Shown: positions 1-64,000 of the stretch, in pieces | How the letters are laid out: each line of letters begins with the position of its first letter | How positions within the stretch are numbered: the stretch's first letter is position 1 | Source: Alistipes sp. | Lineage (GTDB): Bacteria; Bacteroidota; Bacteroidia; Bacteroidales; Rikenellaceae | Assembly: GCA_017624955.1 (NCBI GenBank) | Contig: JAGAMA010000002.1 | Location: 31,453-95,452 of the forward strand | Direction of reading: 5' to 3' | Length of the DNA: 64,000 nt | Made by a program: the position numbers and the translations under genes | Notes under the pieces: generated by a model | What the model was told of the DNA's origin: nothing | Seen by the model: only the letters and a program-made list of their open reading frames with translations | Databases searched by the model: none

Positions 1-552
1 TCGATACCGAGCCGTGCCTATGAGGCCGGTGTATGGCAGAGTGTCTTGTCGGATCCGATCTACTATGGAGCCGATGCACGCGTTGCCCAGTACGATGGCG
101 AGGTATCTCTGACGGGGGTGTATCTGCGCAAAGATTTCCGTTTCGGCGGATTTCATTTGGACAACAGGGTATTGTTGCAGTGGAGCACGGAAGAAGAGAT
201 TGTGCCGGTTCCCCTGGCCGCCGCCTACCTCTCGTGGTACTACGAGTTCTGGGTGGTAAAAGATGTATTGCGCCTGCAGTTGGGTGTTGATGGGCATTAC
301 AACACGAAGTATTATGCCCCTTCGTACAACCCCGCGCTGTCGGTCTATTACAATCAACGCGAAATAGAGGTGGGCGAGTATCCCTACCTCGATGCCTTCG
401 TGATGGCCAAGTGGAAGCGTATGCGCATCTTCCTCAAATACCAGCATCTGAACAAGGGCTTGTTCGGCGAGGGGGCTTACTTCTCGGCGGCGGGCTACCC
501 GATGAATCCGGGTATGTTCAAGATGGGTATTTCGTGGGGCTTCTACGACTAA
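1..552 (+). CDS. Putative beta-barrel porin (Porin_10-like), 5' end outside window
   Basis: The reading frame is open from the first base, so the gene starts upstream and only its last 183 residues are seen. The sequence alternates hydrophobic and polar residues with many Tyr/Trp/Phe and ends in an aromatic-rich strand (GISWGFYD), as expected for the last strands of an outer-membrane beta-barrel. I recognise it as the Bacteroidetes putative porin family (Porin_10), a family of uncharacterised substrate range. An internal TTG at 46 is not a credible start because coding continues upstream of it. The lytic transglycosylase gene follows after 44 bases on the same strand, so the two may be co-transcribed. 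Barrel assignment is fairly secure; transport function is inferred. Confidence 0.7.
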   Translation, partial: SIPSRAYEAGVWQSVLSDPIYYGADARVAQYDGEVSLTGVYLRKDFRFGGFHLDNRVLLQWSTEEEIVPVPLAAAYLSWYYEFWVVKDVLRLQLGVDGHYNTKYYAPSYNPALSVYYNQREIEVGEYPYLDAFVMAKWKRMRIFLKYQHLNKGLFGEGAYFSAAGYPMNPGMFKMGISWGFYD

Positions 553-596
553 CGCGCTCTTCTGCACGGGATAAGCTGCCCGCAATGTAACATTTT

Positions 597-1298
597 ATGC
601 TGAAAAAGACCATTTTGGTCATTCTGTTCGTGTTGGGTCTTACGACCTTGAGCGGTAGCTACGACCGCATCGACGCCACAACTCGTGAGAACGCCTTGCT
701 GGCTGAGCGATTCGAACCGAATGACAAGATGATGTTGCTCGGCGAGGGCGAGTATCAGATCTCGGCCTACGACAACATCTTCCGTAACATTTGCGAAAGT
801 GAGGGCACCGATTGGCGCTTGATGTCGGCCATTGCCTATCACGAGTCGCGCTTCATGCCGGAACTTTGTTCGCCCCGTGGCGCACGCGGTATGATGCAGA
901 TTATGCCTCATGTGGCTCGACAGTTCGATGTCGCAGTCGAGGCGCTGAACGATCCGGCTACCAACATCAGCGTAGCCAACAAGGTGATGAATATGCTCAC
1001 GAAGATGATGCGTATTCCTGCCGAGGCCTCGGCCGAGGATCGTTTGAGTTTGATCCTGGCCGCTTATAACAGCGGTATCGGCCATGTGGCCGATGCCCGA
1101 CGCTTGGCCAAGGCACACGGCGAGAACCCCAACTCGTGGGAGTCGGTGGCTCGCTATTTGGAACTGAAGGCCGATCCGGCCTATTACGAGCACGAGGTGG
1201 TGAAGTATGGCCGCTTCTCGGGATCGCGACAGACGATCGCCTATGTGGAGAATGTCCGCAGCCGTTATGCCCGCTACTGCAACCGCGTAGCTCGTTAA
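597..1298 (+). CDS. Lytic murein transglycosylase, SLT domain (MltF-like)
   Basis: 233-residue exported enzyme that would cleave the MurNAc-GlcNAc bond of peptidoglycan in the periplasm, forming 1,6-anhydro ends. Residues 1-20 form a hydrophobic signal segment without an obvious lipobox. The SLT (goose-lysozyme-like) domain covers about 60-230: catalytic Glu is E83 in AYHESRF, followed by the GARGMMQIMP motif (95-104) and AAYNSG (155-160). It lacks the N-terminal solute-binding domain of E. coli MltF, so it is the short catalytic form common in Bacteroidetes. It lies between a porin gene and a NusG-type antiterminator, only 16 bases from the latter, suggesting one transcript. Family call is firm; exact cleavage preference is not visible. 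Confidence 0.88.
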   Translation: MLKKTILVILFVLGLTTLSGSYDRIDATTRENALLAERFEPNDKMMLLGEGEYQISAYDNIFRNICESEGTDWRLMSAIAYHESRFMPELCSPRGARGMMQIMPHVARQFDVAVEALNDPATNISVANKVMNMLTKMMRIPAEASAEDRLSLILAAYNSGIGHVADARRLAKAHGENPNSWESVARYLELKADPAYYEHEVVKYGRFSGSRQTIAYVENVRSRYARYCNRVAR

Positions 1299-1314
1299 AA
1301 AAGGAGTAAAAAAG

Positions 1315-1848
1315 ATGCAATCGGAACAGCCGGAAGAGATGATCTGGTTCGCCATGCGGGCCACCTACCGCCGCGAGATGATCGCGAAGCGGGCGCTCGA
1401 AGAGCGCGGTATCGAGAGCTTTGTTCCGATGCGCTATGAATTGAAGCTTCAGGGTGGACGCCGCAAGCGTAAGCTCGTGCCGGCGATCCACAACCTGATC
1501 TTCGTTCACGCCGAGCCCCAGGTGTTGCAGACCGTGAAGGCGCGTCTGCCCTATTTGCAGTACATGATTCGCAAGGGGGGCGAGAAGATTACCGTGCCCG
1601 AGGAGCAGATGCGGCGCTTTATTGCCGTGACGGATAGCCTCGATGCCGGTTTGACCTACTGCAACCCCGAGGAGCTGAAGCTCGAATTGGGGCAGCGCGT
1701 GAAGGTACACGGCGGCCCGTGTGACGGGCAGGAGGGTGTGCTGGTGAAGATACCCGGCTCGCGTTCGCGCCGCGTGGTGGTTGCCATCGAAGGCGTTACG
1801 GCCGTAGCCCTCGCCACGATGAAACCCGAACAGCTGGAGATGCTGTAA
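1315..1848 (+). CDS. UpxY-family transcription antiterminator (NusG paralogue)
   Basis: 177-residue NusG-like protein. An NGN domain spans about 9-105 (WFAMRATYRREMIAKRALEERGI onward, in the usual NusG fold order) and a KOW motif lies at about 125-150 (GQRVKVHGGPCDGQEGVLVKI region). UpxY proteins bind RNA polymerase early in capsular polysaccharide operons and suppress termination in the leader. The start is supported by an AGGAG ribosome site at 1303-1307. Here there is no UpxZ partner and no glycosyltransferase gene; upstream is a transglycosylase and downstream, convergent, a pectate lyase. It is therefore an orphan copy that must act in trans or on a different target. The stop codon is the first triplet of a 7-bp-period array. 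Confidence 0.82.
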   Translation: MQSEQPEEMIWFAMRATYRREMIAKRALEERGIESFVPMRYELKLQGGRRKRKLVPAIHNLIFVHAEPQVLQTVKARLPYLQYMIRKGGEKITVPEEQMRRFIAVTDSLDAGLTYCNPEELKLELGQRVKVHGGPCDGQEGVLVKIPGSRSRRVVVAIEGVTAVALATMKPEQLEML

Positions 1849-2005
1849 GTTAAAAGTTAAAAGTTGAAAGTTGAAAGTTGAGAGTTGAAAGTTTTTTCGT
1901 GCTTTCAGCCGCGCAACAAAAAAAAAGGGAGATAGCCTGACGTTGGCTATCTCCCTTATTGTTGAGCTGACTAATTTTCAACTATCAACTTTTAACTTTC
2001 AACTT
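1847..2005. repeat. Composite intergenic element, copy 1: inverted 7-bp arrays around a hairpin
   Basis: From the UpxY stop codon an array of 7-bp units (AAGTTAA, AAGTTGA and variants) runs to about 1893. A linker (TTTTTTCGTGCTTTCAG) and a hairpin (1925-1957) follow, then an inverted array of CTTTCAA/CTTTTAA units (1976-2005) that runs into the pectate lyase stop codon. The same layout, linker and stem are found in reverse orientation at 39924-40042. This fills the whole gap between two convergent genes. Confidence 0.85.
1925..1957. terminator. Bidirectional terminator hairpin between upxY-like and pectate lyase genes
   Basis: A 13-bp perfect stem (AAGGGAGATAGCC at 1925-1937 with its complement at 1945-1957, loop of 7) preceded by an A run, giving a U run for the minus-strand transcript. 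It serves convergent genes. Confidence 0.7.
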
Positions 2006-4065
2006 TACTGCTGTCCCGTTCCGTTGTCGGCGGCAAAGGGAGCCGATGCGTAGCCCTCCATCTTACCGACACCTGCACCGGCACGCACGATAGCGGCCAC
2101 CTCCGAGGCGCTATCATATACATAGGTATAGGCGGGCTTAAAGTCGGCATAGACGAGCGGTGTGGCGAGCTTCTCGCCGTTGTAGGCCTTCCACTCCAGG
2201 TTCGTGAAGGGGTAGGGGTCGGAGGCATTCGAGGGCTTGTTCGTAAACTCGTTGTTATCGGCATAGAGGTAGCCCGCTACGCTGCCCGTGAGGTTCGATA
2301 CCCACGACGAGCCACTCTTCTTGGCCGGGAAGGTGCAGATGTCGGTCGGCAGGTGTACATTGTCGAAGGCGTTGTGCTCGACGAGCACCATTGCGCCGTA
2401 GGCGCTACCCACGCCGTAGGTCGTGCAGCCGTTGTAGAAGTTGTTGTAAACATGCACCTTGCCGAATCTTACGCGCGGATGGCGGGATGAGGACTCGTCG
2501 AAGAAGTTGTGGTGGAAGGTGGCGGTGATGGCCACATCCTCCGTGGCGGAGTTCGAGTGGCCCACGAGGCTCGATTTCTGCGTCTTGATGTAGTGACACC
2601 AAGATACGGTCACGCCACTCGTGGCGTGCGTAATGTCGCACGAACCATCCTCGTAGTCCTTCTCCTGGTTTACCGACTCGAAGGTGCAGTGATCGACCCA
2701 GACGTTTTTGCTCTCCTGCATCGAGATTCCGTCCGCACCGTTGTCGGCCTTCGGCATGACGATATAGATGTTGCGGATGATGATGTTCTGGGCCTCGTTG
2801 AGGAAGAAGCCGACGTTTTGCATCTTGAACGAATCGGTGCCGTAGATCGTGATGTTGCTCGTACGCTTGATATCGAACCAGGGGCTGTCCGAATCACGAC
2901 CATCCGAGGCGGTAAAGGTGCCGCTGAGCCATACGATGGCCGGGGTGGTCGATTTGTTCTTTTCGCGCAGCTTCAGCCAGTCGCGGAAGGCCGTGCCCGA
3001 GTTGAAGTGGTGGGTATTGGCGGCCGTAGCCCCTGCACCACCCGTCGTCTCTTGGCCGTAGCCATAGATCACCGTCGGATCGACTGCGCCCGCATTCGCG
3101 GTGCAGCTTGCCCGGATCGAGACGAGCTTCAGCAGTGCCCCTTCGGTGGAGGCGTAGAGCGTAATCTCGCCCGATGAGGTTTGCTTCGGGGCGGTAATCG
3201 TTACCGAGGCCTCCTCGACCTTGACACGCCAACCTTCGGGGCGCTCGATGGCGATCTCCTTCACGCCCTGCTGTGTCAGGGCAAAGGTGCGCGTCTCGCC
3301 CGCCTCGAATTTCTCCTGCGGCTCGGCCGTGAGGGAGAAGCGTACCGACCCCGTGATCGGAATCGAGAGCTCCTCGCCCGAGAGGAGCGTGAGGAGCAGC
3401 GTAGTTCCGTCATCGCTTACCTTGGCCGCGAGGAAGAATCCCGTGGGGACTTTGCTCGGGTCGGCCACAATCGGGTCGCCATTGACATCGGTCATGCGTT
3501 GCGGACCGCGACCATCGTGGAGGTCAATGGTCCAAAAGCCCTGCTCGTCGATGCCGAGCGTGGGGGCTGTGCCCTGCGCTCCGTCAGCGCCCGTGCTACC
3601 CGTCTGGCCCTTGTTGCCAAGGCCCTGTACGGGGTTACCCTCCGTGTCGAGGAGCAGTTGCCAGGTCGAGCCATCGTACGAGAGGTACCAATAGCCGTCC
3701 GTGGGGTCGATCTTCAGCAGCGGCATCGAGATCTTGCCCATCTCGCCCACAGCACCCTCCGGTCCGATGTCGCCCGTCTCGCCCTTTGTGCCGGGCGAGA
3801 GGGTGATCGTCGTGCCGTCGTTGTAGGTGATCGTCACCGAGCCCTCCGTTTCGCCGACGGAGGTGATGTAACGCGCTCCGTGGAGCGAGCCGATAAGGGT
3901 TTGATAGCTCTTCAGGTCGTTGTTGATGGCCGTGAGCGAGGCTTGTGCCGCCTCGATACGCTGGCTGAGGTCCTTCAGGTCGTCGCGGAGCGCCGAGTCA
4001 TCATACTCGTCGCCGCAACCCGTCATGAGTAGCGTCGTCAGTAGCAGGTAGAGCAGTTTTCGCAT
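2005..4065 (-). CDS. Pectate lyase lipoprotein (PL1) with N-terminal DUF4988 coiled-coil region
   Basis: 686 residues. A lipobox (LLMTGC, Cys17) predicts an outer-membrane lipoprotein. Residues about 20-60 form a coiled coil, then come beta-rich and Gly-rich collagen-like stretches (GPEGAVGEMG, GSTGADGAQG) typical of the DUF4988 region in gut Bacteroidetes enzymes. The C-terminal half (about 330-650) is a right-handed beta-helix pectate lyase: WVDHCTF near 456 holds the family's conserved Asp-His, and SRHPRVR near 527 is the RxPxxR motif containing the catalytic Arg. It should cut alpha-1,4-polygalacturonate by beta-elimination at the cell surface. The S9 peptidase gene is 37 bases upstream on the same strand. 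The GH105 and second PL1 genes at 60-63 kb would use the products. Confidence 0.88.
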   Translation of the reverse strand: MRKLLYLLLTTLLMTGCGDEYDDSALRDDLKDLSQRIEAAQASLTAINNDLKSYQTLIGSLHGARYITSVGETEGSVTITYNDGTTITLSPGTKGETGDIGPEGAVGEMGKISMPLLKIDPTDGYWYLSYDGSTWQLLLDTEGNPVQGLGNKGQTGSTGADGAQGTAPTLGIDEQGFWTIDLHDGRGPQRMTDVNGDPIVADPSKVPTGFFLAAKVSDDGTTLLLTLLSGEELSIPITGSVRFSLTAEPQEKFEAGETRTFALTQQGVKEIAIERPEGWRVKVEEASVTITAPKQTSSGEITLYASTEGALLKLVSIRASCTANAGAVDPTVIYGYGQETTGGAGATAANTHHFNSGTAFRDWLKLREKNKSTTPAIVWLSGTFTASDGRDSDSPWFDIKRTSNITIYGTDSFKMQNVGFFLNEAQNIIIRNIYIVMPKADNGADGISMQESKNVWVDHCTFESVNQEKDYEDGSCDITHATSGVTVSWCHYIKTQKSSLVGHSNSATEDVAITATFHHNFFDESSSRHPRVRFGKVHVYNNFYNGCTTYGVGSAYGAMVLVEHNAFDNVHLPTDICTFPAKKSGSSWVSNLTGSVAGYLYADNNEFTNKPSNASDPYPFTNLEWKAYNGEKLATPLVYADFKPAYTYVYDSASEVAAIVRAGAGVGKMEGYASAPFAADNGTGQQ

Positions 4066-4102
4066 GGTCGTAGTGTCAGGTAGGTATTGGAGTTGTAATG
4101 TC

Positions 4103-6217
4103 TTACTGTTTTACATATTTGTCGAGCCAGCCGAAGAACTCGCGGTTCCAAACGAGCGAGTTTTGCGGTTTGAAGACCTGGTGGGCCTCATTCTCGAACG
4201 ATACGAGGCGCGAGGGGATACCCTTCAGGCGGGCTGCCGTGAAGGCCTCGAGCGACTGCGTGTAGGGGATGCGGTAGTCGTACTCGCCCGTGATGATCAG
4301 GATAGGCGTATCCCACTTATTGACAAACTTGTGGGGCGAGTTGGCATAGGAGCGCTGTGCCGTGGCATTCTTCGTATCCCAATACGAGCCACCGTAGTCG
4401 TTATTGACAAACCAAAGCTCCTCCGTGTGGCCATACATCGACTCGAAGTTGAAGATACCGCAGTGGGCGATGAAGGCCTTGAAACGCTTCTCGTGGTGGC
4501 CGGCCAGGTAGTAGACCGAGTAGCCGCCATACGAAGCACCTACGCAACCCATGCGCTCCTCGTCGGCCCACGGCTCCTTGGCTACATCGTCAATGGCCGA
4601 GAGGTAGTCGCGGATGTTCTGACCCGAGTAGTCGCCCGAGATCTGATCGAGCCACTCCTGACCGAACGACGGCAGACCGCGGCGGTTGGGCGATACGACC
4701 ACATAGCCCTGGGCTGCCATGAGCTGGAAGTTCCAGCGGTAGCTCCACGATTGCGAGACAACGCTCTGCGGACCGCCCTGGCAGTAGAGCAGCGTGGGGT
4801 ACTTCTTCGCGGGGTCGAAGTTGGGGGGCAGGGTCACCCAGACGAGCATCTGCTTGCCGTCGGTGGTCTTGACCCAACGCTTCTGCACCTCGCCGAGCGT
4901 AATCTGATCGTAGATCGGCTGGTTGATGAACGAGAGCTGCGCCATCTCGCCGCTCCGGCCATCAATCGTAAAGAACTCGGTGGCCATCGTCAGGCGCGTT
5001 ACCTCGGCAGCGATCAGATCGCCCACCTTCGTAAAGGCGTTGATGTCGTGGTCGCCCTTCGTCAGCACCTCCACCTCGCCGTCCGTGAGCTTCACGCGGC
5101 AGATCTGGTGCGTGGCCTCGATCGGAGCGATGAAGTAGAGCTCCTCGTTGCCGTTCCACACCGTATTGGCGGCGTTGTAGTCGAAATCTTCGGTCAGGTC
5201 GCGCATCTCCTCGGTCGCGGTGTTGTAGACAAACAGGCGCTCCTTGTCCGACTCGTTGCCTGCACGGCGCATCGAGCGGAAGGCAATCCACTCATCCGAG
5301 GGCGAGAATACGGGATATTTGTCGTAACCGGGCATCACCTCGCGCGCCTCCTCCGAGGGCTTGCAGATGTTCTTCGTCTTGCCCGTGGCTACCTCGTAGA
5401 GGTAGATATCCGAGTCGGTCGATACGGCATACGCAGTACCCGTGAGGGGCTTACCCGTGTAGGCTAACACCGTACCTGCGTTGTTCCAGGCGATCTCGGC
5501 CATGTCGAAGTAGGGGGCCAGGGGAGCATCCCAGGCGGCCTCGGCACCGATGATATCGACACCCTCGGCGAGCTTGCCCTCCTGCAGGTCGGCTACGAAG
5601 ATGTGGCGATAGTCGCCCTCCTCCCAATAGTCCCAGTGGCGAACCATCAGGTCGTCGTAGATGCGGGCCTTCGACTTATCCATATCCTTGTGTACATCGG
5701 CCGAGCGGCGGTCGGCCACATGCACCGTGCGCACATACCAGGCCTTATCCTCGCTCGGAGCGATGCCGTAGCCCTCGATGTCGAACGCAAAGTCCGACAC
5801 CTGCTGCGGATCTTCGCCTGCGGCGGTCATCTTCCAAAGCTGCATCGAGCCCGAGCGGTTCGAGAGGAAGTAGATCGACTCGCCGTCGGCGCTCCAGGTG
5901 GGGGCGGTAGCCGTCGAGGAGGTGTCGCTGAGCTTTACGACCTCTTTCGTGGCTACGTTCTCTTTCCACAGGGTCGTGACACCTCGGTTCTCGGCCATCG
6001 AGTAGTCGGTCTGGGCGTAGAGTAGCCACGCTCCGTCGGGCGAGAGCGAGGACTGCGAGGCACGACTGAATTTCCAGATCACCTCGGGCGTAAGACGCTT
6101 CTCGGCCTTCTCTTGAGCCGTGAGGGTATTGTCGATCGTAAGCGGAGATAGTCGGTTCTCTTGACACGACTGAAGCCCCAGTGCAGCAATAGCCATCATG
6201 AGCAGGAATTTTTTCAT
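4103..6217 (-). CDS. S9-family serine peptidase (DPP/acylaminoacyl-peptidase type), lipoprotein
   Basis: 704 residues. Lipobox LGLQSC (Cys18) at the N-terminus. Residues about 40-450 form a beta-propeller (WD40/PD40-like repeats such as APTWSADGESIYFLSNRSG), and the C-terminal 250 residues are an alpha/beta hydrolase with Ser near 561 in GASYGGYS, Asp near 648 in GEYDYRIPY and His near 679 in NEAHQVF. This is the layout of periplasmic dipeptidyl-peptidase 5-like enzymes of Bacteroidetes that release dipeptides from oligopeptides. The GASYGGY motif fits S9C/DPP5 rather than DPP4 (GWSYGG). Exact dipeptide preference cannot be read. It sits head-to-head with the Nudix gene at 6272 and 37 bases upstream of the pectate lyase. 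Confidence 0.88.
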   Translation of the reverse strand: MKKFLLMMAIAALGLQSCQENRLSPLTIDNTLTAQEKAEKRLTPEVIWKFSRASQSSLSPDGAWLLYAQTDYSMAENRGVTTLWKENVATKEVVKLSDTSSTATAPTWSADGESIYFLSNRSGSMQLWKMTAAGEDPQQVSDFAFDIEGYGIAPSEDKAWYVRTVHVADRRSADVHKDMDKSKARIYDDLMVRHWDYWEEGDYRHIFVADLQEGKLAEGVDIIGAEAAWDAPLAPYFDMAEIAWNNAGTVLAYTGKPLTGTAYAVSTDSDIYLYEVATGKTKNICKPSEEAREVMPGYDKYPVFSPSDEWIAFRSMRRAGNESDKERLFVYNTATEEMRDLTEDFDYNAANTVWNGNEELYFIAPIEATHQICRVKLTDGEVEVLTKGDHDINAFTKVGDLIAAEVTRLTMATEFFTIDGRSGEMAQLSFINQPIYDQITLGEVQKRWVKTTDGKQMLVWVTLPPNFDPAKKYPTLLYCQGGPQSVVSQSWSYRWNFQLMAAQGYVVVSPNRRGLPSFGQEWLDQISGDYSGQNIRDYLSAIDDVAKEPWADEERMGCVGASYGGYSVYYLAGHHEKRFKAFIAHCGIFNFESMYGHTEELWFVNNDYGGSYWDTKNATAQRSYANSPHKFVNKWDTPILIITGEYDYRIPYTQSLEAFTAARLKGIPSRLVSFENEAHQVFKPQNSLVWNREFFGWLDKYVKQ

Positions 6218-6222
6218 TTTCG

Positions 6223-6253
6223 TTGCGGTTTTTCGTGTTTATGCTTAAATTTG
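6223..6253 (+). promoter_or_regulatory. Bacteroidetes promoter for the 6272-9359 operon
   Basis: TTG at 6223-6225, 20-base spacer, TAAATTTG at 6246-6253, matching the -33/-7 consensus. The start codon of the Nudix gene is 19 bases downstream. Confidence 0.6.
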
Positions 6254-6271
6254 TAGTCCAATAGTTAAGGT

Positions 6272-6886
6272 ATGGAACAGACGATCTATTTTCAAGATAA
6301 GTCGCTCACATTCAGTCGCGTGCGGGCTACGGAAACGGATTTTGTAATCCCCTCCGGGGAGGCCGCTTCGCTCACAAGAGCGAAGATACTGAATTTTTTC
6401 GAAATTCACAACTCCATCCGCGTACTATGCGACGATCCCGAGGAGGCGTTTCGTCGTTTTGGCGAGGAGTTTACGCTGATCGAGGCGGCGGGTGGCGTGG
6501 TGGTCAATGGGCGCGGCGAGTGGCTCATGATTCGCCGTAACAACCGCTGGGATCTCCCCAAAGGGCATGTTGAGGCGGGCGAGAGCTTCGATCGTTGCGC
6601 CGAGCGCGAGATTGAGGAGGAGACGGGTGTGAAGGCGGCCGTCTTGCGCCCCTTGTGCGACACCTGGCACGCCTATTTCTTCCCCAAGACCCAGCGCTGG
6701 GAGCTTAAGCGCACTCATTGGTACCTGTTGCGCTCGACCGAGCGTGGCGAACTCAAACCCCAGACCGAGGAGGGAATTGTCGAGGTGGCCTGGTGCACGC
6801 CGAACGATGTGGAGCACTATTTGAAGGAGAGCTACCCGACAATCCGTCGCGTGGTGGAGGCGTTGCGCCAGGTGGTGCGCCGCTAA
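6272..6886 (+). CDS. Nudix hydrolase
   Basis: 204 residues. A complete Nudix box runs from G98 to V120 (G, E104, R112-E113, E116-E117, G119), so the metal-binding and catalytic glutamates are present. The N-terminal 70 residues are an extra region that I cannot assign. The family hydrolyses nucleoside diphosphates linked to another moiety, and the GHVEAGE form of the box is common in ADP-ribose/diadenosine-type enzymes, but the substrate cannot be chosen from sequence. It is the first gene of an operon with an outer-membrane barrel and an L,D-transpeptidase; the reason for that pairing is not evident. Confidence 0.85.
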   Translation: MEQTIYFQDKSLTFSRVRATETDFVIPSGEAASLTRAKILNFFEIHNSIRVLCDDPEEAFRRFGEEFTLIEAAGGVVVNGRGEWLMIRRNNRWDLPKGHVEAGESFDRCAEREIEEETGVKAAVLRPLCDTWHAYFFPKTQRWELKRTHWYLLRSTERGELKPQTEEGIVEVAWCTPNDVEHYLKESYPTIRRVVEALRQVVRR

Positions 6887-6921
6887 TCCTTCGAGGTGGA
6901 GTCTCTGTGCCGTAATACGTT

Positions 6922-8775
6922 ATGAAGGGAGGTCGATACATAGCCTTTTTGCTCATGCTGCTCACGCTCGGAGCGGTGCAGGAGGTGCGTGCCGACGATC
7001 CCCCCAAGGCGCGTCGCTCCCCTGCACGATTTGCCCCCACCGAGAATACCGAATTAGCCCCTGCTGATACGGCACAACTGCAACGCACCGACCGCCTTTA
7101 CGACAGTATTCGTGCCAAAACGGGGCGCTCGAAGCTGACCAAAGCACTCTATCATACGCTCTTTCGTCGTCCGGTACGCGATACAACGCACCGCGCCCGT
7201 ATCGTGGACGAGGCGGCACCGATGCGACCCTATGCGGGCCGCGAGATCGGCAAGATTACGATCGAGCGTCTCCACCCCTTCGATAAGGATGGCAACTGGT
7301 GGGAACGTGCCGCCAATAACCTCCATGCGCTGACCCGCTATCGGATTATTCACCGCGACCTGCTCTTCGGCGTGGGCGATCGGCTCGATCCAGACCTTGT
7401 GGCGCGTAACAAACAGCTCCTGCAGTCACGTCGTTACATCTCGGATGTCGATGTGCGCATTGTGCCCGACACGCTCGATACGACCCGCGTCGATGTGGTG
7501 ATTCGCACACGCGATAACTGGACCATCGATGTCGATGCAGGTGTCCACTCGGGTGGGGAGTTTTCGCTGGGTCTCTCGGAGTCGAACCTCTGGGGTCGAG
7601 GTCATGAGTTGCGCCTGGAGACCAATCTCAATTACCGCAATTTCGACTATGGCGGCAACCTGGTCGAATACCATGTTCCCAACATGTGGGGTTCGTTCTA
7701 TGAGTTTGGCTTTGAGGCGGGTAAGGAGTTCAATCGTTCGCGCTTTGCCCTGCTTTTGAAGAAAGATTTTCTGCGCATGACGGACTATGAGGTGGGTGTG
7801 GAGTATCGCCGCTCGAAGGAGAAGCACCACTTCCCCGATCGGGATACCACGGAGCTGGTCAATAGCCGCAAGATCGACCTGTGGGGAGGTTATTCGTACT
7901 ATTTGAACGGCATCGATGCCAGCCTCTACCTCACGGGGCGCTACCGTTACTACCGCTCCCTGCTTCGTCCGCAGGATAGCTCCGATGTGATGCACCCCGC
8001 GCTGCACGATCACGATCTGTGGCTCACGGGGTTGGGCCTTTACCGCGAACACTTCTACTCGGCTACGATGATGTATGGCTACGGTAAGCGCGAGTATCTT
8101 TCGGAGGGTTTTCGCAGTGAGCTGACGGCCGGCTATCGCTGGGGCGAGTTTAGCGATGATCTCTACCTCGGCCTTTCGCATACGATGGGGGGCTTCCTGC
8201 GCATGGGCTACCTGATGGGGCGCGTGGAGCTGGGCAGCTATATCAACGAGGATAACGAGTGGCGGCAGGCGGCTTTGGATGCCCGTGTGGAGTGGATTTC
8301 GAACCTCTACAAGATGCGCCGAACCCATGTGCGTCAATTCCTCAAGTTGGGCTATACGCAGGGGTGGGATCGCCTGAGCGGAGCCGATGAGTGGCTCGAG
8401 TTTACCAAGCACCAGGGGTTGCGCGTGCTGGACGAGAAACTGCTCGGAACAACGCGCCTGGTGCTGAATGCCGAGACGGTGTTCTTCACCCCCTACGAGC
8501 CGCTGGGCTTTAAGATGACCCTCTTTACCTTCCTCGATGGCGGCCTTTTGGGTTATCACGACAACCTTTTTAAGAACGATCCTTGGTGCGCGTTCGGTAT
8601 CGGTCTGCGTGTGCGTAACGAGCGCCTCGTGTTCCGCACCCTGCAGATCCGCCTCGGCATCGCCTTTGGTCGCAAGGGGTGGGCCGAAAGCGAGTGGATT
8701 CGCCTCTCGAGTGAGCCCGATCTGCAGCAATTCCGCTATACGCCCCAAAAGCCCGATGTGCTGATTTATAAGTAA
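6922..8775 (+). CDS. Omp85/TamA-like outer-membrane protein with POTRA-type domain
   Basis: 617 residues with a cleavable signal peptide ending near VRADD (about 25). After a polar, charged linker, residues about 104-180 look like a POTRA domain (IGKITIERLHPF ... VDVVIRTRDNWTIDVDAG), and about 200-617 alternate in the manner of a 16-strand barrel (GGEFSLGLSESNLWGRGHEL is the usual first-strand pattern of the bacterial surface antigen family). It is shorter than BamA, with about one POTRA, so a TamA-like or accessory Omp85 role is likelier. It lies 35 bases after the Nudix gene and 23 bases before the L,D-transpeptidase, suggesting cell-envelope work. It may insert or translocate outer-membrane components; direct partners are unknown. 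Confidence 0.75.
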   Translation: MKGGRYIAFLLMLLTLGAVQEVRADDPPKARRSPARFAPTENTELAPADTAQLQRTDRLYDSIRAKTGRSKLTKALYHTLFRRPVRDTTHRARIVDEAAPMRPYAGREIGKITIERLHPFDKDGNWWERAANNLHALTRYRIIHRDLLFGVGDRLDPDLVARNKQLLQSRRYISDVDVRIVPDTLDTTRVDVVIRTRDNWTIDVDAGVHSGGEFSLGLSESNLWGRGHELRLETNLNYRNFDYGGNLVEYHVPNMWGSFYEFGFEAGKEFNRSRFALLLKKDFLRMTDYEVGVEYRRSKEKHHFPDRDTTELVNSRKIDLWGGYSYYLNGIDASLYLTGRYRYYRSLLRPQDSSDVMHPALHDHDLWLTGLGLYREHFYSATMMYGYGKREYLSEGFRSELTAGYRWGEFSDDLYLGLSHTMGGFLRMGYLMGRVELGSYINEDNEWRQAALDARVEWISNLYKMRRTHVRQFLKLGYTQGWDRLSGADEWLEFTKHQGLRVLDEKLLGTTRLVLNAETVFFTPYEPLGFKMTLFTFLDGGLLGYHDNLFKNDPWCAFGIGLRVRNERLVFRTLQIRLGIAFGRKGWAESEWIRLSSEPDLQQFRYTPQKPDVLIYK

Positions 8776-8798
8776 CTAAAAATCAAAAAATACCCGCT

Positions 8799-9359
8799 AT
8801 GAAAAGAGTTTTGTTCCTCCTGTTGGCCGTCGTGATGGCCTCATGTGCCACGCAGCATAATCCCTCGGCCGTGCATGTTGTCGAGCGCGCGGTAACGGTC
8901 GAAGTGCCCGTGGAAAAGGTGGTCGAAGTGGCTGTGCCGCAACGCCTTTCGGGCTCGATCGAGATTTCGAAACGCGACCTGCGCCTTATGGTGCTCGACT
9001 CCCTCTCGCGCCCGATGCTCACGCTCCCGATCGCCTGCGGCATCAACTACGGCCAGAAGGAGGAGGAGGGCGATATGAAGACCCCCGAAGGTAACTTTAC
9101 GATCCGCGAGATCAACGACTCCTCGGCCTGGAAGCACGACTTTAAGGATGGCCTGGGCCTGATCGAAGGGGCTTATGGACCCTACTTTATCCGCCTTTGG
9201 ACCAACCCCCACACGGGCATCGGCATCCACGGCACCCACCTCCCTTCGTCGATCGGCTCCCGCGCCACCGAGGGTTGCATCCGCCTCACGAACGACGACC
9301 TGAAACGCCTCATCCGCTATATCTACGTCGGTATGCCTGTCCGCATCCTGCCGGATTAA
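8799..9359 (+). CDS. L,D-transpeptidase (YkuD) lipoprotein
   Basis: 186 residues. Lipobox VVMASC puts the lipidated Cys at 16. The YkuD domain (about 52-186) carries GIHGTHLP with H144 and H147 and the catalytic motif EGCIR with C160 and R162, so the active site is complete (Ser/Thr before Gly is replaced by Glu, a mild variant). Enzymes of this family make 3-3 crosslinks in peptidoglycan or attach proteins to it. The EGDMKTPEGNF stretch is the usual substrate-groove motif. It is the last gene of a three-gene operon with the Nudix and Omp85-like genes, and is followed by a long hairpin array before convergent genes. Confidence 0.88.
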   Translation: MKRVLFLLLAVVMASCATQHNPSAVHVVERAVTVEVPVEKVVEVAVPQRLSGSIEISKRDLRLMVLDSLSRPMLTLPIACGINYGQKEEEGDMKTPEGNFTIREINDSSAWKHDFKDGLGLIEGAYGPYFIRLWTNPHTGIGIHGTHLPSSIGSRATEGCIRLTNDDLKRLIRYIYVGMPVRILPD

Positions 9360-9450
9360 ACCCAATAGGCGGGCTATTTTGATTTAATGGTGCCGTCGGT
9401 GTGAGCTCTTTTGGCATCTTTGCGGACTATGAGCGAATAAAGATAGTAAA

Positions 9451-9545
9451 GAGTTTAAAGAAATTAAGGATATTAAAGAGGCAGTTACTCACTCTTTAAT
9501 ATCCTTAATTTCTTTAGTCTCCTTTAGTCTCCCTTAGCACCCGTT
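9451..9545. repeat. 9-bp-period array forming a perfect 24-bp hairpin
   Basis: Units such as ATTAAGGAT and ATTAAAGAG form a 24-base arm (9457-9480) that is exactly complementary to 9492-9515, with an 11-base loop. Extra CTTTAGTCTC/CCTTAGCAC units continue toward the stop codon of the convergent gene at 9555. It probably also serves as a bidirectional terminator. Confidence 0.8.
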
Positions 9546-9554
9546 ATCGCCCTT

Positions 9555-10403
9555 TTAGTATTTCGTGGCCATGCCTTTCTTGTTCCAGAGGTGGAAGGTC
9601 ATGCCGAAGTTGATGTCGGCCACGTTGAGGCGGAAACGCATCTTCGAAGCGCGACGAGTACCGATCTTTGCGCCCGATTCGTCGAACTGCTCAACCGAGG
9701 TGTACTGAATACCGCCCAGGCCGATCGAGACGGTGGCGCAGACCGAGGGGAAGATGTAGACCGCCATACCCGGATTGAAGCCGATCTTGAACTTCATGTT
9801 CTTGCTCTCGGTGTACTTGGGTGTGTTGTTCGAGCTGTTGGTGAACTCGCCACGGCCAAACTGCATCGAACCCTCGATCTCGGCAAAGAGACTAAACTGA
9901 CCGCGCGGATCGAGCGATACATAGGAGCGGTGGAAGGCGGCTACCGAGAAGCTCTGGTTCGTGAGCTGCATCCCCTCGATGCTCATCGAGATATCGTTCT
10001 GCTCGCCCAAATCGAGGTTCAAACTACCCAGGTCGCCATCGAGGTATTGATAGCCAAGGCGCAAGCCGATGAGTCGGTTATCGCGGTAGAAGTAGCCGAA
10101 GAAGGGCTTGACGGTGGTCAGCGCACCCTCGATATTCATGTTGTCCAGATAGACCATAAAGTCGCTATCCTCGCTCGAGAGCGTACCATACGAGGCCGTA
10201 AGACCCACCAGGAACTCACCCTTGTAGCCAAATGAAGCGCCGCTCTTGAGTTTGCGGTCGAGGCGCGTGACACGTTTACGTTTCGGCGTGGTCACATCGT
10301 CGATGGTCGTAGCCGTGAGGGAGGTCGTCACCGCCTCCTGGGCAACGCAGATCTCCGCCAGGGCGAAGAGGACGAGCATCGTCATAAGGATTGTTCGTTT
10401 CAT
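9555..10403 (-). CDS. Outer-membrane beta-barrel protein, function unknown (paralogue of next gene)
   Basis: 282 residues. Signal peptide ends near CVAQEA (about 22). The rest is strand-rich with repeated aromatic belts (GYFYRDNRLIGLRLGYQYL, FSLFAEIEGSMQFGRGEF) and ends in a strand plus WNKKGMATKY. It aligns along its length with the upstream gene product: both have an early GxxSY strand, an N(I/M)E-G segment, FRxSY/WRQYI before a Phe-rich strand, and a C-terminal R(R)(A/S)SxMxF block. The two genes are 12 bases apart and form a tandem duplicate. No enzyme motif is visible, and the role is unknown; membrane placement is inferred from pattern. Confidence 0.65.
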   Translation of the reverse strand: MKRTILMTMLVLFALAEICVAQEAVTTSLTATTIDDVTTPKRKRVTRLDRKLKSGASFGYKGEFLVGLTASYGTLSSEDSDFMVYLDNMNIEGALTTVKPFFGYFYRDNRLIGLRLGYQYLDGDLGSLNLDLGEQNDISMSIEGMQLTNQSFSVAAFHRSYVSLDPRGQFSLFAEIEGSMQFGRGEFTNSSNNTPKYTESKNMKFKIGFNPGMAVYIFPSVCATVSIGLGGIQYTSVEQFDESGAKIGTRRASKMRFRLNVADINFGMTFHLWNKKGMATKY

Positions 10404-10415
10404 AGTCGTTGCCTT

Positions 10416-11222
10416 TTACAAGTAGAATGATACGCCCACGCCGATCGAGAGCAGATTGACCTTGAAATTCATGTTCGAGGAGCGGCGATGACCCACCGTC
10501 ACCTGGTTGTGCACCTGCTCCACATCGCTGAACGAGATACCCATCACGCCGACATTGACTTCGATGGCCACATCGTTCGTGGCGAATGCCATCAGACCGG
10601 GCGAAACGCCGAGCGAGATGGTGTAGCCCTTCTCGTAGGTACCGCGAATCGGCTGGTCGGCGGCAAAGATCGCCTGCGTACCGCCTGCACCGAGCGAAAT
10701 CTCGTTGAAGATGGCAAAACGGCGGCTCTTGCCTAAGGGGATGTATTGGCGCCAGATGGCCGAGACGGTGTAGCTGTGCTTCACGGCCTTGTAGTGATCC
10801 ACGACAATCTCCGTACCGGTCTCCTCATCGCCAAACTTCAGGTCGGCGCTGTCGATCGTCAGGTTCGAACGCGAATAGACACCTCTGACACCGAGTGCCA
10901 TGTTGTCGCGCACGGCGTAGGCCAACATCGGGCTGACGCGGAAGTTGTAACCCTCCGACTCGATGTTCTCGATCACCATGAAGGTATAGTTGTCGTTGGC
11001 GTGGGTCGAGTAGGAGACGGCCGCGCCGGTGATGATGTGCCCCTTGGGGATAAAGACATTTTTCAGGTTCGTGATACCGCGCTGGTTGATGCGCTCGGCA
11101 CGGGTCAGGGTCAGGCTGTCCGTGGGGGTGTCCTGCACCTCCTGCGCTCGCAGCCCGCCACACAAAAAGAGGAGCCACAAACTTAGCCCAAGCCATAGGT
11201 ATTTCGTCGAATTTTTCATCAT
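10416..11222 (-). CDS. Outer-membrane beta-barrel protein, function unknown
   Basis: 268 residues with a signal peptide (hydrophobic 8-24, cleavage near LRAQE). The mature part is a predicted small barrel with alternating strands (FAIFNEISLGAGGTQAIF, GYTISLGVSPGLMAF, VNLLSIGVGVSFYL), ending in a hydrophobic strand with C-terminal Leu. It is paralogous to the gene just downstream, which suggests a local duplication and divergence. A MM start (ATGATG) leaves a one-codon ambiguity. A TATATTTG promoter box lies about 20 bases upstream of the start. Nothing in the sequence points to a ligand. Confidence 0.65.
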   Translation of the reverse strand: MMKNSTKYLWLGLSLWLLFLCGGLRAQEVQDTPTDSLTLTRAERINQRGITNLKNVFIPKGHIITGAAVSYSTHANDNYTFMVIENIESEGYNFRVSPMLAYAVRDNMALGVRGVYSRSNLTIDSADLKFGDEETGTEIVVDHYKAVKHSYTVSAIWRQYIPLGKSRRFAIFNEISLGAGGTQAIFAADQPIRGTYEKGYTISLGVSPGLMAFATNDVAIEVNVGVMGISFSDVEQVHNQVTVGHRRSSNMNFKVNLLSIGVGVSFYL

Positions 11223-11240
11223 GTTCTATACGCGTTGGCG

Positions 11241-11248
11241 CAAATATA
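11241..11248 (-). promoter_or_regulatory. -7 promoter box for the 11222-9555 gene pair
   Basis: On the minus strand the sequence reads TATATTTG, matching TAnnTTTG, 19 bases upstream of the start codon. Confidence 0.55.
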
Positions 11249-11420
11249 GGTAAAAGGTTTTTTAGCACCCAATAAATTCAACGAACGCCCCGTTTTTAAT
11301 CACGAAAAGTTCTTTTTTCGACCAGTGAAGCGGGAGTCGTTTTTGTGATGAAAATCCGCTTGTTCGTGATAAAAACAACCCGCCTCATTGAATATATTTT
11401 TTACTCCACCAGCAGTCGGC

Positions 11421-11428
11421 TATATTTG
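11421..11428 (+). promoter_or_regulatory. -7 promoter box for the surface lipoprotein operon
   Basis: TATATTTG lies 43 bases upstream of the ATG at 11472. The 11223-11420 stretch before it is AT-rich with no gene. Confidence 0.55.
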
Positions 11429-11471
11429 CGATTGTGAAATAGTATATATATTGTATATCCATAACCTTCGA

Positions 11472-13304
11472 ATGCAATTTAGAAACCTGATAGTAACGAT
11501 TCTTGCGCTTGGTTGCGTGGCTTGCCGGGCCGATGTGGAGCAGCTCCCCTCGCCCGACTCGAAGCCCCTCTACCGAGAGGTTGCCATTCGCGCATCGCAA
11601 GCCGCCACGACCCGCACCTCGCTCGGTGAGGGGGATGGCGCGGTCGGCTCGGCGCAAGAGATTCGCTGGGAAGTGGGGGATCGCTTGGCGCTTTGGGCAC
11701 AGGCCGAGGGAGCTTCGTCGTTCGCTTTCGAGCGTGTCGGCTTCCAGCTGACGACCTTCAACGAGGTCTATAGCTCGGCCGACTTCCTGGCTACGATCCC
11801 GTCGATGGCGGCAGGTACTTATACCTACTACGGTGTCTATCCCGAACCTGCCACGGGTGCGGGTACGACGGTCAGCTACACGCTGCCCACGATCCAAAGC
11901 GGTAGCTATGATCCTTCGCTCGATGTGATGTGTGCCCGCGCTACGGGCAATGCCCTGGCCCCCTATGTAAAGGGCGAGACGATGGTGCCCTGGTCGCAGC
12001 CCGAGCTTCATTTTGAGCACCTTACGCACCTCGTGCGTATCCGTATTCCCGAGGGTAAGAACTACCTGGGATTGCGTATTAAGCGCCTTGAAATTACCTT
12101 CCCGCAGGAGGTGGTCGGCACGCTTTCGTTCGATGTGACCGATCCCGAAAATACGGCTGTTTGGTCGAATCTGTCGAACAAGGTGGTGGTCGAGCTCGAT
12201 GAGAATCACCTGATTGATGCGGGCGATGGCTATCTGTGGCTGCACCTGAAGCCGACTGAGCTGAACGGTGCGATCTCGTTTGTAGCCTACAATGAGGCGG
12301 GTGTACAGGCAGCGGAAATCTCGACATCCATTCAGAAGAATCTTCAGGCTCAGCATGTTACTCCGATTGCGCTGACCATCCCCGAGTCGCCCTTCGCACC
12401 GCTTACTTATGTATGTCTGCGTGAGGTAGCCAGCAACCTGGGCGAGGATTGGCAGACGATGACCTTCAGCGGTTACACCTTTGTTGATACCGCGACCAAC
12501 AGCACGACCAACTCGTTGCAACTCGCGCCCCTCAGCTCGAAAAACTACTATGTGGTGATTTGCGCCGAGCCGAGCTCGATGAGTGGGGTGACGCTTCCCC
12601 TGCAATACGAGTCGGTACATTGCCTCTTCGACGATCCGATTCAGCTGCCCCAGGCGGTGGCCGACAATACGGTAATTCGGGTCGATAAAACCGTTCCCTA
12701 CCTCCTGGAGGAGGATTTCTCGCGCATCAGCTCCTCGTTTGAGGATGGCTCGAACTACAGCGGCTCGGATGCCACGGAGCGCGATGCCATTTCGCTCGCT
12801 TCGTATGGTCTGAATGATTGGTACGGTGCGCGTGTCGGTGGTGCTGCGGGGCAGAATATCCGCATCGCTTCGCGTATCGAGACGGGTCTGTGGGTCACGA
12901 ACAAAAATACGGGTCGCGTGGATACGCCCGTGCTCACGAAGCTCAAGGCCAACGCCAATGCCTCGATTAAGGTCGATTACGACTATGCGGGTGACCGCTA
13001 CGAGGCGGTGGGTTCGGGTGGTTTCCCGGTCTATTCGGCAGGTACGACGACGAGTGTCGTGACGGCCGGTGACGACGAGATTCCTTCGGTCTTTGTCGGC
13101 AGCGTGGAGCTCACCATCGACGGCCCGAATGCCAACGGTACCTATTATGGCGTGACGCCGCATCACAACACCTTCACGGCCACGGGCTGTGCCAATACCA
13201 CACGCGTAAGCTGGTATATAACGAACAACCGCTCGGGCTCCTTTGCCGGTAACGGTATGTATTGGATGTATATCGACAACGTGAAGGTTCAGATTGCACA
13301 ATAG
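11472..13304 (+). CDS. Fimbrillin-like surface lipoprotein
   Basis: 610 residues from the ATG at 11472, chosen because it places a signal peptide with lipobox (LGCVAC, Cys18) at the N-terminus; the frame is open further upstream, but that extension would bury the signal. Residues about 35-310 resemble the Mfa/fimbrillin-like family: the ATTRTSL ... IRWEVGDRLALW pattern, then strand-rich sequence ending in TPIALTIPE. The C-terminal 220 residues begin with a YLLEEDFS segment and end YWMYIDNVKVQIAQ, resembling the jelly-roll ends of the PCMD-type proteins encoded downstream. It is the first gene of a five-gene operon. Whether it polymerises or only anchors a surface complex cannot be told. Confidence 0.7.
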   Translation: MQFRNLIVTILALGCVACRADVEQLPSPDSKPLYREVAIRASQAATTRTSLGEGDGAVGSAQEIRWEVGDRLALWAQAEGASSFAFERVGFQLTTFNEVYSSADFLATIPSMAAGTYTYYGVYPEPATGAGTTVSYTLPTIQSGSYDPSLDVMCARATGNALAPYVKGETMVPWSQPELHFEHLTHLVRIRIPEGKNYLGLRIKRLEITFPQEVVGTLSFDVTDPENTAVWSNLSNKVVVELDENHLIDAGDGYLWLHLKPTELNGAISFVAYNEAGVQAAEISTSIQKNLQAQHVTPIALTIPESPFAPLTYVCLREVASNLGEDWQTMTFSGYTFVDTATNSTTNSLQLAPLSSKNYYVVICAEPSSMSGVTLPLQYESVHCLFDDPIQLPQAVADNTVIRVDKTVPYLLEEDFSRISSSFEDGSNYSGSDATERDAISLASYGLNDWYGARVGGAAGQNIRIASRIETGLWVTNKNTGRVDTPVLTKLKANANASIKVDYDYAGDRYEAVGSGGFPVYSAGTTTSVVTAGDDEIPSVFVGSVELTIDGPNANGTYYGVTPHHNTFTATGCANTTRVSWYITNNRSGSFAGNGMYWMYIDNVKVQIAQ

Positions 13305-13348
13305 AGAGAAACGAATTGATAAATACACTTCTTAATTAACACTGAAAG

Positions 13349-14164
13349 ATGAAAAAAACATGGATGATTCCGATGTTGGCCGTAGCGATGATGCTGTCGG
13401 CTTGCAGCTCGGAAGATGACTTGCAGTGGGGCGCAGGTGAGGGCAAGGTAAGCTTTGCACTCGATGTTCCCACGGAAGTTAATTATGTGGAGACGCGTGC
13501 CGAGAGTGGCTATCAGCTCCCCGCGGAGTTGGTTCCTGCGGCCGACGACTTTGCCCTGCAGATGACGGGCAATTACCTCAATGAGGCTAATCAGACACAG
13601 AATTATACGGGTAGCTGGGTAACCGTAGCGGCTTTCCATACCGAGCGCCCCGACCTGCAGGCAGGTACCTATTCGGCCACCTTTACGCATGGCGAAAGTG
13701 GCGTGGAGGGTGTCGGCAAGGCCTACTTCACGGGTGAGGTGACGGACTTTGCGGTGAAGGCCAACAAGACCGTGACGCAGCAGGTGACCTGCGCCCTGGC
13801 CAACAGCTGCTTTACGCTCGAGGTTTCGGAGTGGATGCTCAACTACTACGATGATATCAAGCTGACGATCCACACGGCGCAGAACAGCTTCAGCTATTCG
13901 ATGAACTCGACCGAGAAGACGGAGCTTGTCTTCGTCAATCCCGCGCAGGTGCTTTCGTTCAGCGGTTCGGCCGTGAAGGCGCAGAATGGCGTAGCGGTGG
14001 AGTTCCCCAAGACGCCGATCGGCTCGACCCTGGCGGCCGAGACGCTCTATGCCGTCAAGGTGGACCACGGTACGGCCGGAGCAGGCTCGCTTTCGATCTC
14101 GTTCGACGGCACCTTCACCGAGGTTGCCGAGCAGCAGATCGAGTTGAACCCCGATGTTGAGTAA
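13349..14164 (+). CDS. DUF4493-type surface lipoprotein
   Basis: 271 residues. Lipobox MLSACSS (Cys19). The remainder matches the DUF4493 pattern I know from Bacteroidetes: GKVSFALDVP, an ADDFALQMTG strand, a YTGSW segment, LQAGTYSATFTHG, then VKANKTVTQQVTCALANSCFTL and a final SISFDGTFTEVAEQQIELNPDVE strand. DUF4493 proteins are predicted to be Ig-like surface modules; no enzyme residues are seen. Its last codons lie close to the next gene (28 bases to the chosen start), so the two are likely translationally linked. Function unknown; surface exposure inferred from the lipobox. Confidence 0.75.
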   Translation: MKKTWMIPMLAVAMMLSACSSEDDLQWGAGEGKVSFALDVPTEVNYVETRAESGYQLPAELVPAADDFALQMTGNYLNEANQTQNYTGSWVTVAAFHTERPDLQAGTYSATFTHGESGVEGVGKAYFTGEVTDFAVKANKTVTQQVTCALANSCFTLEVSEWMLNYYDDIKLTIHTAQNSFSYSMNSTEKTELVFVNPAQVLSFSGSAVKAQNGVAVEFPKTPIGSTLAAETLYAVKVDHGTAGAGSLSISFDGTFTEVAEQQIELNPDVE

Positions 14165-14192
14165 TTTACCGATAATAAAAAAGTTACCAGAT

Positions 14193-16007
14193 ATGAAACA
14201 CTACTTCAAGAGCCTGCTGCTTGCAGCCCTGGCGGTGAGCGTTACGGCTTGTGAAATTGACGAATTGAATACCAACGGTACGGGTACCGAGACCGAGGAG
14301 GTCGGCTACCTGAAGATTGGTAACGTGTCGGTAAACCTCGACACGGAGCATGCTGCAACAAACAGCGAACCGAAGGCCGCTACGCGTGCCGTGACGGAGG
14401 CTGCAACCTCTTATTGGGTCTTTGTGACGGAGAAGACGACGGGTGCCGTGGCTTGGCAGGGTAGCTATGCGGATGCCGTGAGCCAGCAGCTTTCGCTCGC
14501 TCCGGGTACCTATGTCGTGTCGGCTCGTCAGACCGAGGATGGTGCCGTGGCAGGTGTGGCGCAGGATGCCCCCTACTATGCCGGTACGTCGGAGGATGTG
14601 GTAATCTCGTCGAAGCAGACCTCGACGGCTACCGTGACCTGTAAGCTGGCCAATATCCTGACCACTGTAGAGCTTTCGGCCGACCTGAAGGCTTCGTTCA
14701 AGAGCTATGAGTCCACCTCGGAGAGCCGTCTGAAGACGACCGTTGATGTCGGTACGGAGGCTGCCAAGAACAGCTACATTTTCGAGGCCGATGCTACGCA
14801 CGAGAGCCCCAAGATGTACTACCGCGACGAGGCAGGTTTGAACTCGACGGCAGGTAACACGATGACCATCACCCTCTCGGGTGACTACTACACGGGCGAT
14901 CTGGAGGATTTGACGAACGGCACGCCCGACGAGACGAAGTGGAAGGCCGTGAAGATGGTCAAGACGCTGACCAACGTGCGCGCTGCCCAGTGGCGTAAGA
15001 TCTCGATCAACATCTCGCATCCGACGACGGGTAACGCCCAGTTCGAGATCAAGGTTGAGAGCTATGTGTACGATGAGGAGATCACGGTGGATGTCGTGAC
15101 GCTCTACGAGTCGCTCTCCATCGAGGAGTCGATTCCCGACGATGAGGAGGATAAGAACGCTCCCGATGTAACGATCAACGGCCAGGAGGAGCTGACCTTC
15201 TCGATCAACAGCTCGATGTACGATGCCGATGCCGAGGCTTGGACCTCGTTCCTCAAGGTGAACATCGCGCCCAAGGATGGTACGACCGTGAAGGAGATCT
15301 ACGCCGTGGTGGCCGATACGGATAACGCCGCCCTGAAGGAGGCCGTGGAGGCTCAGTTTGCGAAGGGTCGCATCGACTTCTTCCCGACCAACGCCGTTTC
15401 GGACTACTGCAACGTGGCTGCCGATGGTACGACCATCACGGTCAAGGGTGCCGGTATGAGCGGTTTGTATCAGTATGCGGGTACGCACACGATCAGTGTC
15501 TACACGGTAGATAGCCAGAACCGCATGAAGCACACCGATATCGTGCTGACGGTGACGACCGACGGTGCGGTAGGTGCGGCTCCGACGATCGTCTGGATGA
15601 AGGACGGCGTGGATGTGATCGACCAGGTACACACGCTGACGGCCGACAACGCTTCGACCTTCCAGTGCAAGGTGGATATGGCCTCGACGACGGGCTTCAC
15701 GAAGCTCGAGGTGGATATTGTCAGCTCGGTGCTCACGGATGAGGAGTTGGCCGGTGTCGGTCTGGGTAGCCACATCGACCTGATCAACCCGAGCGCCGAT
15801 CAGGTGGCTGTGCTGCAGGGTCTGGGCTTCCTGGGCGAGGGTGTCACCTCGCTCAAGGGTGAGAAGAGCGCCTCGTTCGATATCTCGGGCTTTATGGGTA
15901 TGCTCTACGGCATCTTCCCCGCATCGGATTACTGCTACTTCAACATCACGGTTGGCGATGCCGGCGGTGAGACGAAGAAGTCGCTGCAGTTCTATGTACA
16001 GTTGTAG
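14193..16007 (+). CDS. Large DUF4493-type surface lipoprotein
   Basis: 604 residues from ATG 14193, which gives a clean signal peptide and lipobox (SVTACE, Cys20); an earlier TTG at 14154 would overlap the preceding gene and bury the signal. The N-terminal half repeats the DUF4493 layout of the gene before (GYLKIGNVSVNLD, AATSYWVFV, LAPGTYVVSARQ, KQTSTATVTCKLANILTTVELS). The C-terminal half adds Ig-like strand blocks (DVTINGQEELTFSINSS, APTIVWMKDGVDV). It is clearly related to its neighbours 13349 and 16039. No catalytic motif is visible; it is probably a ligand-binding or structural surface protein. Confidence 0.72.
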   Translation: MKHYFKSLLLAALAVSVTACEIDELNTNGTGTETEEVGYLKIGNVSVNLDTEHAATNSEPKAATRAVTEAATSYWVFVTEKTTGAVAWQGSYADAVSQQLSLAPGTYVVSARQTEDGAVAGVAQDAPYYAGTSEDVVISSKQTSTATVTCKLANILTTVELSADLKASFKSYESTSESRLKTTVDVGTEAAKNSYIFEADATHESPKMYYRDEAGLNSTAGNTMTITLSGDYYTGDLEDLTNGTPDETKWKAVKMVKTLTNVRAAQWRKISINISHPTTGNAQFEIKVESYVYDEEITVDVVTLYESLSIEESIPDDEEDKNAPDVTINGQEELTFSINSSMYDADAEAWTSFLKVNIAPKDGTTVKEIYAVVADTDNAALKEAVEAQFAKGRIDFFPTNAVSDYCNVAADGTTITVKGAGMSGLYQYAGTHTISVYTVDSQNRMKHTDIVLTVTTDGAVGAAPTIVWMKDGVDVIDQVHTLTADNASTFQCKVDMASTTGFTKLEVDIVSSVLTDEELAGVGLGSHIDLINPSADQVAVLQGLGFLGEGVTSLKGEKSASFDISGFMGMLYGIFPASDYCYFNITVGDAGGETKKSLQFYVQL

Positions 16008-16038
16008 GCGTGTGTGACACTTTAATGTTGAGAAAACG

Positions 16039-18213
16039 ATGAAAAAGATCTTTCGATATATGCTGATGGCAGGGGTGGCCTTGATGGTCGCCGCCTGCGA
16101 GAAGGAACTTTCGACCGTGGCCGAGGAGGGTGCCGTGAATTTCGACATCGACCTAAAGGCCCAGACGCGTGCCGTCAATGGGGGTGACTTTACCCCCGAA
16201 ATCCTTAAGGTGCGCATCTACCGCGAGGATGGCGAGCTGATTCGCCGCTATACCTCGATGGAGGAGATTCCCGCACCGCTCTACCTCGTTGCCGGCAACT
16301 ACTCGGTGTTGGTCGAGGCAGGCGATAAGGAGCAGACGGCCTTTGTGGATCCCGCCGATGAGGCTCAGTTGCAGCAGTTGCTCTGCTATCGCGGTGAGCA
16401 GCCCTTTACGGTGGCCGCCCACACGACGAGCAACATCGCCGTAAAGTGCCCGACACTCAATACGAAGACCTCGGTTACGTTCGATACGACTTCGACCGAG
16501 AACGAGAACAGCCTCCTGGAGGGTGTCGAGATTCAGCTGGCGGCCATGAACACGACGGCTGCTTCGGTGGCCGACTTTGAGGCCGATCTGACGGCGCAGG
16601 AGGCTCCTGCGCTGGGCTTCGAGGGCACGGCTACGGGTTACTTCCTCCTGCCCGAGGGGGTGACGACGATTGCCTGGGCCTTCTCGGCTACCCATCCCGA
16701 GGATGGCGCGATTGAGAAGGTCGGCAAGATCGAGAACGTGGAGAGCGGCAAGGGCTACAAGCTTACGTTCGTCTACTCGAAGAGCCCCGACGGTCTGATG
16801 ACGATCCAGGTGCTGGTGGATGATACGGTGGATGAGATCGAGAACGGCTTCGACTTCAAACCCCAACCCGAGATTACGGGTGAGGGCATCAATAACGCGG
16901 CTGTGAATCTCTATCAGTCGGGTTCGACCGTGACACTCGTTTGCGAGTCGATCAACGACCTCGAGCAGCTCACGCTCGGCGGTGTTGCTTTCCTTAAGGA
17001 TGGCGCTGTGGTTGAGGGTGCTATTCCGGGTCTGACGGCTACGGTGGTCAATAGTACGAAGGTTGAGTTTACGCTCGACAGCTCGTTCTTCGCCTCGGTG
17101 GCGGGTGCTTACCCGACACTCGAGTTCGGCATGACCGATACGGGGGGCGACTACCAGCAGAAGCTGAAGTTTGTCAAGACGGGTCTGAACAGCGCCGCTA
17201 CGACCTACGACCTCTGGGCCAATACGGCTTCGTTCGAGGCTGTGGTGACCGATGCTGCCCAGTCGGTGGTGGTTCGCTACCGCCGCCAGGGTGCTGCGGA
17301 GTGGGCCGAGACGACGCTGACTGCCGCAGGCAATATGACCTATACGGGCGTTTCGACGGCCGTATGGAGCGAATCGACCAATGTGAATGGTCATACGATC
17401 TACACGCCCGATACGACGAAGAGCATCTTCGCCAACGCTACCTACGAGTATCAGCTCGTTGTGGATGGCGTAGCAGGCGATACGGCTACGCTGCAGACCA
17501 CCACCACGCAGACGATCCCCTACGCTACGCTGGAGGATACGTCGCTCTCGTGCTGGGGCTCGTCGAACGAGTCGGCTCCCTTCTGGGGCAGTGGTAACAA
17601 CACCTACAAATCCTCGTTGTGCGTGCAGAGCAGCTATGCCGGTCAGCAGGGCAGCTACTGCGCCAAGCTCGAGTCGAGCGAGACGCTCGGCATGTTGGCC
17701 GCCGGTAACATCTTTACGGGTACCTTTACGATGAGCGGCTTCTCGGGTACGGTAGGCTTTGGCGTGAAGTACGATTGGCTGGCTCGTCCTTCGGCTCTCA
17801 AGGTGAAGGTATGGCACAACATCGGCAATGTCACGACGACGAAGTATGCCACGGAGATTGCAGAGGGCGATCCCGACCAGGCTGTGATTCAGGCTGTGGT
17901 GATCGATTGGTCGACGCGCCACAATGTGACCTCGGGTTCGGCTACCCCGACGGGCGTTTGGAGCCCCGAGAATGGTGCCGATGCCTCGGCTTCGGGTAAG
18001 GTGATCGGCTACGGCGTGGTCTATCCCACGGGTCAGACGGCAGGCGATCAGATGGTCGAGCTGGAGATTCCGATCGTGTGGTACGACAAGGTGACGAAGC
18101 CTTCGGGTAACTATACGCTCATCGTATCGTCGGCTACGAGCCGCTACGGTGACTACATGAACGGTTGCAACTCGAACGTGATGTATATCGACGACTACCG
18201 TTGGGCTTACTAA
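16039..18213 (+). CDS. DUF4493 plus C-terminal PCMD-domain surface lipoprotein
   Basis: 724 residues. Lipobox MVAACE (Cys20). Residues about 30-270 are DUF4493-like (GAVNFDIDLKAQTRAVNGG, LYLVAGNYSVLVEAGDKE, NIAVKCPTLNTKTSVTF). A fibronectin-type stretch follows (VVVRYRRQGAAEWAETTLTA). From about 500 the sequence matches the putative carbohydrate metabolism domain (PCMD, PF13201) with Trp-rich strands and the ending SSATSRYGDYMNGCNSNVMYIDDYRW, nearly the same as the end of the next gene product. PCMD has a beta-jelly-roll fold resembling carbohydrate-binding modules; ligand unknown. Gap to the preceding gene is 31 bases and to the next 26, consistent with one operon. Confidence 0.75.
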   Translation: MKKIFRYMLMAGVALMVAACEKELSTVAEEGAVNFDIDLKAQTRAVNGGDFTPEILKVRIYREDGELIRRYTSMEEIPAPLYLVAGNYSVLVEAGDKEQTAFVDPADEAQLQQLLCYRGEQPFTVAAHTTSNIAVKCPTLNTKTSVTFDTTSTENENSLLEGVEIQLAAMNTTAASVADFEADLTAQEAPALGFEGTATGYFLLPEGVTTIAWAFSATHPEDGAIEKVGKIENVESGKGYKLTFVYSKSPDGLMTIQVLVDDTVDEIENGFDFKPQPEITGEGINNAAVNLYQSGSTVTLVCESINDLEQLTLGGVAFLKDGAVVEGAIPGLTATVVNSTKVEFTLDSSFFASVAGAYPTLEFGMTDTGGDYQQKLKFVKTGLNSAATTYDLWANTASFEAVVTDAAQSVVVRYRRQGAAEWAETTLTAAGNMTYTGVSTAVWSESTNVNGHTIYTPDTTKSIFANATYEYQLVVDGVAGDTATLQTTTTQTIPYATLEDTSLSCWGSSNESAPFWGSGNNTYKSSLCVQSSYAGQQGSYCAKLESSETLGMLAAGNIFTGTFTMSGFSGTVGFGVKYDWLARPSALKVKVWHNIGNVTTTKYATEIAEGDPDQAVIQAVVIDWSTRHNVTSGSATPTGVWSPENGADASASGKVIGYGVVYPTGQTAGDQMVELEIPIVWYDKVTKPSGNYTLIVSSATSRYGDYMNGCNSNVMYIDDYRWAY

Positions 18214-18239
18214 TCAATAGCGAAAAAGTAACATTGAAT

Positions 18240-19838
18240 ATGAATAAGATCAAGCACATAGCCCTTGCGCTGCTGGGCGCTTTGACCTGCTCGTCCTGCA
18301 TCGAGAACACGATCCCCTATCCGGTGGTCGAGATCGATATCCTGGAGTACGAGGGGGAGGGCTTCCGTGCTGCGATCGACCCTACGACACGCACCGTGAC
18401 CCTCACGCTGGAGGAGGAGACCGACATCACGCAGGTCAAGGTAACCTCGGTCGAGATCACCGAGGAGGGCACTTCGTCCATCCCGCTGACCGGCACGTTC
18501 GATCTGCGCACGCCGCTGGCCGTGACCCTCACGCTCTACCAGGATTACTACTGGACGATCCGGGCCGAGCAGCCCATCGAGCGCTACTTTACGGTGGCGG
18601 GTCAGATTGGCAATACCGAGATCGATACCGAGAGCCGCACCGCTACGGTCTATGTGGCCGAGGGGAGCGATCTGAATGCCGTGCAGGTTACCTCGCTGAA
18701 GCTGGGCCCGCGTGGCGTGACGACGATGACCCCTTCGATCGAGGAGCTTACCTCGTTCGAGTCGGTGCGCTATGTCTATCTGCAGTACCCCGCCCTGAAG
18801 GGTGCGCAGGAGCGTTGGCAGCTCTATGTGTTGGAGACCGATGTGAAGGTGTCGCTCTCGGCAGCCGATGCCTGGGCTACGATGGTTTGGCTCTATGGCG
18901 CTGCCGAGGAGGGTACCAAGGTCGGTTTCCGCTATCGTCGGGTGGGGGATTCGGAGTGGATCGAAGCTCCCCGAGCCGAGCAGTCGGGCGGTACGTTCAC
19001 GAGTTGTGTGCGTGGCCTGACACCCGAGACCGATTATGAGTTCGTGGCCTATTCGAACGACGATTTGTCGGCCGTGGCACTGCGCCGCACGGAGGCTACG
19101 CGCGCACTTGAGAATGGTGGTTTCGAGGAGTGGTGCGTGGTAAAGGATATCGTCTACCCCTATGCCGAGGGAGGTTCGCCCTTCTGGGCTTCGGGTAACG
19201 TGGGTGCCAGCATTGCCAAGGCGACCGTCACGGAGGGTGTGAAAGATCCTCGTCCGGGTTCGTCGGGAAACCTCTCGGCACGCCTCAGCTCGATCTTTGC
19301 CAACATCTTCGGTATTGGTCGTTTCGCAGCAGGCAACCTCTATATCGGCAACTATGTCCGCAACGACGGTACGCACGGCATCATCAACTTCGGTCGCCCC
19401 TTTACGGCACGTCCCGTGGCTTTGCGTGGTTGGATGAAGTATCAGCGTGGTCTGATTGATTACATCACGACCCAACCCCCGGGTGAACAACTCGAAAAGG
19501 GAGATCCCGATTGTGGCTCGATCTACATCGCGTTGGGCGATTGGGATCCGGCGGTGTATGGCGGTACGGCCGATTGCCCCGTGGAGGTGGCTACGCGCCG
19601 CATCGACGAGACGGCCTTTGATAAGGATGCCGAGGCGGTAATTGCCTATGGCGAGCTGCTGCTCAAGGAGAGTGTCGATGGCTGGACCGAGGTGACCATT
19701 CCGCTCGACTATCGCTCCACGAGCCGCATCCCGACCCATATTCTGGTGACTTTTGCCGCCTCGCGCTATGGCGACTACTTCACGGGAAGTTCGTCGAGCG
19801 TGCTCTGGGTCGATGATTTTGAACTTGTGTACGAGTAA
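18240..19838 (+). CDS. PCMD-domain surface lipoprotein
   Basis: 532 residues starting at ATG 18240, which places the lipobox TCSSC (Cys20) correctly; a longer reading from 18165 would overlap the preceding gene. Two tandem beta-domains (about 25-110 and 115-200, each starting with a VxITxExRT-type strand) precede a fibronectin-like segment (GFRYRRVGDSEWIEAP) and a C-terminal PCMD domain from about 300 (LENGGFEEW ... VTFAASRYGDYFTGSSSSVLWVDDFELVYE). The PCMD part pairs with that of the gene before it. As last gene of the operon, it is followed by several repeat arrays and two hairpins. Surface glycan binding is a fair guess, not shown by the sequence. Confidence 0.75.
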   Translation: MNKIKHIALALLGALTCSSCIENTIPYPVVEIDILEYEGEGFRAAIDPTTRTVTLTLEEETDITQVKVTSVEITEEGTSSIPLTGTFDLRTPLAVTLTLYQDYYWTIRAEQPIERYFTVAGQIGNTEIDTESRTATVYVAEGSDLNAVQVTSLKLGPRGVTTMTPSIEELTSFESVRYVYLQYPALKGAQERWQLYVLETDVKVSLSAADAWATMVWLYGAAEEGTKVGFRYRRVGDSEWIEAPRAEQSGGTFTSCVRGLTPETDYEFVAYSNDDLSAVALRRTEATRALENGGFEEWCVVKDIVYPYAEGGSPFWASGNVGASIAKATVTEGVKDPRPGSSGNLSARLSSIFANIFGIGRFAAGNLYIGNYVRNDGTHGIINFGRPFTARPVALRGWMKYQRGLIDYITTQPPGEQLEKGDPDCGSIYIALGDWDPAVYGGTADCPVEVATRRIDETAFDKDAEAVIAYGELLLKESVDGWTEVTIPLDYRSTSRIPTHILVTFAASRYGDYFTGSSSSVLWVDDFELVYE

Positions 19839-19841
19839 AGA

Positions 19842-19880
19842 GTTCATAAAGAGATTAAGGAAATTAAAGAGATTAAAGAG
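19842..19880. repeat. 9-bp-period array after the surface lipoprotein operon
   Basis: ATTAAGGAA, ATTAAAGAG, ATTAAAGAG units start within a few bases of the stop codon at 19838. They are of the same type as the arm at 9457-9480. Confidence 0.7.
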
Positions 19881-19889
19881 CCTTTGATA

Positions 19890-19975
19890 CTGTTAAGGGC
19901 AATACAAAAGCCTGCTCTTAGCAGATTCAATTCTGTCAAGGGCAAAACAAAAGCCCGCTCTTAGCGGGCCCTTCC
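19890..19975 (+). repeat. 43-bp imperfect direct repeat with terminator hairpins
   Basis: Two adjacent 43-base copies (19890-19932 and 19933-19975) share AAGGGCAA..ACAAAAGCC and GCTCTTAGC. The second contains a GCCCGC/GCGGGC stem (19953-19969); the first has a weaker CTGC/GCAG stem (19912-19924). The stretch 19839-20150 otherwise has no gene, only the array before it, the hairpin at 20006 and the promoter at 20077. Confidence 0.65.
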
Positions 19976-20005
19976 ACCAATCCATTTTTTATAGCCGAGA
20001 GGCGG

Positions 20006-20038
20006 GAGAGGGAGCCATTCCACAGGCTCCCTCTCTTT
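20006..20038 (+). terminator. Terminator hairpin upstream of the acid-sugar operon
   Basis: An 11-bp perfect stem (20006-20016 with 20025-20035, 8-base loop) followed by TTTGCGTTTT. It closes the gap after the surface lipoprotein operon. Confidence 0.6.
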
Positions 20039-20076
20039 GCGTTTTGGTGGGGTGCTCGTTTTTTTCGGGGGCGTGG

Positions 20077-20108
20077 TTTGGCTTATTTCGAAAAAATCCC
20101 TATATTTG
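20077..20108 (+). promoter_or_regulatory. Strong Bacteroidetes promoter for the 20151-24845 operon
   Basis: TTTG at 20077-20080, a 20-base spacer and TATATTTG at 20101-20108, an excellent match to the -33/-7 consensus. It lies 42 bases before the first start codon. Confidence 0.7.
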
Positions 20109-20150
20109 ACTATTCTACCAACTATGTCGAACACTTAAAACCTATAAACT

Positions 20151-20819
20151 ATGATTCGTATCGTTGCCGTGCATACGGCTATGGCTCTCGTTGAGCCGCT
20201 CAACAAGCTCTTCAAGGAGTATCTTCCCGAGGTAAAGCTCAACCACATTGCCGATGATTCGCTCATCCAGGAGGTCATTGCCAACAACGCCGTAACGCCT
20301 GCCGTGAAGCGTCGCCTCTTGGCCTACTACAATGCTGCCGCCGAGGCGGGTGCCGATGTGGTCTTCAACTGCTGCTCGTCGGTGGGTGGTGTAGCCGATA
20401 TGGGCGATGAGATTGCCCCCGTGAAGGTCTTCCGTATCGATGGCCCGATGGCCGAGAAGGCAGTACGCGAGGGCAAGAAGATCGGTGTGATCGCTACGCT
20501 CAACACGACGTTGGAGCCCACCGTGAAGCTGCTCGAGAAGAAGGCCGCGGAGGCAGGTGTCGAGGTCGAGATCGTCAATGGGCTGGCCGATGGTGCTTTT
20601 GCAGCGGGTCAGTCGGGCGACAAGGCTACGCACGATCGTCTGATCGAGGAGGTGGCCAAGCAGTTGGCCGATAAGGTCGATGTGATTGTCCTGGCGCAGG
20701 GCTCGATGGCCGCCATGGAGCAGAAGCTCGTGGAGATGACCGGTAAGATTGTCCTTTCGAGCCCCCTGCTGGGTGTGCTGGGTGTGAAGGAGTACTTGAA
20801 GCAGCAGGGCCTCATCTAA
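20151..20819 (+). CDS. Asp/Glu racemase-superfamily protein lacking the second active-site Cys
   Basis: 222 residues, cytoplasmic. The overall pattern (VVFNCCSSVGG at 71-80, KKIGVIATLNTTLEPT at 109-123, DVIVLAQGSMAAME at 177-190) is that of the Asp/Glu/hydantoin racemase fold. True racemases have one Cys in each half. Here Cys74-Cys75 occupy the first site, but the second site reads LAQGS (Gln183-Gly184-Ser185) with no Cys. A one-Cys enzyme would fit a decarboxylase or isomerase better than a racemase. It is first in an operon with an acid-sugar MFS transporter, BKACE and DUF1537 kinase, so the substrate is probably a small hydroxy or keto acid. Fold call is good; activity is unknown. Confidence 0.75.
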   Translation: MIRIVAVHTAMALVEPLNKLFKEYLPEVKLNHIADDSLIQEVIANNAVTPAVKRRLLAYYNAAAEAGADVVFNCCSSVGGVADMGDEIAPVKVFRIDGPMAEKAVREGKKIGVIATLNTTLEPTVKLLEKKAAEAGVEVEIVNGLADGAFAAGQSGDKATHDRLIEEVAKQLADKVDVIVLAQGSMAAMEQKLVEMTGKIVLSSPLLGVLGVKEYLKQQGLI

Positions 20820-20831
20820 TCCCGAGAAGGT

Positions 20832-22073
20832 ATGAAAAAGCGCAGTGTGGTGCTGTTGATGCTGGTCCTGATCAGCGTCATCACCTTCCTTGACCGTATC
20901 AATATCACGATGGCCTCGGGCGACATCATGGCCGAGCTGGGACTCTCGGAGTCGCAGTGGGGCTGGGTGTTGTCGGTCTTCACGATTTCGTATGGCTTGA
21001 TGCAGGTGCCGCTGGGCGTGTGGGGTGACAAGAAGGGCTATCGCCTGGTCTTGGCGCTCATCGTGCTGTGGTGGTCGTTGTTTACGGGTCTTACGGGTCT
21101 GGCCTGGAGCTTCGGTTCGCTCCTTGTCATCCGCTTTATGTTCGGTATCGGCGAGGCGGGTTCCTATCCCTGTATGACGGGTGTCGTGGTGAAGTGGTAT
21201 AAGCAACACGAAACATCGACGGCGCAGGGCTATATCTGGGCTGCCAGCCGCATGGGTGGCGCACTGACCCCCTTTATTGTCTTGCCCGTGCTGACCCTTT
21301 TGGGGTGGCATTGGGCCTTCTACCTGCTGGCTGCGCTGGGCGTAGTGTGGGCTGCGGGGTGGTACTTGTGGTATCGCAACGAGCCGAAGGCGGTGAAGGG
21401 CATCACGGAGGAGGAGCTTGCCACGCTCCCTGAGGCTTCGGCCACGAAGGGCGAGAAGGTGGCTATTCCGTGGAAGGAGTTTATGCGTAATCGTCAGTTC
21501 TGGCTCATCCTGGCCATGTATTTCTTCTATGCCTGGGGTAGCTGGTTCTTCTTCTCGTGGTTCCCGCGCTTTATGGAGGTAGGCCGTGGCTTTACGAAGG
21601 AGGAGTTGACCTATGTGGTGGCTATTCCCTTCGTGATGTCGATGATCGGCAACATTGCAGGTGGTTACCTCTCGTCGAAACTCTCGCTCAAATATGGCCT
21701 GAAGGTGGGCCGTCGCCTGCTGGGTGTGGGCGGTCTGGCCGTCTCGGCACTCTTCATGTTCCTGGCGGCCTTCATCGATGGCAAGACCGAGGTCTTTGTC
21801 TTCCTGGCCTTGGCCTTTGGTGTGATCGACCTGATGCTGCCCTCGGCCTGGGCTATTTGTAGCGATATCAGCGGCCGCTATTCGGGTGCCGTGTCGGGCG
21901 CGATGAATACGGCGGGAAATATCGGCGGTTTTGTCTGCGCCACGGCCTTCGGTTATCTGATCGAGGCTACGGGCAACTTCAACTCGCCCCTGTTTGTGAT
22001 TTCGGTGATGCTCGTGATTGCCGCCGTGCTCTTCACGCTGATCGATCCGACGAAAAAACTTGTCAAAGAATAA
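20832..22073 (+). CDS. MFS transporter, anion:cation symporter (ACS) family
   Basis: 413 residues with 12 predicted membrane helices. The start MKKRSVVLLMLVLISVITFLDR-INITMASGDI and the GxWGDKKGYR loop between helices 2 and 3 are typical of the ACS branch of the major facilitator superfamily, whose members import hexuronates, glucarate, tartrate, threonate and similar organic acids with protons. A short charged central loop (about 185-215) separates the two six-helix halves. It lies 12 bases after the racemase-fold gene and 14 before the BKACE gene. The genes around it suggest a four-carbon acid sugar or related acid as cargo. Substrate is inferred from context only. Confidence 0.85.
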   Translation: MKKRSVVLLMLVLISVITFLDRINITMASGDIMAELGLSESQWGWVLSVFTISYGLMQVPLGVWGDKKGYRLVLALIVLWWSLFTGLTGLAWSFGSLLVIRFMFGIGEAGSYPCMTGVVVKWYKQHETSTAQGYIWAASRMGGALTPFIVLPVLTLLGWHWAFYLLAALGVVWAAGWYLWYRNEPKAVKGITEEELATLPEASATKGEKVAIPWKEFMRNRQFWLILAMYFFYAWGSWFFFSWFPRFMEVGRGFTKEELTYVVAIPFVMSMIGNIAGGYLSSKLSLKYGLKVGRRLLGVGGLAVSALFMFLAAFIDGKTEVFVFLALAFGVIDLMLPSAWAICSDISGRYSGAVSGAMNTAGNIGGFVCATAFGYLIEATGNFNSPLFVISVMLVIAAVLFTLIDPTKKLVKE

Positions 22074-22087
22074 TTTAAGCATAAGCT

Positions 22088-22930
22088 ATGAAACGCAAAA
22101 TTGTTGTAACGGTTGCCCCCGTATGCCATGTGGGCAAACCCGTACCCGAGGGGTCGTTCAACCCCCTTACGCCGGAGGAGATTGCAGCCGATGTGGCTGC
22201 TTGTGCCAAGGCCGGTGCCTCGATGGTGCACCTCCATGTGCGCGATTTGACGGGTGAGCAGACCTTCGATATGACCCACTTCAGCCGCACGTTGGACCTG
22301 ATCCGTGAGCAGACCGATATCGTCATCCAGGGCTCGACGGGTGGCCTCTCGACCCTCTCGTTGGAGGATCGCAGTGTCTGCCTATCGGAACCGCGTGTCG
22401 AGGTCGCCTCGCTCAATATGGGTTCGGTGAACTTTGGCGAGAGTGTCTATATCAACACCCTGCCCGAGATTCGCTATTGGGCAGGCCGCATGCGCGAGGA
22501 GAAGGTTGTTCCCGAGATGGAGATCTTCGATTTGAGCATGGTCGAGACCTGCTCGAAACTGGCTGATGAGGGTGTGCTGGATCGCCCGATGAGCTACAAC
22601 TTCTGCCTCGGTACGGGTACGGCCTCGAACCTGAGCGATACGCCGCGCAACCTGCACTACATGACCTCGCTCATGGAGCCTGATGGCCATTGGGGCTTGA
22701 ATAACGACTCGATGAAGGATCTGCACTTCCTGGGTCTGGCGATTGCCATGGGTGCCTCGGTGGTGCGTGTCGGCTTTGAGGATTCGTTCTACTACGAGGA
22801 GGGTAAGACCGCCCCGACGAACGCCTTCCTGGTCGAGAAGCTGGTGGAGCTGGTGCGCGCACTGGGTTGTGAGCCCGCTACGCCCGAGGAGGCTCGTGAG
22901 ATTTTGGGTATCAAGAAATTGCGTGGATAA
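22088..22930 (+). CDS. BKACE family (3-keto-5-aminohexanoate cleavage-type enzyme, DUF849)
   Basis: 280 residues. The TIM-barrel family uses acetyl-CoA to cleave a beta-keto acid into acetoacetate and a new acyl-CoA. The zinc ligands match those of characterised Kce: H48 and H50 in VHLHVRD and E231 in VGFEDS, with R227 and D53 also in place. GSVNFGE (112-118) and the QGSTGG loop (81-86) are the family's substrate-loop positions. The known lysine fermentation genes (kamA, kdd) are absent, so the lysine pathway is unlikely. The neighbours, a DUF1537 kinase and an ACS transporter, point to an acid sugar. Its last base is shared with the next start codon (TAATG), so translation is coupled. Confidence 0.85.
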   Translation: MKRKIVVTVAPVCHVGKPVPEGSFNPLTPEEIAADVAACAKAGASMVHLHVRDLTGEQTFDMTHFSRTLDLIREQTDIVIQGSTGGLSTLSLEDRSVCLSEPRVEVASLNMGSVNFGESVYINTLPEIRYWAGRMREEKVVPEMEIFDLSMVETCSKLADEGVLDRPMSYNFCLGTGTASNLSDTPRNLHYMTSLMEPDGHWGLNNDSMKDLHFLGLAIAMGASVVRVGFEDSFYYEEGKTAPTNAFLVEKLVELVRALGCEPATPEEAREILGIKKLRG

Positions 22931-24336
22931 TGATGCAAACCCTGCAAGCCGTTATATGCCGTTACGGTCGTCGGGACGATGCCGTGGAGTTGCGCCGAAG
23001 AATCTGCGATGAGCTGCGGCGCAAGCGCATCCGCCTGGTGGTTATCGATGACGATCCGACGGGCATTCAGACCGTGCACGGCTGTCTGCTGCTGACCGAG
23101 ATTACGGCCGATCGCATCGCTGCGGCGCTGGAGGATGAGGCCCCCTTCTTCTACCTTTTGGTCAATTCGCGTGCCATGACCGAACAGGATGCTCGGCGCG
23201 TGGTGCGTGAGGCGGTGGTGGCCACCTTGGAGGCGAACCGCGAGAGGGGTTACAACCTGCTCTTTGTGAGCCGTAGCGACTCGACCCTGCGCGGTCACTT
23301 CCCCGCCGAGAGCGATACGATGATCGAGGTGTTGCGTGAGCAGGGGTATGAACCCCTGATGCCGACCCTCTTCGTGCCGGCCTTCTTTGAGGCGGGGCGT
23401 ATGACCGTGGAGGGGGTGCACTACATGGCGCAGGGAGAGCAGCTCGTGCCGACCTCCGAGACGGAGTTTGCGCGCGATAATGTTTTCCACTACTCGACCT
23501 CGGTGTTGAGCGACTACATCGTCGAGAAGGCGGGCGGAGAGATTACGGCCGAGGATACCAACCACCTCATGTTGGAAAAGTTACGCACGATCGACCTGGC
23601 AGGCTGGGTGCGTGAAAACAACGCGAAACGCTACCTTTCGAGCGATGCGTTCGACTACCGCGATTTGCGCCGTTTGTCACTCGCCGTCCTGGCACAGTTT
23701 GAGGTGGGGCGCAAGCACCAGTGCGCCGTGATTCGCTCCTCGTCGTCGCTTCCGAAGGCGTTGAGCGGTATCGAGGAAAGGCCCTATGTCGTGGCCGAGA
23801 AGGAGAACGCCCGTGGTGTGGTGGTCGTTGGTTCGCATGTGAAGAAGAGCACCGAACAGCTCGAAGCGCTGCTTACGCTGGAGGGTGTCAGTGGGGTAGA
23901 GATTGATGTGGAGCGCATCCTGAAGGATGATGCAACGCAACTCACCGAACTGCTGCAGAAGGCCGAGGCGTTATATAATAAAGGTATCGTGCCGGTGCTC
24001 TACACCTCGCGCCGTGAGGTGCGCGTGGATGATGTGGCCGAGCGCCAGGCGTTGGGTGGTAAGATTTCGCGCTTTCTGGTTGAGGCGGTGCGCGCGTTGC
24101 CCTTCCGCCCCGACTTCCTCATTTCGAAGGGGGGCATCACCTCGCACGATATCCTGACCCATAGCCTGGAGGTCAAGACGGCCCGTGTAGCGGGGCAGGC
24201 TGCCGCCGGTATTCCGACCCTCAAGACAACCGCGGAGAGCCCCTTCCCCGAGATGCTTTATGTCATCTTCCCCGGCAATGTGGGGAGCGTGGAGAGCCTG
24301 CGCGAGGTGGTTGAACATATCAGAAACAAGGCGTAG
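22930..24336 (+). CDS. Four-carbon acid sugar kinase family protein (DUF1537)
   Basis: 468 residues in two domains. The N-terminal substrate domain has VVIDDDPTGIQTVHG (37-51, Asp40-Asp42) and SRSDSTLRGHFP near 116-127; the C-terminal nucleotide domain has LISKGGITSHD and FPGNVGS. These are the hallmarks of the kinase family that phosphorylates D-threonate, D-erythronate or 3-oxo-tetronate at O4. In described pathways it travels with PdxA2-type or DenD-type dehydrogenases and an aldolase or decarboxylase; none is here. Instead it overlaps the BKACE gene by one base, and the Nudix gene starts two bases after its stop. ATGATG gives a one-codon choice of start. Confidence 0.85.
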   Translation: MMQTLQAVICRYGRRDDAVELRRRICDELRRKRIRLVVIDDDPTGIQTVHGCLLLTEITADRIAAALEDEAPFFYLLVNSRAMTEQDARRVVREAVVATLEANRERGYNLLFVSRSDSTLRGHFPAESDTMIEVLREQGYEPLMPTLFVPAFFEAGRMTVEGVHYMAQGEQLVPTSETEFARDNVFHYSTSVLSDYIVEKAGGEITAEDTNHLMLEKLRTIDLAGWVRENNAKRYLSSDAFDYRDLRRLSLAVLAQFEVGRKHQCAVIRSSSSLPKALSGIEERPYVVAEKENARGVVVVGSHVKKSTEQLEALLTLEGVSGVEIDVERILKDDATQLTELLQKAEALYNKGIVPVLYTSRREVRVDDVAERQALGGKISRFLVEAVRALPFRPDFLISKGGITSHDILTHSLEVKTARVAGQAAAGIPTLKTTAESPFPEMLYVIFPGNVGSVESLREVVEHIRNKA

Positions 24337-24338
24337 CG

Positions 24339-24845
24339 ATGGCAACGAGCGATAACCCGAAGGAGCTGTTTCCGTTACTGAATGAACAGGGCGAGGTAAT
24401 CGGCAAGGCCTCGCGTGCGGAGTGCCACAACGGCAGCCGTCTGCTCCACCCCGTGGTGCATCTGCACCTCTTCAACAGCCGTGGCGAGCTCTACCTGCAG
24501 CGCCGCCCCTTGTGGAAGGATATCCAGCCCGGGAAGTGGGATACGGCCGTGGGTGGCCATGTCGATTATGGCGAGACGATCGAGGAGGCGCTGCGCCGTG
24601 AGGTGCGCGAGGAGATCGGCATCGTCGATTTCGTACCCGAGAAGATCTGCCACTACCTCTACGATTCGGACCGTGAGCGCGAAATGGTCTATGTCTACCG
24701 TGCCACCTACGATGGCGAGGTGCGCCCCTCGGAGGAGACCGACGGTGGCCGTTTTTGGTCGATCGAGGAGTTGCGTGCTACGCTCGGCAAAGGGGTGCTG
24801 ACCCCCAATTTCGAGCTCGAGGCCGTGCAGGTCGGACTGATCTAA
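24339..24845 (+). CDS. Nudix hydrolase, IDI/YfcD-like
   Basis: 168 residues. Full Nudix box G73 to I95 (E79, R87-E88, E91-E92, G94). The long N-terminus with HNGSRLLHPVVHLHLFNSRGELYLQRRP and the WDTAVGGHVDYGE segment is characteristic of the isopentenyl-diphosphate isomerase-like Nudix branch, but the isomerase Cys is missing, so a hydrolase role is more likely. Two bases separate it from the DUF1537 kinase stop, making it part of the acid-sugar operon. It could clear a dead-end phosphorylated or CoA-linked product, but that is inference. A period-9 array follows 24 bases later. Confidence 0.82.
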   Translation: MATSDNPKELFPLLNEQGEVIGKASRAECHNGSRLLHPVVHLHLFNSRGELYLQRRPLWKDIQPGKWDTAVGGHVDYGETIEEALRREVREEIGIVDFVPEKICHYLYDSDREREMVYVYRATYDGEVRPSEETDGGRFWSIEELRATLGKGVLTPNFELEAVQVGLI

Positions 24846-24868
24846 AGAGGAAAGAGGAGAGCGCTTTT

Positions 24869-24910
24869 CAGTGGGCTCAGTTGGCCCAGTAGCCCCAGTG
24901 GCCCCAGACC
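24869..24910. repeat. 9-bp-period CAGTnGCCC array
   Basis: Four units in tandem: CAGTGGGCT, CAGTTGGCC, CAGTAGCCC, CAGTGGCCC, then CAGACC. It is GC-rich, unlike the other intergenic arrays, and lies between convergent genes. Confidence 0.75.
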
Positions 24911-24965
24911 TAAAGCCCGACAACCGTCCACAACCTTACCGACCTCTTCCTGACGCGGATCAAAC

Positions 24966-25004
24966 GAAAAAGAGATGCTCCCTTCGGGGAACATCTCTTC
25001 TCTT
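24966..25004. terminator. Bidirectional terminator between Nudix and HTH genes
   Basis: Stem 24971-24982 with 24987-24998 (11 of 12 pairs) closed by a TTCG tetraloop, flanked by A and T runs on both sides. Confidence 0.75.
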
Positions 25005-25019
25005 TTGCATGTGAACGGA

Positions 25020-25262
25020 TTATTTCTGCTCGCTCAGGATGCGCATTGCCACATCGAGGATAGCGGTATCGTCCAGCGTCACAACGCCACCGTCCGGTCC
25101 CGGCTCAAAGTGAACGCCTACACACTCCTTGGCTACATGGCTGCCACCGAAGTAGTTGCGAACGGTCTCAACATCCAGACCCAGTTCATCTGCAATACGC
25201 TGCGAGCTACCGCTCGGCAATTTGTCCTTGATACGACGCAGTTCGTTAAAAGTGATAATCAT
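25020..25262 (-). CDS. Small putative DNA-binding (HTH) protein
   Basis: 80 residues. The segment SSQRIADELGLDVETVRNYFGG (about 18-39) reads as a helix-turn-helix: QRIADELG, a turn, and VETVRNYF as a recognition helix. The C-terminal part (VTLDDTAILDVAMRILSEQK) is a short helix-ending tail. I know similar small proteins as conserved hypotheticals in Bacteroidales but cannot name a function. It is single-gene, followed by a strong terminator. A clear promoter box is not seen upstream (25263-25330 is AT-rich). Confidence 0.6.
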   Translation of the reverse strand: MIITFNELRRIKDKLPSGSSQRIADELGLDVETVRNYFGGSHVAKECVGVHFEPGPDGGVVTLDDTAILDVAMRILSEQK

Positions 25263-25370
25263 ATCCGTATAAGTTTAAGTTGATTTTTGTAATTACTTAT
25301 TCGCAACACTAAATTAAGCAAAAAAAACCAACCCACCAAACTTTTTGATTACTTTCCTTGAAAAAATAAG

Positions 25371-25397
25371 AAAAAGGGGTCACGAAGACCCCTTTTC
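25371..25397 (-). terminator. Terminator after the Tyr/Gly-rich FKBP-like gene
   Basis: A 10-bp perfect stem (AAAAGGGGTC at 25372-25381 with its complement at 25387-25396) with a 5-base loop. The minus-strand transcript ends in a T run. A second small stem (CGATGC) lies at about 25410-25423. Confidence 0.75.
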
Positions 25398-25432
25398 TGT
25401 CTTTTGGTGCGATGCTTCACGCATCGGAAAAC

Positions 25433-27136
25433 CTACTCCTTTGCCGGCTCGATGTAGAACTCGAAGATTAGCGGGCTGTAGGACGGAATCTCAGTCGAGG
25501 TGGTCGTCGTGACTACCTCCTCCTCTGTGTCGTAGGAGTTGTAGTAGTTGCCGTAGTAACCGCTGTAGTAGGGGTCGTAGTAACCGCCACCGTAGTACGA
25601 GTCGTAGTAGTTGCCGTAGTAGCCACCGTAACCGCCATAGCCACCATAGCCGCCCATACCGCCGTAGCCGTAGTAGGAGTTGTAGTAGTTATAGTAGTTC
25701 AGGTAGTTCAGGTAGTCGTAGTAGCTCGACGAGTAGCCCGACGACGAGCTGCTGGTCGCACCATTCTGACCCGATGCACCGTAGCCGAAGGTCGAGGTGG
25801 TGATCAGCGCGCCCCACTGGCCGAAGCGCATCGTGGGAATCGTGTAGTAGAAGGCCTCGATCAGACCGCCCTCCTCGGGCGTGTACTCCAGGGCCGAACC
25901 CTTCGATACCACCTCGCCGTAGATGATCTCCTTCACCTCGTCGATGTTCGTGTCGAAGATAAAGCCGTCGAGGAATCGACCGATGTACCAAATCTTCGCC
26001 TTGCCCGAAAGACCCACCGAGTCGGCACCCTCCTTGACCAGCTCCTCGACACCTGCATAGGGCTCGTCGCTGTGGAAGCGCTCCTTCAGTGCCTCGGCAA
26101 TCTTACGATTCAGTTCCGATACCGAACCCTCGCTGACATAAGGCTCCATGCCGGCGACATAGGGGCCGTACTTTACCTGGCCGTAGGTGGGGTATTTGTT
26201 ATCCACGGTCGATACCTTCTGGTTGAAATCCAGGTCGTAGATCATCTCCTCGGGGGTGGTCGTGGGATCGAAACGGTGGTTTACATAGAGCTGTGCAATC
26301 GTGTCGCAGGCACTCACCCAACGGTTTGCGTTCAGGTGGGGATGGTTCGTGTCCTCCATCGTCGTGGGGATTGCCACCAGCTCCACGCCCTCGACCTCGG
26401 TCGTCTGCTTGTTCTCGCCCTTGTCGTCCTTCGTCGTGTAGATCATCAGACCGCCGTTGGCCTTGCAGAAGGCATCTACATCGAGTGCCTCGCGCTGCAG
26501 GGGGTTCTTTACCGTGTCGCAAATCTCGATCGTGGCGATGAAGGGCTTGCCCTCCTCGAGCGCAAACTGACCCTCGTAACCGCCATCGCCGCCTACCGAA
26601 CCCGTCACGCGCGAAGGCATGTAGAGCATCACCTCCGAGCCGATGCGCAGCAGGTACTTCTCGTCGCTCAATCCCAGCTCGGCACCCTTCGCAGCCAAAA
26701 ACTCGGCACCGAGCTTCTGCTCCTTACGCATCGCAAGCCAGGTGCCCTCGTTGAGCGTGTAGAAGGCATCGCCGCAATACATATAATAAGGTACATAGTG
26801 CGTGTACTTGGTAAACGAACCTGCCAGCTCCGCCTCACGGGCGTTGCGCGTCAGGATGATGTTACCCTGCAGGTCACGACCCGTGAGGTTGAAACGTACC
26901 CAGCAGATCGTGTCGTTGAGCGGCTTGGCTTCCGTGTCGCCCGCATTGAGGATATCGAGGTAGTAGCCGCGCTTGTCATAATCCTGGTAGTTGTCCTTCA
27001 GCTCGGGGCGATGCTGCGAGATCCAGGCCTTGAGCGAAAGGTCCTCGTAGTAGTCGTAATCGTTTGCCGTCTCCTTGGCGCAGGCCGTCATCAGAAGCGC
27101 CGCTACGGCAATCGTGAACAGTTTTTTGAATTGCAT
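25433..27136 (-). CDS. FKBP-like lipoprotein with a long Tyr/Gly-rich insert
   Basis: 567 residues. Lipobox LLMTACA (Cys19). The N-terminal part contains an older FKBP-like stretch (about 60-240; DUF4827-type, NLTGRDLQGNIIL). The C-terminal part reads as a second peptidyl-prolyl isomerase-like fold: GGLIEAFYYTIPTMRFGQWGALITTSTFGYGASG, then IPSYSPLIFEFYIEPAKE, which is the usual FKBP MKVGG..lAYG..IP.nspLiFevel pattern. Between these, residues about 458-536 are a low-complexity Tyr/Gly/Ser/Asn tract (YYGYGGMGGYGGYGG and similar), placed in the loop just before the last strand. A standard FKBP has only a short loop there. The related lipoprotein gene lies 27 bases upstream. Confidence 0.65.
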   Translation of the reverse strand: MQFKKLFTIAVAALLMTACAKETANDYDYYEDLSLKAWISQHRPELKDNYQDYDKRGYYLDILNAGDTEAKPLNDTICWVRFNLTGRDLQGNIILTRNAREAELAGSFTKYTHYVPYYMYCGDAFYTLNEGTWLAMRKEQKLGAEFLAAKGAELGLSDEKYLLRIGSEVMLYMPSRVTGSVGGDGGYEGQFALEEGKPFIATIEICDTVKNPLQREALDVDAFCKANGGLMIYTTKDDKGENKQTTEVEGVELVAIPTTMEDTNHPHLNANRWVSACDTIAQLYVNHRFDPTTTPEEMIYDLDFNQKVSTVDNKYPTYGQVKYGPYVAGMEPYVSEGSVSELNRKIAEALKERFHSDEPYAGVEELVKEGADSVGLSGKAKIWYIGRFLDGFIFDTNIDEVKEIIYGEVVSKGSALEYTPEEGGLIEAFYYTIPTMRFGQWGALITTSTFGYGASGQNGATSSSSSGYSSSYYDYLNYLNYYNYYNSYYGYGGMGGYGGYGGYGGYYGNYYDSYYGGGYYDPYYSGYYGNYYNSYDTEEEVVTTTTSTEIPSYSPLIFEFYIEPAKE

Positions 27137-27163
27137 ATCTTCGTGTCGTTTTTTTCGTTTCGG

Positions 27164-27775
27164 TTACTCCACCTTGTCGATGGTGAAGAAGTAGGCGATG
27201 GGGGACTCCTTGGGGATGAAGTTCATCAGCTCCTTGTCGCCGTAGGCCATCGTGTAGGTCATATAGCTCTCGACCGAGTCCTGCTCACGGCAGCCAATCA
27301 GCGAGAGGCGAAGCCCCGGGATCACTTGGTCCGTTGCCAGGTTAATCGTGAGCGGCTCAAACTTCCAGCCACCCGGCGTGAGCCCCACGTTTTCGCTCTC
27401 GAGCGAGGCCTGCAACAGCGGATCGTTGGTCCAGAAGGGCATCGTCAGGCGCGAACCGTCGGTAACGATGTTGCGGAACTCGAAGAGGTAGGCGCGGAAG
27501 GTGATCGTGACGATCGACTGCTCCGTGACCTCTTTGCGCGTGGCGCGGTCGGGGTTGTAGGCACCGTCGATGTAGCGATAGACCGTGTTGCCGAACTGCT
27601 CGTAGTAGGGCTGCTCGGTACCCGTCTCGACATCCTCCACGGCGACCAGGCGGGGCTGGTGGGTCGATTTGAGGTACTGCACCATCTTCTCCTGCTGCTT
27701 GGGGAGAATCTCCTCCTCCTTCGAGCAGGCAACGAGCATCAGGAGTGCTGCGGCTATGATCGCTAAGTGACGCAT
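27164..27775 (-). CDS. FKBP-type peptidyl-prolyl isomerase-like lipoprotein
   Basis: 203 residues. Lipobox LLMLVACS (Cys17). The C-terminal half follows the FKBP pattern: VIPGLRLSLIGCREQDSVESYMTYTMAYGDK, then IPKESPIAYFFTIDKVE, i.e. the conserved Gly-Leu of the main helix, the MAYGD loop and the final strand. Catalytic aromatics typical of active FKBPs are only partly present, so activity is uncertain. It is transcribed just before the Tyr/Gly-rich FKBP-like gene, from a promoter box about 39 bases upstream. Both are likely envelope folding factors or derivatives, like the GldI/DUF4827 proteins of Bacteroidetes. Confidence 0.7.
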   Translation of the reverse strand: MRHLAIIAAALLMLVACSKEEEILPKQQEKMVQYLKSTHQPRLVAVEDVETGTEQPYYEQFGNTVYRYIDGAYNPDRATRKEVTEQSIVTITFRAYLFEFRNIVTDGSRLTMPFWTNDPLLQASLESENVGLTPGGWKFEPLTINLATDQVIPGLRLSLIGCREQDSVESYMTYTMAYGDKELMNFIPKESPIAYFFTIDKVE

Positions 27776-27813
27776 GCTTTTTCTTATCTCTTCGTTTTGC
27801 GGTATATAACACG

Positions 27814-27821
27814 CAAAGTTA
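27814..27821 (-). promoter_or_regulatory. -7 promoter box for the FKBP-like pair
   Basis: Minus-strand TAACTTTG matches TAnnTTTG, 39 bases upstream of the start at 27775. Confidence 0.5.
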
Positions 27822-27856
27822 CGAAAAACTTTTCTTAACTACTGCACCCTAAACGC

Positions 27857-27886
27857 AAAAAAACGCCCCGATCGTATGCCGGGACG
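27857..27886 (-). terminator. Terminator after the small membrane protein gene
   Basis: On the minus strand a CGTCCCG..CGGGGCG stem is followed directly by a run of seven T. A further short stem (TTCCCC/GGGGAA, 27892-27908) lies between it and the small gene's stop codon. Confidence 0.65.
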
Positions 27887-27968
27887 TTGAAATTCCCCTA
27901 AAAGGGGAACGATTGAGGCTTTCCGACCCTCCGAAAAGCCCTTTTTCGGGCATCGGAGGACTGATGGA

Positions 27969-28091
27969 TTAGCGCTTGCGGTAGTAGTCGTGACGCGATG
28001 AGGTCATGCGACGAATGCGACGGCGACGCGCAAACTGCACGCCGAGGATAATACCGACAAAGAGCGCAATGCCAAGCAGCAGATAAATCAT
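27969..28091 (-). CDS. Small membrane protein, 40 residues
   Basis: An ATG at 28089-28091 opens a 40-codon frame that ends in TAA. Residues 1-20 are a single hydrophobic helix (MIYLLLGIALFVGIILGVQF), followed by a strongly basic tail (ARRRRIRRMT and HDYYRKR), fitting the positive-inside rule with the tail in the cytoplasm. A T-run terminator follows and an A-rich stretch precedes the ATG, as expected for a real gene. It lies 37 bases downstream of ruvA on the same strand and might share its transcript. I do not recognise a family. Confidence 0.6.
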   Translation of the reverse strand: MIYLLLGIALFVGIILGVQFARRRRIRRMTSSRHDYYRKR

Positions 28092-28128
28092 TGTTTTTTC
28101 TTTTGTTTGATGGGTCGTTGTACAAATC

Positions 28129-28731
28129 TTACAAACGCTTCAGTGCCGCACGGATCAGCTCCTCGACCGAGGCCGAAGGCATCTCCTTCGTCACGGCCTT
28201 CAGCACCTTCTCCGAAGCGCCCTTCTGGAAGCCGAGCATCTGCAACGCCTCGAGGGCCTCCTGCACCTCGTGCGAGGGGGCAGCAGCGCTCGCCATCGCC
28301 TGCTCGAAGGCATCGGCCTGGGCCGAACGGAGGGTCATCACCTTGCCGGCCAGCTCGACGATGATCTTCTGGGCCGTCTTGAGTCCTAACCCCTTGACAT
28401 TCTTCAGCAATACGGCATTTCCTGCCGAGATGATCTGCTGCAACTCGCGGGGCGAGTAGGTCGAGAGAATCATGCGTGCCGTGCCGCCACCCACGCCCGA
28501 AACACCGATCAGGAGGCGGAACAGCTCACGCTCCTCGCGCGAGGAGAAGCCGTAGAGCAGCTGGGCATCCTCGCGGACGATGTAGTGCACCCAGAGCTTC
28601 GCCTCGGCAGCGTGCTCGATCGCCGTGAAGGTCTCGAGCGAGATATTCAGGTAATACCCCACACCGCAGGCCTCGATGACGGCGTAGGTGGGAGCCACCT
28701 CAGCAACCTTTCCGCAGATGTATTCGTACAT
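28129..28731 (-). CDS. ruvA: Holliday junction branch-migration protein RuvA
   Basis: 200 residues, normal length. Domain I (MYEYICGKVAEV ... GVGYYLNIS) is the OB fold; domain II holds the two helix-hairpin-helix motifs (LIGVSGVGGGTARMIL about 76-91 and VKGLGLKTAQKIIVEL about 112-127) that hold DNA; domain III (about 150-200, EALEALQMLGF ... RAALKRL) contacts RuvB. It forms tetramers on four-way junctions and recruits the RuvB motor during recombination repair. ruvB and ruvC are not in the window. The start ATG at 28731 follows an AT-rich 165-base space shared with the divergent OmpH-like gene. Confidence 0.95.
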   Translation of the reverse strand: MYEYICGKVAEVAPTYAVIEACGVGYYLNISLETFTAIEHAAEAKLWVHYIVREDAQLLYGFSSREERELFRLLIGVSGVGGGTARMILSTYSPRELQQIISAGNAVLLKNVKGLGLKTAQKIIVELAGKVMTLRSAQADAFEQAMASAAAPSHEVQEALEALQMLGFQKGASEKVLKAVTKEMPSASVEELIRAALKRL

Positions 28732-28835
28732 GGTTTTCAGTGCTTTAGAACCTTTGTGGAGCTATTTTTGCTCCACTTTTGGCCATTTTGTGCGTAAAAT
28801 TTAGCGTTTGCAAGGCAAAAATAAAGAAATTTTCT

Positions 28836-28843
28836 TACCTTTG
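28836..28843 (+). promoter_or_regulatory. -7 promoter box for the OmpH-like gene
   Basis: TACCTTTG, 55 bases upstream of the ATG at 28899. Confidence 0.5.
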
Positions 28844-28898
28844 TCAATCCTTCGGGATAAAAATACGCAAAAACAACAAAAAATCAGATAAGAAAACG

Positions 28899-29465
28899 AT
28901 GAAAAAGATCTTTGTTTTGGCGCTGGCTGCGGCTTGCGCAATGATGACCTCCTGCCAGCAGCAGACGACGAGCGAGGCAGTTGCAGGTGAGGTAACGTCG
29001 GTAGGTGGCTCGGATGTAGCCTATGTAAGCGTTGAGCAGGTAATCGCCGAGAGCGAGCTGATGAAGGGCGAGGGCGAGGCGCTGGCTCAGAAGACGCAGA
29101 AGGCTCAGGAGAGCTGGGCAAAGAAGGAGCAGTCGCTGGCTGCCGAGGCTGCTCAGCTGCAGGAGAAGTACGAGAAGGGTCTGATCACGACGCGTGATGC
29201 CCAGTCGAAGCAGGAGAGCATCCAGAAGCGCATCGCTTCGTACCAGTCGAGCGCCCAGAAGGAGGCTCAGACCCTCGACGAGGAGAACCGCGTATTCACG
29301 AACCGCATGCAGGACCTGGTCATGCGTGCCGTGCAGGAGATCAATGCCGACAAGAAGTACAAGATGATCGTGAACGCCAACTCGCTGCTTGATGCCGATA
29401 CGACGCTCAACATTACCCCGATGGTACTCGAGAAGGTAAACGAGCTCTACGCTGCCGAGAAGTAG
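28899..29465 (+). CDS. OmpH/Skp-family periplasmic chaperone-like lipoprotein
   Basis: 188 residues from ATG 28899, which is preceded by AAAAC and places a signal peptide and lipobox (AMMTSC, Cys18) at the N-terminus; an earlier ATG at 28779 would add 40 residues with no signal logic. After a short Gly/Ser linker and AYVSVEQVIAESELM, residues about 50-150 are a long charged Gln/Glu/Lys-rich helical pair, the Skp 'tentacle' hairpin. The end returns to a strand with VNANSLLDAD and a helix. Skp-type proteins hold unfolded outer-membrane barrels in the periplasm; lipidation is typical in Bacteroidetes. A terminator follows. Confidence 0.85.
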   Translation: MKKIFVLALAAACAMMTSCQQQTTSEAVAGEVTSVGGSDVAYVSVEQVIAESELMKGEGEALAQKTQKAQESWAKKEQSLAAEAAQLQEKYEKGLITTRDAQSKQESIQKRIASYQSSAQKEAQTLDEENRVFTNRMQDLVMRAVQEINADKKYKMIVNANSLLDADTTLNITPMVLEKVNELYAAEK

Positions 29466-29488
29466 GCCGCTACAAGAGAGTGAATCCC

Positions 29489-29525
29489 AAAACGCCGGCT
29501 CAAACAAGAGATCGGCGTTTTTTTT
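29489..29525 (+). terminator. Terminator after the OmpH-like gene
   Basis: Stem AAAACGCCG (29489-29497) with CGGCGTTTT (29513-29521), followed by a T run. Confidence 0.8.
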
Positions 29526-29555
29526 GAGCCCGAGCGGCATGCTTTAGGCCTGAAG

Positions 29556-29587
29556 TTTGGAAAATTGCACGGCAATAGCTACCTTTG
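29556..29587 (+). promoter_or_regulatory. Promoter immediately before cdaA
   Basis: TTTG at 29556-29559, 20-base spacer, TACCTTTG at 29580-29587. Its -7 box ends only 3 bases before the ATG at 29591, so the mRNA may start at or within a few bases of the start codon. Confidence 0.6.
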
Positions 29588-29590
29588 AGT

Positions 29591-30448
29591 ATGGATTTCA
29601 TCCCTTTTACCCTGATTGATCTGATCGATATTGTCCTGGTGGCAACGATCATGTATTGGATTTATCGCGTCACGCGCGGTACAAGTGCCCCGTATATCTT
29701 CTCGGGCATCATCGCCATCTACCTCCTGTGGGTGGTGACGCGGGCGCTGAATATGGAGCTGCTCTCCTCGATGCTCGGACAGGTAATCTCGGTCGGTGTG
29801 ATCGCCTTGATTATCCTTTTCCAGCCCGAGTTGAGACGCTTCCTGCAGCTCATCGGCCTCCGTCAGAAACACTTTAACTTCATCGCCCACATCTTCTCGC
29901 CCGCCGAGGAGGAGCAGTCGGCCGTGAACATCGATCCGATTGTGACGGCTTGCCGCGATATGGCCGAGACGAAGACCGGAGCGCTGATCGTCATTCGTCA
30001 GGAGAGCGACCTGCGACTGATTGCCGAAGGCGGTATTGCGATTGATGCCAAGACCTCGGTGTCGCTCTTGAAGAATATCTTCTTTAAGAATGCACCGCTG
30101 CACGACGGCGCCGTGATCGTGGAGGGAGATCGCATCGTGGCCGCGAAGTGCATCCTGCCCGTGACGCAGAGCGATGTGCCGAAGGATTACGGTACACGCC
30201 ACCGCGCGGCAATCGGCATGAGCGAAATTTCGGATGCGATCATCGTGATTGTCTCGGAGGAGACGGGCGGCATCTCGATTGCCCAGGGGGGCGAGTTGCG
30301 CCGCAACATTGAGCCGAGCCGTTTGCAACAGACCCTGCAGCGCTTCCTCATGCGCAGCGAGGGTCGTCGTGCTCGTCGTCAGGAGGCCGAGCGCAAGGAG
30401 AAGGGGTGGATCAAACTGTGGCGACAGGCCTTTAAGAAGGAGGAGTAA
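29591..30448 (+). CDS. cdaA: Diadenylate cyclase CdaA
   Basis: 285 residues from the ATG at 29591 (an in-frame TTG at 29585 lies inside the -7 promoter box and is rejected). Three membrane helices (about 8-26, 34-52, 60-78) are followed by the DAC domain (about 105-255) with the signature motifs DGA at 172-174 (PLHDGAV) and RHR at 203-205 (GTRHRAA). It condenses two ATP into cyclic di-AMP, which controls potassium and osmotic balance and wall stress. CdaR and GlmM partners are not adjacent. It is a single-gene unit with a terminator at each end. The C-terminus is a basic, Arg/Lys-rich tail (about 262-285), likely cytoplasmic. Confidence 0.93.
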   Translation: MDFIPFTLIDLIDIVLVATIMYWIYRVTRGTSAPYIFSGIIAIYLLWVVTRALNMELLSSMLGQVISVGVIALIILFQPELRRFLQLIGLRQKHFNFIAHIFSPAEEEQSAVNIDPIVTACRDMAETKTGALIVIRQESDLRLIAEGGIAIDAKTSVSLLKNIFFKNAPLHDGAVIVEGDRIVAAKCILPVTQSDVPKDYGTRHRAAIGMSEISDAIIVIVSEETGGISIAQGGELRRNIEPSRLQQTLQRFLMRSEGRRARRQEAERKEKGWIKLWRQAFKKEE

Positions 30449-30468
30449 ACCGATCTACATAGCATGCA

Positions 30469-30499
30469 AAAAGGGCTGTTCTCGCGGAACAGCCCTTTT
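30469..30499. terminator. Bidirectional terminator between cdaA and prs
   Basis: AAAAAGGGCTGTTC stem with its complement and a short TCGC loop. Flanking A and T runs serve both convergent genes. Confidence 0.85.
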
Positions 30500-30517
30500 C
30501 GTTGTATAGTGTCGCTC

Positions 30518-31459
30518 TTACTTGAAGAAGATCGACGAGATCTCTTTGTAGTTGTGTACGCGCTCGATGACATTGGCGAAGATGTCGGCCACCGACAGCA
30601 CCGTGAATTTGTGCAGGTCCTTGTCGGGGTTGAGCGGAATGGTATCCGTTACGATCACCTCCTGCAGGGCGCTGGCGTTGATGCGCTCGTATGCGGGACC
30701 CGACAAAACGGGGTGGGTAATGGCGGCACGCACACTCTTCGCGCCACGCGCCATGAGCATATCGGCAGCCATGCAGATCGTACCTGCCGTGTCGATCATG
30801 TCGTCCACGATCAGGATGTTGCGACCCTCGACCTCACCAATGGCGGTCATCTTGCCTACCACATTGGCCTTGGCACGCTCCTTGTGCGAGATGATGATCG
30901 GCGTTCCGAGGTACTTGGCATAGGTGTTGGCACGCTTGGCACCGCCCATATCGGGGGCCGCGATCGAGAGGTTCTCGATGTGCAGCGACTCGATGTAGGG
31001 CACGAAGATACCGCTGGCGTAGAGTGCATCTACGGGGATATCGAAGAAGCCCTGAATCTGGTCGGCGTGCAGGTCCATGGTCATAATGCGGTCAGCACCT
31101 GCGGCCTTAAGCATGTTGGCCACGAGCTTGGCACCAATGGGTACACGGGGACGATCCTTGCGGTCCTGACGGGCCCAACCGAAGTAGGGCATCACGGCTA
31201 CCACCTGGTAGGCCGAGGCGCGCTTGGCGGCATCGATCATCATCAACAGCTCCATCAGGTTGTCCGTCGGGGGGAACGTGGATTGGATGCAGAAGACCGT
31301 GCAACCACGGATCGACTCGTTGTAGGTGGGCTGGAACTCACCGTCACTGAAACTCAAGATCTCCGACTGACCGAGCGTCGTTCCGAAGCTCGCTGCGATC
31401 TTTTCGGCCAGGGGACGGGTAGCTCGACCGGCGAAGATTTTAATTTTATGAATAGCCAT
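30518..31459 (-). CDS. prs: Ribose-phosphate pyrophosphokinase
   Basis: 313 residues, standard length. It transfers pyrophosphate from ATP to ribose 5-phosphate, giving PRPP for nucleotide, His and Trp synthesis. The flexible-loop motif (YFGWARQDRKDRPR about 96-109), the ATP/Mg loop with MTMDLHADQIQGFF (about 127-140) and the PRPP-binding loop ILIVDDMIDTAGT (about 214-226) are intact. The gene stands alone between a terminator and a promoter box. It is cytoplasmic and essential in related bacteria. Confidence 0.95.
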   Translation of the reverse strand: MAIHKIKIFAGRATRPLAEKIAASFGTTLGQSEILSFSDGEFQPTYNESIRGCTVFCIQSTFPPTDNLMELLMMIDAAKRASAYQVVAVMPYFGWARQDRKDRPRVPIGAKLVANMLKAAGADRIMTMDLHADQIQGFFDIPVDALYASGIFVPYIESLHIENLSIAAPDMGGAKRANTYAKYLGTPIIISHKERAKANVVGKMTAIGEVEGRNILIVDDMIDTAGTICMAADMLMARGAKSVRAAITHPVLSGPAYERINASALQEVIVTDTIPLNPDKDLHKFTVLSVADIFANVIERVHNYKEISSIFFK

Positions 31460-31486
31460 AGTAGGTACGGGATTTTTTAGCTAGTG

Positions 31487-31494
31487 CAAAGATA
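31487..31494 (-). promoter_or_regulatory. -7 promoter box for prs
   Basis: Minus-strand TATCTTTG, 28 bases upstream of the prs start. Confidence 0.6.
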
Positions 31495-31507
31495 GAACAA
31501 ACGGACG

Positions 31508-31538
31508 AAAAAAGAGCCTTTCCGAGGCTCTTTTTTTT
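31508..31538 (-). terminator. Terminator after engB
   Basis: AAAAAAGAGCC and GGCTCTTTTTT form an 11-bp stem with a 7-base loop. It lies 20 bases past the engB stop. Confidence 0.8.
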
Positions 31539-31557
31539 GACTTTTTTCCCGAAACAT

Positions 31558-32160
31558 CTATTCCGTCTCGGCTTGGAGGCATTTTTCGATGAAATCGAGT
31601 ATCTCTTCGCGTCCGATCTGCTTCTCCGACGAACTTACGAAGCGGGGCGGAAGCTCCTCCCACTGCTCCAGGAGGGTCTGCTCGTAGCGGGCAATCGAGT
31701 GCTTGCGCTGGGCTGCCGAGAGCTTGTCGGCCTTCGTGAAGATCAGTCCGAAGGGTACGCCGTTTTCGCCCAGCAGGTTGATAAACTCCAGGTCGATCTT
31801 CTGCGGGTCGAGGCGAATGTCGAGGAGCACAAACAGAAAGTGCATCTTCTCGCACTTGAAGATGTAGTCGGTAATGATCTTCGCAAACGAGCCGCGCTGC
31901 TGCTTCGAGGTGCGGGCGTAGCCGTAGCCCGGCAGATCGACCAGGTACCAGCTGTCGTTGATGCGGAAGTGGTTGATCAGACGTGTCTTACCCGGCGTGG
32001 CCGACACCTTGGCCAGTCCGCCGTGGCACGTGAGCATGTTGATGAGTGACGACTTACCCACGTTACTGCGCCCGATGAAGGCGATATCGCGCAACGCATC
32101 CTTCGGAACCTGCGAAATACGCTCCGAACTGCATTTGAATATGGCCTTCGTAATTTGCAT
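31558..32160 (-). CDS. engB: Ribosome biogenesis GTPase EngB (YsxC/YihA)
   Basis: 200 residues, full length. GTP-binding motifs: G1 GRSNVGKSS (about 29-37), G3 DLPGYGYA (about 72-79), G4 TKAD (about 142-145). EngB is a TRAFAC GTPase needed for assembly of the 50S ribosomal subunit. The N-terminal extension is short, as in most EngB. It is transcribed downstream of der, another 50S-assembly GTPase, with a 220-base gap that contains repeats; co-transcription is possible but not certain. The start ATG at 32160 is preceded by AT-rich sequence. Confidence 0.94.
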   Translation of the reverse strand: MQITKAIFKCSSERISQVPKDALRDIAFIGRSNVGKSSLINMLTCHGGLAKVSATPGKTRLINHFRINDSWYLVDLPGYGYARTSKQQRGSFAKIITDYIFKCEKMHFLFVLLDIRLDPQKIDLEFINLLGENGVPFGLIFTKADKLSAAQRKHSIARYEQTLLEQWEELPPRFVSSSEKQIGREEILDFIEKCLQAETE

Positions 32161-32194
32161 AACAATTTTAAGTGTGAAAAGTGGGGAAAGGTGC

Positions 32195-32240
32195 CTTAAA
32201 GTTACTTAAAGTTACTTAAGGTTACTTAAGGGGTTACCCT
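32195..32240. repeat. 10-bp-period array between der and engB
   Basis: CTTAAAGTTA, CTTAAAGTTA, CTTAAGGTTA, CTTAAGGGG: four tandem decamer units, just downstream of the der 3' end. Confidence 0.75.
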
Positions 32241-32251
32241 TCTCGCCCTTT

Positions 32252-32418
32252 TATTTCTGTCTAAAGTAAATCTGCATCGGTACGCCCTTTTTTTAAGCCT
32301 CCCTTTTCAAAGGGAGGTTTGGAGGGATTGTCTATACCGGATTTTTCGGGTTTGTTGGCGTTCGTCAGCGTGATTCAGTTCCTATTTCTGTCTAAAGTAA
32401 ATCTGCATCGGTACGCCC
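32252..32418. repeat. 36-bp direct duplication of the der 3' end flanking a 95-bp insert
   Basis: 32252-32287 and 32383-32418 are identical (36 bases, the last codons of der on the minus strand). Between them, 32288-32382 carries a hairpin (CCTCCCTTT with AAAGGGAGG) and a 12-base stretch, GGATTTTTCGGG, that is the exact inverted copy of der sequence at 32416-32427. The outer copy would end der with TAA and the inner one with TAG. Confidence 0.85.
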
Positions 32419-33685
32419 GAAAAATCCCACTTCTCGCGCATGTTGTTCTCCAGGAAACGACGATACGGCTCGCGGATATACTGCGGCAGGTTCACAAAGA
32501 AGGCGAACTGCGGCGTAGGGGTCGGGAGCTGGTGATGTACTTGATTTTGATGTACTTGCCCTTCGTTGCAGGGGGCGGGTAGTTCTCGATGAGCGGCAGC
32601 AGGAACTCGTTGAGCTCCGAGGTGGCGATGCGACGCTTGCGCGACTCATGGACACGGATGGCCGTCTTCAGCACATCGAGGATGCGCTGCTTCTCGAGTA
32701 CCGAGGTAAAGATGATCGGAATATCGCTGAACGGAGCGAGACGCTTCTTGAGGAACTCGATCCACTCCTTCATCGTGTTGTTGTCCTTCTCAATGAGGTC
32801 CCACTTATTGACCACGATGACACAACCCTTGCGGTTGCGCACGATGAGGTTGTGGATGTTGAGGTCCTGCTGCTCCAAACCCTGCACGGCATCGAGCATC
32901 AGGATACAAACATCCGAATTCTCGATGGCGCGGATCGAACGCATCACGGAGTAGAACTCCAAATCCTCCATCTCCTTGCCCTTCTTGCGCATACCGGCCG
33001 TATCGACCAGGTAGAAGTCCATGCCAAACTTGTTGTAACGCGTGCGAATCGAGTCGCGCGTAGTACCGGCAATCGAGGTGACGATGTTGCGCTCCTCGCC
33101 CAGCAGGGCGTTGGTCATCGACGACTTACCCACATTCGGACGACCTACGATCGTGATGCGGGGCAGCGACTCATCCTCCTCGGCGGCCGTCTCCTCGGGC
33201 AGTGCCTTGAGGATGGCATCCATCATCTCGCCCGTGCCGCTACCCGACATCGAGGAGATGCAGTAGGGATCACCCAGGCCGAGCGAGTAGAACTCGTGCG
33301 AGGAGTAGATCTGGTCGTTGTTATCGACCTTGTTGCAGATGAGCATCACCTTCTTCGAGGTGCGACGCAGGATGTCGGCCATCATCATATCGAGGTCCGT
33401 GATGCCGGTCGAAACCTCCACCAGGAAGAGAATCACATCCGCCTCGTCGATGGCGAGCATCACCTGGCGACGAATCTCATCCTCGAAGATATCCTCCGAA
33501 TTGACCGTATAACCACCCGTGTCGATCACGGAGAACTCCTTGCCGTTCCAGTCCGTTTTGCCGTAGTGACGGTCACGGGTCGTGCCGGCCGTCGAATCGA
33601 CAATGGCCTGACGCTGACCCACCAAGCGGTTGAAGAGGGTCGATTTGCCGACATTGGGTCGGCCTACAATGGCTACCAAACTCAT
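32382..33685 (-). CDS. der: Ribosome assembly GTPase Der (EngA), with an apparent frameshift near the 3' end
   Basis: Two tandem GTPase domains: G1 GRPNVGKST near residue 8 and GRPNVGKSS near 184, with G3 DTGGY and DTAGM and G4 NKVD and NKWD. The uninterrupted reading ends at 32492 after 397 residues with an aberrant tail ([12 protein letters not shown]). If one C is restored at 32531-32532 (minus strand, ACCAG to ACCCAG), the normal KH-like C-terminus appears ([25 protein letters not shown] ... PMQIYFRQK) and runs to the stop at 32382. Der is needed for 50S ribosome assembly and is essential in model species, so a sequencing error, or a real truncation compensated elsewhere, must be considered. 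Given here to the restored stop. Confidence 0.88.
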
Positions 33686-33718
33686 ATCCTATAGTCGTTT
33701 ATTTGCTTTTTGAGGGTG

Positions 33719-33726
33719 CAAAGATA
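33719..33726 (-). promoter_or_regulatory. -7 promoter box for der
   Basis: Minus-strand TATCTTTG, 34 bases upstream of the der start. Confidence 0.55.
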
Positions 33727-33739
33727 GTAATTAATTTCA

Positions 33740-35827
33740 TTAATTAAAATAGCGCTTCTCGCTTTCGCTGCCCGCCTGTACGGGGTAGAGCAAAATATGG
33801 TTCATGGTGGCGAAGTGCTCCTCGACATAGGCCGGCAGGCGGTGCATGGCGGCGTGGTACGAGATGCGGTCGCGGCGACTCATGATGACCCATACCGAAT
33901 CATCCTCCTTGACATCGCTAAAGAGCGTATCCAAATTCTCCCAGGCGTGCTCCTGCGTGACGTAGTCGGCAATATCGACCTTGCGGGGCTTGCGCTGAAG
34001 GTAGGCGATCGTGGAGGCCGTGCCGTAGAAGATGAGCTTCGCCCCCGTGTCGTGTGCCAGGTGGCGGATGCGCAGTACCCACGTTTCGAAACCCTGCTCC
34101 AGCTCGGCGCGCGGCGGGATGTAGACCAGGTGACGTTTTACGGTCGAGAGGGGCTGCACGGCATGGTAGATGTAGGTCGTGACATTCGTGCGCGAGAGGA
34201 TGGCGGGAATCGTGGTACCCAGCACCGACTCGCGGCCAAGCGTGTTGAGGGCGTTGGCGTGCTCCGGTGCGCGGTGCATGCCGAGCACAAGGTCCGTGAT
34301 GTTGCGCTCGCGTACGACGCTGACGATGGCATTGACGATATTCACGTCGTAGCGCATCAGGCGGTGCATGTGAATACCAGCCGAGGCGGAGGCTTCGGCT
34401 GCCGAGAGGAGCATCTTTTCGGCGGCTGCGACCTGCTCTTCGGAGGCCGATTGGTTATCCAGTGCACGCAGGGCATAGAGGCTGCGGTGCTTCTGCTTCG
34501 TGACGGCAATACCGAGTCCGACCGCCTCGCTGACGGTCTGCGGGTGCGATACGGGGATCAGAACATGTTCGCCCGTCTCGGCACGGCGCTCGGCCTGCGG
34601 CCCCTCGATGGCGATGCGGTGAGCCGCCTGCTGGGTCATAAAGGTCGAGATGGTGCAGGTGACAAGAATCATCAAAATCGTGCCGTTGAGGACCGCCTCG
34701 CCCAGCAGACGAATCGGTGTGCCGTCGGCCTCGTAGCCCAGGATGAGGTTGTAGCCCACCATCACCACGGCCAACGTACCTGCCACATGCGCTACGCTCA
34801 GTCCGAAGAGCATTCTGCGCTGATCGCCCGAGAGGCGGAAGGTCTTGGCCGTCAGGGCAGCAGCGATGTACTTCGAGAGGGTCACCATCACGATCATCAC
34901 GGCGGCCACCTCCAACGTCTCCCAGCCCGAGAAGATGGCTCGGTAGTCGATCAGCATGCCGACACTCAAGAGGAAGAAGGGGATGAAGATGGCGTTACCG
35001 ACAAACTCCACGCGGTTCATCAGGGGCGAAGTCGAGGGGATCAGTCGGTTCATCGCCAAACCTGCGAGGAAGGCTCCGATGATCGGCTCCAGGCCGGCCA
35101 GCTGCGTGAGAAAAGCGCCCGAAAAGACGATGACGAGCACAAAGACATATTGCGAAACATTGTCGCTGCAGCGTTTGAAGAACCAGCGCCCAAGTCGTGG
35201 AAAGAACCACAAAATCACGAAACTACACGCCGCGATCGAGGCACCGAGCCGATACCAAAAGGTCGTGTCGGTGCTTCCCGTGGCAAGCCCCGTAACCACC
35301 GTGAGGGTGACAAGGGCCAGCATATCGACGATGATCGTACCGCCGACGGCAATCGTGACGGCCTTGTCGCGCGTGATGCCGAGCTTCGAGATGATGGGGT
35401 AGGCAATCAGCGTTTGCGAAGCAAAGAGCGCACCCAGCAGGAGCGACGAGGGGAGCGAGTAGCCCAGGATGCCGTAGCCCGAAACTACACCGAAGAGCAT
35501 CGGGAAGATGTAGGTGTAGAGACCAAAGGCCAATGAGCGGACGGAGCTCTGCTTGAAGTCGGCCATATCCATTTCCAGACCGGCCGTAAAGAGGATGTAG
35601 AGCATGCCGGCCGAACCCGAAAGGATGATGCTGCTGTCGCGCAAGACGAGGTTCAGACCATGTGGGCCGATGACGGCACCGGCGATGATCAGTCCTAAGA
35701 GGTAGGGAATCTTCAGCTTGTTCAGCACGAGCGGCGTGAGAAGCACGATCGCCATGATCAGAAGAAACTTCAGGATCGGATCTTCGATCGGCGTGGTGAG
35801 GGCTATATGGGAGGCGAGGGTCAGCAT
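33740..35827 (-). CDS. Cation:proton antiporter (CPA2/KefB-type)
   Basis: 695 residues. The first about 400 residues hold 11-12 membrane helices with CPA2 features (LLGLIIAGAVIGPHGLNL; GAFLAGLAMNRLIP; SAGMLYILFTAGLEMD). The C-terminal about 290 residues are cytoplasmic and lack a clear TrkA-N dinucleotide motif; they look like universal-stress-protein-type alpha/beta repeats (VLIPVSHPQTVSEAVGLGIAV, LVLGMHRAPEHANALNTLGRESVLG), including a region resembling the G-rich USP nucleotide loop. It likely exchanges Na+ or K+ for protons, perhaps gated by a nucleotide. Its promoter is divergent from the next plus-strand operon. Confidence 0.85.
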   Translation of the reverse strand: MLTLASHIALTTPIEDPILKFLLIMAIVLLTPLVLNKLKIPYLLGLIIAGAVIGPHGLNLVLRDSSIILSGSAGMLYILFTAGLEMDMADFKQSSVRSLAFGLYTYIFPMLFGVVSGYGILGYSLPSSLLLGALFASQTLIAYPIISKLGITRDKAVTIAVGGTIIVDMLALVTLTVVTGLATGSTDTTFWYRLGASIAACSFVILWFFPRLGRWFFKRCSDNVSQYVFVLVIVFSGAFLTQLAGLEPIIGAFLAGLAMNRLIPSTSPLMNRVEFVGNAIFIPFFLLSVGMLIDYRAIFSGWETLEVAAVMIVMVTLSKYIAAALTAKTFRLSGDQRRMLFGLSVAHVAGTLAVVMVGYNLILGYEADGTPIRLLGEAVLNGTILMILVTCTISTFMTQQAAHRIAIEGPQAERRAETGEHVLIPVSHPQTVSEAVGLGIAVTKQKHRSLYALRALDNQSASEEQVAAAEKMLLSAAEASASAGIHMHRLMRYDVNIVNAIVSVVRERNITDLVLGMHRAPEHANALNTLGRESVLGTTIPAILSRTNVTTYIYHAVQPLSTVKRHLVYIPPRAELEQGFETWVLRIRHLAHDTGAKLIFYGTASTIAYLQRKPRKVDIADYVTQEHAWENLDTLFSDVKEDDSVWVIMSRRDRISYHAAMHRLPAYVEEHFATMNHILLYPVQAGSESEKRYFN

Positions 35828-35847
35828 TGTTTCGTTTTCCTTTTTTA

Positions 35848-35896
35848 CAAATATAGGTAAAAATATACGGATATTCGCAAAAAAAATGTATCTTTG
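35848..35896. promoter_or_regulatory. Divergent promoter boxes: antiporter (-) and 35925-39944 operon (+)
   Basis: Minus strand TATATTTG at 35848-35855 serves the antiporter; plus strand TATCTTTG at 35889-35896 serves the outer-membrane protein gene, 29 bases before its ATG. Confidence 0.6.
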
Positions 35897-35924
35897 AAAA
35901 ATTGTTTATTTAACCTTTACCGCT

Positions 35925-36503
35925 ATGAAACGATTTTCAATGCTTATAGTCACGGCTTTAGCCGTGTTGTGTGTCTCGTCGGCCACGGCCCAGAAACTGG
36001 GTGTCGATTGGGGTGTGATTGCCGGTCTTAACATGGCCGACTACAGTGTCAAGCAGGTCGATAAGACCACGCAGTGGGACGATGTGAAGAACGACCTGGG
36101 TTGGCAGGTGGGTCTGATGGCCTCGGTCAATGTCGGTCGCCTCTCGATCGAGCCGCAGCTGATCTATGTCCGCAACATGGTCGAACTGACCGAGGGGGGC
36201 GAGAAGGCCTCGATTAAGGGCAACTCGCTCGATGTGCCTGTGTTGGTGTCGCTGCGTGTGCTGGGCCCCGTGCGCGTGATGGCCGGTCCGGTATTCACGG
36301 TGCTGAACGATAATTCGGGACTGAAGGATATCTCGGTCGAGCAGCTGCGTTCGACCTGCTCCTATGCCGTAGGTTTGGAGGCGCGCGTGCTGAATAAACT
36401 GCGTATCGATGTACGCTACAACGGCCAATTCAAGAAGAAGACCACGGCGATCGGTAAGGTCGATGTGAACACCTTCGCCCTCAATCTCGGATACTATTTT
36501 TAG
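35925..36503 (+). CDS. Small outer-membrane beta-barrel protein (PorT-like family)
   Basis: 192 residues. Signal peptide cleaved near ATAQK (about 23). The rest (GVDWGVIAGLNMADYS, LGWQVGLMASVNVGRLSIEPQLIYVRNM, RIDVRYNGQFKKK, FALNLGYYF) fits an eight-stranded barrel with a final aromatic Phe, as in the PorT/outer-membrane beta-barrel family of Bacteroidetes. No catalytic residues are expected. It begins a tight operon with PhoH-like, PepD and lipid kinase genes, separated by 3-6 bases. The link between these four is not obvious, so it may only share transcription. Confidence 0.75.
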   Translation: MKRFSMLIVTALAVLCVSSATAQKLGVDWGVIAGLNMADYSVKQVDKTTQWDDVKNDLGWQVGLMASVNVGRLSIEPQLIYVRNMVELTEGGEKASIKGNSLDVPVLVSLRVLGPVRVMAGPVFTVLNDNSGLKDISVEQLRSTCSYAVGLEARVLNKLRIDVRYNGQFKKKTTAIGKVDVNTFALNLGYYF

Positions 36504-36506
36504 CCT

Positions 36507-37499
36507 ATGGCCGAAGGAGTAGGAAAAGAGATCCTCTTCGAGGGGGTCGATCCGCGCGAGTTGTATGGCCCGCAGAATGTCTACCTGGAGCAGTTGCGCA
36601 CGAAGTGCCCCGAGCTGAAGCTCATCGCCCGTGGCTCGTCACTCAAGGTGCTCGGCTCGGCCGACGAGGTGGCGCGCTTCGAGAAGCAGCTGCGCGGGCT
36701 GGTGGCCTACTACGAGAAGTACGGACACCTCTCGTCGCAGGTCATCGACCAATGCTTTGCCGAGGGCTTCTCGGTGAGCGAGAAGCCGGTGGATAAGGAT
36801 GTGCTGGTCTATGGCAACAACGGCATGATCATCCGCGCCCGTACGAAGAACCAGCAGAAGCTGGTCGATTTGTACGAAAAGAACGACCTGTTGTTTGCCG
36901 TCGGCCCGGCCGGTTCGGGTAAGACCTATACGGCCATTGCGCTGGCTGTGCGTGCCCTGAAAGAGAAGGAGGTGCGCCGCATCATCCTGACGCGTCCGGC
37001 CGTTGAGGCGGGCGAGAAGCTCGGCTTCCTGCCGGGCGATATGAAGGAGAAGCTCGACCCCTACCTGCAACCCCTGTACGATGCGCTGAACGACATGATT
37101 CCGCCCCTGAAGTTGCAGAAATACATCGAGGAGGGCACGGTGCAGATCGCTCCGCTGGCCTACATGCGTGGTCGCACGCTCGATAACGCCTTCGTGATTC
37201 TGGACGAGGCGCAGAATACCACCTTGTCGCAGATTAAGATGTTCCTGACGCGTATGGGGCGCAATGCCCGCTTTATCGTCACGGGCGATGTGACGCAGAT
37301 CGACCTGCCGCGCCGCTCGGATAGCGGACTTACGCGCGCCATGCAGATCCTGGAGGAGGTCAAGGGGATCGGTCGCGTGACCTTCGATAAGGGCGATATT
37401 GTTCGCCACCCGCTTGTGAAGGATATCGTCGAGGCCTTTGATCGGAGGGCGCAACGCGAGGAGCTGGAGAAAAAATTGATTGAACCTAAAAAAGAATAG
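36507..37499 (+). CDS. PhoH-family P-loop ATPase
   Basis: 330 residues. An N-terminal KH-like region (about 30-70) precedes the PhoH ATPase domain: Walker A GPAGSGKT (133-140), Walker B FVILDEAQN near 230-238 and arginine-finger-type TRPAVEAGEKLGFLPGD. The family's role is thought to be RNA metabolism or phosphate-stress related; its RNA-helicase/nuclease partner YbeY is not next to it. It starts three bases after the outer-membrane protein stop and ends six before pepD. Normal length for the family, and the domains look intact. Likely cytoplasmic. Confidence 0.9.
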   Translation: MAEGVGKEILFEGVDPRELYGPQNVYLEQLRTKCPELKLIARGSSLKVLGSADEVARFEKQLRGLVAYYEKYGHLSSQVIDQCFAEGFSVSEKPVDKDVLVYGNNGMIIRARTKNQQKLVDLYEKNDLLFAVGPAGSGKTYTAIALAVRALKEKEVRRIILTRPAVEAGEKLGFLPGDMKEKLDPYLQPLYDALNDMIPPLKLQKYIEEGTVQIAPLAYMRGRTLDNAFVILDEAQNTTLSQIKMFLTRMGRNARFIVTGDVTQIDLPRRSDSGLTRAMQILEEVKGIGRVTFDKGDIVRHPLVKDIVEAFDRRAQREELEKKLIEPKKE

Positions 37500-37505
37500 A
37501 TCGTT

Positions 37506-38972
37506 ATGGACAAGAACTTAACCGCGCTCAAACCCGCATTGGTTTGGAAACATTTCGCCGAGATCGTGAATATCCCCCGCCCGTCGGGTCATGAGGAGGC
37601 GATTCGTCAGTATATCATCGACTTTGCGAAGGCCCAGGGGCTGGAGTGGAAGGAGGATGAAGGCCACAATGTCTATGTACGCAAGCCCGCCTCGGAGGGG
37701 ATGGAGAACCGCGTGGGCGTGGTGATTCAGGCTCACCTGGATATGGTGCCGCAGAAGAACAACGACAAGGAGTTCGACTTCGAGAAGGATCCCATTGAGG
37801 CCTACATCGACGGCGAGTGGGTGACGGCAAACGGTACGACGCTGGGTGCCGACAACGGCATCGGTGCGGCGGCTATCCTGGCCGTGTTGGAGGATAAGAC
37901 GCTCGTGCATGGTCCCGTGGAGGCGCTCTTTACGGCTACCGAGGAGACGGGTATGGATGGCGCTTTCGGTCTCGAGGGCGGCATGCTGCAGGGCGATATT
38001 CTTTTGAACCTCGACTCGGAGACCGAGGGCGAGCTGTATGTAGGTTGCGCCGGTGGGCTGGATGCCACGACGACCTTTGAGTATGTGGCCGAGGAGGCTC
38101 CTGCCTGCAACTGCGTAGCGCTGAAGCTGACGGCCAAGGGCATGAAGGGTGGTCACTCGGGTATTCAGATCGGCTACCAGCGCGCCAACGCCAACAAGGT
38201 GCTGTTCCGCTTCCTGGATGCGATTTCGGCCGATTATAAGTTCCGCATCGCTTCGGTCGATGGCGGTGGTCTGCGTAACGCCATTCCGCGCGAGGCAGAG
38301 GCCGTGGTGCTCTTCGCAAAGGAGCAGCAGGAGGCCGTCGTAGCTGCGTTGGCTGCCTACGAAAAGATGATCATCAAGGAGTTTGAGGATATCGAGGATA
38401 ACATCCAAATCTCGGCCGAGGAGGTGGCTATGCCGCAGGAGGTGATGCCCGCCACGCTGTCGGCAAACCTCGTGAAGGCGATCATCGCCTGCCCCGATGG
38501 TGTGCAGAAGATGTCGATCTCGATGGAGGGGCTGGTGCAGACCTCGACCAACATGGCGCGTGTCGTATCGGATGGCAAGACGGTCAAGGTGCAGTGCCTG
38601 CTGCGCTCGTCGGTGCGCTCGGAGAAGGAGTTCCTGGGTGCCCGCATGGCGGCCGTATTCAGCCTGGCAGGGGGTGTGACGGAGCTTTCGGGCTCGTATG
38701 ATGGTTGGAATCCCAACATGAAGTCGCCCATCCTGGCCGCCATGACCACTTCGTATGAGCAGCTCTACGGCAAGCGTCCCGCCGTGACGGCGATCCATGC
38801 CGGTCTGGAGTGCGGTATCATCGGCAGCAAGTACCCGAACCTCGATATGATCTCGTTCGGCCCGACGATCTGCTACCCCCACTCGCCCGACGAGAAGGTG
38901 GAGATCGCCTCGGTGGAGAAGTTCTACGACTTCCTGCTGCGCACGTTGGAGAATATCCCCGTAAAGGCTTAA
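37506..38972 (+). CDS. pepD: Aminoacyl-histidine dipeptidase (Xaa-His, PepD)
   Basis: 488 residues. M20 metallopeptidase: zinc ligand and active-site stretches are QAHLDMVPQKN (about 77-87, His and Asp), GADNGIGAAAI (about 118-128), the EE general base in TEETGMDG (about 145-152) and DSETEGELYVG. The lid/dimerisation domain is inserted in the middle (about 190-380). It hydrolyses Xaa-His and other dipeptides such as carnosine in the cytoplasm, completing peptide use started by surface peptidases. It lies in the 35925-39944 operon, six bases after the PhoH-like gene and three before the lipid kinase. Confidence 0.92.
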   Translation: MDKNLTALKPALVWKHFAEIVNIPRPSGHEEAIRQYIIDFAKAQGLEWKEDEGHNVYVRKPASEGMENRVGVVIQAHLDMVPQKNNDKEFDFEKDPIEAYIDGEWVTANGTTLGADNGIGAAAILAVLEDKTLVHGPVEALFTATEETGMDGAFGLEGGMLQGDILLNLDSETEGELYVGCAGGLDATTTFEYVAEEAPACNCVALKLTAKGMKGGHSGIQIGYQRANANKVLFRFLDAISADYKFRIASVDGGGLRNAIPREAEAVVLFAKEQQEAVVAALAAYEKMIIKEFEDIEDNIQISAEEVAMPQEVMPATLSANLVKAIIACPDGVQKMSISMEGLVQTSTNMARVVSDGKTVKVQCLLRSSVRSEKEFLGARMAAVFSLAGGVTELSGSYDGWNPNMKSPILAAMTTSYEQLYGKRPAVTAIHAGLECGIIGSKYPNLDMISFGPTICYPHSPDEKVEIASVEKFYDFLLRTLENIPVKA

Positions 38973-38975
38973 GCT

Positions 38976-39944
38976 GTGGGCTTCGCCGACGAAAAATGGT
39001 TTGTGATTGTCAATCCCGTGGCCGGAGGAGGTCGCGGGCTTGACCACTTTCCGCTCATCTCGCGCCTGCTGCGTGAAGCGGGTGTACATGCCGAGCCGGT
39101 CTTCACGGAGCATAAGTTCCACGCCGTGGAGCTGACCGTGTCGGCCGTCAAGGAGGGCTACCGCCATATTATCGTGGTGGGTGGCGACGGTACGCTGCAT
39201 GAGGTGGTGAACGGCCTCTTCATTCAGCAGGAGGTGGCTCCCGATGCCGTGTTGCTGGCGATGATCCCTGTGGGTACGGGCAACGACTGGGCGCGCTCGT
39301 TCGGCACCTCGAACCGCTACCAGGATGCCGTGCGGAATATCGTGGAGGGCGAGGCCTTCCTGCAGGATGTGGGGCAGGTGAGCTACGAGGAGTCGCAATA
39401 CCGCCAGACACGCTATGTGGCCAATGTGGCGGGTGTGGGGTTCGATGCCCATGTCATTCGTCAAATCTCCCACCAGGAGAAGCGTGGCTTCACGCGCCGT
39501 TGGCACTATACGATCAACCTCCTGCGCTCCTACTTCGGCTATAAATCGACCGGCATCAAGATTTGGGTCGATGACAAGCGGGTCTTCAACGGCCTCTTGT
39601 TCTCGATTGCACTCGGTATCTGTAAGTACAACGGAGGCGGTATTCAGCAGCTGCCCGATGCGGTGGCCGATGACGGCATGTGGGATGTGACGCTCGTCAA
39701 GCCGATCCATATTTGGCATGTCTTGTTCCGCCTGAAGTACCTCTACAATGGCGGTATCTACCGCATCGGCCATGTGCGCCATGCGCGCGGTTCGAAGATC
39801 CGCATCGAATCCACGCCCGAGGTCTCGTTGGAGGCCGATGGCGAACTGCTGGGCGAAACACCGCTCGAATTCACGATCCTGCCCCGTGCCATTCGGGTCG
39901 TAGTGAGCAAGGAATTTGCAGAGAAGTTGAGAGTTGAAAGTTGA
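38976..39944 (+). CDS. Diacylglycerol/lipid kinase family protein (YegS/BmrU-like)
   Basis: 322 residues beginning with GTG at 38976, three bases after the pepD stop (frame and spacing fit; no ATG nearby). The DAGK catalytic domain shows VIVNPVAGGGRG (about 10-21), the GGDGTLHEVVNG ATP loop (about 69-80) and VGTGNDWARS (about 103-112). The family phosphorylates diacylglycerol or related lipids, returning them to phospholipid synthesis. The last codons (EFAEKLRVES) are read from the 7-bp-period array, so the stop codon lies inside the repeat element. Confidence 0.88.
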   Translation: MGFADEKWFVIVNPVAGGGRGLDHFPLISRLLREAGVHAEPVFTEHKFHAVELTVSAVKEGYRHIIVVGGDGTLHEVVNGLFIQQEVAPDAVLLAMIPVGTGNDWARSFGTSNRYQDAVRNIVEGEAFLQDVGQVSYEESQYRQTRYVANVAGVGFDAHVIRQISHQEKRGFTRRWHYTINLLRSYFGYKSTGIKIWVDDKRVFNGLLFSIALGICKYNGGGIQQLPDAVADDGMWDVTLVKPIHIWHVLFRLKYLYNGGIYRIGHVRHARGSKIRIESTPEVSLEADGELLGETPLEFTILPRAIRVVVSKEFAEKLRVES

Positions 39945-40042
39945 AAGTTAGCTCAACAAAAAGGAGATAGCCAACGGTTTAGGCTATCTCCTTTTTGTTG
40001 AGCGGATAAAAGCACGAAAAAACTTTCAACTTTTAACTTTGA
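39924..40042. repeat. Composite intergenic element, copy 2 (inverted relative to copy 1)
   Basis: AAGTTGA units (39924-39949) overlap the lipid-kinase stop codon. Then comes a perfect 21-bp stem (39952-39972 with 39982-40002, 9-base loop), and a linker with AGCACGAAAAAACTTTCAA before CTTTTAA units (about 40020-40042). Its reverse complement matches 1847-2005 including the linker and GGAGATAGCC stem. Confidence 0.85.
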
Positions 40043-40043
40043 C

Positions 40044-40110
40044 CTGCCTTTGGCAGCTCGACTTTGCTTCGCCTCGGCAAAGTCCGCAAGCGGCCTCTGC
40101 ACTCGGCTTA
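40044..40110. other. Two short hairpins before the lipoprotein gene end
   Basis: CTGCC..GGCAG (around 40044-40056) and GACTTTGC..GCAAAGTC (about 40061-40086) are followed by GC-rich non-coding sequence ending at the 40126 stop. No gene is visible. It may act as the terminator for the convergent genes. Confidence 0.5.
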
Positions 40111-40125
40111 ATCGCAAAGTTCAAC

Positions 40126-40692
40126 TTATTCCACGATGTCGATCTCCGTGACGACCCAGTCGAAGAGGCTGTTGGCACATTCTGCCTCGATTTGGCGAAT
40201 GGCCGAGTTAGAAGTCGTATCGGCCAAGATGGCGGCCACGAAGTTCTGCATCGTGACAAACTCGTTATTGACCTGCTGTGCGAAGCAGTTGTAGAATTGG
40301 CGTTGCTGCGTGCGATCCAGCCCCTTGGGGAGCACTCCCTGGGCTACTAACGTGTGGTAGGGGTAGATGTGGCGCATGTTGTGGGCATCGGCGTTGAGGT
40401 AATCCACGATCGTCTCCACGACGACCATATCGACCGTATCCTCCACCCCGGGCAGCTCGATAAAGGCGGCATAGACGGGGTAGGACGTTTCGAGGTCGGT
40501 GGCCACCTCATCCGTGAAGATGAGGTACTCGGCATCCGTCAGGTCGTTCAGATAGACCATGTCGCGGTATTCGCGCAGGGCCTGGCGCATCGCTTGGCGT
40601 TGCTGGTGGTTCCACTCGCGCTTCCCGGAGCAACCGATCAATCCCACCAAAAACATCGCCACCACGGGCAAACATAGGAACATTCGTTTCAT
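40126..40692 (-). CDS. Hypothetical lipoprotein
   Basis: 188 residues. Lipobox FLVGLIGC (Cys21), then a mostly helical, acidic protein (HQQRQAMRQALREYRDMVYLNDLTDAEYLIFTDEVATDLE). No domain I recognise. The sequence is soluble and regular with no membrane segment after the signal, so it probably faces the periplasm or is an outer-membrane anchored helper. A Bacteroidetes-specific conserved family is likely but unverified. It is isolated, between the composite repeat element and the 10-bp array near pnuT. Confidence 0.6.
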   Translation of the reverse strand: MKRMFLCLPVVAMFLVGLIGCSGKREWNHQQRQAMRQALREYRDMVYLNDLTDAEYLIFTDEVATDLETSYPVYAAFIELPGVEDTVDMVVVETIVDYLNADAHNMRHIYPYHTLVAQGVLPKGLDRTQQRQFYNCFAQQVNNEFVTMQNFVAAILADTTSNSAIRQIEAECANSLFDWVVTEIDIVE

Positions 40693-40746
40693 CTTTCTTC
40701 TTTTTTTTGATGTTAAACTGTCCTTGTCGTGTGCAAACCGTGTGCC

Positions 40747-40839
40747 AAAGGAGGCTAAAGGAAGCGAAAGGTGACTAAGGGGTTGCTTGAATCGCCCTTA
40801 ATCACCTTTAGTAGCCTTAATAGCCTTTAATAGCCTTTA
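40747..40839. repeat. 10-bp-period inverted array at the 3' end of pnuT
   Basis: Left arm GGCTAAAG-type units (40747-40783) and right arm CCTTTAATAG-type units (40794-40839) can form a long hairpin. The right arm contains the pnuT stop codon. Confidence 0.8.
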
Positions 40840-41412
40840 GTTGCGCTGAATCTCTTTTCGCCAACGCAGGTAGCCCGCTACGGCCAATACGGTGTAGAGT
40901 CCGTAGAGCGAAGCCGTGAGGGGGATATCCTTGTAGAGGTAGAGTCCCACGGTAATCAGATCCACCACGCCCCAGATGATCCATTGCTCGATGAGTTTGC
41001 GCGAGAGCATCCACATCGCTACGACCGAAAGGGCCGTTGTGAGCGAATCCCAGAAGGGGACCGTGCTGTTCGTGCAATGCGTGAGGAAGAGGTAGATCAG
41101 CCCATGCGCTGCGGCATAGACCGCCACAAGGGGCACAATCCACCGCGTGGGGGTGTGTTGAATCCTGCGTGCCGAGGAGTCCTTTTTGCGCGGAGCGTTG
41201 TGCCATACAATCCAACCGTAAAGGCCGGCCAGGATGTAGTAGAGCTGCATCGAGAAGTCGGCATAGAGGCCCGCCTTGAGGTAGAGGAGGCCATGTACGC
41301 AGGGCATGATCAGCCCCACCACCCAGAGGCGGATATCGGCCTTGTACTCTAAGTAGAGGTACAACAAACCGAGCGCAACGCCCACAATCTGCAAAAAGAG
41401 TTTCAGATCCAT
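40837..41412 (-). CDS. pnuT: Thiamine transporter PnuT (PnuC family)
   Basis: 191 residues, seven or so predicted helices with the PnuC signature (LYLYLEYKADIRLWVVGLIMPCVHGLLYLKAGLYADFSMQLYYILAGLYGWIVW). The family includes nicotinamide-riboside (PnuC), riboflavin and thiamine (PnuT) carriers. The thiamine choice rests on context: it follows the TonB receptor by 14 bases in an operon with a TPP riboswitch upstream. It moves thiamine from the periplasm through the inner membrane by facilitated diffusion; a kinase would trap it, but none is adjacent. The last base triplet lies in the 10-bp array. Confidence 0.85.
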   Translation of the reverse strand: MDLKLFLQIVGVALGLLYLYLEYKADIRLWVVGLIMPCVHGLLYLKAGLYADFSMQLYYILAGLYGWIVWHNAPRKKDSSARRIQHTPTRWIVPLVAVYAAAHGLIYLFLTHCTNSTVPFWDSLTTALSVVAMWMLSRKLIEQWIIWGVVDLITVGLYLYKDIPLTASLYGLYTVLAVAGYLRWRKEIQRN

Positions 41413-41426
41413 CGTCTATTGTCTCT

Positions 41427-43670
41427 TTAGAATTTGATCGTTACATTGGCCAAGACATGGAGCGAGGCCTGCGGGAAGTAGTAGGCGTAGTCCGAACGCT
41501 CCCCCTCGTAGGCCTCCGACCAGCCGTAGCCGTTCGACTCGTAGCTCGTGTTGAAGAGGTTGTAGATCGTAGCACCGATGCGCACCGACTTTGCGCGGCG
41601 GGTCGAGAAGGTGTACGAAAGGTCGAGATCCGAGGTGCAGTAGCTGTCGAGGCGCATGTTGTCGTTCTCGAAGTTGGTGAAGTACTGCTCACCCACATAG
41701 CGACCCGTCAGAACGGCCTGGAAACCTTTGTGATGCAGGTCGAGCGACCACGAAGCCATCACGTTGGGCGAGTAGCTGATCTGCGTGTCGCCCATCTCGG
41801 TCGTGAGGTAGCCGTAAGCACCTGCCACATTGCCCTCCAGGGCGTAATCCACCACCTGATCGACATAGTTCTTGATCTTGTTCTCGGAGAAGGTGGCGTT
41901 GGCCGTTGCGGTCAGCCACGAAGCCGTCTTCCAGGCCAGCGAGAGCTCTACGCCGCGGCGGTAGCTGTCGGGAACATTGATGTTGAGGGCATCGTAGCTG
42001 TCGTTGATCTGACCCGTTTTGACGAGTTGATCCTTATAATACATATAGTAGAGGTTCACGCCTGCCGTGAAGCGGGGTGCCGTGTAGGTGTAGCCCAGCT
42101 CCAGGTCGTAGAGCTTCTCGGAGGTGGGGTAGGAGTCCGCCTCGGCAAAGCGGTAGCGATCCGTGAAGTCGCCACGCGTAGGCTCTTTCTGGGCAATGGC
42201 GCCCGAGAGGAAGAACGACGAGCGCTCCGAGGGCGACCACATCATACCCACACGCGGGTTGAAGAAGTGGTACTTCTTATCGACATCGATCGGCTGCATG
42301 CCGCCCGAGGCCCAGTCGTAGTTGTCGTTCACGCCCCACGCCTTGTAGCTTACATAGCGGTATTGCAGGTCGGCAAACAGACGTACCTTTTCGTGTGCCA
42401 GCCACGAGGCACGGGCAAAGAGGTTGCCGTCGTGCTTATCGACATCGTTGTCGTACCAGCGACCGGCGAGTTTGTCCGAGGCCACGCCATCGACCCAATC
42501 CAGCTCGCCCCAGTGAGGGCAGGTGTAGTAGCTCCACGAAGCACCAAACGAGAGGTCGAGCCGGTCGGAGGTGTAGTTGGCTACCCCCTGCAGACCGCCC
42601 AGGTGGTTGCGCATGAGCTTCTCGCGGATCAGGTCAGCCTCCACCGAGTCATCCTGCGTGAGGCCATACTCGAAGAGCGTAGCATCGTCCTTGTACTGCT
42701 TGTAGTAGCCGTAGCCGTAGGTGTAGAAGAGGGCAGCCGACAACGACCAACGATTGTTGAAGCGGTGCGAGAGCAGCAGCTGGTTGTTCAGCTGCAGGTA
42801 GTTGTCCGTCTGGTCGTCGTAGTAATTGACCTTCGAGCCGTCGGCAAGCGTGAAGGGACCATCCGAGGTGTAGTATTGGCCGCTGTCGTGGTAGCGACGA
42901 CCGTAGAGGGCCATATCCTCCTTCGTGACACCGTTGTAGGTGAGGTAGGTCTTGGCCTGACCGCCAAACGAGAGGAGCTTCAGCACCGTGTTGCCGTTGT
43001 AGTAGGCCCCTTGCAGGAGGTAGGATTTCAGATCCGTCGCGCCGCGGTCGATGTAGCCGTCCGAGGCGATGTGCGTCAGGCGTGCATCCACGGCCCAATG
43101 GCCACCCATCAGCCCCGAGGAGATACCCACGGCCTGCTTCTGGGTGTTGTACGAACCGTAGGAGAGCGAGGCATCGCCCTCAAACTCCGACGAAAGCGGA
43201 GCGGTGGTCATCGAAACCGAACCACCGAAAGCACCCGTGCCGTTGGTCGAAAGACCTGCACCGCGCTGCACCTGCACCGACCCGACGGTCGAAATCAGGT
43301 CGGGCGTGTCGTACCAATACATCGAGTGGGAGTCGGGGTTGTTCATCGAAACGCCGTTGATCGTTACATTGAGGCGCGTGGCATCCGTACCGCGCAGGCG
43401 CATCGACGTGCCGCCGATGCCGATACCCGTCTCGTTGGTGGCAATCATCGAGGGGGTGAGGGCCAGCACCGAGGGCATGTCCGTACCATAGGCGTTGCGC
43501 GTGAGCTCCTCCGCCGAGAGGTTGTCATACGCCACGGGTGTCGCCTTCGTGGCGCGTGTACCCTTGATTTCGATCTGTTGCAGGTGGTAGAGGGAGAGTG
43601 AATCATCCCCCTCGGCTTGTGCAGTAAAGGCCGTTACGGCTGCCGCCAAAAAAAGAAAAAACCTTTTCAT
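41427..43670 (-). CDS. TonB-dependent outer-membrane receptor, thiamine-type
   Basis: 747 residues, exported (signal to about ATVTAFTAQAE). The plug domain (about 45-170) has LRGTDATRLNVTINGVSMNNPDSHSMYWYDTPDL and the GTGAFGGSV motif; the 22-strand barrel follows, ending in a typical aromatic C-terminus (ASLHVLANVTIKF). There is no carboxypeptidase-like N-terminal extension, so it is a vitamin/metal-type receptor, not a SusC. The TPP riboswitch directly upstream and PnuT directly downstream identify it as the receptor for thiamine or a phosphorylated form. Confidence 0.88.
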   Translation of the reverse strand: MKRFFLFLAAAVTAFTAQAEGDDSLSLYHLQQIEIKGTRATKATPVAYDNLSAEELTRNAYGTDMPSVLALTPSMIATNETGIGIGGTSMRLRGTDATRLNVTINGVSMNNPDSHSMYWYDTPDLISTVGSVQVQRGAGLSTNGTGAFGGSVSMTTAPLSSEFEGDASLSYGSYNTQKQAVGISSGLMGGHWAVDARLTHIASDGYIDRGATDLKSYLLQGAYYNGNTVLKLLSFGGQAKTYLTYNGVTKEDMALYGRRYHDSGQYYTSDGPFTLADGSKVNYYDDQTDNYLQLNNQLLLSHRFNNRWSLSAALFYTYGYGYYKQYKDDATLFEYGLTQDDSVEADLIREKLMRNHLGGLQGVANYTSDRLDLSFGASWSYYTCPHWGELDWVDGVASDKLAGRWYDNDVDKHDGNLFARASWLAHEKVRLFADLQYRYVSYKAWGVNDNYDWASGGMQPIDVDKKYHFFNPRVGMMWSPSERSSFFLSGAIAQKEPTRGDFTDRYRFAEADSYPTSEKLYDLELGYTYTAPRFTAGVNLYYMYYKDQLVKTGQINDSYDALNINVPDSYRRGVELSLAWKTASWLTATANATFSENKIKNYVDQVVDYALEGNVAGAYGYLTTEMGDTQISYSPNVMASWSLDLHHKGFQAVLTGRYVGEQYFTNFENDNMRLDSYCTSDLDLSYTFSTRRAKSVRIGATIYNLFNTSYESNGYGWSEAYEGERSDYAYYFPQASLHVLANVTIKF

Positions 43671-43717
43671 CGTTTAACTTTTAGAAGTTGAAAACCTGAA
43701 AAGGGGTATACGATATT

Positions 43718-43874
43718 GATTATGCTTTCCCGGTCTCGGCATTACCCGTATCCGGTACAATGGGTATAATCTCAGCCCAAACAACCCGCCCGATTTGTTG
43801 CGCACCAAATCCTTGTTCCACGGCCGTCCATTACCCGACCCTGACAGCGAGCTGCTCTGTAGGCACCCCTTTTA
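43718..43874 (-). promoter_or_regulatory. TPP riboswitch (THI element) with extended P3
   Basis: Read on the minus strand the core is present: AAAGGGGTGCC, GGGCTGAGATTATACCC, CCGGATACGGGTAATGCC and GAGACCGGGAAA, matching the TPP aptamer. About 85 bases lie between GGGGTGCC and CTGAGA, instead of about 15 in the E. coli thiM form, suggesting an extended P3/P3a arm. TACCCCTTTT further downstream (43703-43712) is complementary to the AAAAGGGGT at the aptamer 5' side and could act in the expression switch. Confidence 0.85.
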
Positions 43875-43881
43875 TCGGGGG

Positions 43882-43889
43882 CAAAGATA
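43882..43889 (-). promoter_or_regulatory. -7 promoter box for the thiamine operon
   Basis: Minus-strand TATCTTTG just upstream of the riboswitch, so the RNA would start about 10 bases before the aptamer. Confidence 0.6.
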
Positions 43890-43893
43890 CAAA

Positions 43894-44020
43894 AAAATTA
43901 ATAATTAATAATTAAGAATGAAGAATTATTTAAGGTTGCTAAAGGTTGCTAAAGGTGACTAAGGGGTTGCTTTAATCACCCTTAGTCACCCTTAGTCACC
44001 TTTAATTACCCTTAATAACC
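43894..44020. repeat. 7-bp A/T array followed by a 10-bp-period inverted array
   Basis: AATTAAT, AATTAAT, AATTAAG, AATGAAG units (43897-43926) are followed by decamers of TAAAGGTTGC type (43931-43970) and their inverted partners (43976-44020). The whole gap to the antiporter stop codon at 44032 is repeats, promoter and riboswitch, with no gene. Confidence 0.8.
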
Positions 44021-44031
44021 CTTTCTGCCTC

Positions 44032-44985
44032 CTATTGCAACGAAATCAGGTAGTAGAGGTAGCCGATAAACGACAGGAGCATCACTGCACCTGCCGTGCG
44101 CGAGATTTTGCCCTTGAGGCTGACCACAAAGAGCAGCACCACGGCGGCAATCATCACGGCGTAGTCCACCATCGTAATACCGCCACCGGTCAGGGGTGAG
44201 AGCTGCGAACTTACACCGAGGATGAAGAGGACGTTGAAGATGTTCGAGCCGACAACATTACCCAGTGCCAGCTGCGTGTTGCGCTTGAAGGCGGCCGTTA
44301 AGGAGGCGGCCAGCTCGGGCAGCGATGTACCACAGGCGATGAGCGTGATGGAGATAAAGGCCTCATCCACGCCCAGCATCAGGGCCACCTGCTCCGCCTC
44401 ATCGACAAAGAATTGGCAACCCGTAACGAGCACGGCTAGGCCCACTGCGACCTTTGCGATCGAGAGCCACAGCCTTTCGCTCGGGGTCTCGCTCTTGTCG
44501 GTCGAGGGCTGCACGGGGTTGTTCTTCCTGTCGCGCAGGAACGAGACGTAGATGTAGAGCGCAAAGCCCACGAGGAACACCAAACCGTCGAGGCGGTTGA
44601 TGGCTACGGGTGCGCCATTGAAGAAGTTGAAGGCCAAGAGAATCGCCAAAATCGAAACACCGATGCAGACCGGCAGGTCGAACTTCAGGTTCTCGCGGCT
44701 CACCGAGATCGGCCACAAGATCGCCGTCAGGCCGAGGATGCAGAGCACGTTGAAGATGTTCGAACCTACAACATTGCCAATCGCCACATCCACATTGCCC
44801 TGCAACGCGCCATAGGAGCTTACGACCAGCTCGGGACACGACGTACCGATGCCGACAATTACGGCACCAATGACAAAATCGGAGATGCGGTAGCGACGAG
44901 CAATGGCCACCGAGCCGTTTACGAGCGTGTCGGCACCCCAAACAATCGCCACGAGCGATATGAGCATAATGAGTACAGATAACAT
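44032..44985 (-). CDS. Calcium/sodium antiporter (CaCA family, YrbG-like)
   Basis: 317 residues with two homologous membrane halves. Each has the alpha-repeat: GTSCPELVVSSYGALQGNVDVAIGNVVGSNIFN and GTSLPELAASLTAAFKRNTQLALGNVVGSNIFN, giving the conserved Glu and Asn ion-site residues. It exchanges Na+ or H+ for Ca2+ at the inner membrane. A normal length of about 300-330. The gene is isolated between two repeat/terminator regions, so its regulation is not shared with the xylose genes upstream. Confidence 0.92.
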   Translation of the reverse strand: MLSVLIMLISLVAIVWGADTLVNGSVAIARRYRISDFVIGAVIVGIGTSCPELVVSSYGALQGNVDVAIGNVVGSNIFNVLCILGLTAILWPISVSRENLKFDLPVCIGVSILAILLAFNFFNGAPVAINRLDGLVFLVGFALYIYVSFLRDRKNNPVQPSTDKSETPSERLWLSIAKVAVGLAVLVTGCQFFVDEAEQVALMLGVDEAFISITLIACGTSLPELAASLTAAFKRNTQLALGNVVGSNIFNVLFILGVSSQLSPLTGGGITMVDYAVMIAAVVLLFVVSLKGKISRTAGAVMLLSFIGYLYYLISLQ

Positions 44986-45071
44986 GATGATAATAGGTTT
45001 TGTTTAACTGTATGCAAAAGTAGTGACAAAAGGAATTCGATGTTAGTATTTCGTGTTATCGTATTGTTAAG

Positions 45072-45099
45072 AAAAAAGGAGGTCCTTGCTGGGCCTCCA
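45072..45099 (-). terminator. Terminator after the xylose transporter
   Basis: Minus-strand GGAGGCCC/GGACCTCC stem followed by TTTTTTC, 25 bases past the transporter stop. Confidence 0.75.
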
Positions 45100-45123
45100 T
45101 TTTATAATAAGGTATTTGCGAAA

Positions 45124-46539
45124 CTACTTCTTCCACAGCTTCGACATCTCCTCCAGCGTCTTGCCCTTCGTTTCGGGTACCCACTTCCAGACGAAGATGG
45201 CCGAGGCGAGCGACATGAGTGCGTAGATGCAGTAGGTGCCGCCGACGCTCCAAGCCGAGAGCGAGGGGAAGGTGGCCGAAACCAGGAAGTTGGCAATCCA
45301 CTGCGCTGCTACGGCGATAGCCACGGCCTGCGAGCGAATCGTATTGGGGAAGATCTCCGAGATCAATACCCAGCAGATCGGTCCCCACGACATCATGAAC
45401 GAGGCGGTGTAGATGATGATGAAGATGAGGGCCGTCAGACCGATCGTATCGGTGAACGAGAGTACGGCCAATGCCACCATGCCGATCATCATGCCCAGCG
45501 AGCCGATGATCAGGAGCGGCTTGCGACCCACTTTATCGACCGTGAAGATGGCTACCACCGTGAAGATGATGTTCACGATACCCATCACAACGGTCTGAAT
45601 CATCGAGGCATCGCCCGAAGCGCCCATGTTCTCGAAGATGCGGGGGGCGTAGTAGAGCACCACGTTGATACCCACGGCCTGCTGGAAGAACGAGAGTAGC
45701 ACACCAATCACTATCACGGCGAGGCCGTAGGTGAGGAGCTTCTCGCGCTTCTCGTGTACCGTGGATTTGATCTCGGCGAGAATGCTCTTGGCTGCCTCCG
45801 TACCATTGATGCGCTCCAGAATCGAGAAGGCACGCTCATCGTGACCCTTGAGCGCCAGGAAACGCGGGGTCTCGGGCACGAGCAGAATCAGCAGACAGAA
45901 CGTACCGGCCGGTACAGCCTCGCTGAGGAACATTCTGCGCCAACCGATTTCGACCATGGCTGTCTGAATCATCTCGGCCGTGTCGCCCAGCGCGTTGCGG
46001 ATCATGTAATTGACAAAATAGACCACCAGCATACCGAAGATGATGGCAAACTGGTTGCACGATACGAGCGTGCCGCGGATGCGTGCCGGCGAGATCTCGG
46101 CGATGTACATCGGGCAGACTGCCGAAGCCAAACCGACACCCACACCACCCAATACACGGTAGAGGTTGAAGACCACCAGGAGGGTCATCGAAGGCTCGCC
46201 GTAGGGGAGAATGCCACTCTCGGGCATCCACGAACCGACAGCCGAGATGAAGAACATCAGGGCGGCGGCAATCAGCGAGCGCTTACGGCCCAGGTGCGAG
46301 GCCATGAAGCCCGAAATAGCACCACCGATCACACAACCCAGGAGGGCACTCGAGGCGGTAAAGCCGTGCCAGCCGGCGGTGTAGAGCTCGCCCAGCCCTG
46401 TACGGAAGAAGCTCTCGAGCGCCTTCTCGGCACCCGAAACTACCGCCGTATCGTAGCCGAAGAGCAGACCGCCAATGATCGTAACGAGCACGATCGAAAT
46501 CAGGTAAAGGCGGCTTCCACTATCTTTTCTTTGCGTCAT
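45124..46539 (-). CDS. xylE: Sugar porter MFS transporter, D-xylose type
   Basis: 471 residues, 12 helices. Sugar-porter signatures: GGLLFGYDTAVVSGA in helix 1, GRKRSL after helix 2, RVLGGVGVGLAS, PETPRFLAL between the halves, GRKPLL after helix 8 and PETKGKTLEEM at the end. Most likely a D-xylose/H+ symporter, since it follows xylB and xylA in gene order and is preceded by a terminator hairpin just after xylA. That hairpin suggests weaker or conditional read-through. Sugar identity is from context. Confidence 0.88.
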   Translation of the reverse strand: MTQRKDSGSRLYLISIVLVTIIGGLLFGYDTAVVSGAEKALESFFRTGLGELYTAGWHGFTASSALLGCVIGGAISGFMASHLGRKRSLIAAALMFFISAVGSWMPESGILPYGEPSMTLLVVFNLYRVLGGVGVGLASAVCPMYIAEISPARIRGTLVSCNQFAIIFGMLVVYFVNYMIRNALGDTAEMIQTAMVEIGWRRMFLSEAVPAGTFCLLILLVPETPRFLALKGHDERAFSILERINGTEAAKSILAEIKSTVHEKREKLLTYGLAVIVIGVLLSFFQQAVGINVVLYYAPRIFENMGASGDASMIQTVVMGIVNIIFTVVAIFTVDKVGRKPLLIIGSLGMMIGMVALAVLSFTDTIGLTALIFIIIYTASFMMSWGPICWVLISEIFPNTIRSQAVAIAVAAQWIANFLVSATFPSLSAWSVGGTYCIYALMSLASAIFVWKWVPETKGKTLEEMSKLWKK

Positions 46540-46562
46540 TTTAGTTGGGTTTTAGGATAAAA

Positions 46563-46595
46563 CGAAGGCTGTTTGACCATGCCAAACAGCCTTCG
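46563..46595 (-). terminator. Terminator after xylA
   Basis: A 13-bp perfect stem (46563-46575 with 46583-46595) followed by TTTTATC on the minus strand, between xylA and the transporter gene. Confidence 0.8.
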
Positions 46596-46606
46596 CGTGG
46601 TTTAGT

Positions 46607-47917
46607 TTAGATATACATGCTAACGATAGCCTCGTAAAGCTCCTGCTTGCCGCTCTTCTGTACCGGCTCGTTCTCGTAGGCGTAAGCAACCACCTCCTCG
46701 AGGGTCAGCTCGCCGTTCTCGAACTTCTTACCCATACCCTCGTCATACGATGCGTAGCGGTCGGCTACCATCTGCTGGTAGGGCGAGTTCTCCAGGATGT
46801 CGGCAGCGATCAACAGCGCGCGTGCCATTACATCCATACCGGCGATGTGGGCGATGAAGAGATCCTCGGGATCGGTCGAGTTACGACGCACCTTGGCATC
46901 GAAGTTCGTACCGCCGCCCTGCAGACCGCCACCGCGTACGATTACGATCATAGCCTGAACCAACTCGTAGAGGTCGATGGGGAACTGGTCGGTATCCCAA
47001 CCGTTCTGGTAGTCACCGCGGTTAGCATCGATCGAACCGAGCATGCCGGCATCTACGGCGCACTGCAGCTCATGCTCGAAGGTGTGACCGGCCAGCGTAG
47101 CGTGGTTCACCTCGATATTTACCTTGAAGTCCTTATCCAGGCCGTTGGCGCGCAGGAAACCGACTACAGTCTCCGTATCCACATCGTACTGGTGCTTCAT
47201 CGGCTCCATGGGCTTCGGCTCGATGAGGAACGTGCCCTTGAAGCCCTGCTTGCGGGCGTAGTCGCGGGCCATCTTCAGCATCGTAGCCATGTGGCTCTTC
47301 TCGCGCTTCATGTCGGTATTGAGCAGCGACATGTAACCCTCGCGGCCACCCCAGAATACATAGTTCTCGCCACCCAGCGCGATCGTTGCATCGATGGCGT
47401 TCTTGATCTGCAGCATGGCGCGGGCTGCCGTGTCGAAGTCGGGATTCGTCGAAGCACCGTTCATGTAGCGGGCGTTGCCGAATACGTTGGCCGTACCCCA
47501 GAGGAGCTTGATGCCCGTCTCGGCCTGCTTCTCCTTGGCATAAGCCACGATAGCCTTCAGGTTCTCCTCATACTTCTTCGGATCGGGATCCTCGTCGATG
47601 AGGTCTACATCGTGGAAGCAGTAGTACTCGATGCCCATCTTCTGCATGAACTCGAAACCGGCATCCATCTTAGCCTTGGCGCGCTCCAGCGGGCAGGCCG
47701 ACTCGTTCCAGGGGAACTTCTTCGTGCCACCACCAAACTGATCGGCACCCTCGGCGCACAGCGTGTGCCACCAAGCCATCGAGAAGCGCAGCCAATCCTT
47801 CATCTTGCGGCCGGCTACTACCTGCTCGGGGTTGTAGTAATGGAATGCCATCGGGTTCTTCGACTCCTTACCCTCGAACTGGATCTTACCAATCTCGGGG
47901 AAATACTGTTTTGCCAT
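46607..47917 (-). CDS. xylA: Xylose isomerase
   Basis: 436 residues, class II length. Converts D-xylose to D-xylulose. Key positions: FHDVDL (His and Asp acting in ring opening, about 99-104), VFWGGREGY (about 187-195, Trp and Glu), [14 protein letters not shown] (metal-site Glu and Lys), [18 protein letters not shown] (Glu and His) and GSIDANRGD (Asp/Asn). All metal-ligand residues seem present. It is flanked by xylB upstream and the transporter downstream, in one gene cluster with the Nudix-type regulator. Confidence 0.95.
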
Positions 47918-47964
47918 AGTTGTTGTTGGTTTAAGTTGTTGGTTTATACTTGTTTTTTTCTTGA

Positions 47965-48063
47965 ATAGCGTTGCTAAAGGGAGTTAAGGGTGAGAAGGGC
48001 ATCAAGGGCGTGAAGGTTTTTCCCTTTCTGCCTTTCTCTAATTCTTAATTTTTAATTTTTAAT
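47965..48063. repeat. Mixed array at the 3' end of xylB
   Basis: GTTGCTAAAGG, GAGTTAAGGG and related units with CCTTTCTGCC (about 47970-48037), then 7-bp units TTCTTAA, TTTTTAA, TTTTTAA (48041-48063). The last ones encode the final residues and stop of xylB. Confidence 0.65.
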
Positions 48064-49542
48064 TTTCATTTCTACCTCGGCCTTCCACTTCTCGTAGCTC
48101 TTCTCGAGCGCCTCACGGTCCTCCTCACGCGGCTCTACGACCTCCAGGCACTTAAGCGACGAGAAGGCCTCCTCGCGCGACGAGTAGAACCCTGCACCGA
48201 GGGCTGCACCACGCGCAGCACCCAACGAGCCGTCCGTGTTGAAGAGCTCGATGCGGGCACCCGTCAGCGTTGAGAGGGTCTGACGGAAGAGGGGCGAGAG
48301 GAAGAGGTTGGCCTTGCCGGCACGAATCACATCGGGCTTCAGCCCCAGCTCACGCATCAGGTCGATGCCGTAGCGGAACGAGAAGGCGATACCCTCCTGC
48401 GCGGCACGCAGGATGTGGGCCGTCGAGTGGCGATTCAGGTCGATGCCTACCACCGCAGCACCCGTCGTGCGGTTCTCCAAGACACGCTCCGCACCATTAC
48501 CGAAGGGGAGCACCACCAGTCCGTCCGAACCTACGGGAGCCTGCTCGGCGAGGGCATTCATCTCCACATAGTCGAGCGTCTGCTGCGCAACATGGCGGCG
48601 CATCCACGAATTGAGGATACCCGTGCCGTTGATGCAGAGCAGGATGCCGTAGCGGGGTGTTTCGGGGGTATGATTGACATGTACAAAGGTATTCACGCGC
48701 GAGAGTGAGTCGGCCTTGGGGGTATCTACCACACCATACACCACGCCACTCGTGCCACCCGTGGCAGCAATCTCGCCGGCCTCCATCACGTTGAGCGAGA
48801 AGGCGTTGTTGGGCTGGTCGCCTGCGCGGTACGAAATCGGCGTACCCTCGGGGATACCCAGCAGCTCCTCCGTGGCCTTGTCGGTCGTAGCCTCCACACC
48901 GATCGACACGCCCGCATCGGGAATCATGTGATGCGGAATGCCGTAGTAGTCGGCCACGAAGTCGGCGCGCTTCTCCTCCTTGAAGTCCCAGAGGATCTGC
49001 TCCGAAAGACCGCTTACGGAGGTCGAAACCTTGCCCGAGAGGCGGTAGGCAATGTAGTCGCCCGGCAGGATGAACTTGTCGATTTGAGCAAACAGCTCCT
49101 CCTCGTTGCGCTTTACCCACGCCAATTTCGAGGCGGTGAAGTTACCCGGCGAGTTGAGGGCATGCTCCAGGCAGAAGTCACGACCAATGGCCTCCAGGGC
49201 CTCGGCACCGATCTCTACGGCACGCGAGTCGCACCAGATGATCGCCTTGCGCAGGGGCTTCTGCTCCTTGTCGAGACACACTAGGCCGTGCATCTGATAG
49301 GTAATACCGATCGAGGCTACCTCGCTCATCGGGTGCTCCGCAGCAATTTTTCGGATGCCCTCGACGGCATATTTCCACCACATCTCGGGATCCTGCTCGG
49401 CCCAGCCGCTCTTGACGGCATCAATGGGCATCTCCTGGCTCGGGTTGGTCGACGAGGCGACACATACACCCGTCTCGATATCCATCAGTGACACCTTCAC
49501 CGACGAGGAGCCGACATCAATTCCTAAACTTGTTTTGCTCAT
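48052..49542 (-). CDS. xylB: Xylulokinase
   Basis: 496 residues, FGGY-family kinase. Phosphate-binding loop GIDVGSSSVKVSLMD (about 7-21), catalytic base region VGYRAGDQPNNAFSLN (Asp in the AGDQ motif) and the ATP motif GGTSGVVYG (about 264-272) followed by FGNGAERV. It converts D-xylulose to D-xylulose 5-phosphate. It is the first gene after xylR; its 3' end (…EMKIKN) is read from an A/T heptamer array, so the natural end may have been altered by repeat insertion. A strong palindrome lies in its leader. Confidence 0.93.
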   Translation of the reverse strand: MSKTSLGIDVGSSSVKVSLMDIETGVCVASSTNPSQEMPIDAVKSGWAEQDPEMWWKYAVEGIRKIAAEHPMSEVASIGITYQMHGLVCLDKEQKPLRKAIIWCDSRAVEIGAEALEAIGRDFCLEHALNSPGNFTASKLAWVKRNEEELFAQIDKFILPGDYIAYRLSGKVSTSVSGLSEQILWDFKEEKRADFVADYYGIPHHMIPDAGVSIGVEATTDKATEELLGIPEGTPISYRAGDQPNNAFSLNVMEAGEIAATGGTSGVVYGVVDTPKADSLSRVNTFVHVNHTPETPRYGILLCINGTGILNSWMRRHVAQQTLDYVEMNALAEQAPVGSDGLVVLPFGNGAERVLENRTTGAAVVGIDLNRHSTAHILRAAQEGIAFSFRYGIDLMRELGLKPDVIRAGKANLFLSPLFRQTLSTLTGARIELFNTDGSLGAARGAALGAGFYSSREEAFSSLKCLEVVEPREEDREALEKSYEKWKAEVEMKIKN

Positions 49543-49594
49543 ACCTTATTTTTTCTTTATTTTCGATTTTATGCGGCACCTTTCGCCCTTATTT

Positions 49595-49643
49595 GTCCGG
49601 CCTGAATGGGAAATACGCTTAGTATGTCCCATCCAGCCCGAAC
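49595..49643. promoter_or_regulatory. Large imperfect palindrome in the xylB leader
   Basis: Centred at 49619, the core ATGGGA-A-ATAC-GCTTA-GTAT-G-TCCCAT (49606-49632) has 10 of 11 arm pairs besides the central bases, and outer flanks extend the match (GGCCTG with CAGCCC). A near-match of ATACGCTAA (ATACGCTTA, 49613-49621) lies at its centre. It may be an operator or an mRNA hairpin about 65-125 bases upstream of xylB. Confidence 0.6.
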
Positions 49644-49732
49644 TGCATAATGACAAAATCTGCTCGCCTAAAATCAAAAATGGGTTCTAATCAAACTTTT
49701 TTATAAAAGCCACCAAGGCTGCGAATCCTTCA

Positions 49733-49763
49733 TTTTGAATGCTAAATTCTAAATTTTGAATTC
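49733..49763. repeat. 7-bp A/T array at the xylR stop
   Basis: TAAATTC, TAAATTT, TGAATTC units just before the xylR stop codon at 49767. Confidence 0.6.
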
Positions 49764-49766
49764 TCT

Positions 49767-50510
49767 TTAGTATCGCCAGTTATCAATAAATCCCATCCTC
49801 AGTTTGGCCTTCACGGCACGGCGGTAGGCGTTGCGGTCGAAGGTGTAATACTCGGCCGGTTTGTGTGCCACGCCCTCCTCCTTTTCGCCCGTGGCGAGCA
49901 GGAAACCCGACGAGAGCATCTTCTTGCGAAAGTTGCGGTTGTCGATCTCGATACCCAGCACCGCCTCGAAGAGTCGTTGCAGGGTGCGGATCGTGAACTT
50001 CCTGGGCAGCAGCTCAAAGGCTACGGGCGACTGCTGCATCTCGCGGCAGAGGTAACCCAGGGCCGCCGAGAGAATCGCCTTGTGGTCCATGGCCAGGCGC
50101 TGAATCGCCTCGATCGCCACCCAGCGGGCCCCCTTCGAGGTGGTGTAGTCGGTCGTGCGACGATCCAACTTCAAGAGGGCGTAGAAGCCCACCGTCACCA
50201 CGCGCACAGTGCGGATGCCGTGCTTGCGGTTGATCCACTCCAGCTCATCGCCACTCACGCGGTCGGGGTCGGAGAAGATCTCCATCTGCTTAAGGTACAA
50301 ATCCCGCTTGCGCAGTCCCGTCGCCTCCTCCAATACGCGGTAGGCCGCCTCGGGCAGGGTCTCGTTCTCCAGGATCATCGACCCCGGCAACTTCAGCCGA
50401 TCCAGGGCATTGTAGGCCGGACGCTCGATCAGGAGAACCTTGAGCACCTCACCGTCAAAACCAAAGACGGCGCAATCGACCGAGAGGGACTGGTTGGTCT
50501 GTACAGGCAT
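49767..50510 (-). CDS. Nudix-domain sugar regulator (XylR/AraR-like, NrtR family)
   Basis: 247 residues from the ATG at 50510; a GTG at 50525 is an alternative. An N-terminal Nudix fold (about 5-130) has a degenerate box: LPGSMILENETLPEAAYRVLEEATGL lacks the first Glu of RE and the second of EE, so it should bind, not hydrolyse, a ligand. The C-terminal region (about 150-247) contains a winged-helix segment (FTIRTLQRLFEAVLGIEIDNRNFRKKML). This is the architecture of Nudix-related transcription factors that sense pentoses in Bacteroidetes. Position next to xylB-xylA-transporter argues for xylose. Two palindromes upstream are candidate operators. Confidence 0.82.
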   Translation of the reverse strand: MPVQTNQSLSVDCAVFGFDGEVLKVLLIERPAYNALDRLKLPGSMILENETLPEAAYRVLEEATGLRKRDLYLKQMEIFSDPDRVSGDELEWINRKHGIRTVRVVTVGFYALLKLDRRTTDYTTSKGARWVAIEAIQRLAMDHKAILSAALGYLCREMQQSPVAFELLPRKFTIRTLQRLFEAVLGIEIDNRNFRKKMLSSGFLLATGEKEEGVAHKPAEYYTFDRNAYRRAVKAKLRMGFIDNWRY

Positions 50511-50570
50511 CTGATTTTTTAGCACCTTTAGCGTATGTAAAATTAGCAGAAAGATTCGATTTTTGCAAGC

Positions 50571-50591
50571 TTATCGTAATTTTTACGCTAA
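50571..50591. promoter_or_regulatory. Candidate xylR operator 1
   Basis: TTATCGTAA-TTT-TTACGCTAA: a 9-3-9 palindrome with 8 of 9 arm matches, 61-81 bases upstream of xylR. A half site TTAGCGTA also lies at 50528-50535. Confidence 0.55.
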
Positions 50592-50637
50592 GTACCCCCT
50601 CGGATAGCCCTTGTAGGCCCTTCTGCGGTGGTTTTTG

Positions 50638-50658
50638 TTCGGGTATATTATACGCTAA
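50638..50658. promoter_or_regulatory. Candidate xylR operator 2
   Basis: TTCGGGTAT-ATT-ATACGCTAA: same 9-3-9 geometry, 7 of 9 arm matches, and the same ACGCTAA half site as operator 1. It directly precedes the galM terminator. Confidence 0.45.
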
Positions 50659-50697
50659 GCAAGAAGGCTGCCCCGTTATTGGGAGCAGCCTTCTTGC
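50659..50697. terminator. Terminator after galM
   Basis: GCAAGAAGGCTGC (50659-50671) pairs perfectly with 50685-50697, extended by CCC/GGG inside. It lies 25 bases past the galM stop. Confidence 0.8.
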
Positions 50698-50721
50698 TGA
50701 TATTTTCTACGCGCACCTTCC

Positions 50722-51774
50722 TTAAAAGGTCTCGAAGCGGTAGACTATCTTTTCGCAGTAGAGTTCGCCCGGCTTGAGGTAGGCGTTCGGGAATGCGGGT
50801 TGATTCGGTGCATCGGGGTAGTTCTGGCACTCCAGGGCTACGCCTGCATAATCCTCGTAGTAGCCTCCCGACTTCGTCTCGGGCGAACCGCTCAGCCAGT
50901 TACCCGTGTAGACCATGACACTCGGCTGCGAGGAGAGCACCTTCACCAGACGACCCGACTTCTGCGAGCGCAGAGCGCCCACCTCGCCCAGGATGTGGAG
51001 CTTCCAACCATCCACCGGGAAGGGGTGGTCGTAGCCCTTGAAGTCGCGGATGTGGTTGAACTCCGATTCCAGCCCGTCACCGATGCGACGGAACTCCAGG
51101 AAATCCTGTGCCGTACCCTTCACATCGAGCCACTCGCCCGTGGGAATCTGGTTGTCGTTCATCTCCAGCGTGCGCGAGGTGTTGAGCTGCAACTCGTGGT
51201 CGTGAATCGTGCCCGCATTTTCGCCGTCGAGGTTGAAATAGACGTGGTTCGTGAGGTTTACGACCGTCGTGCGGTCACTCTTGGCCAGGTAGGTGATCTC
51301 GAGCTGATTCTCCTCGTCGAAGTCGAAGATCGCCTCCACGTTCATCTCGCCCGGGAAGCGCTGATCGCCATCCTCCGAGGTGAGCGACATCACTACGCGG
51401 TTTGTCTCCACGCGGCTCTCCCAAACGCGGTTGGCAAAGTTCTTCGTGCCGCCGTGCAGGTGGTTGCGACCGCAGTTTACCTCCAGCTGGTACTTCTCGC
51501 CCTCGATCTCCAGCTTGCCGAAGGCGATGCGGTTGGCAAAGCGACCGACACTCTTACCCATGGCGGGGCCGTCGAAGTAGTAACCCTCGGGGTTCTTGTA
51601 ACCCAGCACCACATCGGCCATCTTGCCTTCGCGGTCGGGTACTACGACCGAAAGAATCGTAGCGCCATAGTTCGAAAGCTGCACCGTGGCGCCACTTTCG
51701 TTGCGCATCGTGTAGCGGATGATGCCTTCGCCCTCCGCCGTCATGCCCCAAACCTCTTGTTCGATCGTGATCAT
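50722..51774 (-). CDS. galM: Aldose 1-epimerase (mutarotase)
   Basis: 350 residues. Beta-sandwich mutarotase with NRIAFGKLEIEGEKYQLEVNCGRNHLHGG (about 87-110, base/acid His region) and NLTNHVYFNLDG (about 169-180), and the catalytic Glu region GVALECQNYPDAPN near the C-terminus. It equilibrates alpha and beta forms of aldohexoses or pentoses. Its start codon lies one base after the gltX stop, so translation is coupled to a tRNA synthetase gene; it is separated from xylR by a terminator. No signal peptide; cytoplasmic. Confidence 0.92.
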   Translation of the reverse strand: MITIEQEVWGMTAEGEGIIRYTMRNESGATVQLSNYGATILSVVVPDREGKMADVVLGYKNPEGYYFDGPAMGKSVGRFANRIAFGKLEIEGEKYQLEVNCGRNHLHGGTKNFANRVWESRVETNRVVMSLTSEDGDQRFPGEMNVEAIFDFDEENQLEITYLAKSDRTTVVNLTNHVYFNLDGENAGTIHDHELQLNTSRTLEMNDNQIPTGEWLDVKGTAQDFLEFRRIGDGLESEFNHIRDFKGYDHPFPVDGWKLHILGEVGALRSQKSGRLVKVLSSQPSVMVYTGNWLSGSPETKSGGYYEDYAGVALECQNYPDAPNQPAFPNAYLKPGELYCEKIVYRFETF

Positions 51775-51775
51775 C

Positions 51776-53311
51776 TTATTCGGCGGGTGTTAAGTTCTCA
51801 AACAGGTTGTCGATACGCTTCAGGCACTCCTCCTTACCGATGAAGGCCGTCACGTCATACATGCCCGGGCCCTTACCCGCGCCCACAAGCGCCAGGCGCA
51901 GCGTGTTCATCACTTGGCCCATGCCGTAGCCCTTCTCCTGAATCCAGGCGTGAACCACCTCCTCGGTGTGCTCCAACGAGAAGTCGTCGATCGAGGCCAG
52001 CACCTCGCGCACCTCCTGCAGGATACGGGGATTCTCGCCCTTCCAATACTTCTTGGCCTGCTTCTCCTCGTAGGTCGTGGGAGCTACGAAGAAGAACGAC
52101 GTGAGGTCCCACAGATCGGTCACGAGCTGTGCACGCTCCTTCATGATGCCTGCAGCCTTGCCGGCCAACTCGTCCGAAACCTCGATGCCGTGCTCACGGA
52201 GAATCGGCTGATAGATCGCGGCCAACTCCTCGTTTGACTTGCGGTGCATGTATTGGGCGTTGAACCACTTCGCCTTATCGGGCTGGAAGCGGGCACCCGA
52301 CTTCGATACACGGTCGAGCGAGAAGCCCTCGACGAGCTCCTGCATCGAGAAGATCTCCTGCTCTGTACCGGGATTCCAACCCAGGAGGGCCAGCATGTTG
52401 ATAAAGGCCTCGGGGAAGTAGCCATCCTCGCGGTAGCCACGCGCCGTCTCACCCGTCTTGGGCGAGGTCCAGAAGAGGGGGAATACGGGGAAGCCCATCT
52501 TGTCGCCATCGCGCTTCGAGAGCTTACCGCCACCCGTCGGTTTCAGCAAGAGGGGCAGGTGGGCAAATGCGGGCTGCGAATCCTCCCAACCAAAGGCGCG
52601 GTAGAGGAGGTAGTGCAGCGGCAGCGAAGGCAGCCACTCCTCGCCACGGATCACATGCGAGATCTCCATCAGGTGGTCATCGACAATGTTCGCCAGGTGG
52701 TAGGTCGGCAGTTGATCAGCCGACTTGTAGAGCACCTTATCGTCGAGCGTCGAGGTGTTCACCTCCACATGACCACGAATCAGGTCGTCCATCTTGACGA
52801 TCTCGTCCACGGGCATCTTGAAGCGGATCACATACTGATCGCCACGGGCGATGCGCTCCTCGACCTCCTCCTTCGAAAGGCGCAGCGAGGTCTCCAGCTC
52901 CTCGCGTACCTCGTGGTTGTAGGCGAAGGCACGGCCAGCCTCCTCGGCCTCCTTGCGGCGGGCATCGAGCGACTCGGCCGAGTCGAAGGCGTAGTAGGCC
53001 CAACCCGCCTCGACGAGCTGCAGGGCATACTTGAGGTAGATCTCACGGCGCTCGCTCTGGCGGTAGGGTGCATGCGGACCACCGATACCGACACCCTCGT
53101 CGATCTCGATGCCACACCACTTGAGCGACTCGAGGATGTACTCCTCGGCACCGGGAACGAAGCGCTGCGAGTCGGTATCCTCGATGCGCAGAATCATCTT
53201 GCCGCCATGCTTGCGGGCGAAGAGGTAGTTATAAAGTGCCGTGCGGACACCGCCAATGTGGAGCGGGCCCGTGGGGCTGGGTGCGAAACGCACGCGAACT
53301 TGTCTTTCCAT
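51776..53311 (-). CDS. gltX: Glutamate--tRNA ligase
   Basis: 511 residues, class I synthetase. HIGH region [26 protein letters not shown] (about 8-33) with HIGG, and KLSKRDGD (about 266-273) as the KMSKS equivalent. The anticodon-binding domain follows (about 340-510). It charges tRNA-Glu in the cytoplasm. It is the third gene of a four-gene unit (ychF, SIMPL protein, gltX, galM), 28 bases after the SIMPL gene. The N-terminal half lacks the glutaminyl-specific features, so a GltX rather than GlnS assignment is safe. Confidence 0.94.
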
Positions 53312-53339
53312 CTATTTTGTTTTTTTGTATTAGTCCTGG

Positions 53340-54068
53340 TTACTTGATGCGGTACTCGATGCGCATCGTGATACGGGCCTTCTTTTGGCGCGAGGAGGTG
53401 TTGAACGAACCTCCGGCCGAGAAGCTCTCGTTCGTGTTGGCTCCCGTGATCTGGAAGACACCCATGCGGGCCGAGGCTACCGACATCAGCTCGGCTCCGG
53501 CATTGGCGGCGATCTTCTCGGCGCGCTGACGGGCATCGGCCGAGGCGGTCTCAATGAGGCCCATCTTCACATCGTCGAGCTTCGTGTAGTAGTAGTCGGG
53601 GGCGTAGGCCTCAATCGCTACGCCCTTGGCGATGAGCGACGAGATCTCGCGCGAGACCTGCTCGATGAGGGCCACGTCGGTCGATTCTACCTCGAAACGC
53701 TGGCGCAACTCATAGCCCGTGAATCGCTGCCCCATCCAGTTGCCGTTTTCGTTGTAGAGGGGTTGATACTGCTTGTCGGCATTGACAAAGCCGAAGACCA
53801 CGCTCTCGGTGGCAACCCCTTTCGCAGCGAGAAACTCCACCACCTTGGCCTTGCTCTCCTCGATTTTGAGGTAGCCTGCTGCAGCCGTCGGAGCTTCGGC
53901 GGTGATGGCAGCCGACCAGACAATTTTGTCGGACGAGAACTCCGTCTCCCCCAAACCTGTGACGACGATCGTCTGCTGGGCGCGGTACTTATAGGTGTAG
54001 GCACGACCCACCAGAGCTGCTGCTACGATGATAGCAAGCGCAAGAATCCAATACTTGGTGTTGTTCAT
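53340..54068 (-). CDS. SIMPL-domain (DUF541) envelope protein
   Basis: 242 residues. One N-terminal membrane/signal segment (about 5-24, WILALAIIVAAALVGRAY), then the SIMPL fold: IVVTGLGETEFSSDKIVWSAAITAEAPTAAAGY (about 33-66), VESTDVALIEQVSREISSLIAKGVAIEAYAPDYYYTKLDDVK, and a Lys/Arg-rich C-terminus. Family members (BP26 of Brucella, YggE of E. coli) are periplasmic and linked to stress resistance, with no known enzyme activity. It lies five bases after ychF. Confidence 0.85.
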   Translation of the reverse strand: MNNTKYWILALAIIVAAALVGRAYTYKYRAQQTIVVTGLGETEFSSDKIVWSAAITAEAPTAAAGYLKIEESKAKVVEFLAAKGVATESVVFGFVNADKQYQPLYNENGNWMGQRFTGYELRQRFEVESTDVALIEQVSREISSLIAKGVAIEAYAPDYYYTKLDDVKMGLIETASADARQRAEKIAANAGAELMSVASARMGVFQITGANTNESFSAGGSFNTSSRQKKARITMRIEYRIK

Positions 54069-54073
54069 AGTCT

Positions 54074-55174
54074 TTATACGTTAAAGAGGAAGTGCATGAT
54101 GTCGCCATCCTGTACGACATACTCCTTACCCTCGATGCTCAGCTTACCCACATCGCGGCAAGCCTTCTCCGAACCGAGCGTGACGTAATCCTCATACTTG
54201 ATCACCTCGGCACGGATGAAGCCACGCTCGAAGTCGGTGTGAATCACACCGGCCGTCTGCGGTGCCTTCATGCCCTTGACATAGGTCCAGGCACGGCTCT
54301 CATCGGCACCCGTCGTGAAGAAGGTCTCCAGATTCAGGAGCTTGTAGGCGGCCTTGATCAGACGCGCTACACCCGACTCCTGCAACCCCAGATCCTCCAG
54401 GAACATCTGACGCTCCTCGTAGGTCTCCAGCTCGGCAATATCGGCCTCCGTGGCGGCGGCCACGATCAGCATCTCGGCCTTCTCGCCCGCGATCGCCTTT
54501 TTGACCGCCTCCGTATGCTCGTTGCCCGTGACGGCCGACTTCTCGTCCACGTTGCAGACATAGAGCACCGGCTTGTTGGTCAGCAGGCACAACTCGGCCA
54601 CAATCTTCTTATCCTCGGACTCGATCTCCAGCTCACGGGCATTCTTGCCCTGCTCCAAGAGCGCCTTGTACTGCAATAACAATTCCACGGCGCGCTTGGC
54701 CTGACGGTCGCCACCCACGGCAGCCTGCTTCTGCGTCTTGGCCAGGCGGTTCTCGATCGTCTCGAGGTCCTTGAGCTGCAGCTCGGTGTCGATTACCTCC
54801 TTGTCGCGCACGGGATCAATCGAACCATCGACATGCGTGATGTTGCCATTCTCGAAGCAACGCAAGACATGGATAATGGCGTGCGTGGTGCGGATGTTGC
54901 CCAGGAACTTGTTACCCAGACCCTCGCCCTTCGATGCACCCTTCACGAGACCTGCGATATCGACAATCTCGATCGTCGTGGGAATGACACGCTTCGGGTT
55001 GTCGATCTCGGCCAGGCGCACCAGGCGCTCGTCGGGTACGGTGATCACGCCCACATTGGGCTCAATCGTACAGAAGGGGAAGTTGGCCGCCTGTGCCTTG
55101 GCGTTGGACAGACAGTTGAAAAGGGTCGATTTGCCGACGTTCGGCAGACCCACAATGCCGCATTGTAATGCCAT
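54074..55174 (-). CDS. ychF: Redox-regulated P-loop ATPase YchF (OLA1 family)
   Basis: 366 residues from ATG 55174 (MALQCGIVGLPNVGKST); upstream codons in frame are not a natural start. G1 GLPNVGKS (about 8-15), switch-type DIAGLVKGASKGEGLGN (about 68-84), and NVDE in place of the usual NKXD, the known reason OLA1 prefers ATP over GTP. The C-terminal TGS domain (about 280-366) shows WTYVKGMKAPQTAGVIHTDFERGFIRAEV. It is linked to ribosomes and the oxidative-stress response. The promoter box is at 55214-55221. Confidence 0.95.
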   Translation of the reverse strand: MALQCGIVGLPNVGKSTLFNCLSNAKAQAANFPFCTIEPNVGVITVPDERLVRLAEIDNPKRVIPTTIEIVDIAGLVKGASKGEGLGNKFLGNIRTTHAIIHVLRCFENGNITHVDGSIDPVRDKEVIDTELQLKDLETIENRLAKTQKQAAVGGDRQAKRAVELLLQYKALLEQGKNARELEIESEDKKIVAELCLLTNKPVLYVCNVDEKSAVTGNEHTEAVKKAIAGEKAEMLIVAAATEADIAELETYEERQMFLEDLGLQESGVARLIKAAYKLLNLETFFTTGADESRAWTYVKGMKAPQTAGVIHTDFERGFIRAEVIKYEDYVTLGSEKACRDVGKLSIEGKEYVVQDGDIMHFLFNV

Positions 55175-55213
55175 AGTTATTTCGAATTTTTGATTATCTT
55201 GGTTTTGCGCGTG

Positions 55214-55221
55214 CAAATATA
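55214..55221 (-). promoter_or_regulatory. -7 promoter box for ychF unit
   Basis: Minus-strand TATATTTG, 40 bases upstream of the ychF ATG. Confidence 0.6.
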
Positions 55222-55259
55222 AGGTATAATTCTAAATTTTGAATGCTGAATTTTGAATT
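55222..55259. repeat. 7-bp A/T array at the DUF4450 gene stop
   Basis: TCTAAAT, TTTGAAT, GCTGAAT, TTTGAAT units directly next to the stop codon at 55259. Confidence 0.65.
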
Positions 55260-58200
55260 TATTCTTCCACCGTGATACCCATCAGGCCGATCACGACATC
55301 GTTCGAGAGGCTCTCCAGGTGGAGCGATCGCAGCTCCTTCGTCGGGTCAATCGCCATCTCGACGAGCGTGGCCGCACCGCCCGGAATCATGCGGTTGATC
55401 CCCTCGATGCCCATATCCTTGTCCAGCGTGCGGCTCAGCGTGCCGTTCTGGAGCGAGAGTCGCCACAGGGCGGGCGCACGGTACGAGTAGCCGTCGTTGA
55501 TGCCCACCTGCTCGATCGAGGCCCAATTGTCGGGGTTCACCAGATCGAGCGTCGAGGTCGTGCCGTCGGCGTAGTGCACCGTGAGGCGACCGTTGGCGAT
55601 GTGGCTCTGCATGTGGTTTGTCGAGCCGGCCATCATCAGCAGGAGCTTTTGACCGCGTCCCGTGAGGGGAACTTCGGCCGTCGTGGGGTAGTTGTCCCAG
55701 AGCGAGGTGTAGAGCACATTCTCGGCCGCATAAGCCATGCGCATCGGGATTTGGTTGCGCTCGATGACTCCCGTACGCGCATCGACTGCGTTTTGGCGCA
55801 GGATATCGCGTAGCCCCTGATCATCGATCTCGGCCATCGCCTGCGGGTGACACCAGTCGCCATAGCCCTGCTGGGGGATTTGGAGCGTGGTGGCCTTCGG
55901 GCGGGGCGAGAGATATTCGTTGCGATAGATGTCGCTCACCGAAGCGTTGTAGTAGGGCGTGAGATCCACCGTGCGGTAGGCGGTCGGAGTCGGTCGCTCG
56001 ATGACGGGCGTGGGACGATAGACCCCCTGCTGTAACGGCTCATAGAAGGCGAGGTTGTTCTGCTCCGCGATGCGGAAACCCTTCGGGCCTTGGGTGTAGG
56101 TGGTGGCGGGCTGCTCCGCGTGGTGTCGAATCACCACCTTGTAGTGATCCTTCCACCCCAGGCGGATGCGGATGCGCGGTTTGCCGTATGCGTGTTCCAC
56201 CTCCTCGTAGTTTACGCGACGACCATTGACCCTCACTTCGGCCACCCGTGCACCATCCACAACGAGGTGAATTGCCGTGCGCGTGGGGTAGTTGTGGCGG
56301 ATCGAGTAGGTGCTCTTCAGTCCCTCGCGGAGGAACGAGTAGGAGAGGTCGCGGTGGCGAATCGATGCCTCGTCCCAGGCTTCGGGGAAGCCCGGCTGGA
56401 GGGTAACTTCATCGGCCAACAGGTCGGGGCGGATGCCGAAAAGACCCTCCGTGAGGGCACGTGACCAGACACCGATCGGGTCGGCAAAGTCGCGGTAGCA
56501 CTCCCCACGCGCGGCATCGAGGTAGCTGATCTGCCCGAAGTTCAGGGGCGTGGTGCCGAGGTACATGTTGTCCATCGCCACACCCTTCATCAGGTGGAAG
56601 GCCTCCTCGTTCATGCCGGCCTGCCAATAGGCCAGCGCAGCGTGCATCACCTCGGCGATGGCTACGTTGTTGATCGACCAGATGTAGGGCTGCCAATCGG
56701 AGGTGGCGGGGAGCAGATACTCCTCCTCAAAGTCGGTCGAACGGACGGGAAGCAGCGGCAGCTCGCGTTGGGCATAGAGAGCCGAGGCAGCCGCATGCAG
56801 GGGCGTGCCGACCTCCGAGTCGATGGCGTGGTAGATGCTCCACATGGCCGCCGAGGTATGGAGGCGCTTGTGGCCCATGCCGTCGCGGTATTCGGCCCAG
56901 TGGTTACCTTGCGGGTCCCAGAGCTGTTCGAGCATCGCCTTTTCGATCGCTTCGGCCTCCCGACGGTAGGGGGCAGCATCTTCGCCGATGCGCTCGGCAA
57001 TGCGGGCTACCTCATGGTTAGCGAAGTAGTTGTAGGCCGAGGAGTGGGTGGCGGCACCTCCGTTGTAGTAGAGGGCATCGCTTGCCCAGATGCAGCAGTA
57101 GCCGTCGTAGAGGTGGTCGCCATCGGGGTCGAAGTTGCGCTTCTCCCACTCGAGGTGGAGCTTGAGTGTCGGGAACATCTCGCGCATGAACGCCTCGTCA
57201 CCCGTTGCGCGGATGTGGCGCAGCAGGGCATCGATATAGACTAAGTTCATGTCGTAGTGCGACATCTCGCGCTTACCCGGACGGCGGCAGATGTAGCCGT
57301 TGCTGTACATCGGTGTTCCCCACCTCTTCTCGGCACGCGCCAGGTTCAAGGTCGAGTCTTGGCGCGGATGGTCGAATACGGGCTCAACATCACGCACCAT
57401 GTTGTCGGCATAGGTGCGGAAGTGGGTCTGTGCGCGGTCGTGCCAGCCGAGCGCTGTGCCGACATAAGCGCCTCGCCATCCGAGGTGCTCGGTGCGCCAA
57501 CCAATCGCGCCATGCAACCAGGTGCGACCGCTCCAGATGCCGTCGGCAGCGATCGCCATCGCTTCGCCCACGGGGTTGAGCCACGGATCGGGGGTCGAGA
57601 TCGAGAGCGTTTCGCTCAAAGCCGTGCGTTGCTTGTCGGCAGTCGCAAAGAGCGCCTTAAGCGCCTTCTGCGAGTGTGCCTTTTCGGCACGCGGGAAGTA
57701 GGCCAGGTAGCGCACCTCTTTTGCTTTGAGTGTTACTTCGCCCGTTAGATGAGGTAGGCGGCTCAACTTCTTGTTTTCGAGCGGAAGAATCAGCGTGATG
57801 CTGCCCGGTGTTTTGGCCTCGTAGCTCACGCCGACAAGGTCGCCCTCCAGCCTGTATTGGTTGGTGGTACACTGCGCAGGATCGAACGAAAAAGCCTCCG
57901 GATCATCCACACCCAGGTCGCCGTTGCGATAGAACTTCTTGCCGCTTACGGCGCCAAATTGCACACCGATCCGCTGCGACTTTTTGGTCGTGTTCTCGAT
58001 GCGCCACAAGGCGACATCTTCGCCCTCGCGCATGATCTGCACCTCGACGGCAATGCCCCCTTGCAGGTAGTTCATCTTGCCCGGGGTATAGCGCGCCTCG
58101 CAATCTCCCTCGGGGAGCGAAAGTTGCAGATTGCCTCCCATGCCCGGCAGGTAGATGCCGAACTCGGTGCAGTCGCTGCACTCGACACGAAAACCCGTGT

Positions 58201-58399
58201 GCGCTCCGTAAAGGGCACGGTTAAAACGCGCCTCGCCATCGACCACGACTGCGCTTCGTCCATCGGGACGGTAGTGGAGCGGACGGGGTGCAAAGGTGGT
58301 TGTGTTGAAGGTGTAATCCTCGTTGAGTTGCGGTTTTTGCTGCTGTTGGGCCGTAGCACTCGCACCCAACAACAGCAACCCCAGGCAAAGTCTCTTCAT
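55259..58399 (-). CDS. DUF4450 family secreted protein, likely glycan-active
   Basis: 1046 residues from the ATG at 58399 with a signal peptide (LLLGASATAQQQ; no lipobox). A beta-rich N-terminus (about 30-250) precedes an all-helical (alpha/alpha)6-barrel-like stretch (about 270-700; WLNPVGEAMAIAADGIWSGRTWLHGAIGWRTEHLGWRGAYVG, EKRWGTPMYSNGYICRRPG) and beta-sandwich ends. I recognise the DUF4450 family, found with rhamnogalacturonan-degrading genes in Bacteroidetes, but the activity has not been established to my knowledge. It is the last gene of a pectin cluster, 89 bases after the six-hairpin gene. Acidic residues in the barrel fit a glycosidase, but I cannot name a substrate. Confidence 0.65.
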   Translation of the reverse strand: MKRLCLGLLLLGASATAQQQQKPQLNEDYTFNTTTFAPRPLHYRPDGRSAVVVDGEARFNRALYGAHTGFRVECSDCTEFGIYLPGMGGNLQLSLPEGDCEARYTPGKMNYLQGGIAVEVQIMREGEDVALWRIENTTKKSQRIGVQFGAVSGKKFYRNGDLGVDDPEAFSFDPAQCTTNQYRLEGDLVGVSYEAKTPGSITLILPLENKKLSRLPHLTGEVTLKAKEVRYLAYFPRAEKAHSQKALKALFATADKQRTALSETLSISTPDPWLNPVGEAMAIAADGIWSGRTWLHGAIGWRTEHLGWRGAYVGTALGWHDRAQTHFRTYADNMVRDVEPVFDHPRQDSTLNLARAEKRWGTPMYSNGYICRRPGKREMSHYDMNLVYIDALLRHIRATGDEAFMREMFPTLKLHLEWEKRNFDPDGDHLYDGYCCIWASDALYYNGGAATHSSAYNYFANHEVARIAERIGEDAAPYRREAEAIEKAMLEQLWDPQGNHWAEYRDGMGHKRLHTSAAMWSIYHAIDSEVGTPLHAAASALYAQRELPLLPVRSTDFEEEYLLPATSDWQPYIWSINNVAIAEVMHAALAYWQAGMNEEAFHLMKGVAMDNMYLGTTPLNFGQISYLDAARGECYRDFADPIGVWSRALTEGLFGIRPDLLADEVTLQPGFPEAWDEASIRHRDLSYSFLREGLKSTYSIRHNYPTRTAIHLVVDGARVAEVRVNGRRVNYEEVEHAYGKPRIRIRLGWKDHYKVVIRHHAEQPATTYTQGPKGFRIAEQNNLAFYEPLQQGVYRPTPVIERPTPTAYRTVDLTPYYNASVSDIYRNEYLSPRPKATTLQIPQQGYGDWCHPQAMAEIDDQGLRDILRQNAVDARTGVIERNQIPMRMAYAAENVLYTSLWDNYPTTAEVPLTGRGQKLLLMMAGSTNHMQSHIANGRLTVHYADGTTSTLDLVNPDNWASIEQVGINDGYSYRAPALWRLSLQNGTLSRTLDKDMGIEGINRMIPGGAATLVEMAIDPTKELRSLHLESLSNDVVIGLMGITVEE

Positions 58400-58427
58400 A
58401 TTCAAAAATTGAATATATGTTTATTTA

Positions 58428-58488
58428 TTGAATTTAGAATTCAGCAACTGAATTACAAATTCTAAATTTTGAATTTTGCAGTTCGAAT
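58428..58488. repeat. A/T repeat tract between the DUF4450 and six-hairpin genes
   Basis: GAATTTA, GAATTCA, AAATTCT, AAATTTT, GAATTTT units reach the stop codon at 58489. It resembles the arrays at 49733 and 55222. Confidence 0.6.
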
Positions 58489-60576
58489 TTACGGCAACGG
58501 CTTAATGCCCTCCCAGCGTACATCCCACTCGCCATTCTTCGGGAAACCGGGGTTCTTCTCGTTGCAACCATCCCAACCGGCGCACATCAAGGCTACGGCG
58601 GTCAAGAGACCTCCGTTACCGGGCAGGTAGCAACGCAGACGGGCATCCTGGAAGTTGTGGCCGTTCTTTAGGCAGGTGTTCGTGCGCTTCGACATCAAGA
58701 GGGCAGCCACGGCATTCTCTCTTTCGCCCAGGCGCGTAGCGTTCATCGAAACCATCGGGTAGTCCCAGCCCCAGGTCTTCTCCCAATTCCACTTGTCCCA
58801 AATCCACTCCTGGGTCTGCTTCATGATCGTGGGATCGACCAGGCGCGAATGGGGGAAGATGCCCACGGCACCCAATACGGCGGGATGGTCCGACGTGAAG
58901 CGGATATCCTCATAGGTCTGCGGTGCGGTCTCGGCAGCGAGGTAGAGGCCATCCTTCGAGGCCAGGGGCGAGAGCTTGGCCAGCAGGTCGTCCCACTCCG
59001 GATTGCGCTCCTTGCCGAGGCGCTCACGCCAGCGCTGAGCCATCGACATCACGCAGTGCCACTGCGACAATTCGAAGGGGGGATTGATGGTCTCCGAGGC
59101 ACGCAGGGTCTCCTGGGCGGGAATCACACCGCGCAGCTCGTAGCGATCCGATTCGGGGTTGTAGTCGGCAAAGTCGTACATGAAGTTGGCGGTCTCCTCC
59201 ACCAGCTCGGCATACTCGTTCAGCAGCTCCTCGGAGGGGTTGGCGCGGTAGCAAAGCTCCAGGAGGTAGATCAGGTGGGGCTGCTGCCAGATGAGGAACG
59301 AACCGGTCTTCGAGGGGGCCTCCATGGCCGTCGGGTCGGTCATCTTCATCCAACGCACGCCCTCGAAGCCCTGGCGCTCGGCGATGTGACGAGCACCATC
59401 GGCAGCCGAGTGGTACCACTTCAGGGTGCGCAGCAGCAGATCCTCATGGCCGTAAAGGGCAAACTGTGCCTGGTGCCAATAGATCATCTCGAGGTGGAAT
59501 TTGCCAAACCACGAGTTATAGGTAAGACCCGTCTCCTGCGGCGGGGTCGGACCGGCGCACTGCACAGCCAGCAGATACTGCGAGAGGACTACGCGGCGCT
59601 CCAGCTCCTTGGCGCGGGGATCGGTGCAGTGGCTGAAATCAACCACGCCGCCCTTCATCCAGAAGTTGTTCCAGAACGCGGTGGCAGCACCCTCGACGGC
59701 GAGGATATCCTGCTGCTCGGCCGTGGCCTTCGTCTCCTGCGGCGTAAAGTGGGCAGCGATGGTCCAGCGATCCTCCTCGGGGGTCAGCGTGAAGTGGTTG
59801 CGACCCTTTTGGGCGATCGTGGCCTTACCTGTCCAGTCGAGGCGGACGTAGTAGCGTGCCGTGTCAATCGTGCGCAGCAGTGTAGCCGACTGCTCGGTCG
59901 AGGCTACAAGCTCCGTGGAGTGCTTCTCGTCGGCTGCCCAGTTGCTGGCATCGTCGGTGTGTGCTCCCGTCGGGTAGGCAAAGCGAATGGCGATGGGCAG
60001 GTGCTTCTTGCCCTCGATCGAGGCGGTGAAACGATCTGCATCGGGATCGCAGGCGGTCGTGACGGCGATCTTCTCGCCCTCGGTCGTGAACGACGAGCGG
60101 ATCACACCATCCATCAGGTCGAGCGTCTGGTCGATCTCGGTCAGCTCCGCAGGGTTCAGCCCCTCGAAACCAACCACGCCCAGGTGCAGGCGGTGGGGGT
60201 TGATGCGATACCAATCGGCGGCATCCTTGCCACGACCCTCACGGGGCTGGGTGGCATAAGGCTCAATCTGGCCATGACCGAAGTCGTAGTCGCGGAGTGT
60301 CTCCTCGTGGCGGTAGTTCTCGGGGTTGTCGAACGAGTGCCAGCCCCAGCTGCTTTGCGTGCCTAAGGGGAGGCCCTTGCTGTAGAATTCGGGGAAGGAT
60401 TGCAGACCCGTGACATCGACCGTCACGGCAAAACCGCCGTTGCCGACCGTCAGCGAGTTGAGCGTATCGACCTCCGAGAGGTGGGGGTTGTTGCGCTCCA
60501 GAAGCGCCACGCGGTCAATCGGTTGCGTGTTGCAGCCCATCAAAAAGAGGGCGGCTGCGAAAAGTAGTTTCTTCAT
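58489..60576 (-). CDS. (alpha/alpha)6-barrel glycosidase-like lipoprotein
   Basis: 695 residues. Lipobox ALFLMGC (Cys15). The N-terminal region has GNGGFAVTVDVTGLQSFPEFYSKGLPLGTQSSWGWHSF, a beta-sandwich as in six-hairpin glycosidases; the second half (about 330-690) is helical with GLTYNSWFGKFHLEMIYWHQAQFALYG, SKTGSFLIWQQPHLIYLLELCYR and GWDYPMVSMNATRLGE, which resemble GH65/GH78/GH95-like barrels. The catalytic acid may be the Glu of KFHLEMIYWH or a nearby Asp, but I cannot fix it. Not a family I can name exactly. It lies 23 bases from the PL1 gene, so probably acts on pectin fragments. Confidence 0.6.
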   Translation of the reverse strand: MKKLLFAAALFLMGCNTQPIDRVALLERNNPHLSEVDTLNSLTVGNGGFAVTVDVTGLQSFPEFYSKGLPLGTQSSWGWHSFDNPENYRHEETLRDYDFGHGQIEPYATQPREGRGKDAADWYRINPHRLHLGVVGFEGLNPAELTEIDQTLDLMDGVIRSSFTTEGEKIAVTTACDPDADRFTASIEGKKHLPIAIRFAYPTGAHTDDASNWAADEKHSTELVASTEQSATLLRTIDTARYYVRLDWTGKATIAQKGRNHFTLTPEEDRWTIAAHFTPQETKATAEQQDILAVEGAATAFWNNFWMKGGVVDFSHCTDPRAKELERRVVLSQYLLAVQCAGPTPPQETGLTYNSWFGKFHLEMIYWHQAQFALYGHEDLLLRTLKWYHSAADGARHIAERQGFEGVRWMKMTDPTAMEAPSKTGSFLIWQQPHLIYLLELCYRANPSEELLNEYAELVEETANFMYDFADYNPESDRYELRGVIPAQETLRASETINPPFELSQWHCVMSMAQRWRERLGKERNPEWDDLLAKLSPLASKDGLYLAAETAPQTYEDIRFTSDHPAVLGAVGIFPHSRLVDPTIMKQTQEWIWDKWNWEKTWGWDYPMVSMNATRLGERENAVAALLMSKRTNTCLKNGHNFQDARLRCYLPGNGGLLTAVALMCAGWDGCNEKNPGFPKNGEWDVRWEGIKPLP

Positions 60577-60599
60577 AGGTTTGGTATGTTTTTTTGTTG

Positions 60600-62180
60600 T
60601 TATTTGCGATCTTTCTCCAGCAGGAAAGTATAGTTTTCGATGTTTGAATAGCCATTCTCGGCAATCTTGGCGGCATCCGAAGCATCGTTTTTGTTGAGGC
60701 CGTATTGCTCCTCGATGGTGTCGGGAATGCCATCCTTGTCGCTATCCGTCGGACGGTTGTCCGAGGTGTTGATCTGCTGCCACGAGTTGGCCAAGGGGTA
60801 TTGCAGCTCCTTGCGCTGATCGCGGAAGATCGTACCTTTGGTGCCGAGCGACTGGAGCTCCTCGATCATGTAGCCATCGACCTTGTCGCGTTGGGGTAGT
60901 GAAGCACCGACATACTTGACGATCCAATCGTAGGCCTCCGTGGCCGAGCGCATCTCGTCGATGGCGGGGTGCAGTGACGAGGGTGTCGAGAGGAAGGTGG
61001 GCGTACCGCTGCAATAGGTCGAGAAGTTGGCCGTGGTGAGCTCAATGCCGTTCAGCACGCCATCCTTGTTGTTGTCGAAGTAGTTGCCTGCGAAGTAGGT
61101 CTCGAAGTTGGCGTTGCCACGTGTGAAGGGCTTGGTGGGCTTCTCCTCAGAGAGGACTTCGTAGTAGGCGTGTCCGGCACCCGTCGGTGATGAGATCGCG
61201 GGGTTGTTGTAGGTCTCCTCGCTCACCTTTTCGGCCGGTGTGTTGCGCCACACATAGCAGGGGCCCTGGATGAAGTAGTTGTTCTCGATCTGCGTGTCGG
61301 AGCGACCCTCCGAATTGCTCATGTCGTAGCAACTCGACGAGCCCCAATTATAGACCACATTGTTGATATATTGGTTGAGTCCCTTGACCTTGAAGTTACG
61401 CGCTCCGTTGTCGATCATGAGGTTGCCGTAAATCGTCACACCCTCCGTGTCGGAGGTCTGAATCAGCCCGCCGGCCGAGTGGTTCATGCACCCCTGGCCG
61501 ATGATCGAATTTTGGAGCGTGATGCGCTGCGGGCGCGTACCCTTATTATCGGTGTTGATCGAGAAGCACTCGTCCGTAGCCCAGGTGAAGGAGCAGTGGT
61601 CGTAGATGACATCCGCACCGCTCGAAAGACCGCCGGCATCCATATTGTCCTGCCCCGATGCCTGGCGACCCGTGCGGACACGCATGTAGCGTACAATAAG
61701 GTTCGATGCACCCGACGAGGCTACGCGGTTGTTGTAGATCTCGATGCCGTCACCCGGAGCGGTTTGGAACAGCAGCGTTTGGTTGCTCTTGAGTACCAAG
61801 ACCGATTTGAGTGTGATAACACCCGCCACATCAAAGACAATCGTGCGGTTCGATTGGCTCACGGCATCGCGCAGGGATCCTGCCCCCGAGTCGTTGAGGT
61901 TCGTGACGTGGTAAATCTCGCCACCACGGCCACCCGATGCGTTGCGCCCGTGTCCGACTGCGGTCGGGAAGGCCTTCACAGCACCATAATCGGGAAATTT
62001 CTCGGTCGTGGGCGGCGTGGGCGGTTCAGGGGGTGTAGGATCGGGTTCGGGCTCCGGGTCGGGCGTGGGTTGCTCCGTCCCGGGCTTATCCGGCTCTTGG
62101 GGTGGCTCGTCATCGCCTCCGCAAGCCACGAAGGCGAGCAGCAGCGTGCAAATCGAAAGATGTAACCAATATTTCAGCAT
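60600..62180 (-). CDS. Pectate lyase-like lipoprotein (PL1)
   Basis: 526 residues. Lipobox LLLAFVAC (Cys20). Residues about 21-60 are a Pro/Glu-rich linker (PDPEPEPDPTPPEPPTPP). The catalytic beta-helix is about 65-440: GGRGGEIYHVTNLNDSGAGSLRDAV, IVFDVAGVITL, VIYDHCSFTWATDE (conserved Asp-His and Glu). The end has DSDKDGIPDTIEEQYGLN, a thrombospondin-type-3/dockerin-like calcium motif. It should cut pectate or a pectin derivative by beta-elimination on the cell surface. Placed between the six-hairpin gene (23 bases) and GH105 (18 bases), it fits a common operon. Confidence 0.85.
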   Translation of the reverse strand: MLKYWLHLSICTLLLAFVACGGDDEPPQEPDKPGTEQPTPDPEPEPDPTPPEPPTPPTTEKFPDYGAVKAFPTAVGHGRNASGGRGGEIYHVTNLNDSGAGSLRDAVSQSNRTIVFDVAGVITLKSVLVLKSNQTLLFQTAPGDGIEIYNNRVASSGASNLIVRYMRVRTGRQASGQDNMDAGGLSSGADVIYDHCSFTWATDECFSINTDNKGTRPQRITLQNSIIGQGCMNHSAGGLIQTSDTEGVTIYGNLMIDNGARNFKVKGLNQYINNVVYNWGSSSCYDMSNSEGRSDTQIENNYFIQGPCYVWRNTPAEKVSEETYNNPAISSPTGAGHAYYEVLSEEKPTKPFTRGNANFETYFAGNYFDNNKDGVLNGIELTTANFSTYCSGTPTFLSTPSSLHPAIDEMRSATEAYDWIVKYVGASLPQRDKVDGYMIEELQSLGTKGTIFRDQRKELQYPLANSWQQINTSDNRPTDSDKDGIPDTIEEQYGLNKNDASDAAKIAENGYSNIENYTFLLEKDRK

Positions 62181-62198
62181 GATGGGGTGTTTGGTGTG

Positions 62199-63365
62199 TT
62201 ATTTTGCTAATTCGAGGCAGCCCATGATGAAGGGACCCGTGGCCTTGGCATCGTTGTCGCGGATGCGCTCGCCGATGTAGTATTCGAACGAGCCGTCGCG
62301 GTAGGGATCGCCACCCAGGCCACCCACGGCGCAGCAACGCGTGAGCGAGAGAACACCCTTTTCGTCCTCGAAAATCAGGTCACGACACAAGGCGCGATAG
62401 GCCTCGACGGCCACCTTGCGGTAGCGACGGGGCAGGTAGCCCTTATTGACCGCCTTGGCAATGGCGTACATACATTGCGACGTAACGGAGGCCTCGGGGT
62501 AGTTGCCCTCACGCTCGGGGCAGTCGAGCACCTGATACCAATGGCCCTCGCGCTGATACTTCATCAGCGCATCCGTCAGCCCTTGGATGTAGCCGATAAT
62601 CTCCTCGCGGGCAGGGTGATCCGAAGGCAGGTAGTCGAGGTTATCGACCAAAGCCATGAACCACCAGCCGATCGAGCGACCCCAGAAAGAGGGCGAGTGA
62701 CCCGTCTCGGGGTTGGCCCAGCGCTGCGAACGACTCTCGTCCCAGGCGTGGTGATAAAGTCCCGTTTCGGGGTCGTGGGTATGTTTGTGGCAGAGGCAGA
62801 TCTGCTTCACGGCCTCCTCGATCCATGCGGGTTGGTTGAAGGTCGCGCCATATTGCATCAAAACGGGCGAACACATGTAGAGGCCGTCGAGCCACATCTG
62901 GTGCGTGTAGCGGAGCTTGTGCCAGAATCCGCCGTCCGAGGTGCGGGGCTGTTCGCGCAGCTGATCGACCAAACGATCGAGCGCCAGGCGATACTTCTCC
63001 TTGCCCGTTTTGGCATAGCAGTCGAAGAGGTACTTGCCCGAATTGATAAAGTCGAGGTTGTAGGTCTTGCGCTCGTAGCGATGAATCTCGCCCTTCTCAT
63101 TGACGAGCGTGTCGGCCAGCTTCTCGACATACCAAAAGTAATCTTCGTCGCCCGTCGTCTTCCAAATTTGGAGCATGGCACAGCATCCCACTCCCTGCGA
63201 GTAACCGAAGAAGGGGGCTTGGCAGAAATCGATCATCCACGCTTCGGGGAAGCGGGCGCGCTCCGAGGCGGCAAAGTGGCGAGCCATCTCGCCATAGGGC
63301 AGGATTTTGGCCTGGAGTGAGAGCGTTGCAAGGAGCAACGTGAGGAGGGTTGCGAGGCGTTTCAT
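62199..63365 (-). CDS. Unsaturated rhamnogalacturonyl hydrolase (GH105, YteR/YesR-like)
   Basis: 388 residues with a Sec signal (cleavage near SLQAK, 19). An (alpha/alpha)6 barrel; the catalytic Asp is in WLDGLYMCSPVL (about 162-173), followed by HAWDESRSQRWANPETGHSPSFWGRSIGWWFMALVD (about 211-246), the typical GH105/GH88 substrate Trp/Arg set. It removes the 4,5-unsaturated galacturonate left by lyases from rhamnogalacturonan fragments. It is first of the four-gene pectin unit and its promoter box lies upstream at 63398-63405. Confidence 0.88.
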   Translation of the reverse strand: MKRLATLLTLLLATLSLQAKILPYGEMARHFAASERARFPEAWMIDFCQAPFFGYSQGVGCCAMLQIWKTTGDEDYFWYVEKLADTLVNEKGEIHRYERKTYNLDFINSGKYLFDCYAKTGKEKYRLALDRLVDQLREQPRTSDGGFWHKLRYTHQMWLDGLYMCSPVLMQYGATFNQPAWIEEAVKQICLCHKHTHDPETGLYHHAWDESRSQRWANPETGHSPSFWGRSIGWWFMALVDNLDYLPSDHPAREEIIGYIQGLTDALMKYQREGHWYQVLDCPEREGNYPEASVTSQCMYAIAKAVNKGYLPRRYRKVAVEAYRALCRDLIFEDEKGVLSLTRCCAVGGLGGDPYRDGSFEYYIGERIRDNDAKATGPFIMGCLELAK

Positions 63366-63397
63366 GGTCTTTGGAGAAAATTGTTTGTATTAAAATA

Positions 63398-63405
63398 CAA
63401 ATTTA
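63398..63405 (-). promoter_or_regulatory. -7 promoter box for the pectin cluster
   Basis: Minus-strand TAAATTTG with a TTG 20 bases further upstream (63426-63428 region), 33 bases upstream of GH105. Confidence 0.6.
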
Positions 63406-63452
63406 AGCAAATAAACCCGTTTTTGCAAGCATGATTTCCCGAGAAAAATCAC

Positions 63453-63460
63453 TATATTTG
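63453..63460 (+). promoter_or_regulatory. -7 promoter box for the acidic repeat protein
   Basis: TATATTTG, 26 bases before the ATG at 63486. Confidence 0.6.
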
Positions 63461-63485
63461 TCCCATTCTATAAACATACCCGACT

Positions 63486-64000
63486 ATGGAGCTGAAAACC
63501 CTGCAAAAAGAGCTGCAACGCCTCAGTGAGCTGGCGAGTGGCTGGCAAACGGCCGATGATATAACAACGATTGAGCGAGACCTGATGTTGGCCCGCCTGC
63601 GCGACCTGTATGAGGCGCTGCGTTTTGGCGTGGAGCAAGCAGAGACGGTAGCTGTTCCCGTCATGGCCCCCGTGGAGCCCGAGCGCGAAGAGCCCGTGGA
63701 GGAGGCCCCGATCGAGGAGGAGCCGATGGCGCTCGAGGCCGACGATTTTTTCTCGCTGGAGGGGATTCTGCCTGTCGAGGAGTTCGCCGAAGAGCCGATG
63801 ACCGAGGAGGTACCCTTCGTCGAGGAGGAGGCCGCTCCCGAAGTTGAGGAGCAGCCGGAACCCGTGGCGGAGGAGCCTACAACTGCGGTTGAGGAGGTTG
63901 CCCCCGTGGTTGAAGAACCTGCCCCCGTGGTAGAGGAGGTTGCCCCCGTGGTTGAAGAACCTGCCCCCGTGGGTGAGGAGGTTGCACCGAAGGCAGAAGA
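63486..64000 (+). CDS. Acidic, Glu/Pro/Val-rich repeat protein, 3' end outside window
   Basis: Starts at ATG 63486 and is still open at the window edge (171 codons seen). Residues 1-55 are a helical region (ELKTLQKELQRLSELASGW, IERDLMLARLRDLYEAL), then a long acidic tract of Glu, Pro and Val with no stop. From 63897 a 42-bp unit is repeated twice (VAPVVEEPAPVVEE). No signal peptide, so cytoplasmic. I recall Bacteroidetes proteins with this N-terminal helix, an acidic spacer and a conserved C-terminal domain, but that end is not visible, so this is only a weak parallel. Confidence 0.7.
   Translation, partial: MELKTLQKELQRLSELASGWQTADDITTIERDLMLARLRDLYEALRFGVEQAETVAVPVMAPVEPEREEPVEEAPIEEEPMALEADDFFSLEGILPVEEFAEEPMTEEVPFVEEEAAPEVEEQPEPVAEEPTTAVEEVAPVVEEPAPVVEEVAPVVEEPAPVGEEVAPKAE
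63897..63980 (+). repeat. Tandem 42-bp coding repeat
   Basis: Two near-identical 42-base units (63897-63938 and 63939-63980) encode VAPVVEEPAPVVEE and VAPVVEEPAPVGEE inside the acidic protein. Confidence 0.85.

What the first reader, a model, noticed from the sequence alone, without database searches (positions are those of the whole stretch)
1847..58491. Short-period tandem arrays (7, 9 or 10 bp) that abut or overlap stop codons across the window
At about a dozen places, arrays of 7-bp (AAGTTGA; TTTTTAA; TCTAAAT), 9-bp (ATTAAAGAG) or 10-bp (TAAAGGTTGC) units begin within a few bases of a stop codon or contain it: upxY-like 1848, PL1 2005, barrel protein 9555, PCMD operon 19838, lipid kinase 39944, pnuT 40837, Ca antiporter 44032, xylB 48052, xylR 49767, DUF4450 55259, six-hairpin 58489, der region 32240. 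Sequences differ but period, position and inverted-arm layout recur. That they lie at 3' ends and not in promoters is seen in the sequence. It suggests either an insertion mechanism that targets gene ends/terminators or a selected role in 3' mRNA ends. I know similar intergenic microsatellites occur in Bacteroidales genomes, but I know of no account of the stop-codon placement.
Basis: seen in the sequence. Interest (0 to 1): 0.7.

Follow-up and report, generated by a model that had tools for sequence, protein, structure and literature searches.

The report
Short DNA repeats fill gene ends
Between the genes of this gut bacterium sit many short stuttering repeats that often run right up to a stop codon and nearly always point the same way, a pattern described before in unrelated bacteria, so it is a new example of a known but unexplained kind of genome clutter.

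Summary
The arrays are real and far beyond chance: 86 in 223 sampled gaps against 2.5 in shuffles. Ten of the twelve cited sites lie within 10 bp of a stop. In 1.34 Mb from three related Alistipes genomes, 93 of 268 arrays end within 10 bp of a stop (51.7 expected from random placement), 17 near a start (28.6 expected). The finding missed a strong polarity: neighbouring arrays run purine-rich then pyrimidine-rich in 59 pairs, the reverse in 3. Relatives often have shorter, array-free orthologous gaps, so arrays are added DNA, in a lineage-specific burst. They do not replace terminator hairpins, and their arms show no sign of selection for RNA pairing. Insertion into compact gaps can account for most of the stop placement if every gap is equally likely to be hit, not if every base is. 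Placement and strand rule were already published for heptamer repeats in Xanthomonas and Nostoc (PMC4692102), so 'no account' fails. New here: Bacteroidota, several unit families of 7, 9 and 10 bp, some without any G-run, and inversion of a terminator core between inverted arrays. What sets the polarity remains open.

The parts
1847..1893 (+). AAGTTGA array (7 bp) sharing the AA of the TAA stop of the NusG-domain (upxY-like) gene
1910..1967 (.). core of dispersed element A: terminator hairpin GGGAGATAGCC...GGCTATCTCCC between the two heptamer arms
1976..2006 (-). inverted AAGTTGA array reaching the stop of the pectate-lyase gene
9438..9479 (+). 9-bp TAAAGATAT-type purine-rich array
9512..9537 (-). 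10-bp CTTTAGTCTC pyrimidine-rich array, 17 bp from the stop at 9555
19847..19880 (+). 9-bp TAAAGAGAT array 8 bp after the stop of the PCMD-domain gene
24869..24907 (.).
32195..32229 (.). 10-bp CTTAAAGTTA array upstream of the gene 31558-32160, not at a stop
39924..39949 (+). AAGTTGA array overlapping the stop of the lipid-kinase gene (DAGK_cat)
39950..40020 (.). element A core with its one-sided tail; in the orthologous gap of G024 it lies in the opposite orientation, in G033 in the same one
40021..40040 (-). inverted heptamer arm of element A
40747..40771 (+). 10-bp purine-rich array of a purine-to-pyrimidine cluster
40786..40839 (-). 10-bp array reaching the stop of the pnuT-like gene (NMN_transporter)
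43896..43956 (+). AATTAAG array followed by a 10-bp AAGGTTGCTA array
43972..44023 (-). 10-bp TTAATCACCC array, 8 bp from the stop of the Na/Ca exchanger gene
47977..48016 (+). 9-bp AAGGGCGTG array in the spacer behind the FGGY-kinase (xylB-like) gene
48034..48066 (-). AATTAAA heptamers containing the stop of the FGGY-kinase gene; absent in G024, G020 and G008, whose gaps are 44-50 bp
49738..49764 (-). AATTTAG-type heptamers 2 bp from the stop at 49767
55235..55260 (-). AATTCAA-type heptamers overlapping the stop at 55259
58465..58490 (-). AATTCAA-type heptamers overlapping the stop at 58489; no array in the orthologous gap of G024

Best explanation
These are intergenic short-tandem-repeat arrays that spread in a recent burst in a small clade of Alistipes. 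Shown: repeats have been added to gaps that lack them in relatives; units come from a few families shared across the genome; copy number changes by whole units in at least one orthologous pair; cores between inverted arrays flip. Inferred: arrays arise or arrive at many places, but persist only where they break nothing, that is outside coding DNA, outside promoters and leaders, and beside rather than inside the terminator hairpin. In compact gaps this leaves mainly the few bases behind a stop codon. Arrays extend to the last constrained base, and the AA of a TAA stop is absorbed because many units begin with AA. No function in termination is needed. What causes the purine-outward polarity and the dispersal of units is not known.
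For: Excess over shuffles. Convergent 49/106, co-directional 97/411, divergent 16/113 gaps with arrays. Presence and absence between relatives: of 74 gaps comparable in G024 and G033, 18 have arrays only in G033, 2 only in G024, 9 in both, 45 in neither; of 61 for the own genome and G033, 2, 4, 17 and 38 (own only, G033 only, both, neither); of 23 for the own genome and G024, 5, 1, 4 and 13. Median length gain with arrays is 108 bp in 23 pairs and 34 bp in 9. Exact 7-bp indels in both arms of one G024/G033 pair. AAGTTRA x3 in 10 of 101 genus genomes, with 24-60 hits in four of them and at most 8 in the other six. CTAARGGNNN x3: 73, 87 and 36 hits in G000, G033 and G297, 0-5 in ten other chosen genomes, reversed-pattern control 0. 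Hairpins about as frequent with as without arrays. Geometry null 0.49 against 0.53 observed in convergent gaps. Edge offset -2 at 24 stops, 21 of them TAA.
Against: With a per-base null the stop placement is not explained (0.21 expected, 0.53 observed), and random redistribution within present gaps expects 31.9 touched stop ends against 93. The polarity (59 to 3) is not explained by tolerance. In 75 other loci arrays show stop proximity and polarity but no difference between convergent, co-directional and divergent gaps (0.66, 0.60, 0.63 per kb). 22 of 52 arrays that overlap a stop reach more than 2 nt into the gene, up to the 20-nt limit of the scan. No mobilising enzyme was identified.
Confidence: 0.6

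Rival explanations
1. The arrays are selected 3'-end structures: inverted arms fold in the mRNA and terminate transcription or protect 3' ends, in both directions in convergent gaps.
For: Purine-to-pyrimidine polarity matches that of ordinary hairpins in array-free convergent gaps (left arm purine-rich 42, pyrimidine-rich 6, equal 2). Arms pair better than shuffled arms in 33 of 47 clusters. Element A carries a hairpin terminator.
Against: Arms pair no better with their own partner than with partners from other clusters (21 of 47, p 0.88; other strand 20 of 47, p 0.92); G-U 32 against A-C 36 in co-directional gaps, 16 against 17 in convergent ones. Ordinary hairpins persist beside arrays. A cluster sits in the short spacer behind the FGGY-kinase gene, where three relatives have 44-50 bp and no array.
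Confidence: 0.12
2. A mobile element family inserts specifically at stop codons or terminators, with the heptamer arrays as its terminal inverted repeats.
For: Element A has a shared core at 9 places in 1.34 Mb, 8 of them convergent gaps. Heptamer families read outward from gene ends 103 to 10.
Against: Apart from element A, the 55 clusters listed share no core that I could see and often mix families. No Y1 transposase in 11 genomes; no reverse-transcriptase domain in G000, G024, G033 or G297, though G264 and G059 have one. By eye no constant target duplication in the alignments. Other transposase families were not searched.
Confidence: 0.17
3. Array clusters are repair scars: both 3' ends at a break are extended with purine-rich short repeats and then joined, which gives purine-then-pyrimidine clusters with independent arms.
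For: Polarity holds more than 15 bp from both genes (29 to 3); families on the two sides are mixed, same period in 18 of 47 clusters against 15.8 expected.
Against: No enzyme candidate; the reverse-transcriptase domain is absent from the array-rich genomes searched. Does not explain lone arrays within 15 bp of a stop, which are purine-outward 35 to 4 (4 mixed).
Confidence: 0.06

Closest known systems
Heptameric GGGAATC / GGGGA(C/T)T repeats of Xanthomonas and Nostoc (Rehm and colleagues 2015, PMC4692102; passages and sections 13, 15 and 16 seen)
   Same: 7-bp units, intergenic, close to or overlapping stop codons on the coding strand, near starts on the non-coding strand, few between divergent genes, inverted pairs occur, length varies between relatives.
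   Different: Those units are G-rich and fold as quadruplexes in vitro; the Alistipes AAGTTRA, AATTAAN and AATTYAN units have no G-run, and there are 9- and 10-bp families too. Most Xanthomonas repeats lie between the same genes in two species; here presence often differs between relatives.
TAACTGA direct repeats of Beggiatoaceae, Cyanobacteria and five Bacteroidetes (MacGregor 2015, PMC4679880; abstract, passages and section 12 seen)
   Same: Intergenic heptamers, in some cases absent in close relatives with shorter gaps, some next to stop codons.
   Different: Mostly just upstream of start codons in the Beggiatoaceae genome studied; one unit sequence only.
BrickBuilt MITE of Porphyromonas gingivalis (Klein and colleagues 2015, PMC4596501; abstract and first part of section 7 seen)
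   Same: Bacteroidales, intergenic, tandem repeats within a dispersed element.
   Different: 23-bp units with IS5-like terminal inverted repeats; 49-591 bp from coding sequences.

Membership tests
Stop-proximal intergenic heptamer repeats (Xanthomonas/Nostoc type) | tandem units of 7 bp in intergenic DNA | tested here: met
   132 of 268 arrays have period 7; the rest are mostly 9 and 10
Stop-proximal intergenic heptamer repeats (Xanthomonas/Nostoc type) | close to stops on the coding strand, near starts on the non-coding strand | tested here: met
   four heptamer families read outward from gene ends 103, inward 10; 68 of 70 within 10 bp of a stop are outward
Stop-proximal intergenic heptamer repeats (Xanthomonas/Nostoc type) | rare between divergent genes | tested here: inconclusive
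   met in the burst clade, 16 of 113 gaps; not in 75 other loci
Stop-proximal intergenic heptamer repeats (Xanthomonas/Nostoc type) | G-tracts able to form quadruplexes | tested here: not met
   AAGTTRA, AATTAAN and AATTYAN units hold no G-run (units); some 10-bp units hold GG or GGG
MITE / BrickBuilt | fixed terminal inverted repeats and target duplications | tested here: inconclusive
   most clusters mix families and share no ends by eye; no constant duplication seen by eye; element A alone has a shared core
REP elements spread by RAYT | RAYT (Y1) transposase in the genome | tested here: not met
   0 of 11 genomes; drafts 83-99% complete
Intrinsic terminators | paired arms kept by selection | tested here: not met
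   own arms no better than swapped arms; G-U about equal to A-C (47 clusters without element A); the core of element A is itself a terminator-like hairpin

The most novel reading that the evidence does not exclude
A general rule holds in unrelated phyla: short tandem arrays between genes point their purine-rich strand away from the gene end into the gap, whatever the unit sequence. This would mean that a common mutational or repair process makes them with fixed polarity (for example purine-rich 3' end extension from both sides of a break), and that quadruplexes are not the cause.
Probability: 0.2. Interest if true: 0.75.

Novelty: new variant of a known kind. Interest (0 to 1): 0.45.

Why it matters
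The same placement and strand rule in Alistipes, with units of which several cannot form quadruplexes, speaks against the quadruplex reading discussed for Xanthomonas and Nostoc and points to a more general cause. Relatives that differ by whole arrays make gain, loss, unit turnover and core inversion directly measurable. Such arrays may also disturb short-read assembly and gene-end annotation (inference).

Tried and rejected
Terminator role: rejected as the main cause, because arms show no matched pairing and hairpins persist. Stop codons in all frames as the selected feature: units such as AAAGAGG and ATTCAAA hold no stop yet obey the rule. Native composition as the source of polarity: array-free 3' flanks are only 51-58% purine in the first 30 bases (printed before that script failed at a later step). 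Loss of mismatch repair: MutS domain present in 11 of 11 genomes. RAYT and reverse transcriptase: not found in the array-rich genomes. Invasion of coding ends: the last six residues differ slightly more beside arrays (0.75 identity in 25 pairs of 21 genes against 0.83 in 228 controls; p 0.08 for the difference from the preceding residues); 30 of 52 stop-overlapping arrays reach only 1-2 nt into the gene. Rfam at gathering thresholds found nothing in the window.

Papers: searches with no paper found were Bacteroides with REP and RAYT, Bacteroidetes with heptamer and transcription termination, and five of six terms on tandem repeats, convergent genes and stop codons. The Alistipes search (4 listed), the Term-seq search (6 listed) and the Bacteroidales search (10 of 65 listed) showed no further paper on this judging by titles and abstract starts only. 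The library holds open-licence papers only.

Dropped before counts: gaps under 30 or over 1500 bp; arrays under 2.5 copies or outside periods 6-11; four loci lying in G024, G033, G020 and G008 (loci of G012, G007 and G059 stayed in); eight element A clusters; the 11 of 32 discordant pairs with under 30 bp length difference. The pairs are not independent (one insertion in G033 can appear in two comparisons), and its pairs 1, 7, 12 and 17 look like differences in gene calls or coding-like DNA, not array insertions. 45 of 268 arrays fitted no family. The reversed-pattern control is not a clean control: the reversed heptamer pattern describes the same arrays (for example 20 and 24 control against 29 and 36 pattern hits).
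Full report
What was checked. TRF finds arrays at or beside all twelve cited places; ten touch or lie within 10 bp of the stop, the sites at 9555 and at the der region do not (sequences). The window is contig C41:31453-95452 of a 2.1 Mb draft genome. Of ten window proteins scanned with Pfam, eight have a family. xylR, DUF4450 and six-hairpin were not tested.

Beyond chance. In 464 kb of the own genome (window plus 400 kb) I called genes with a home-made hexamer model and ran TRF on 223 gaps: 86 arrays of period 6-11 against a mean of 2.5 in 20 dinucleotide-preserving shuffles; coding DNA has 0.10 per kb. The larger set is 673 kb of the own genome, 434 kb of G033 and 232 kb of G024, with 630 gaps and 268 arrays, of periods 7 (132), 10 (70), 9 (47), 8 (10), 11 (7) and 6 (2).

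Placement. Arrays occur in 49 of 106 convergent, 97 of 411 co-directional and 16 of 113 divergent gaps. Ends within 10 bp: 93 at stops (random placement 51.7, sd 6.1), 17 at starts (28.6, sd 4.8). With the residual bases redistributed at random in present gaps, 93 stop ends against 31.9 and 17 start ends against 18.5. The most frequent offset is -2 (24 cases, 21 at TAA), so the array takes in the AA of the stop. But array-free gaps are compact: a random insertion into array-free convergent gaps, sparing hairpins, lands within 10 bp of a stop in 49% (gaps weighted equally) or 21% (bases weighted equally); 47 of 88 arrays (53%) do so. In co-directional gaps the equal-gap expectation is 39-75%, depending on how much is kept free before the start, and the per-base one 8-12%, with 46 of 150 arrays (31%) observed. 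In the 21 discordant pairs shown (chosen for a difference of at least 30 bp) the array-free gap has a median of 50 bp, which favours the equal-gap view. I therefore read the stop placement as mostly geometry and tolerance, without excluding targeting.

Polarity. Neighbouring arrays on one strand run purine-rich then pyrimidine-rich 59 times and the reverse 3 times; a further 43 adjacent pairs are of the same or of mixed kind (one search counts). More than 15 bp from both genes it is still 29 to 3, and 5 to 0 in divergent gaps. The heptamer families AAGTTRA, AATTAAN, AATTYAN and AARGAGN read outward from the nearest gene end 103 times and inward 10; the 10-bp family TAARGGNNN 42 to 21 and mostly in the interior. 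Ordinary hairpins in array-free convergent gaps have the same polarity, 42 to 6, in co-directional gaps 31 to 19, but in divergent gaps 2 to 7; coding stems show none, 19 to 20.

Comparison between relatives. The gap behind the FGGY-kinase gene is 134 bp with arrays in the own genome, 193 bp with partly other arrays in G033, and 44-50 bp without arrays in G024, G020 and G008. Of 74 gaps comparable in G024 and G033, 18 have arrays only in G033, 2 only in G024, 9 in both, 45 in neither; of 61 for the own genome and G033, 2 own only, 4 G033 only, 17 both, 38 neither; of 23 for the own genome and G024, 5, 1, 4 and 13. Length gain with arrays: median 108 bp in 23 pairs and 34 bp in 9. Whole-unit 7-bp indels are visible in both arms of one orthologous pair. 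Families come in bursts: AAGTTRA x3 in 10 of 101 genus genomes and 13 of 198 in a phylum sample, own genome included; CTAARGGNNN x3 in 5 of 13 chosen genomes. The next relative outward, G020, has no array in 11 gaps of one locus (L074).

Element A. Two window gaps (1849-2004 and 39945-40125) hold a dispersed element: heptamer arms on either side of a terminator-like hairpin. A fuzzy pattern finds nine copies in the 1.34 Mb, eight in convergent gaps. In each of the three orthologous gaps that hold it in two or three genomes a piece is inverted: the core in G024 against the own genome and G033; the core in the own genome (C36:86264) against G033; and only the loop in G024 (C3:19456) against G033. 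Inverted arrays, and the hairpin arms themselves, thus act as flip points.

Function tests. For 47 clusters without element A, arms pair better than shuffled arms (33 of 47) but no better than arms swapped between clusters (21 of 47, p 0.88; means -14.0 and -13.0 kcal/mol), and G-U and A-C mismatches are about equal. A non-array hairpin is present in 35 of 49 convergent gaps with arrays and 44 of 57 without; in co-directional gaps in 30 of 97 and 46 of 314, or 24% and 21% when matched for non-array length. These speak against a selected RNA role.

Elsewhere. In 75 other loci, mostly Alistipes or Rikenellaceae with some more distant Bacteroidota, 96 arrays show stop proximity (22 against 12.9), start avoidance (5 against 11.9) and polarity (12 to 2), but no difference between gap types (0.66, 0.60, 0.63 per kb).

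Literature. Rehm and colleagues 2015 (PMC4692102; [quoted passage not shown] This is the same rule. MacGregor 2015 (PMC4679880; abstract, passages, section 12) reports heptamers in five Bacteroidetes and shorter repeat-free gaps in close relatives. Klein and colleagues 2015 (PMC4596501; abstract and first part of section 7) report BrickBuilt.

Limits. Gene calls are home-made, start positions are less certain than stops, genomes are drafts, repeats may be collapsed or cut by assembly, family assignment is by simple patterns (45 of 268 unassigned), and the comparison covers a third of the own genome.

Noticed in passing
window about 49560-49680; also gaps in own genome C13 at 85169, C36 at 76328, C41 at 16889: A dispersed repeat of roughly 120 bp with inverted ends (TTCGATTTTATA... 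and ...CTAAAATCAAAAA), seen in four gaps; MITE-like.
   Followed up: no
window about 32295-32336; also the gap at own genome C13 60860, and a similar one at C36 56050: A palindromic repeat CCTCCCTTTTCAAAGGGAGG followed by TTTGGAGGGATTGTCTATA recurs in other gaps.
   Followed up: no
window 32253-32287 and 32384-32418: A 35-bp piece that looks like the end of der occurs twice beyond the end of the called der reading frame (stop at 32492).
   Followed up: no
window about 40041-40119: A piece of nearly 80 bp lies within the right heptamer arm of element A; similar pieces sit in other gaps of G033 and the own genome.
   Followed up: no
own genome C15 about 34834-35520 (in L022): The gap looks by eye like a cobalamin riboswitch; not tested against Rfam.
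   Followed up: no
10-bp family in G033 and the own genome: The 10-bp unit is a fixed CTAARGG plus a variable triplet; in 21 arrays adjacent triplets agree in 30% of 73 cases against 9% expected, and one array alternates TTA and GAG.
   Followed up: partly
window 63861-63985 and 25532-25744: Longer or overlapping tandem repeats apart from the arrays studied (42 and 21 bp; 3 to 24 bp).
   Followed up: no
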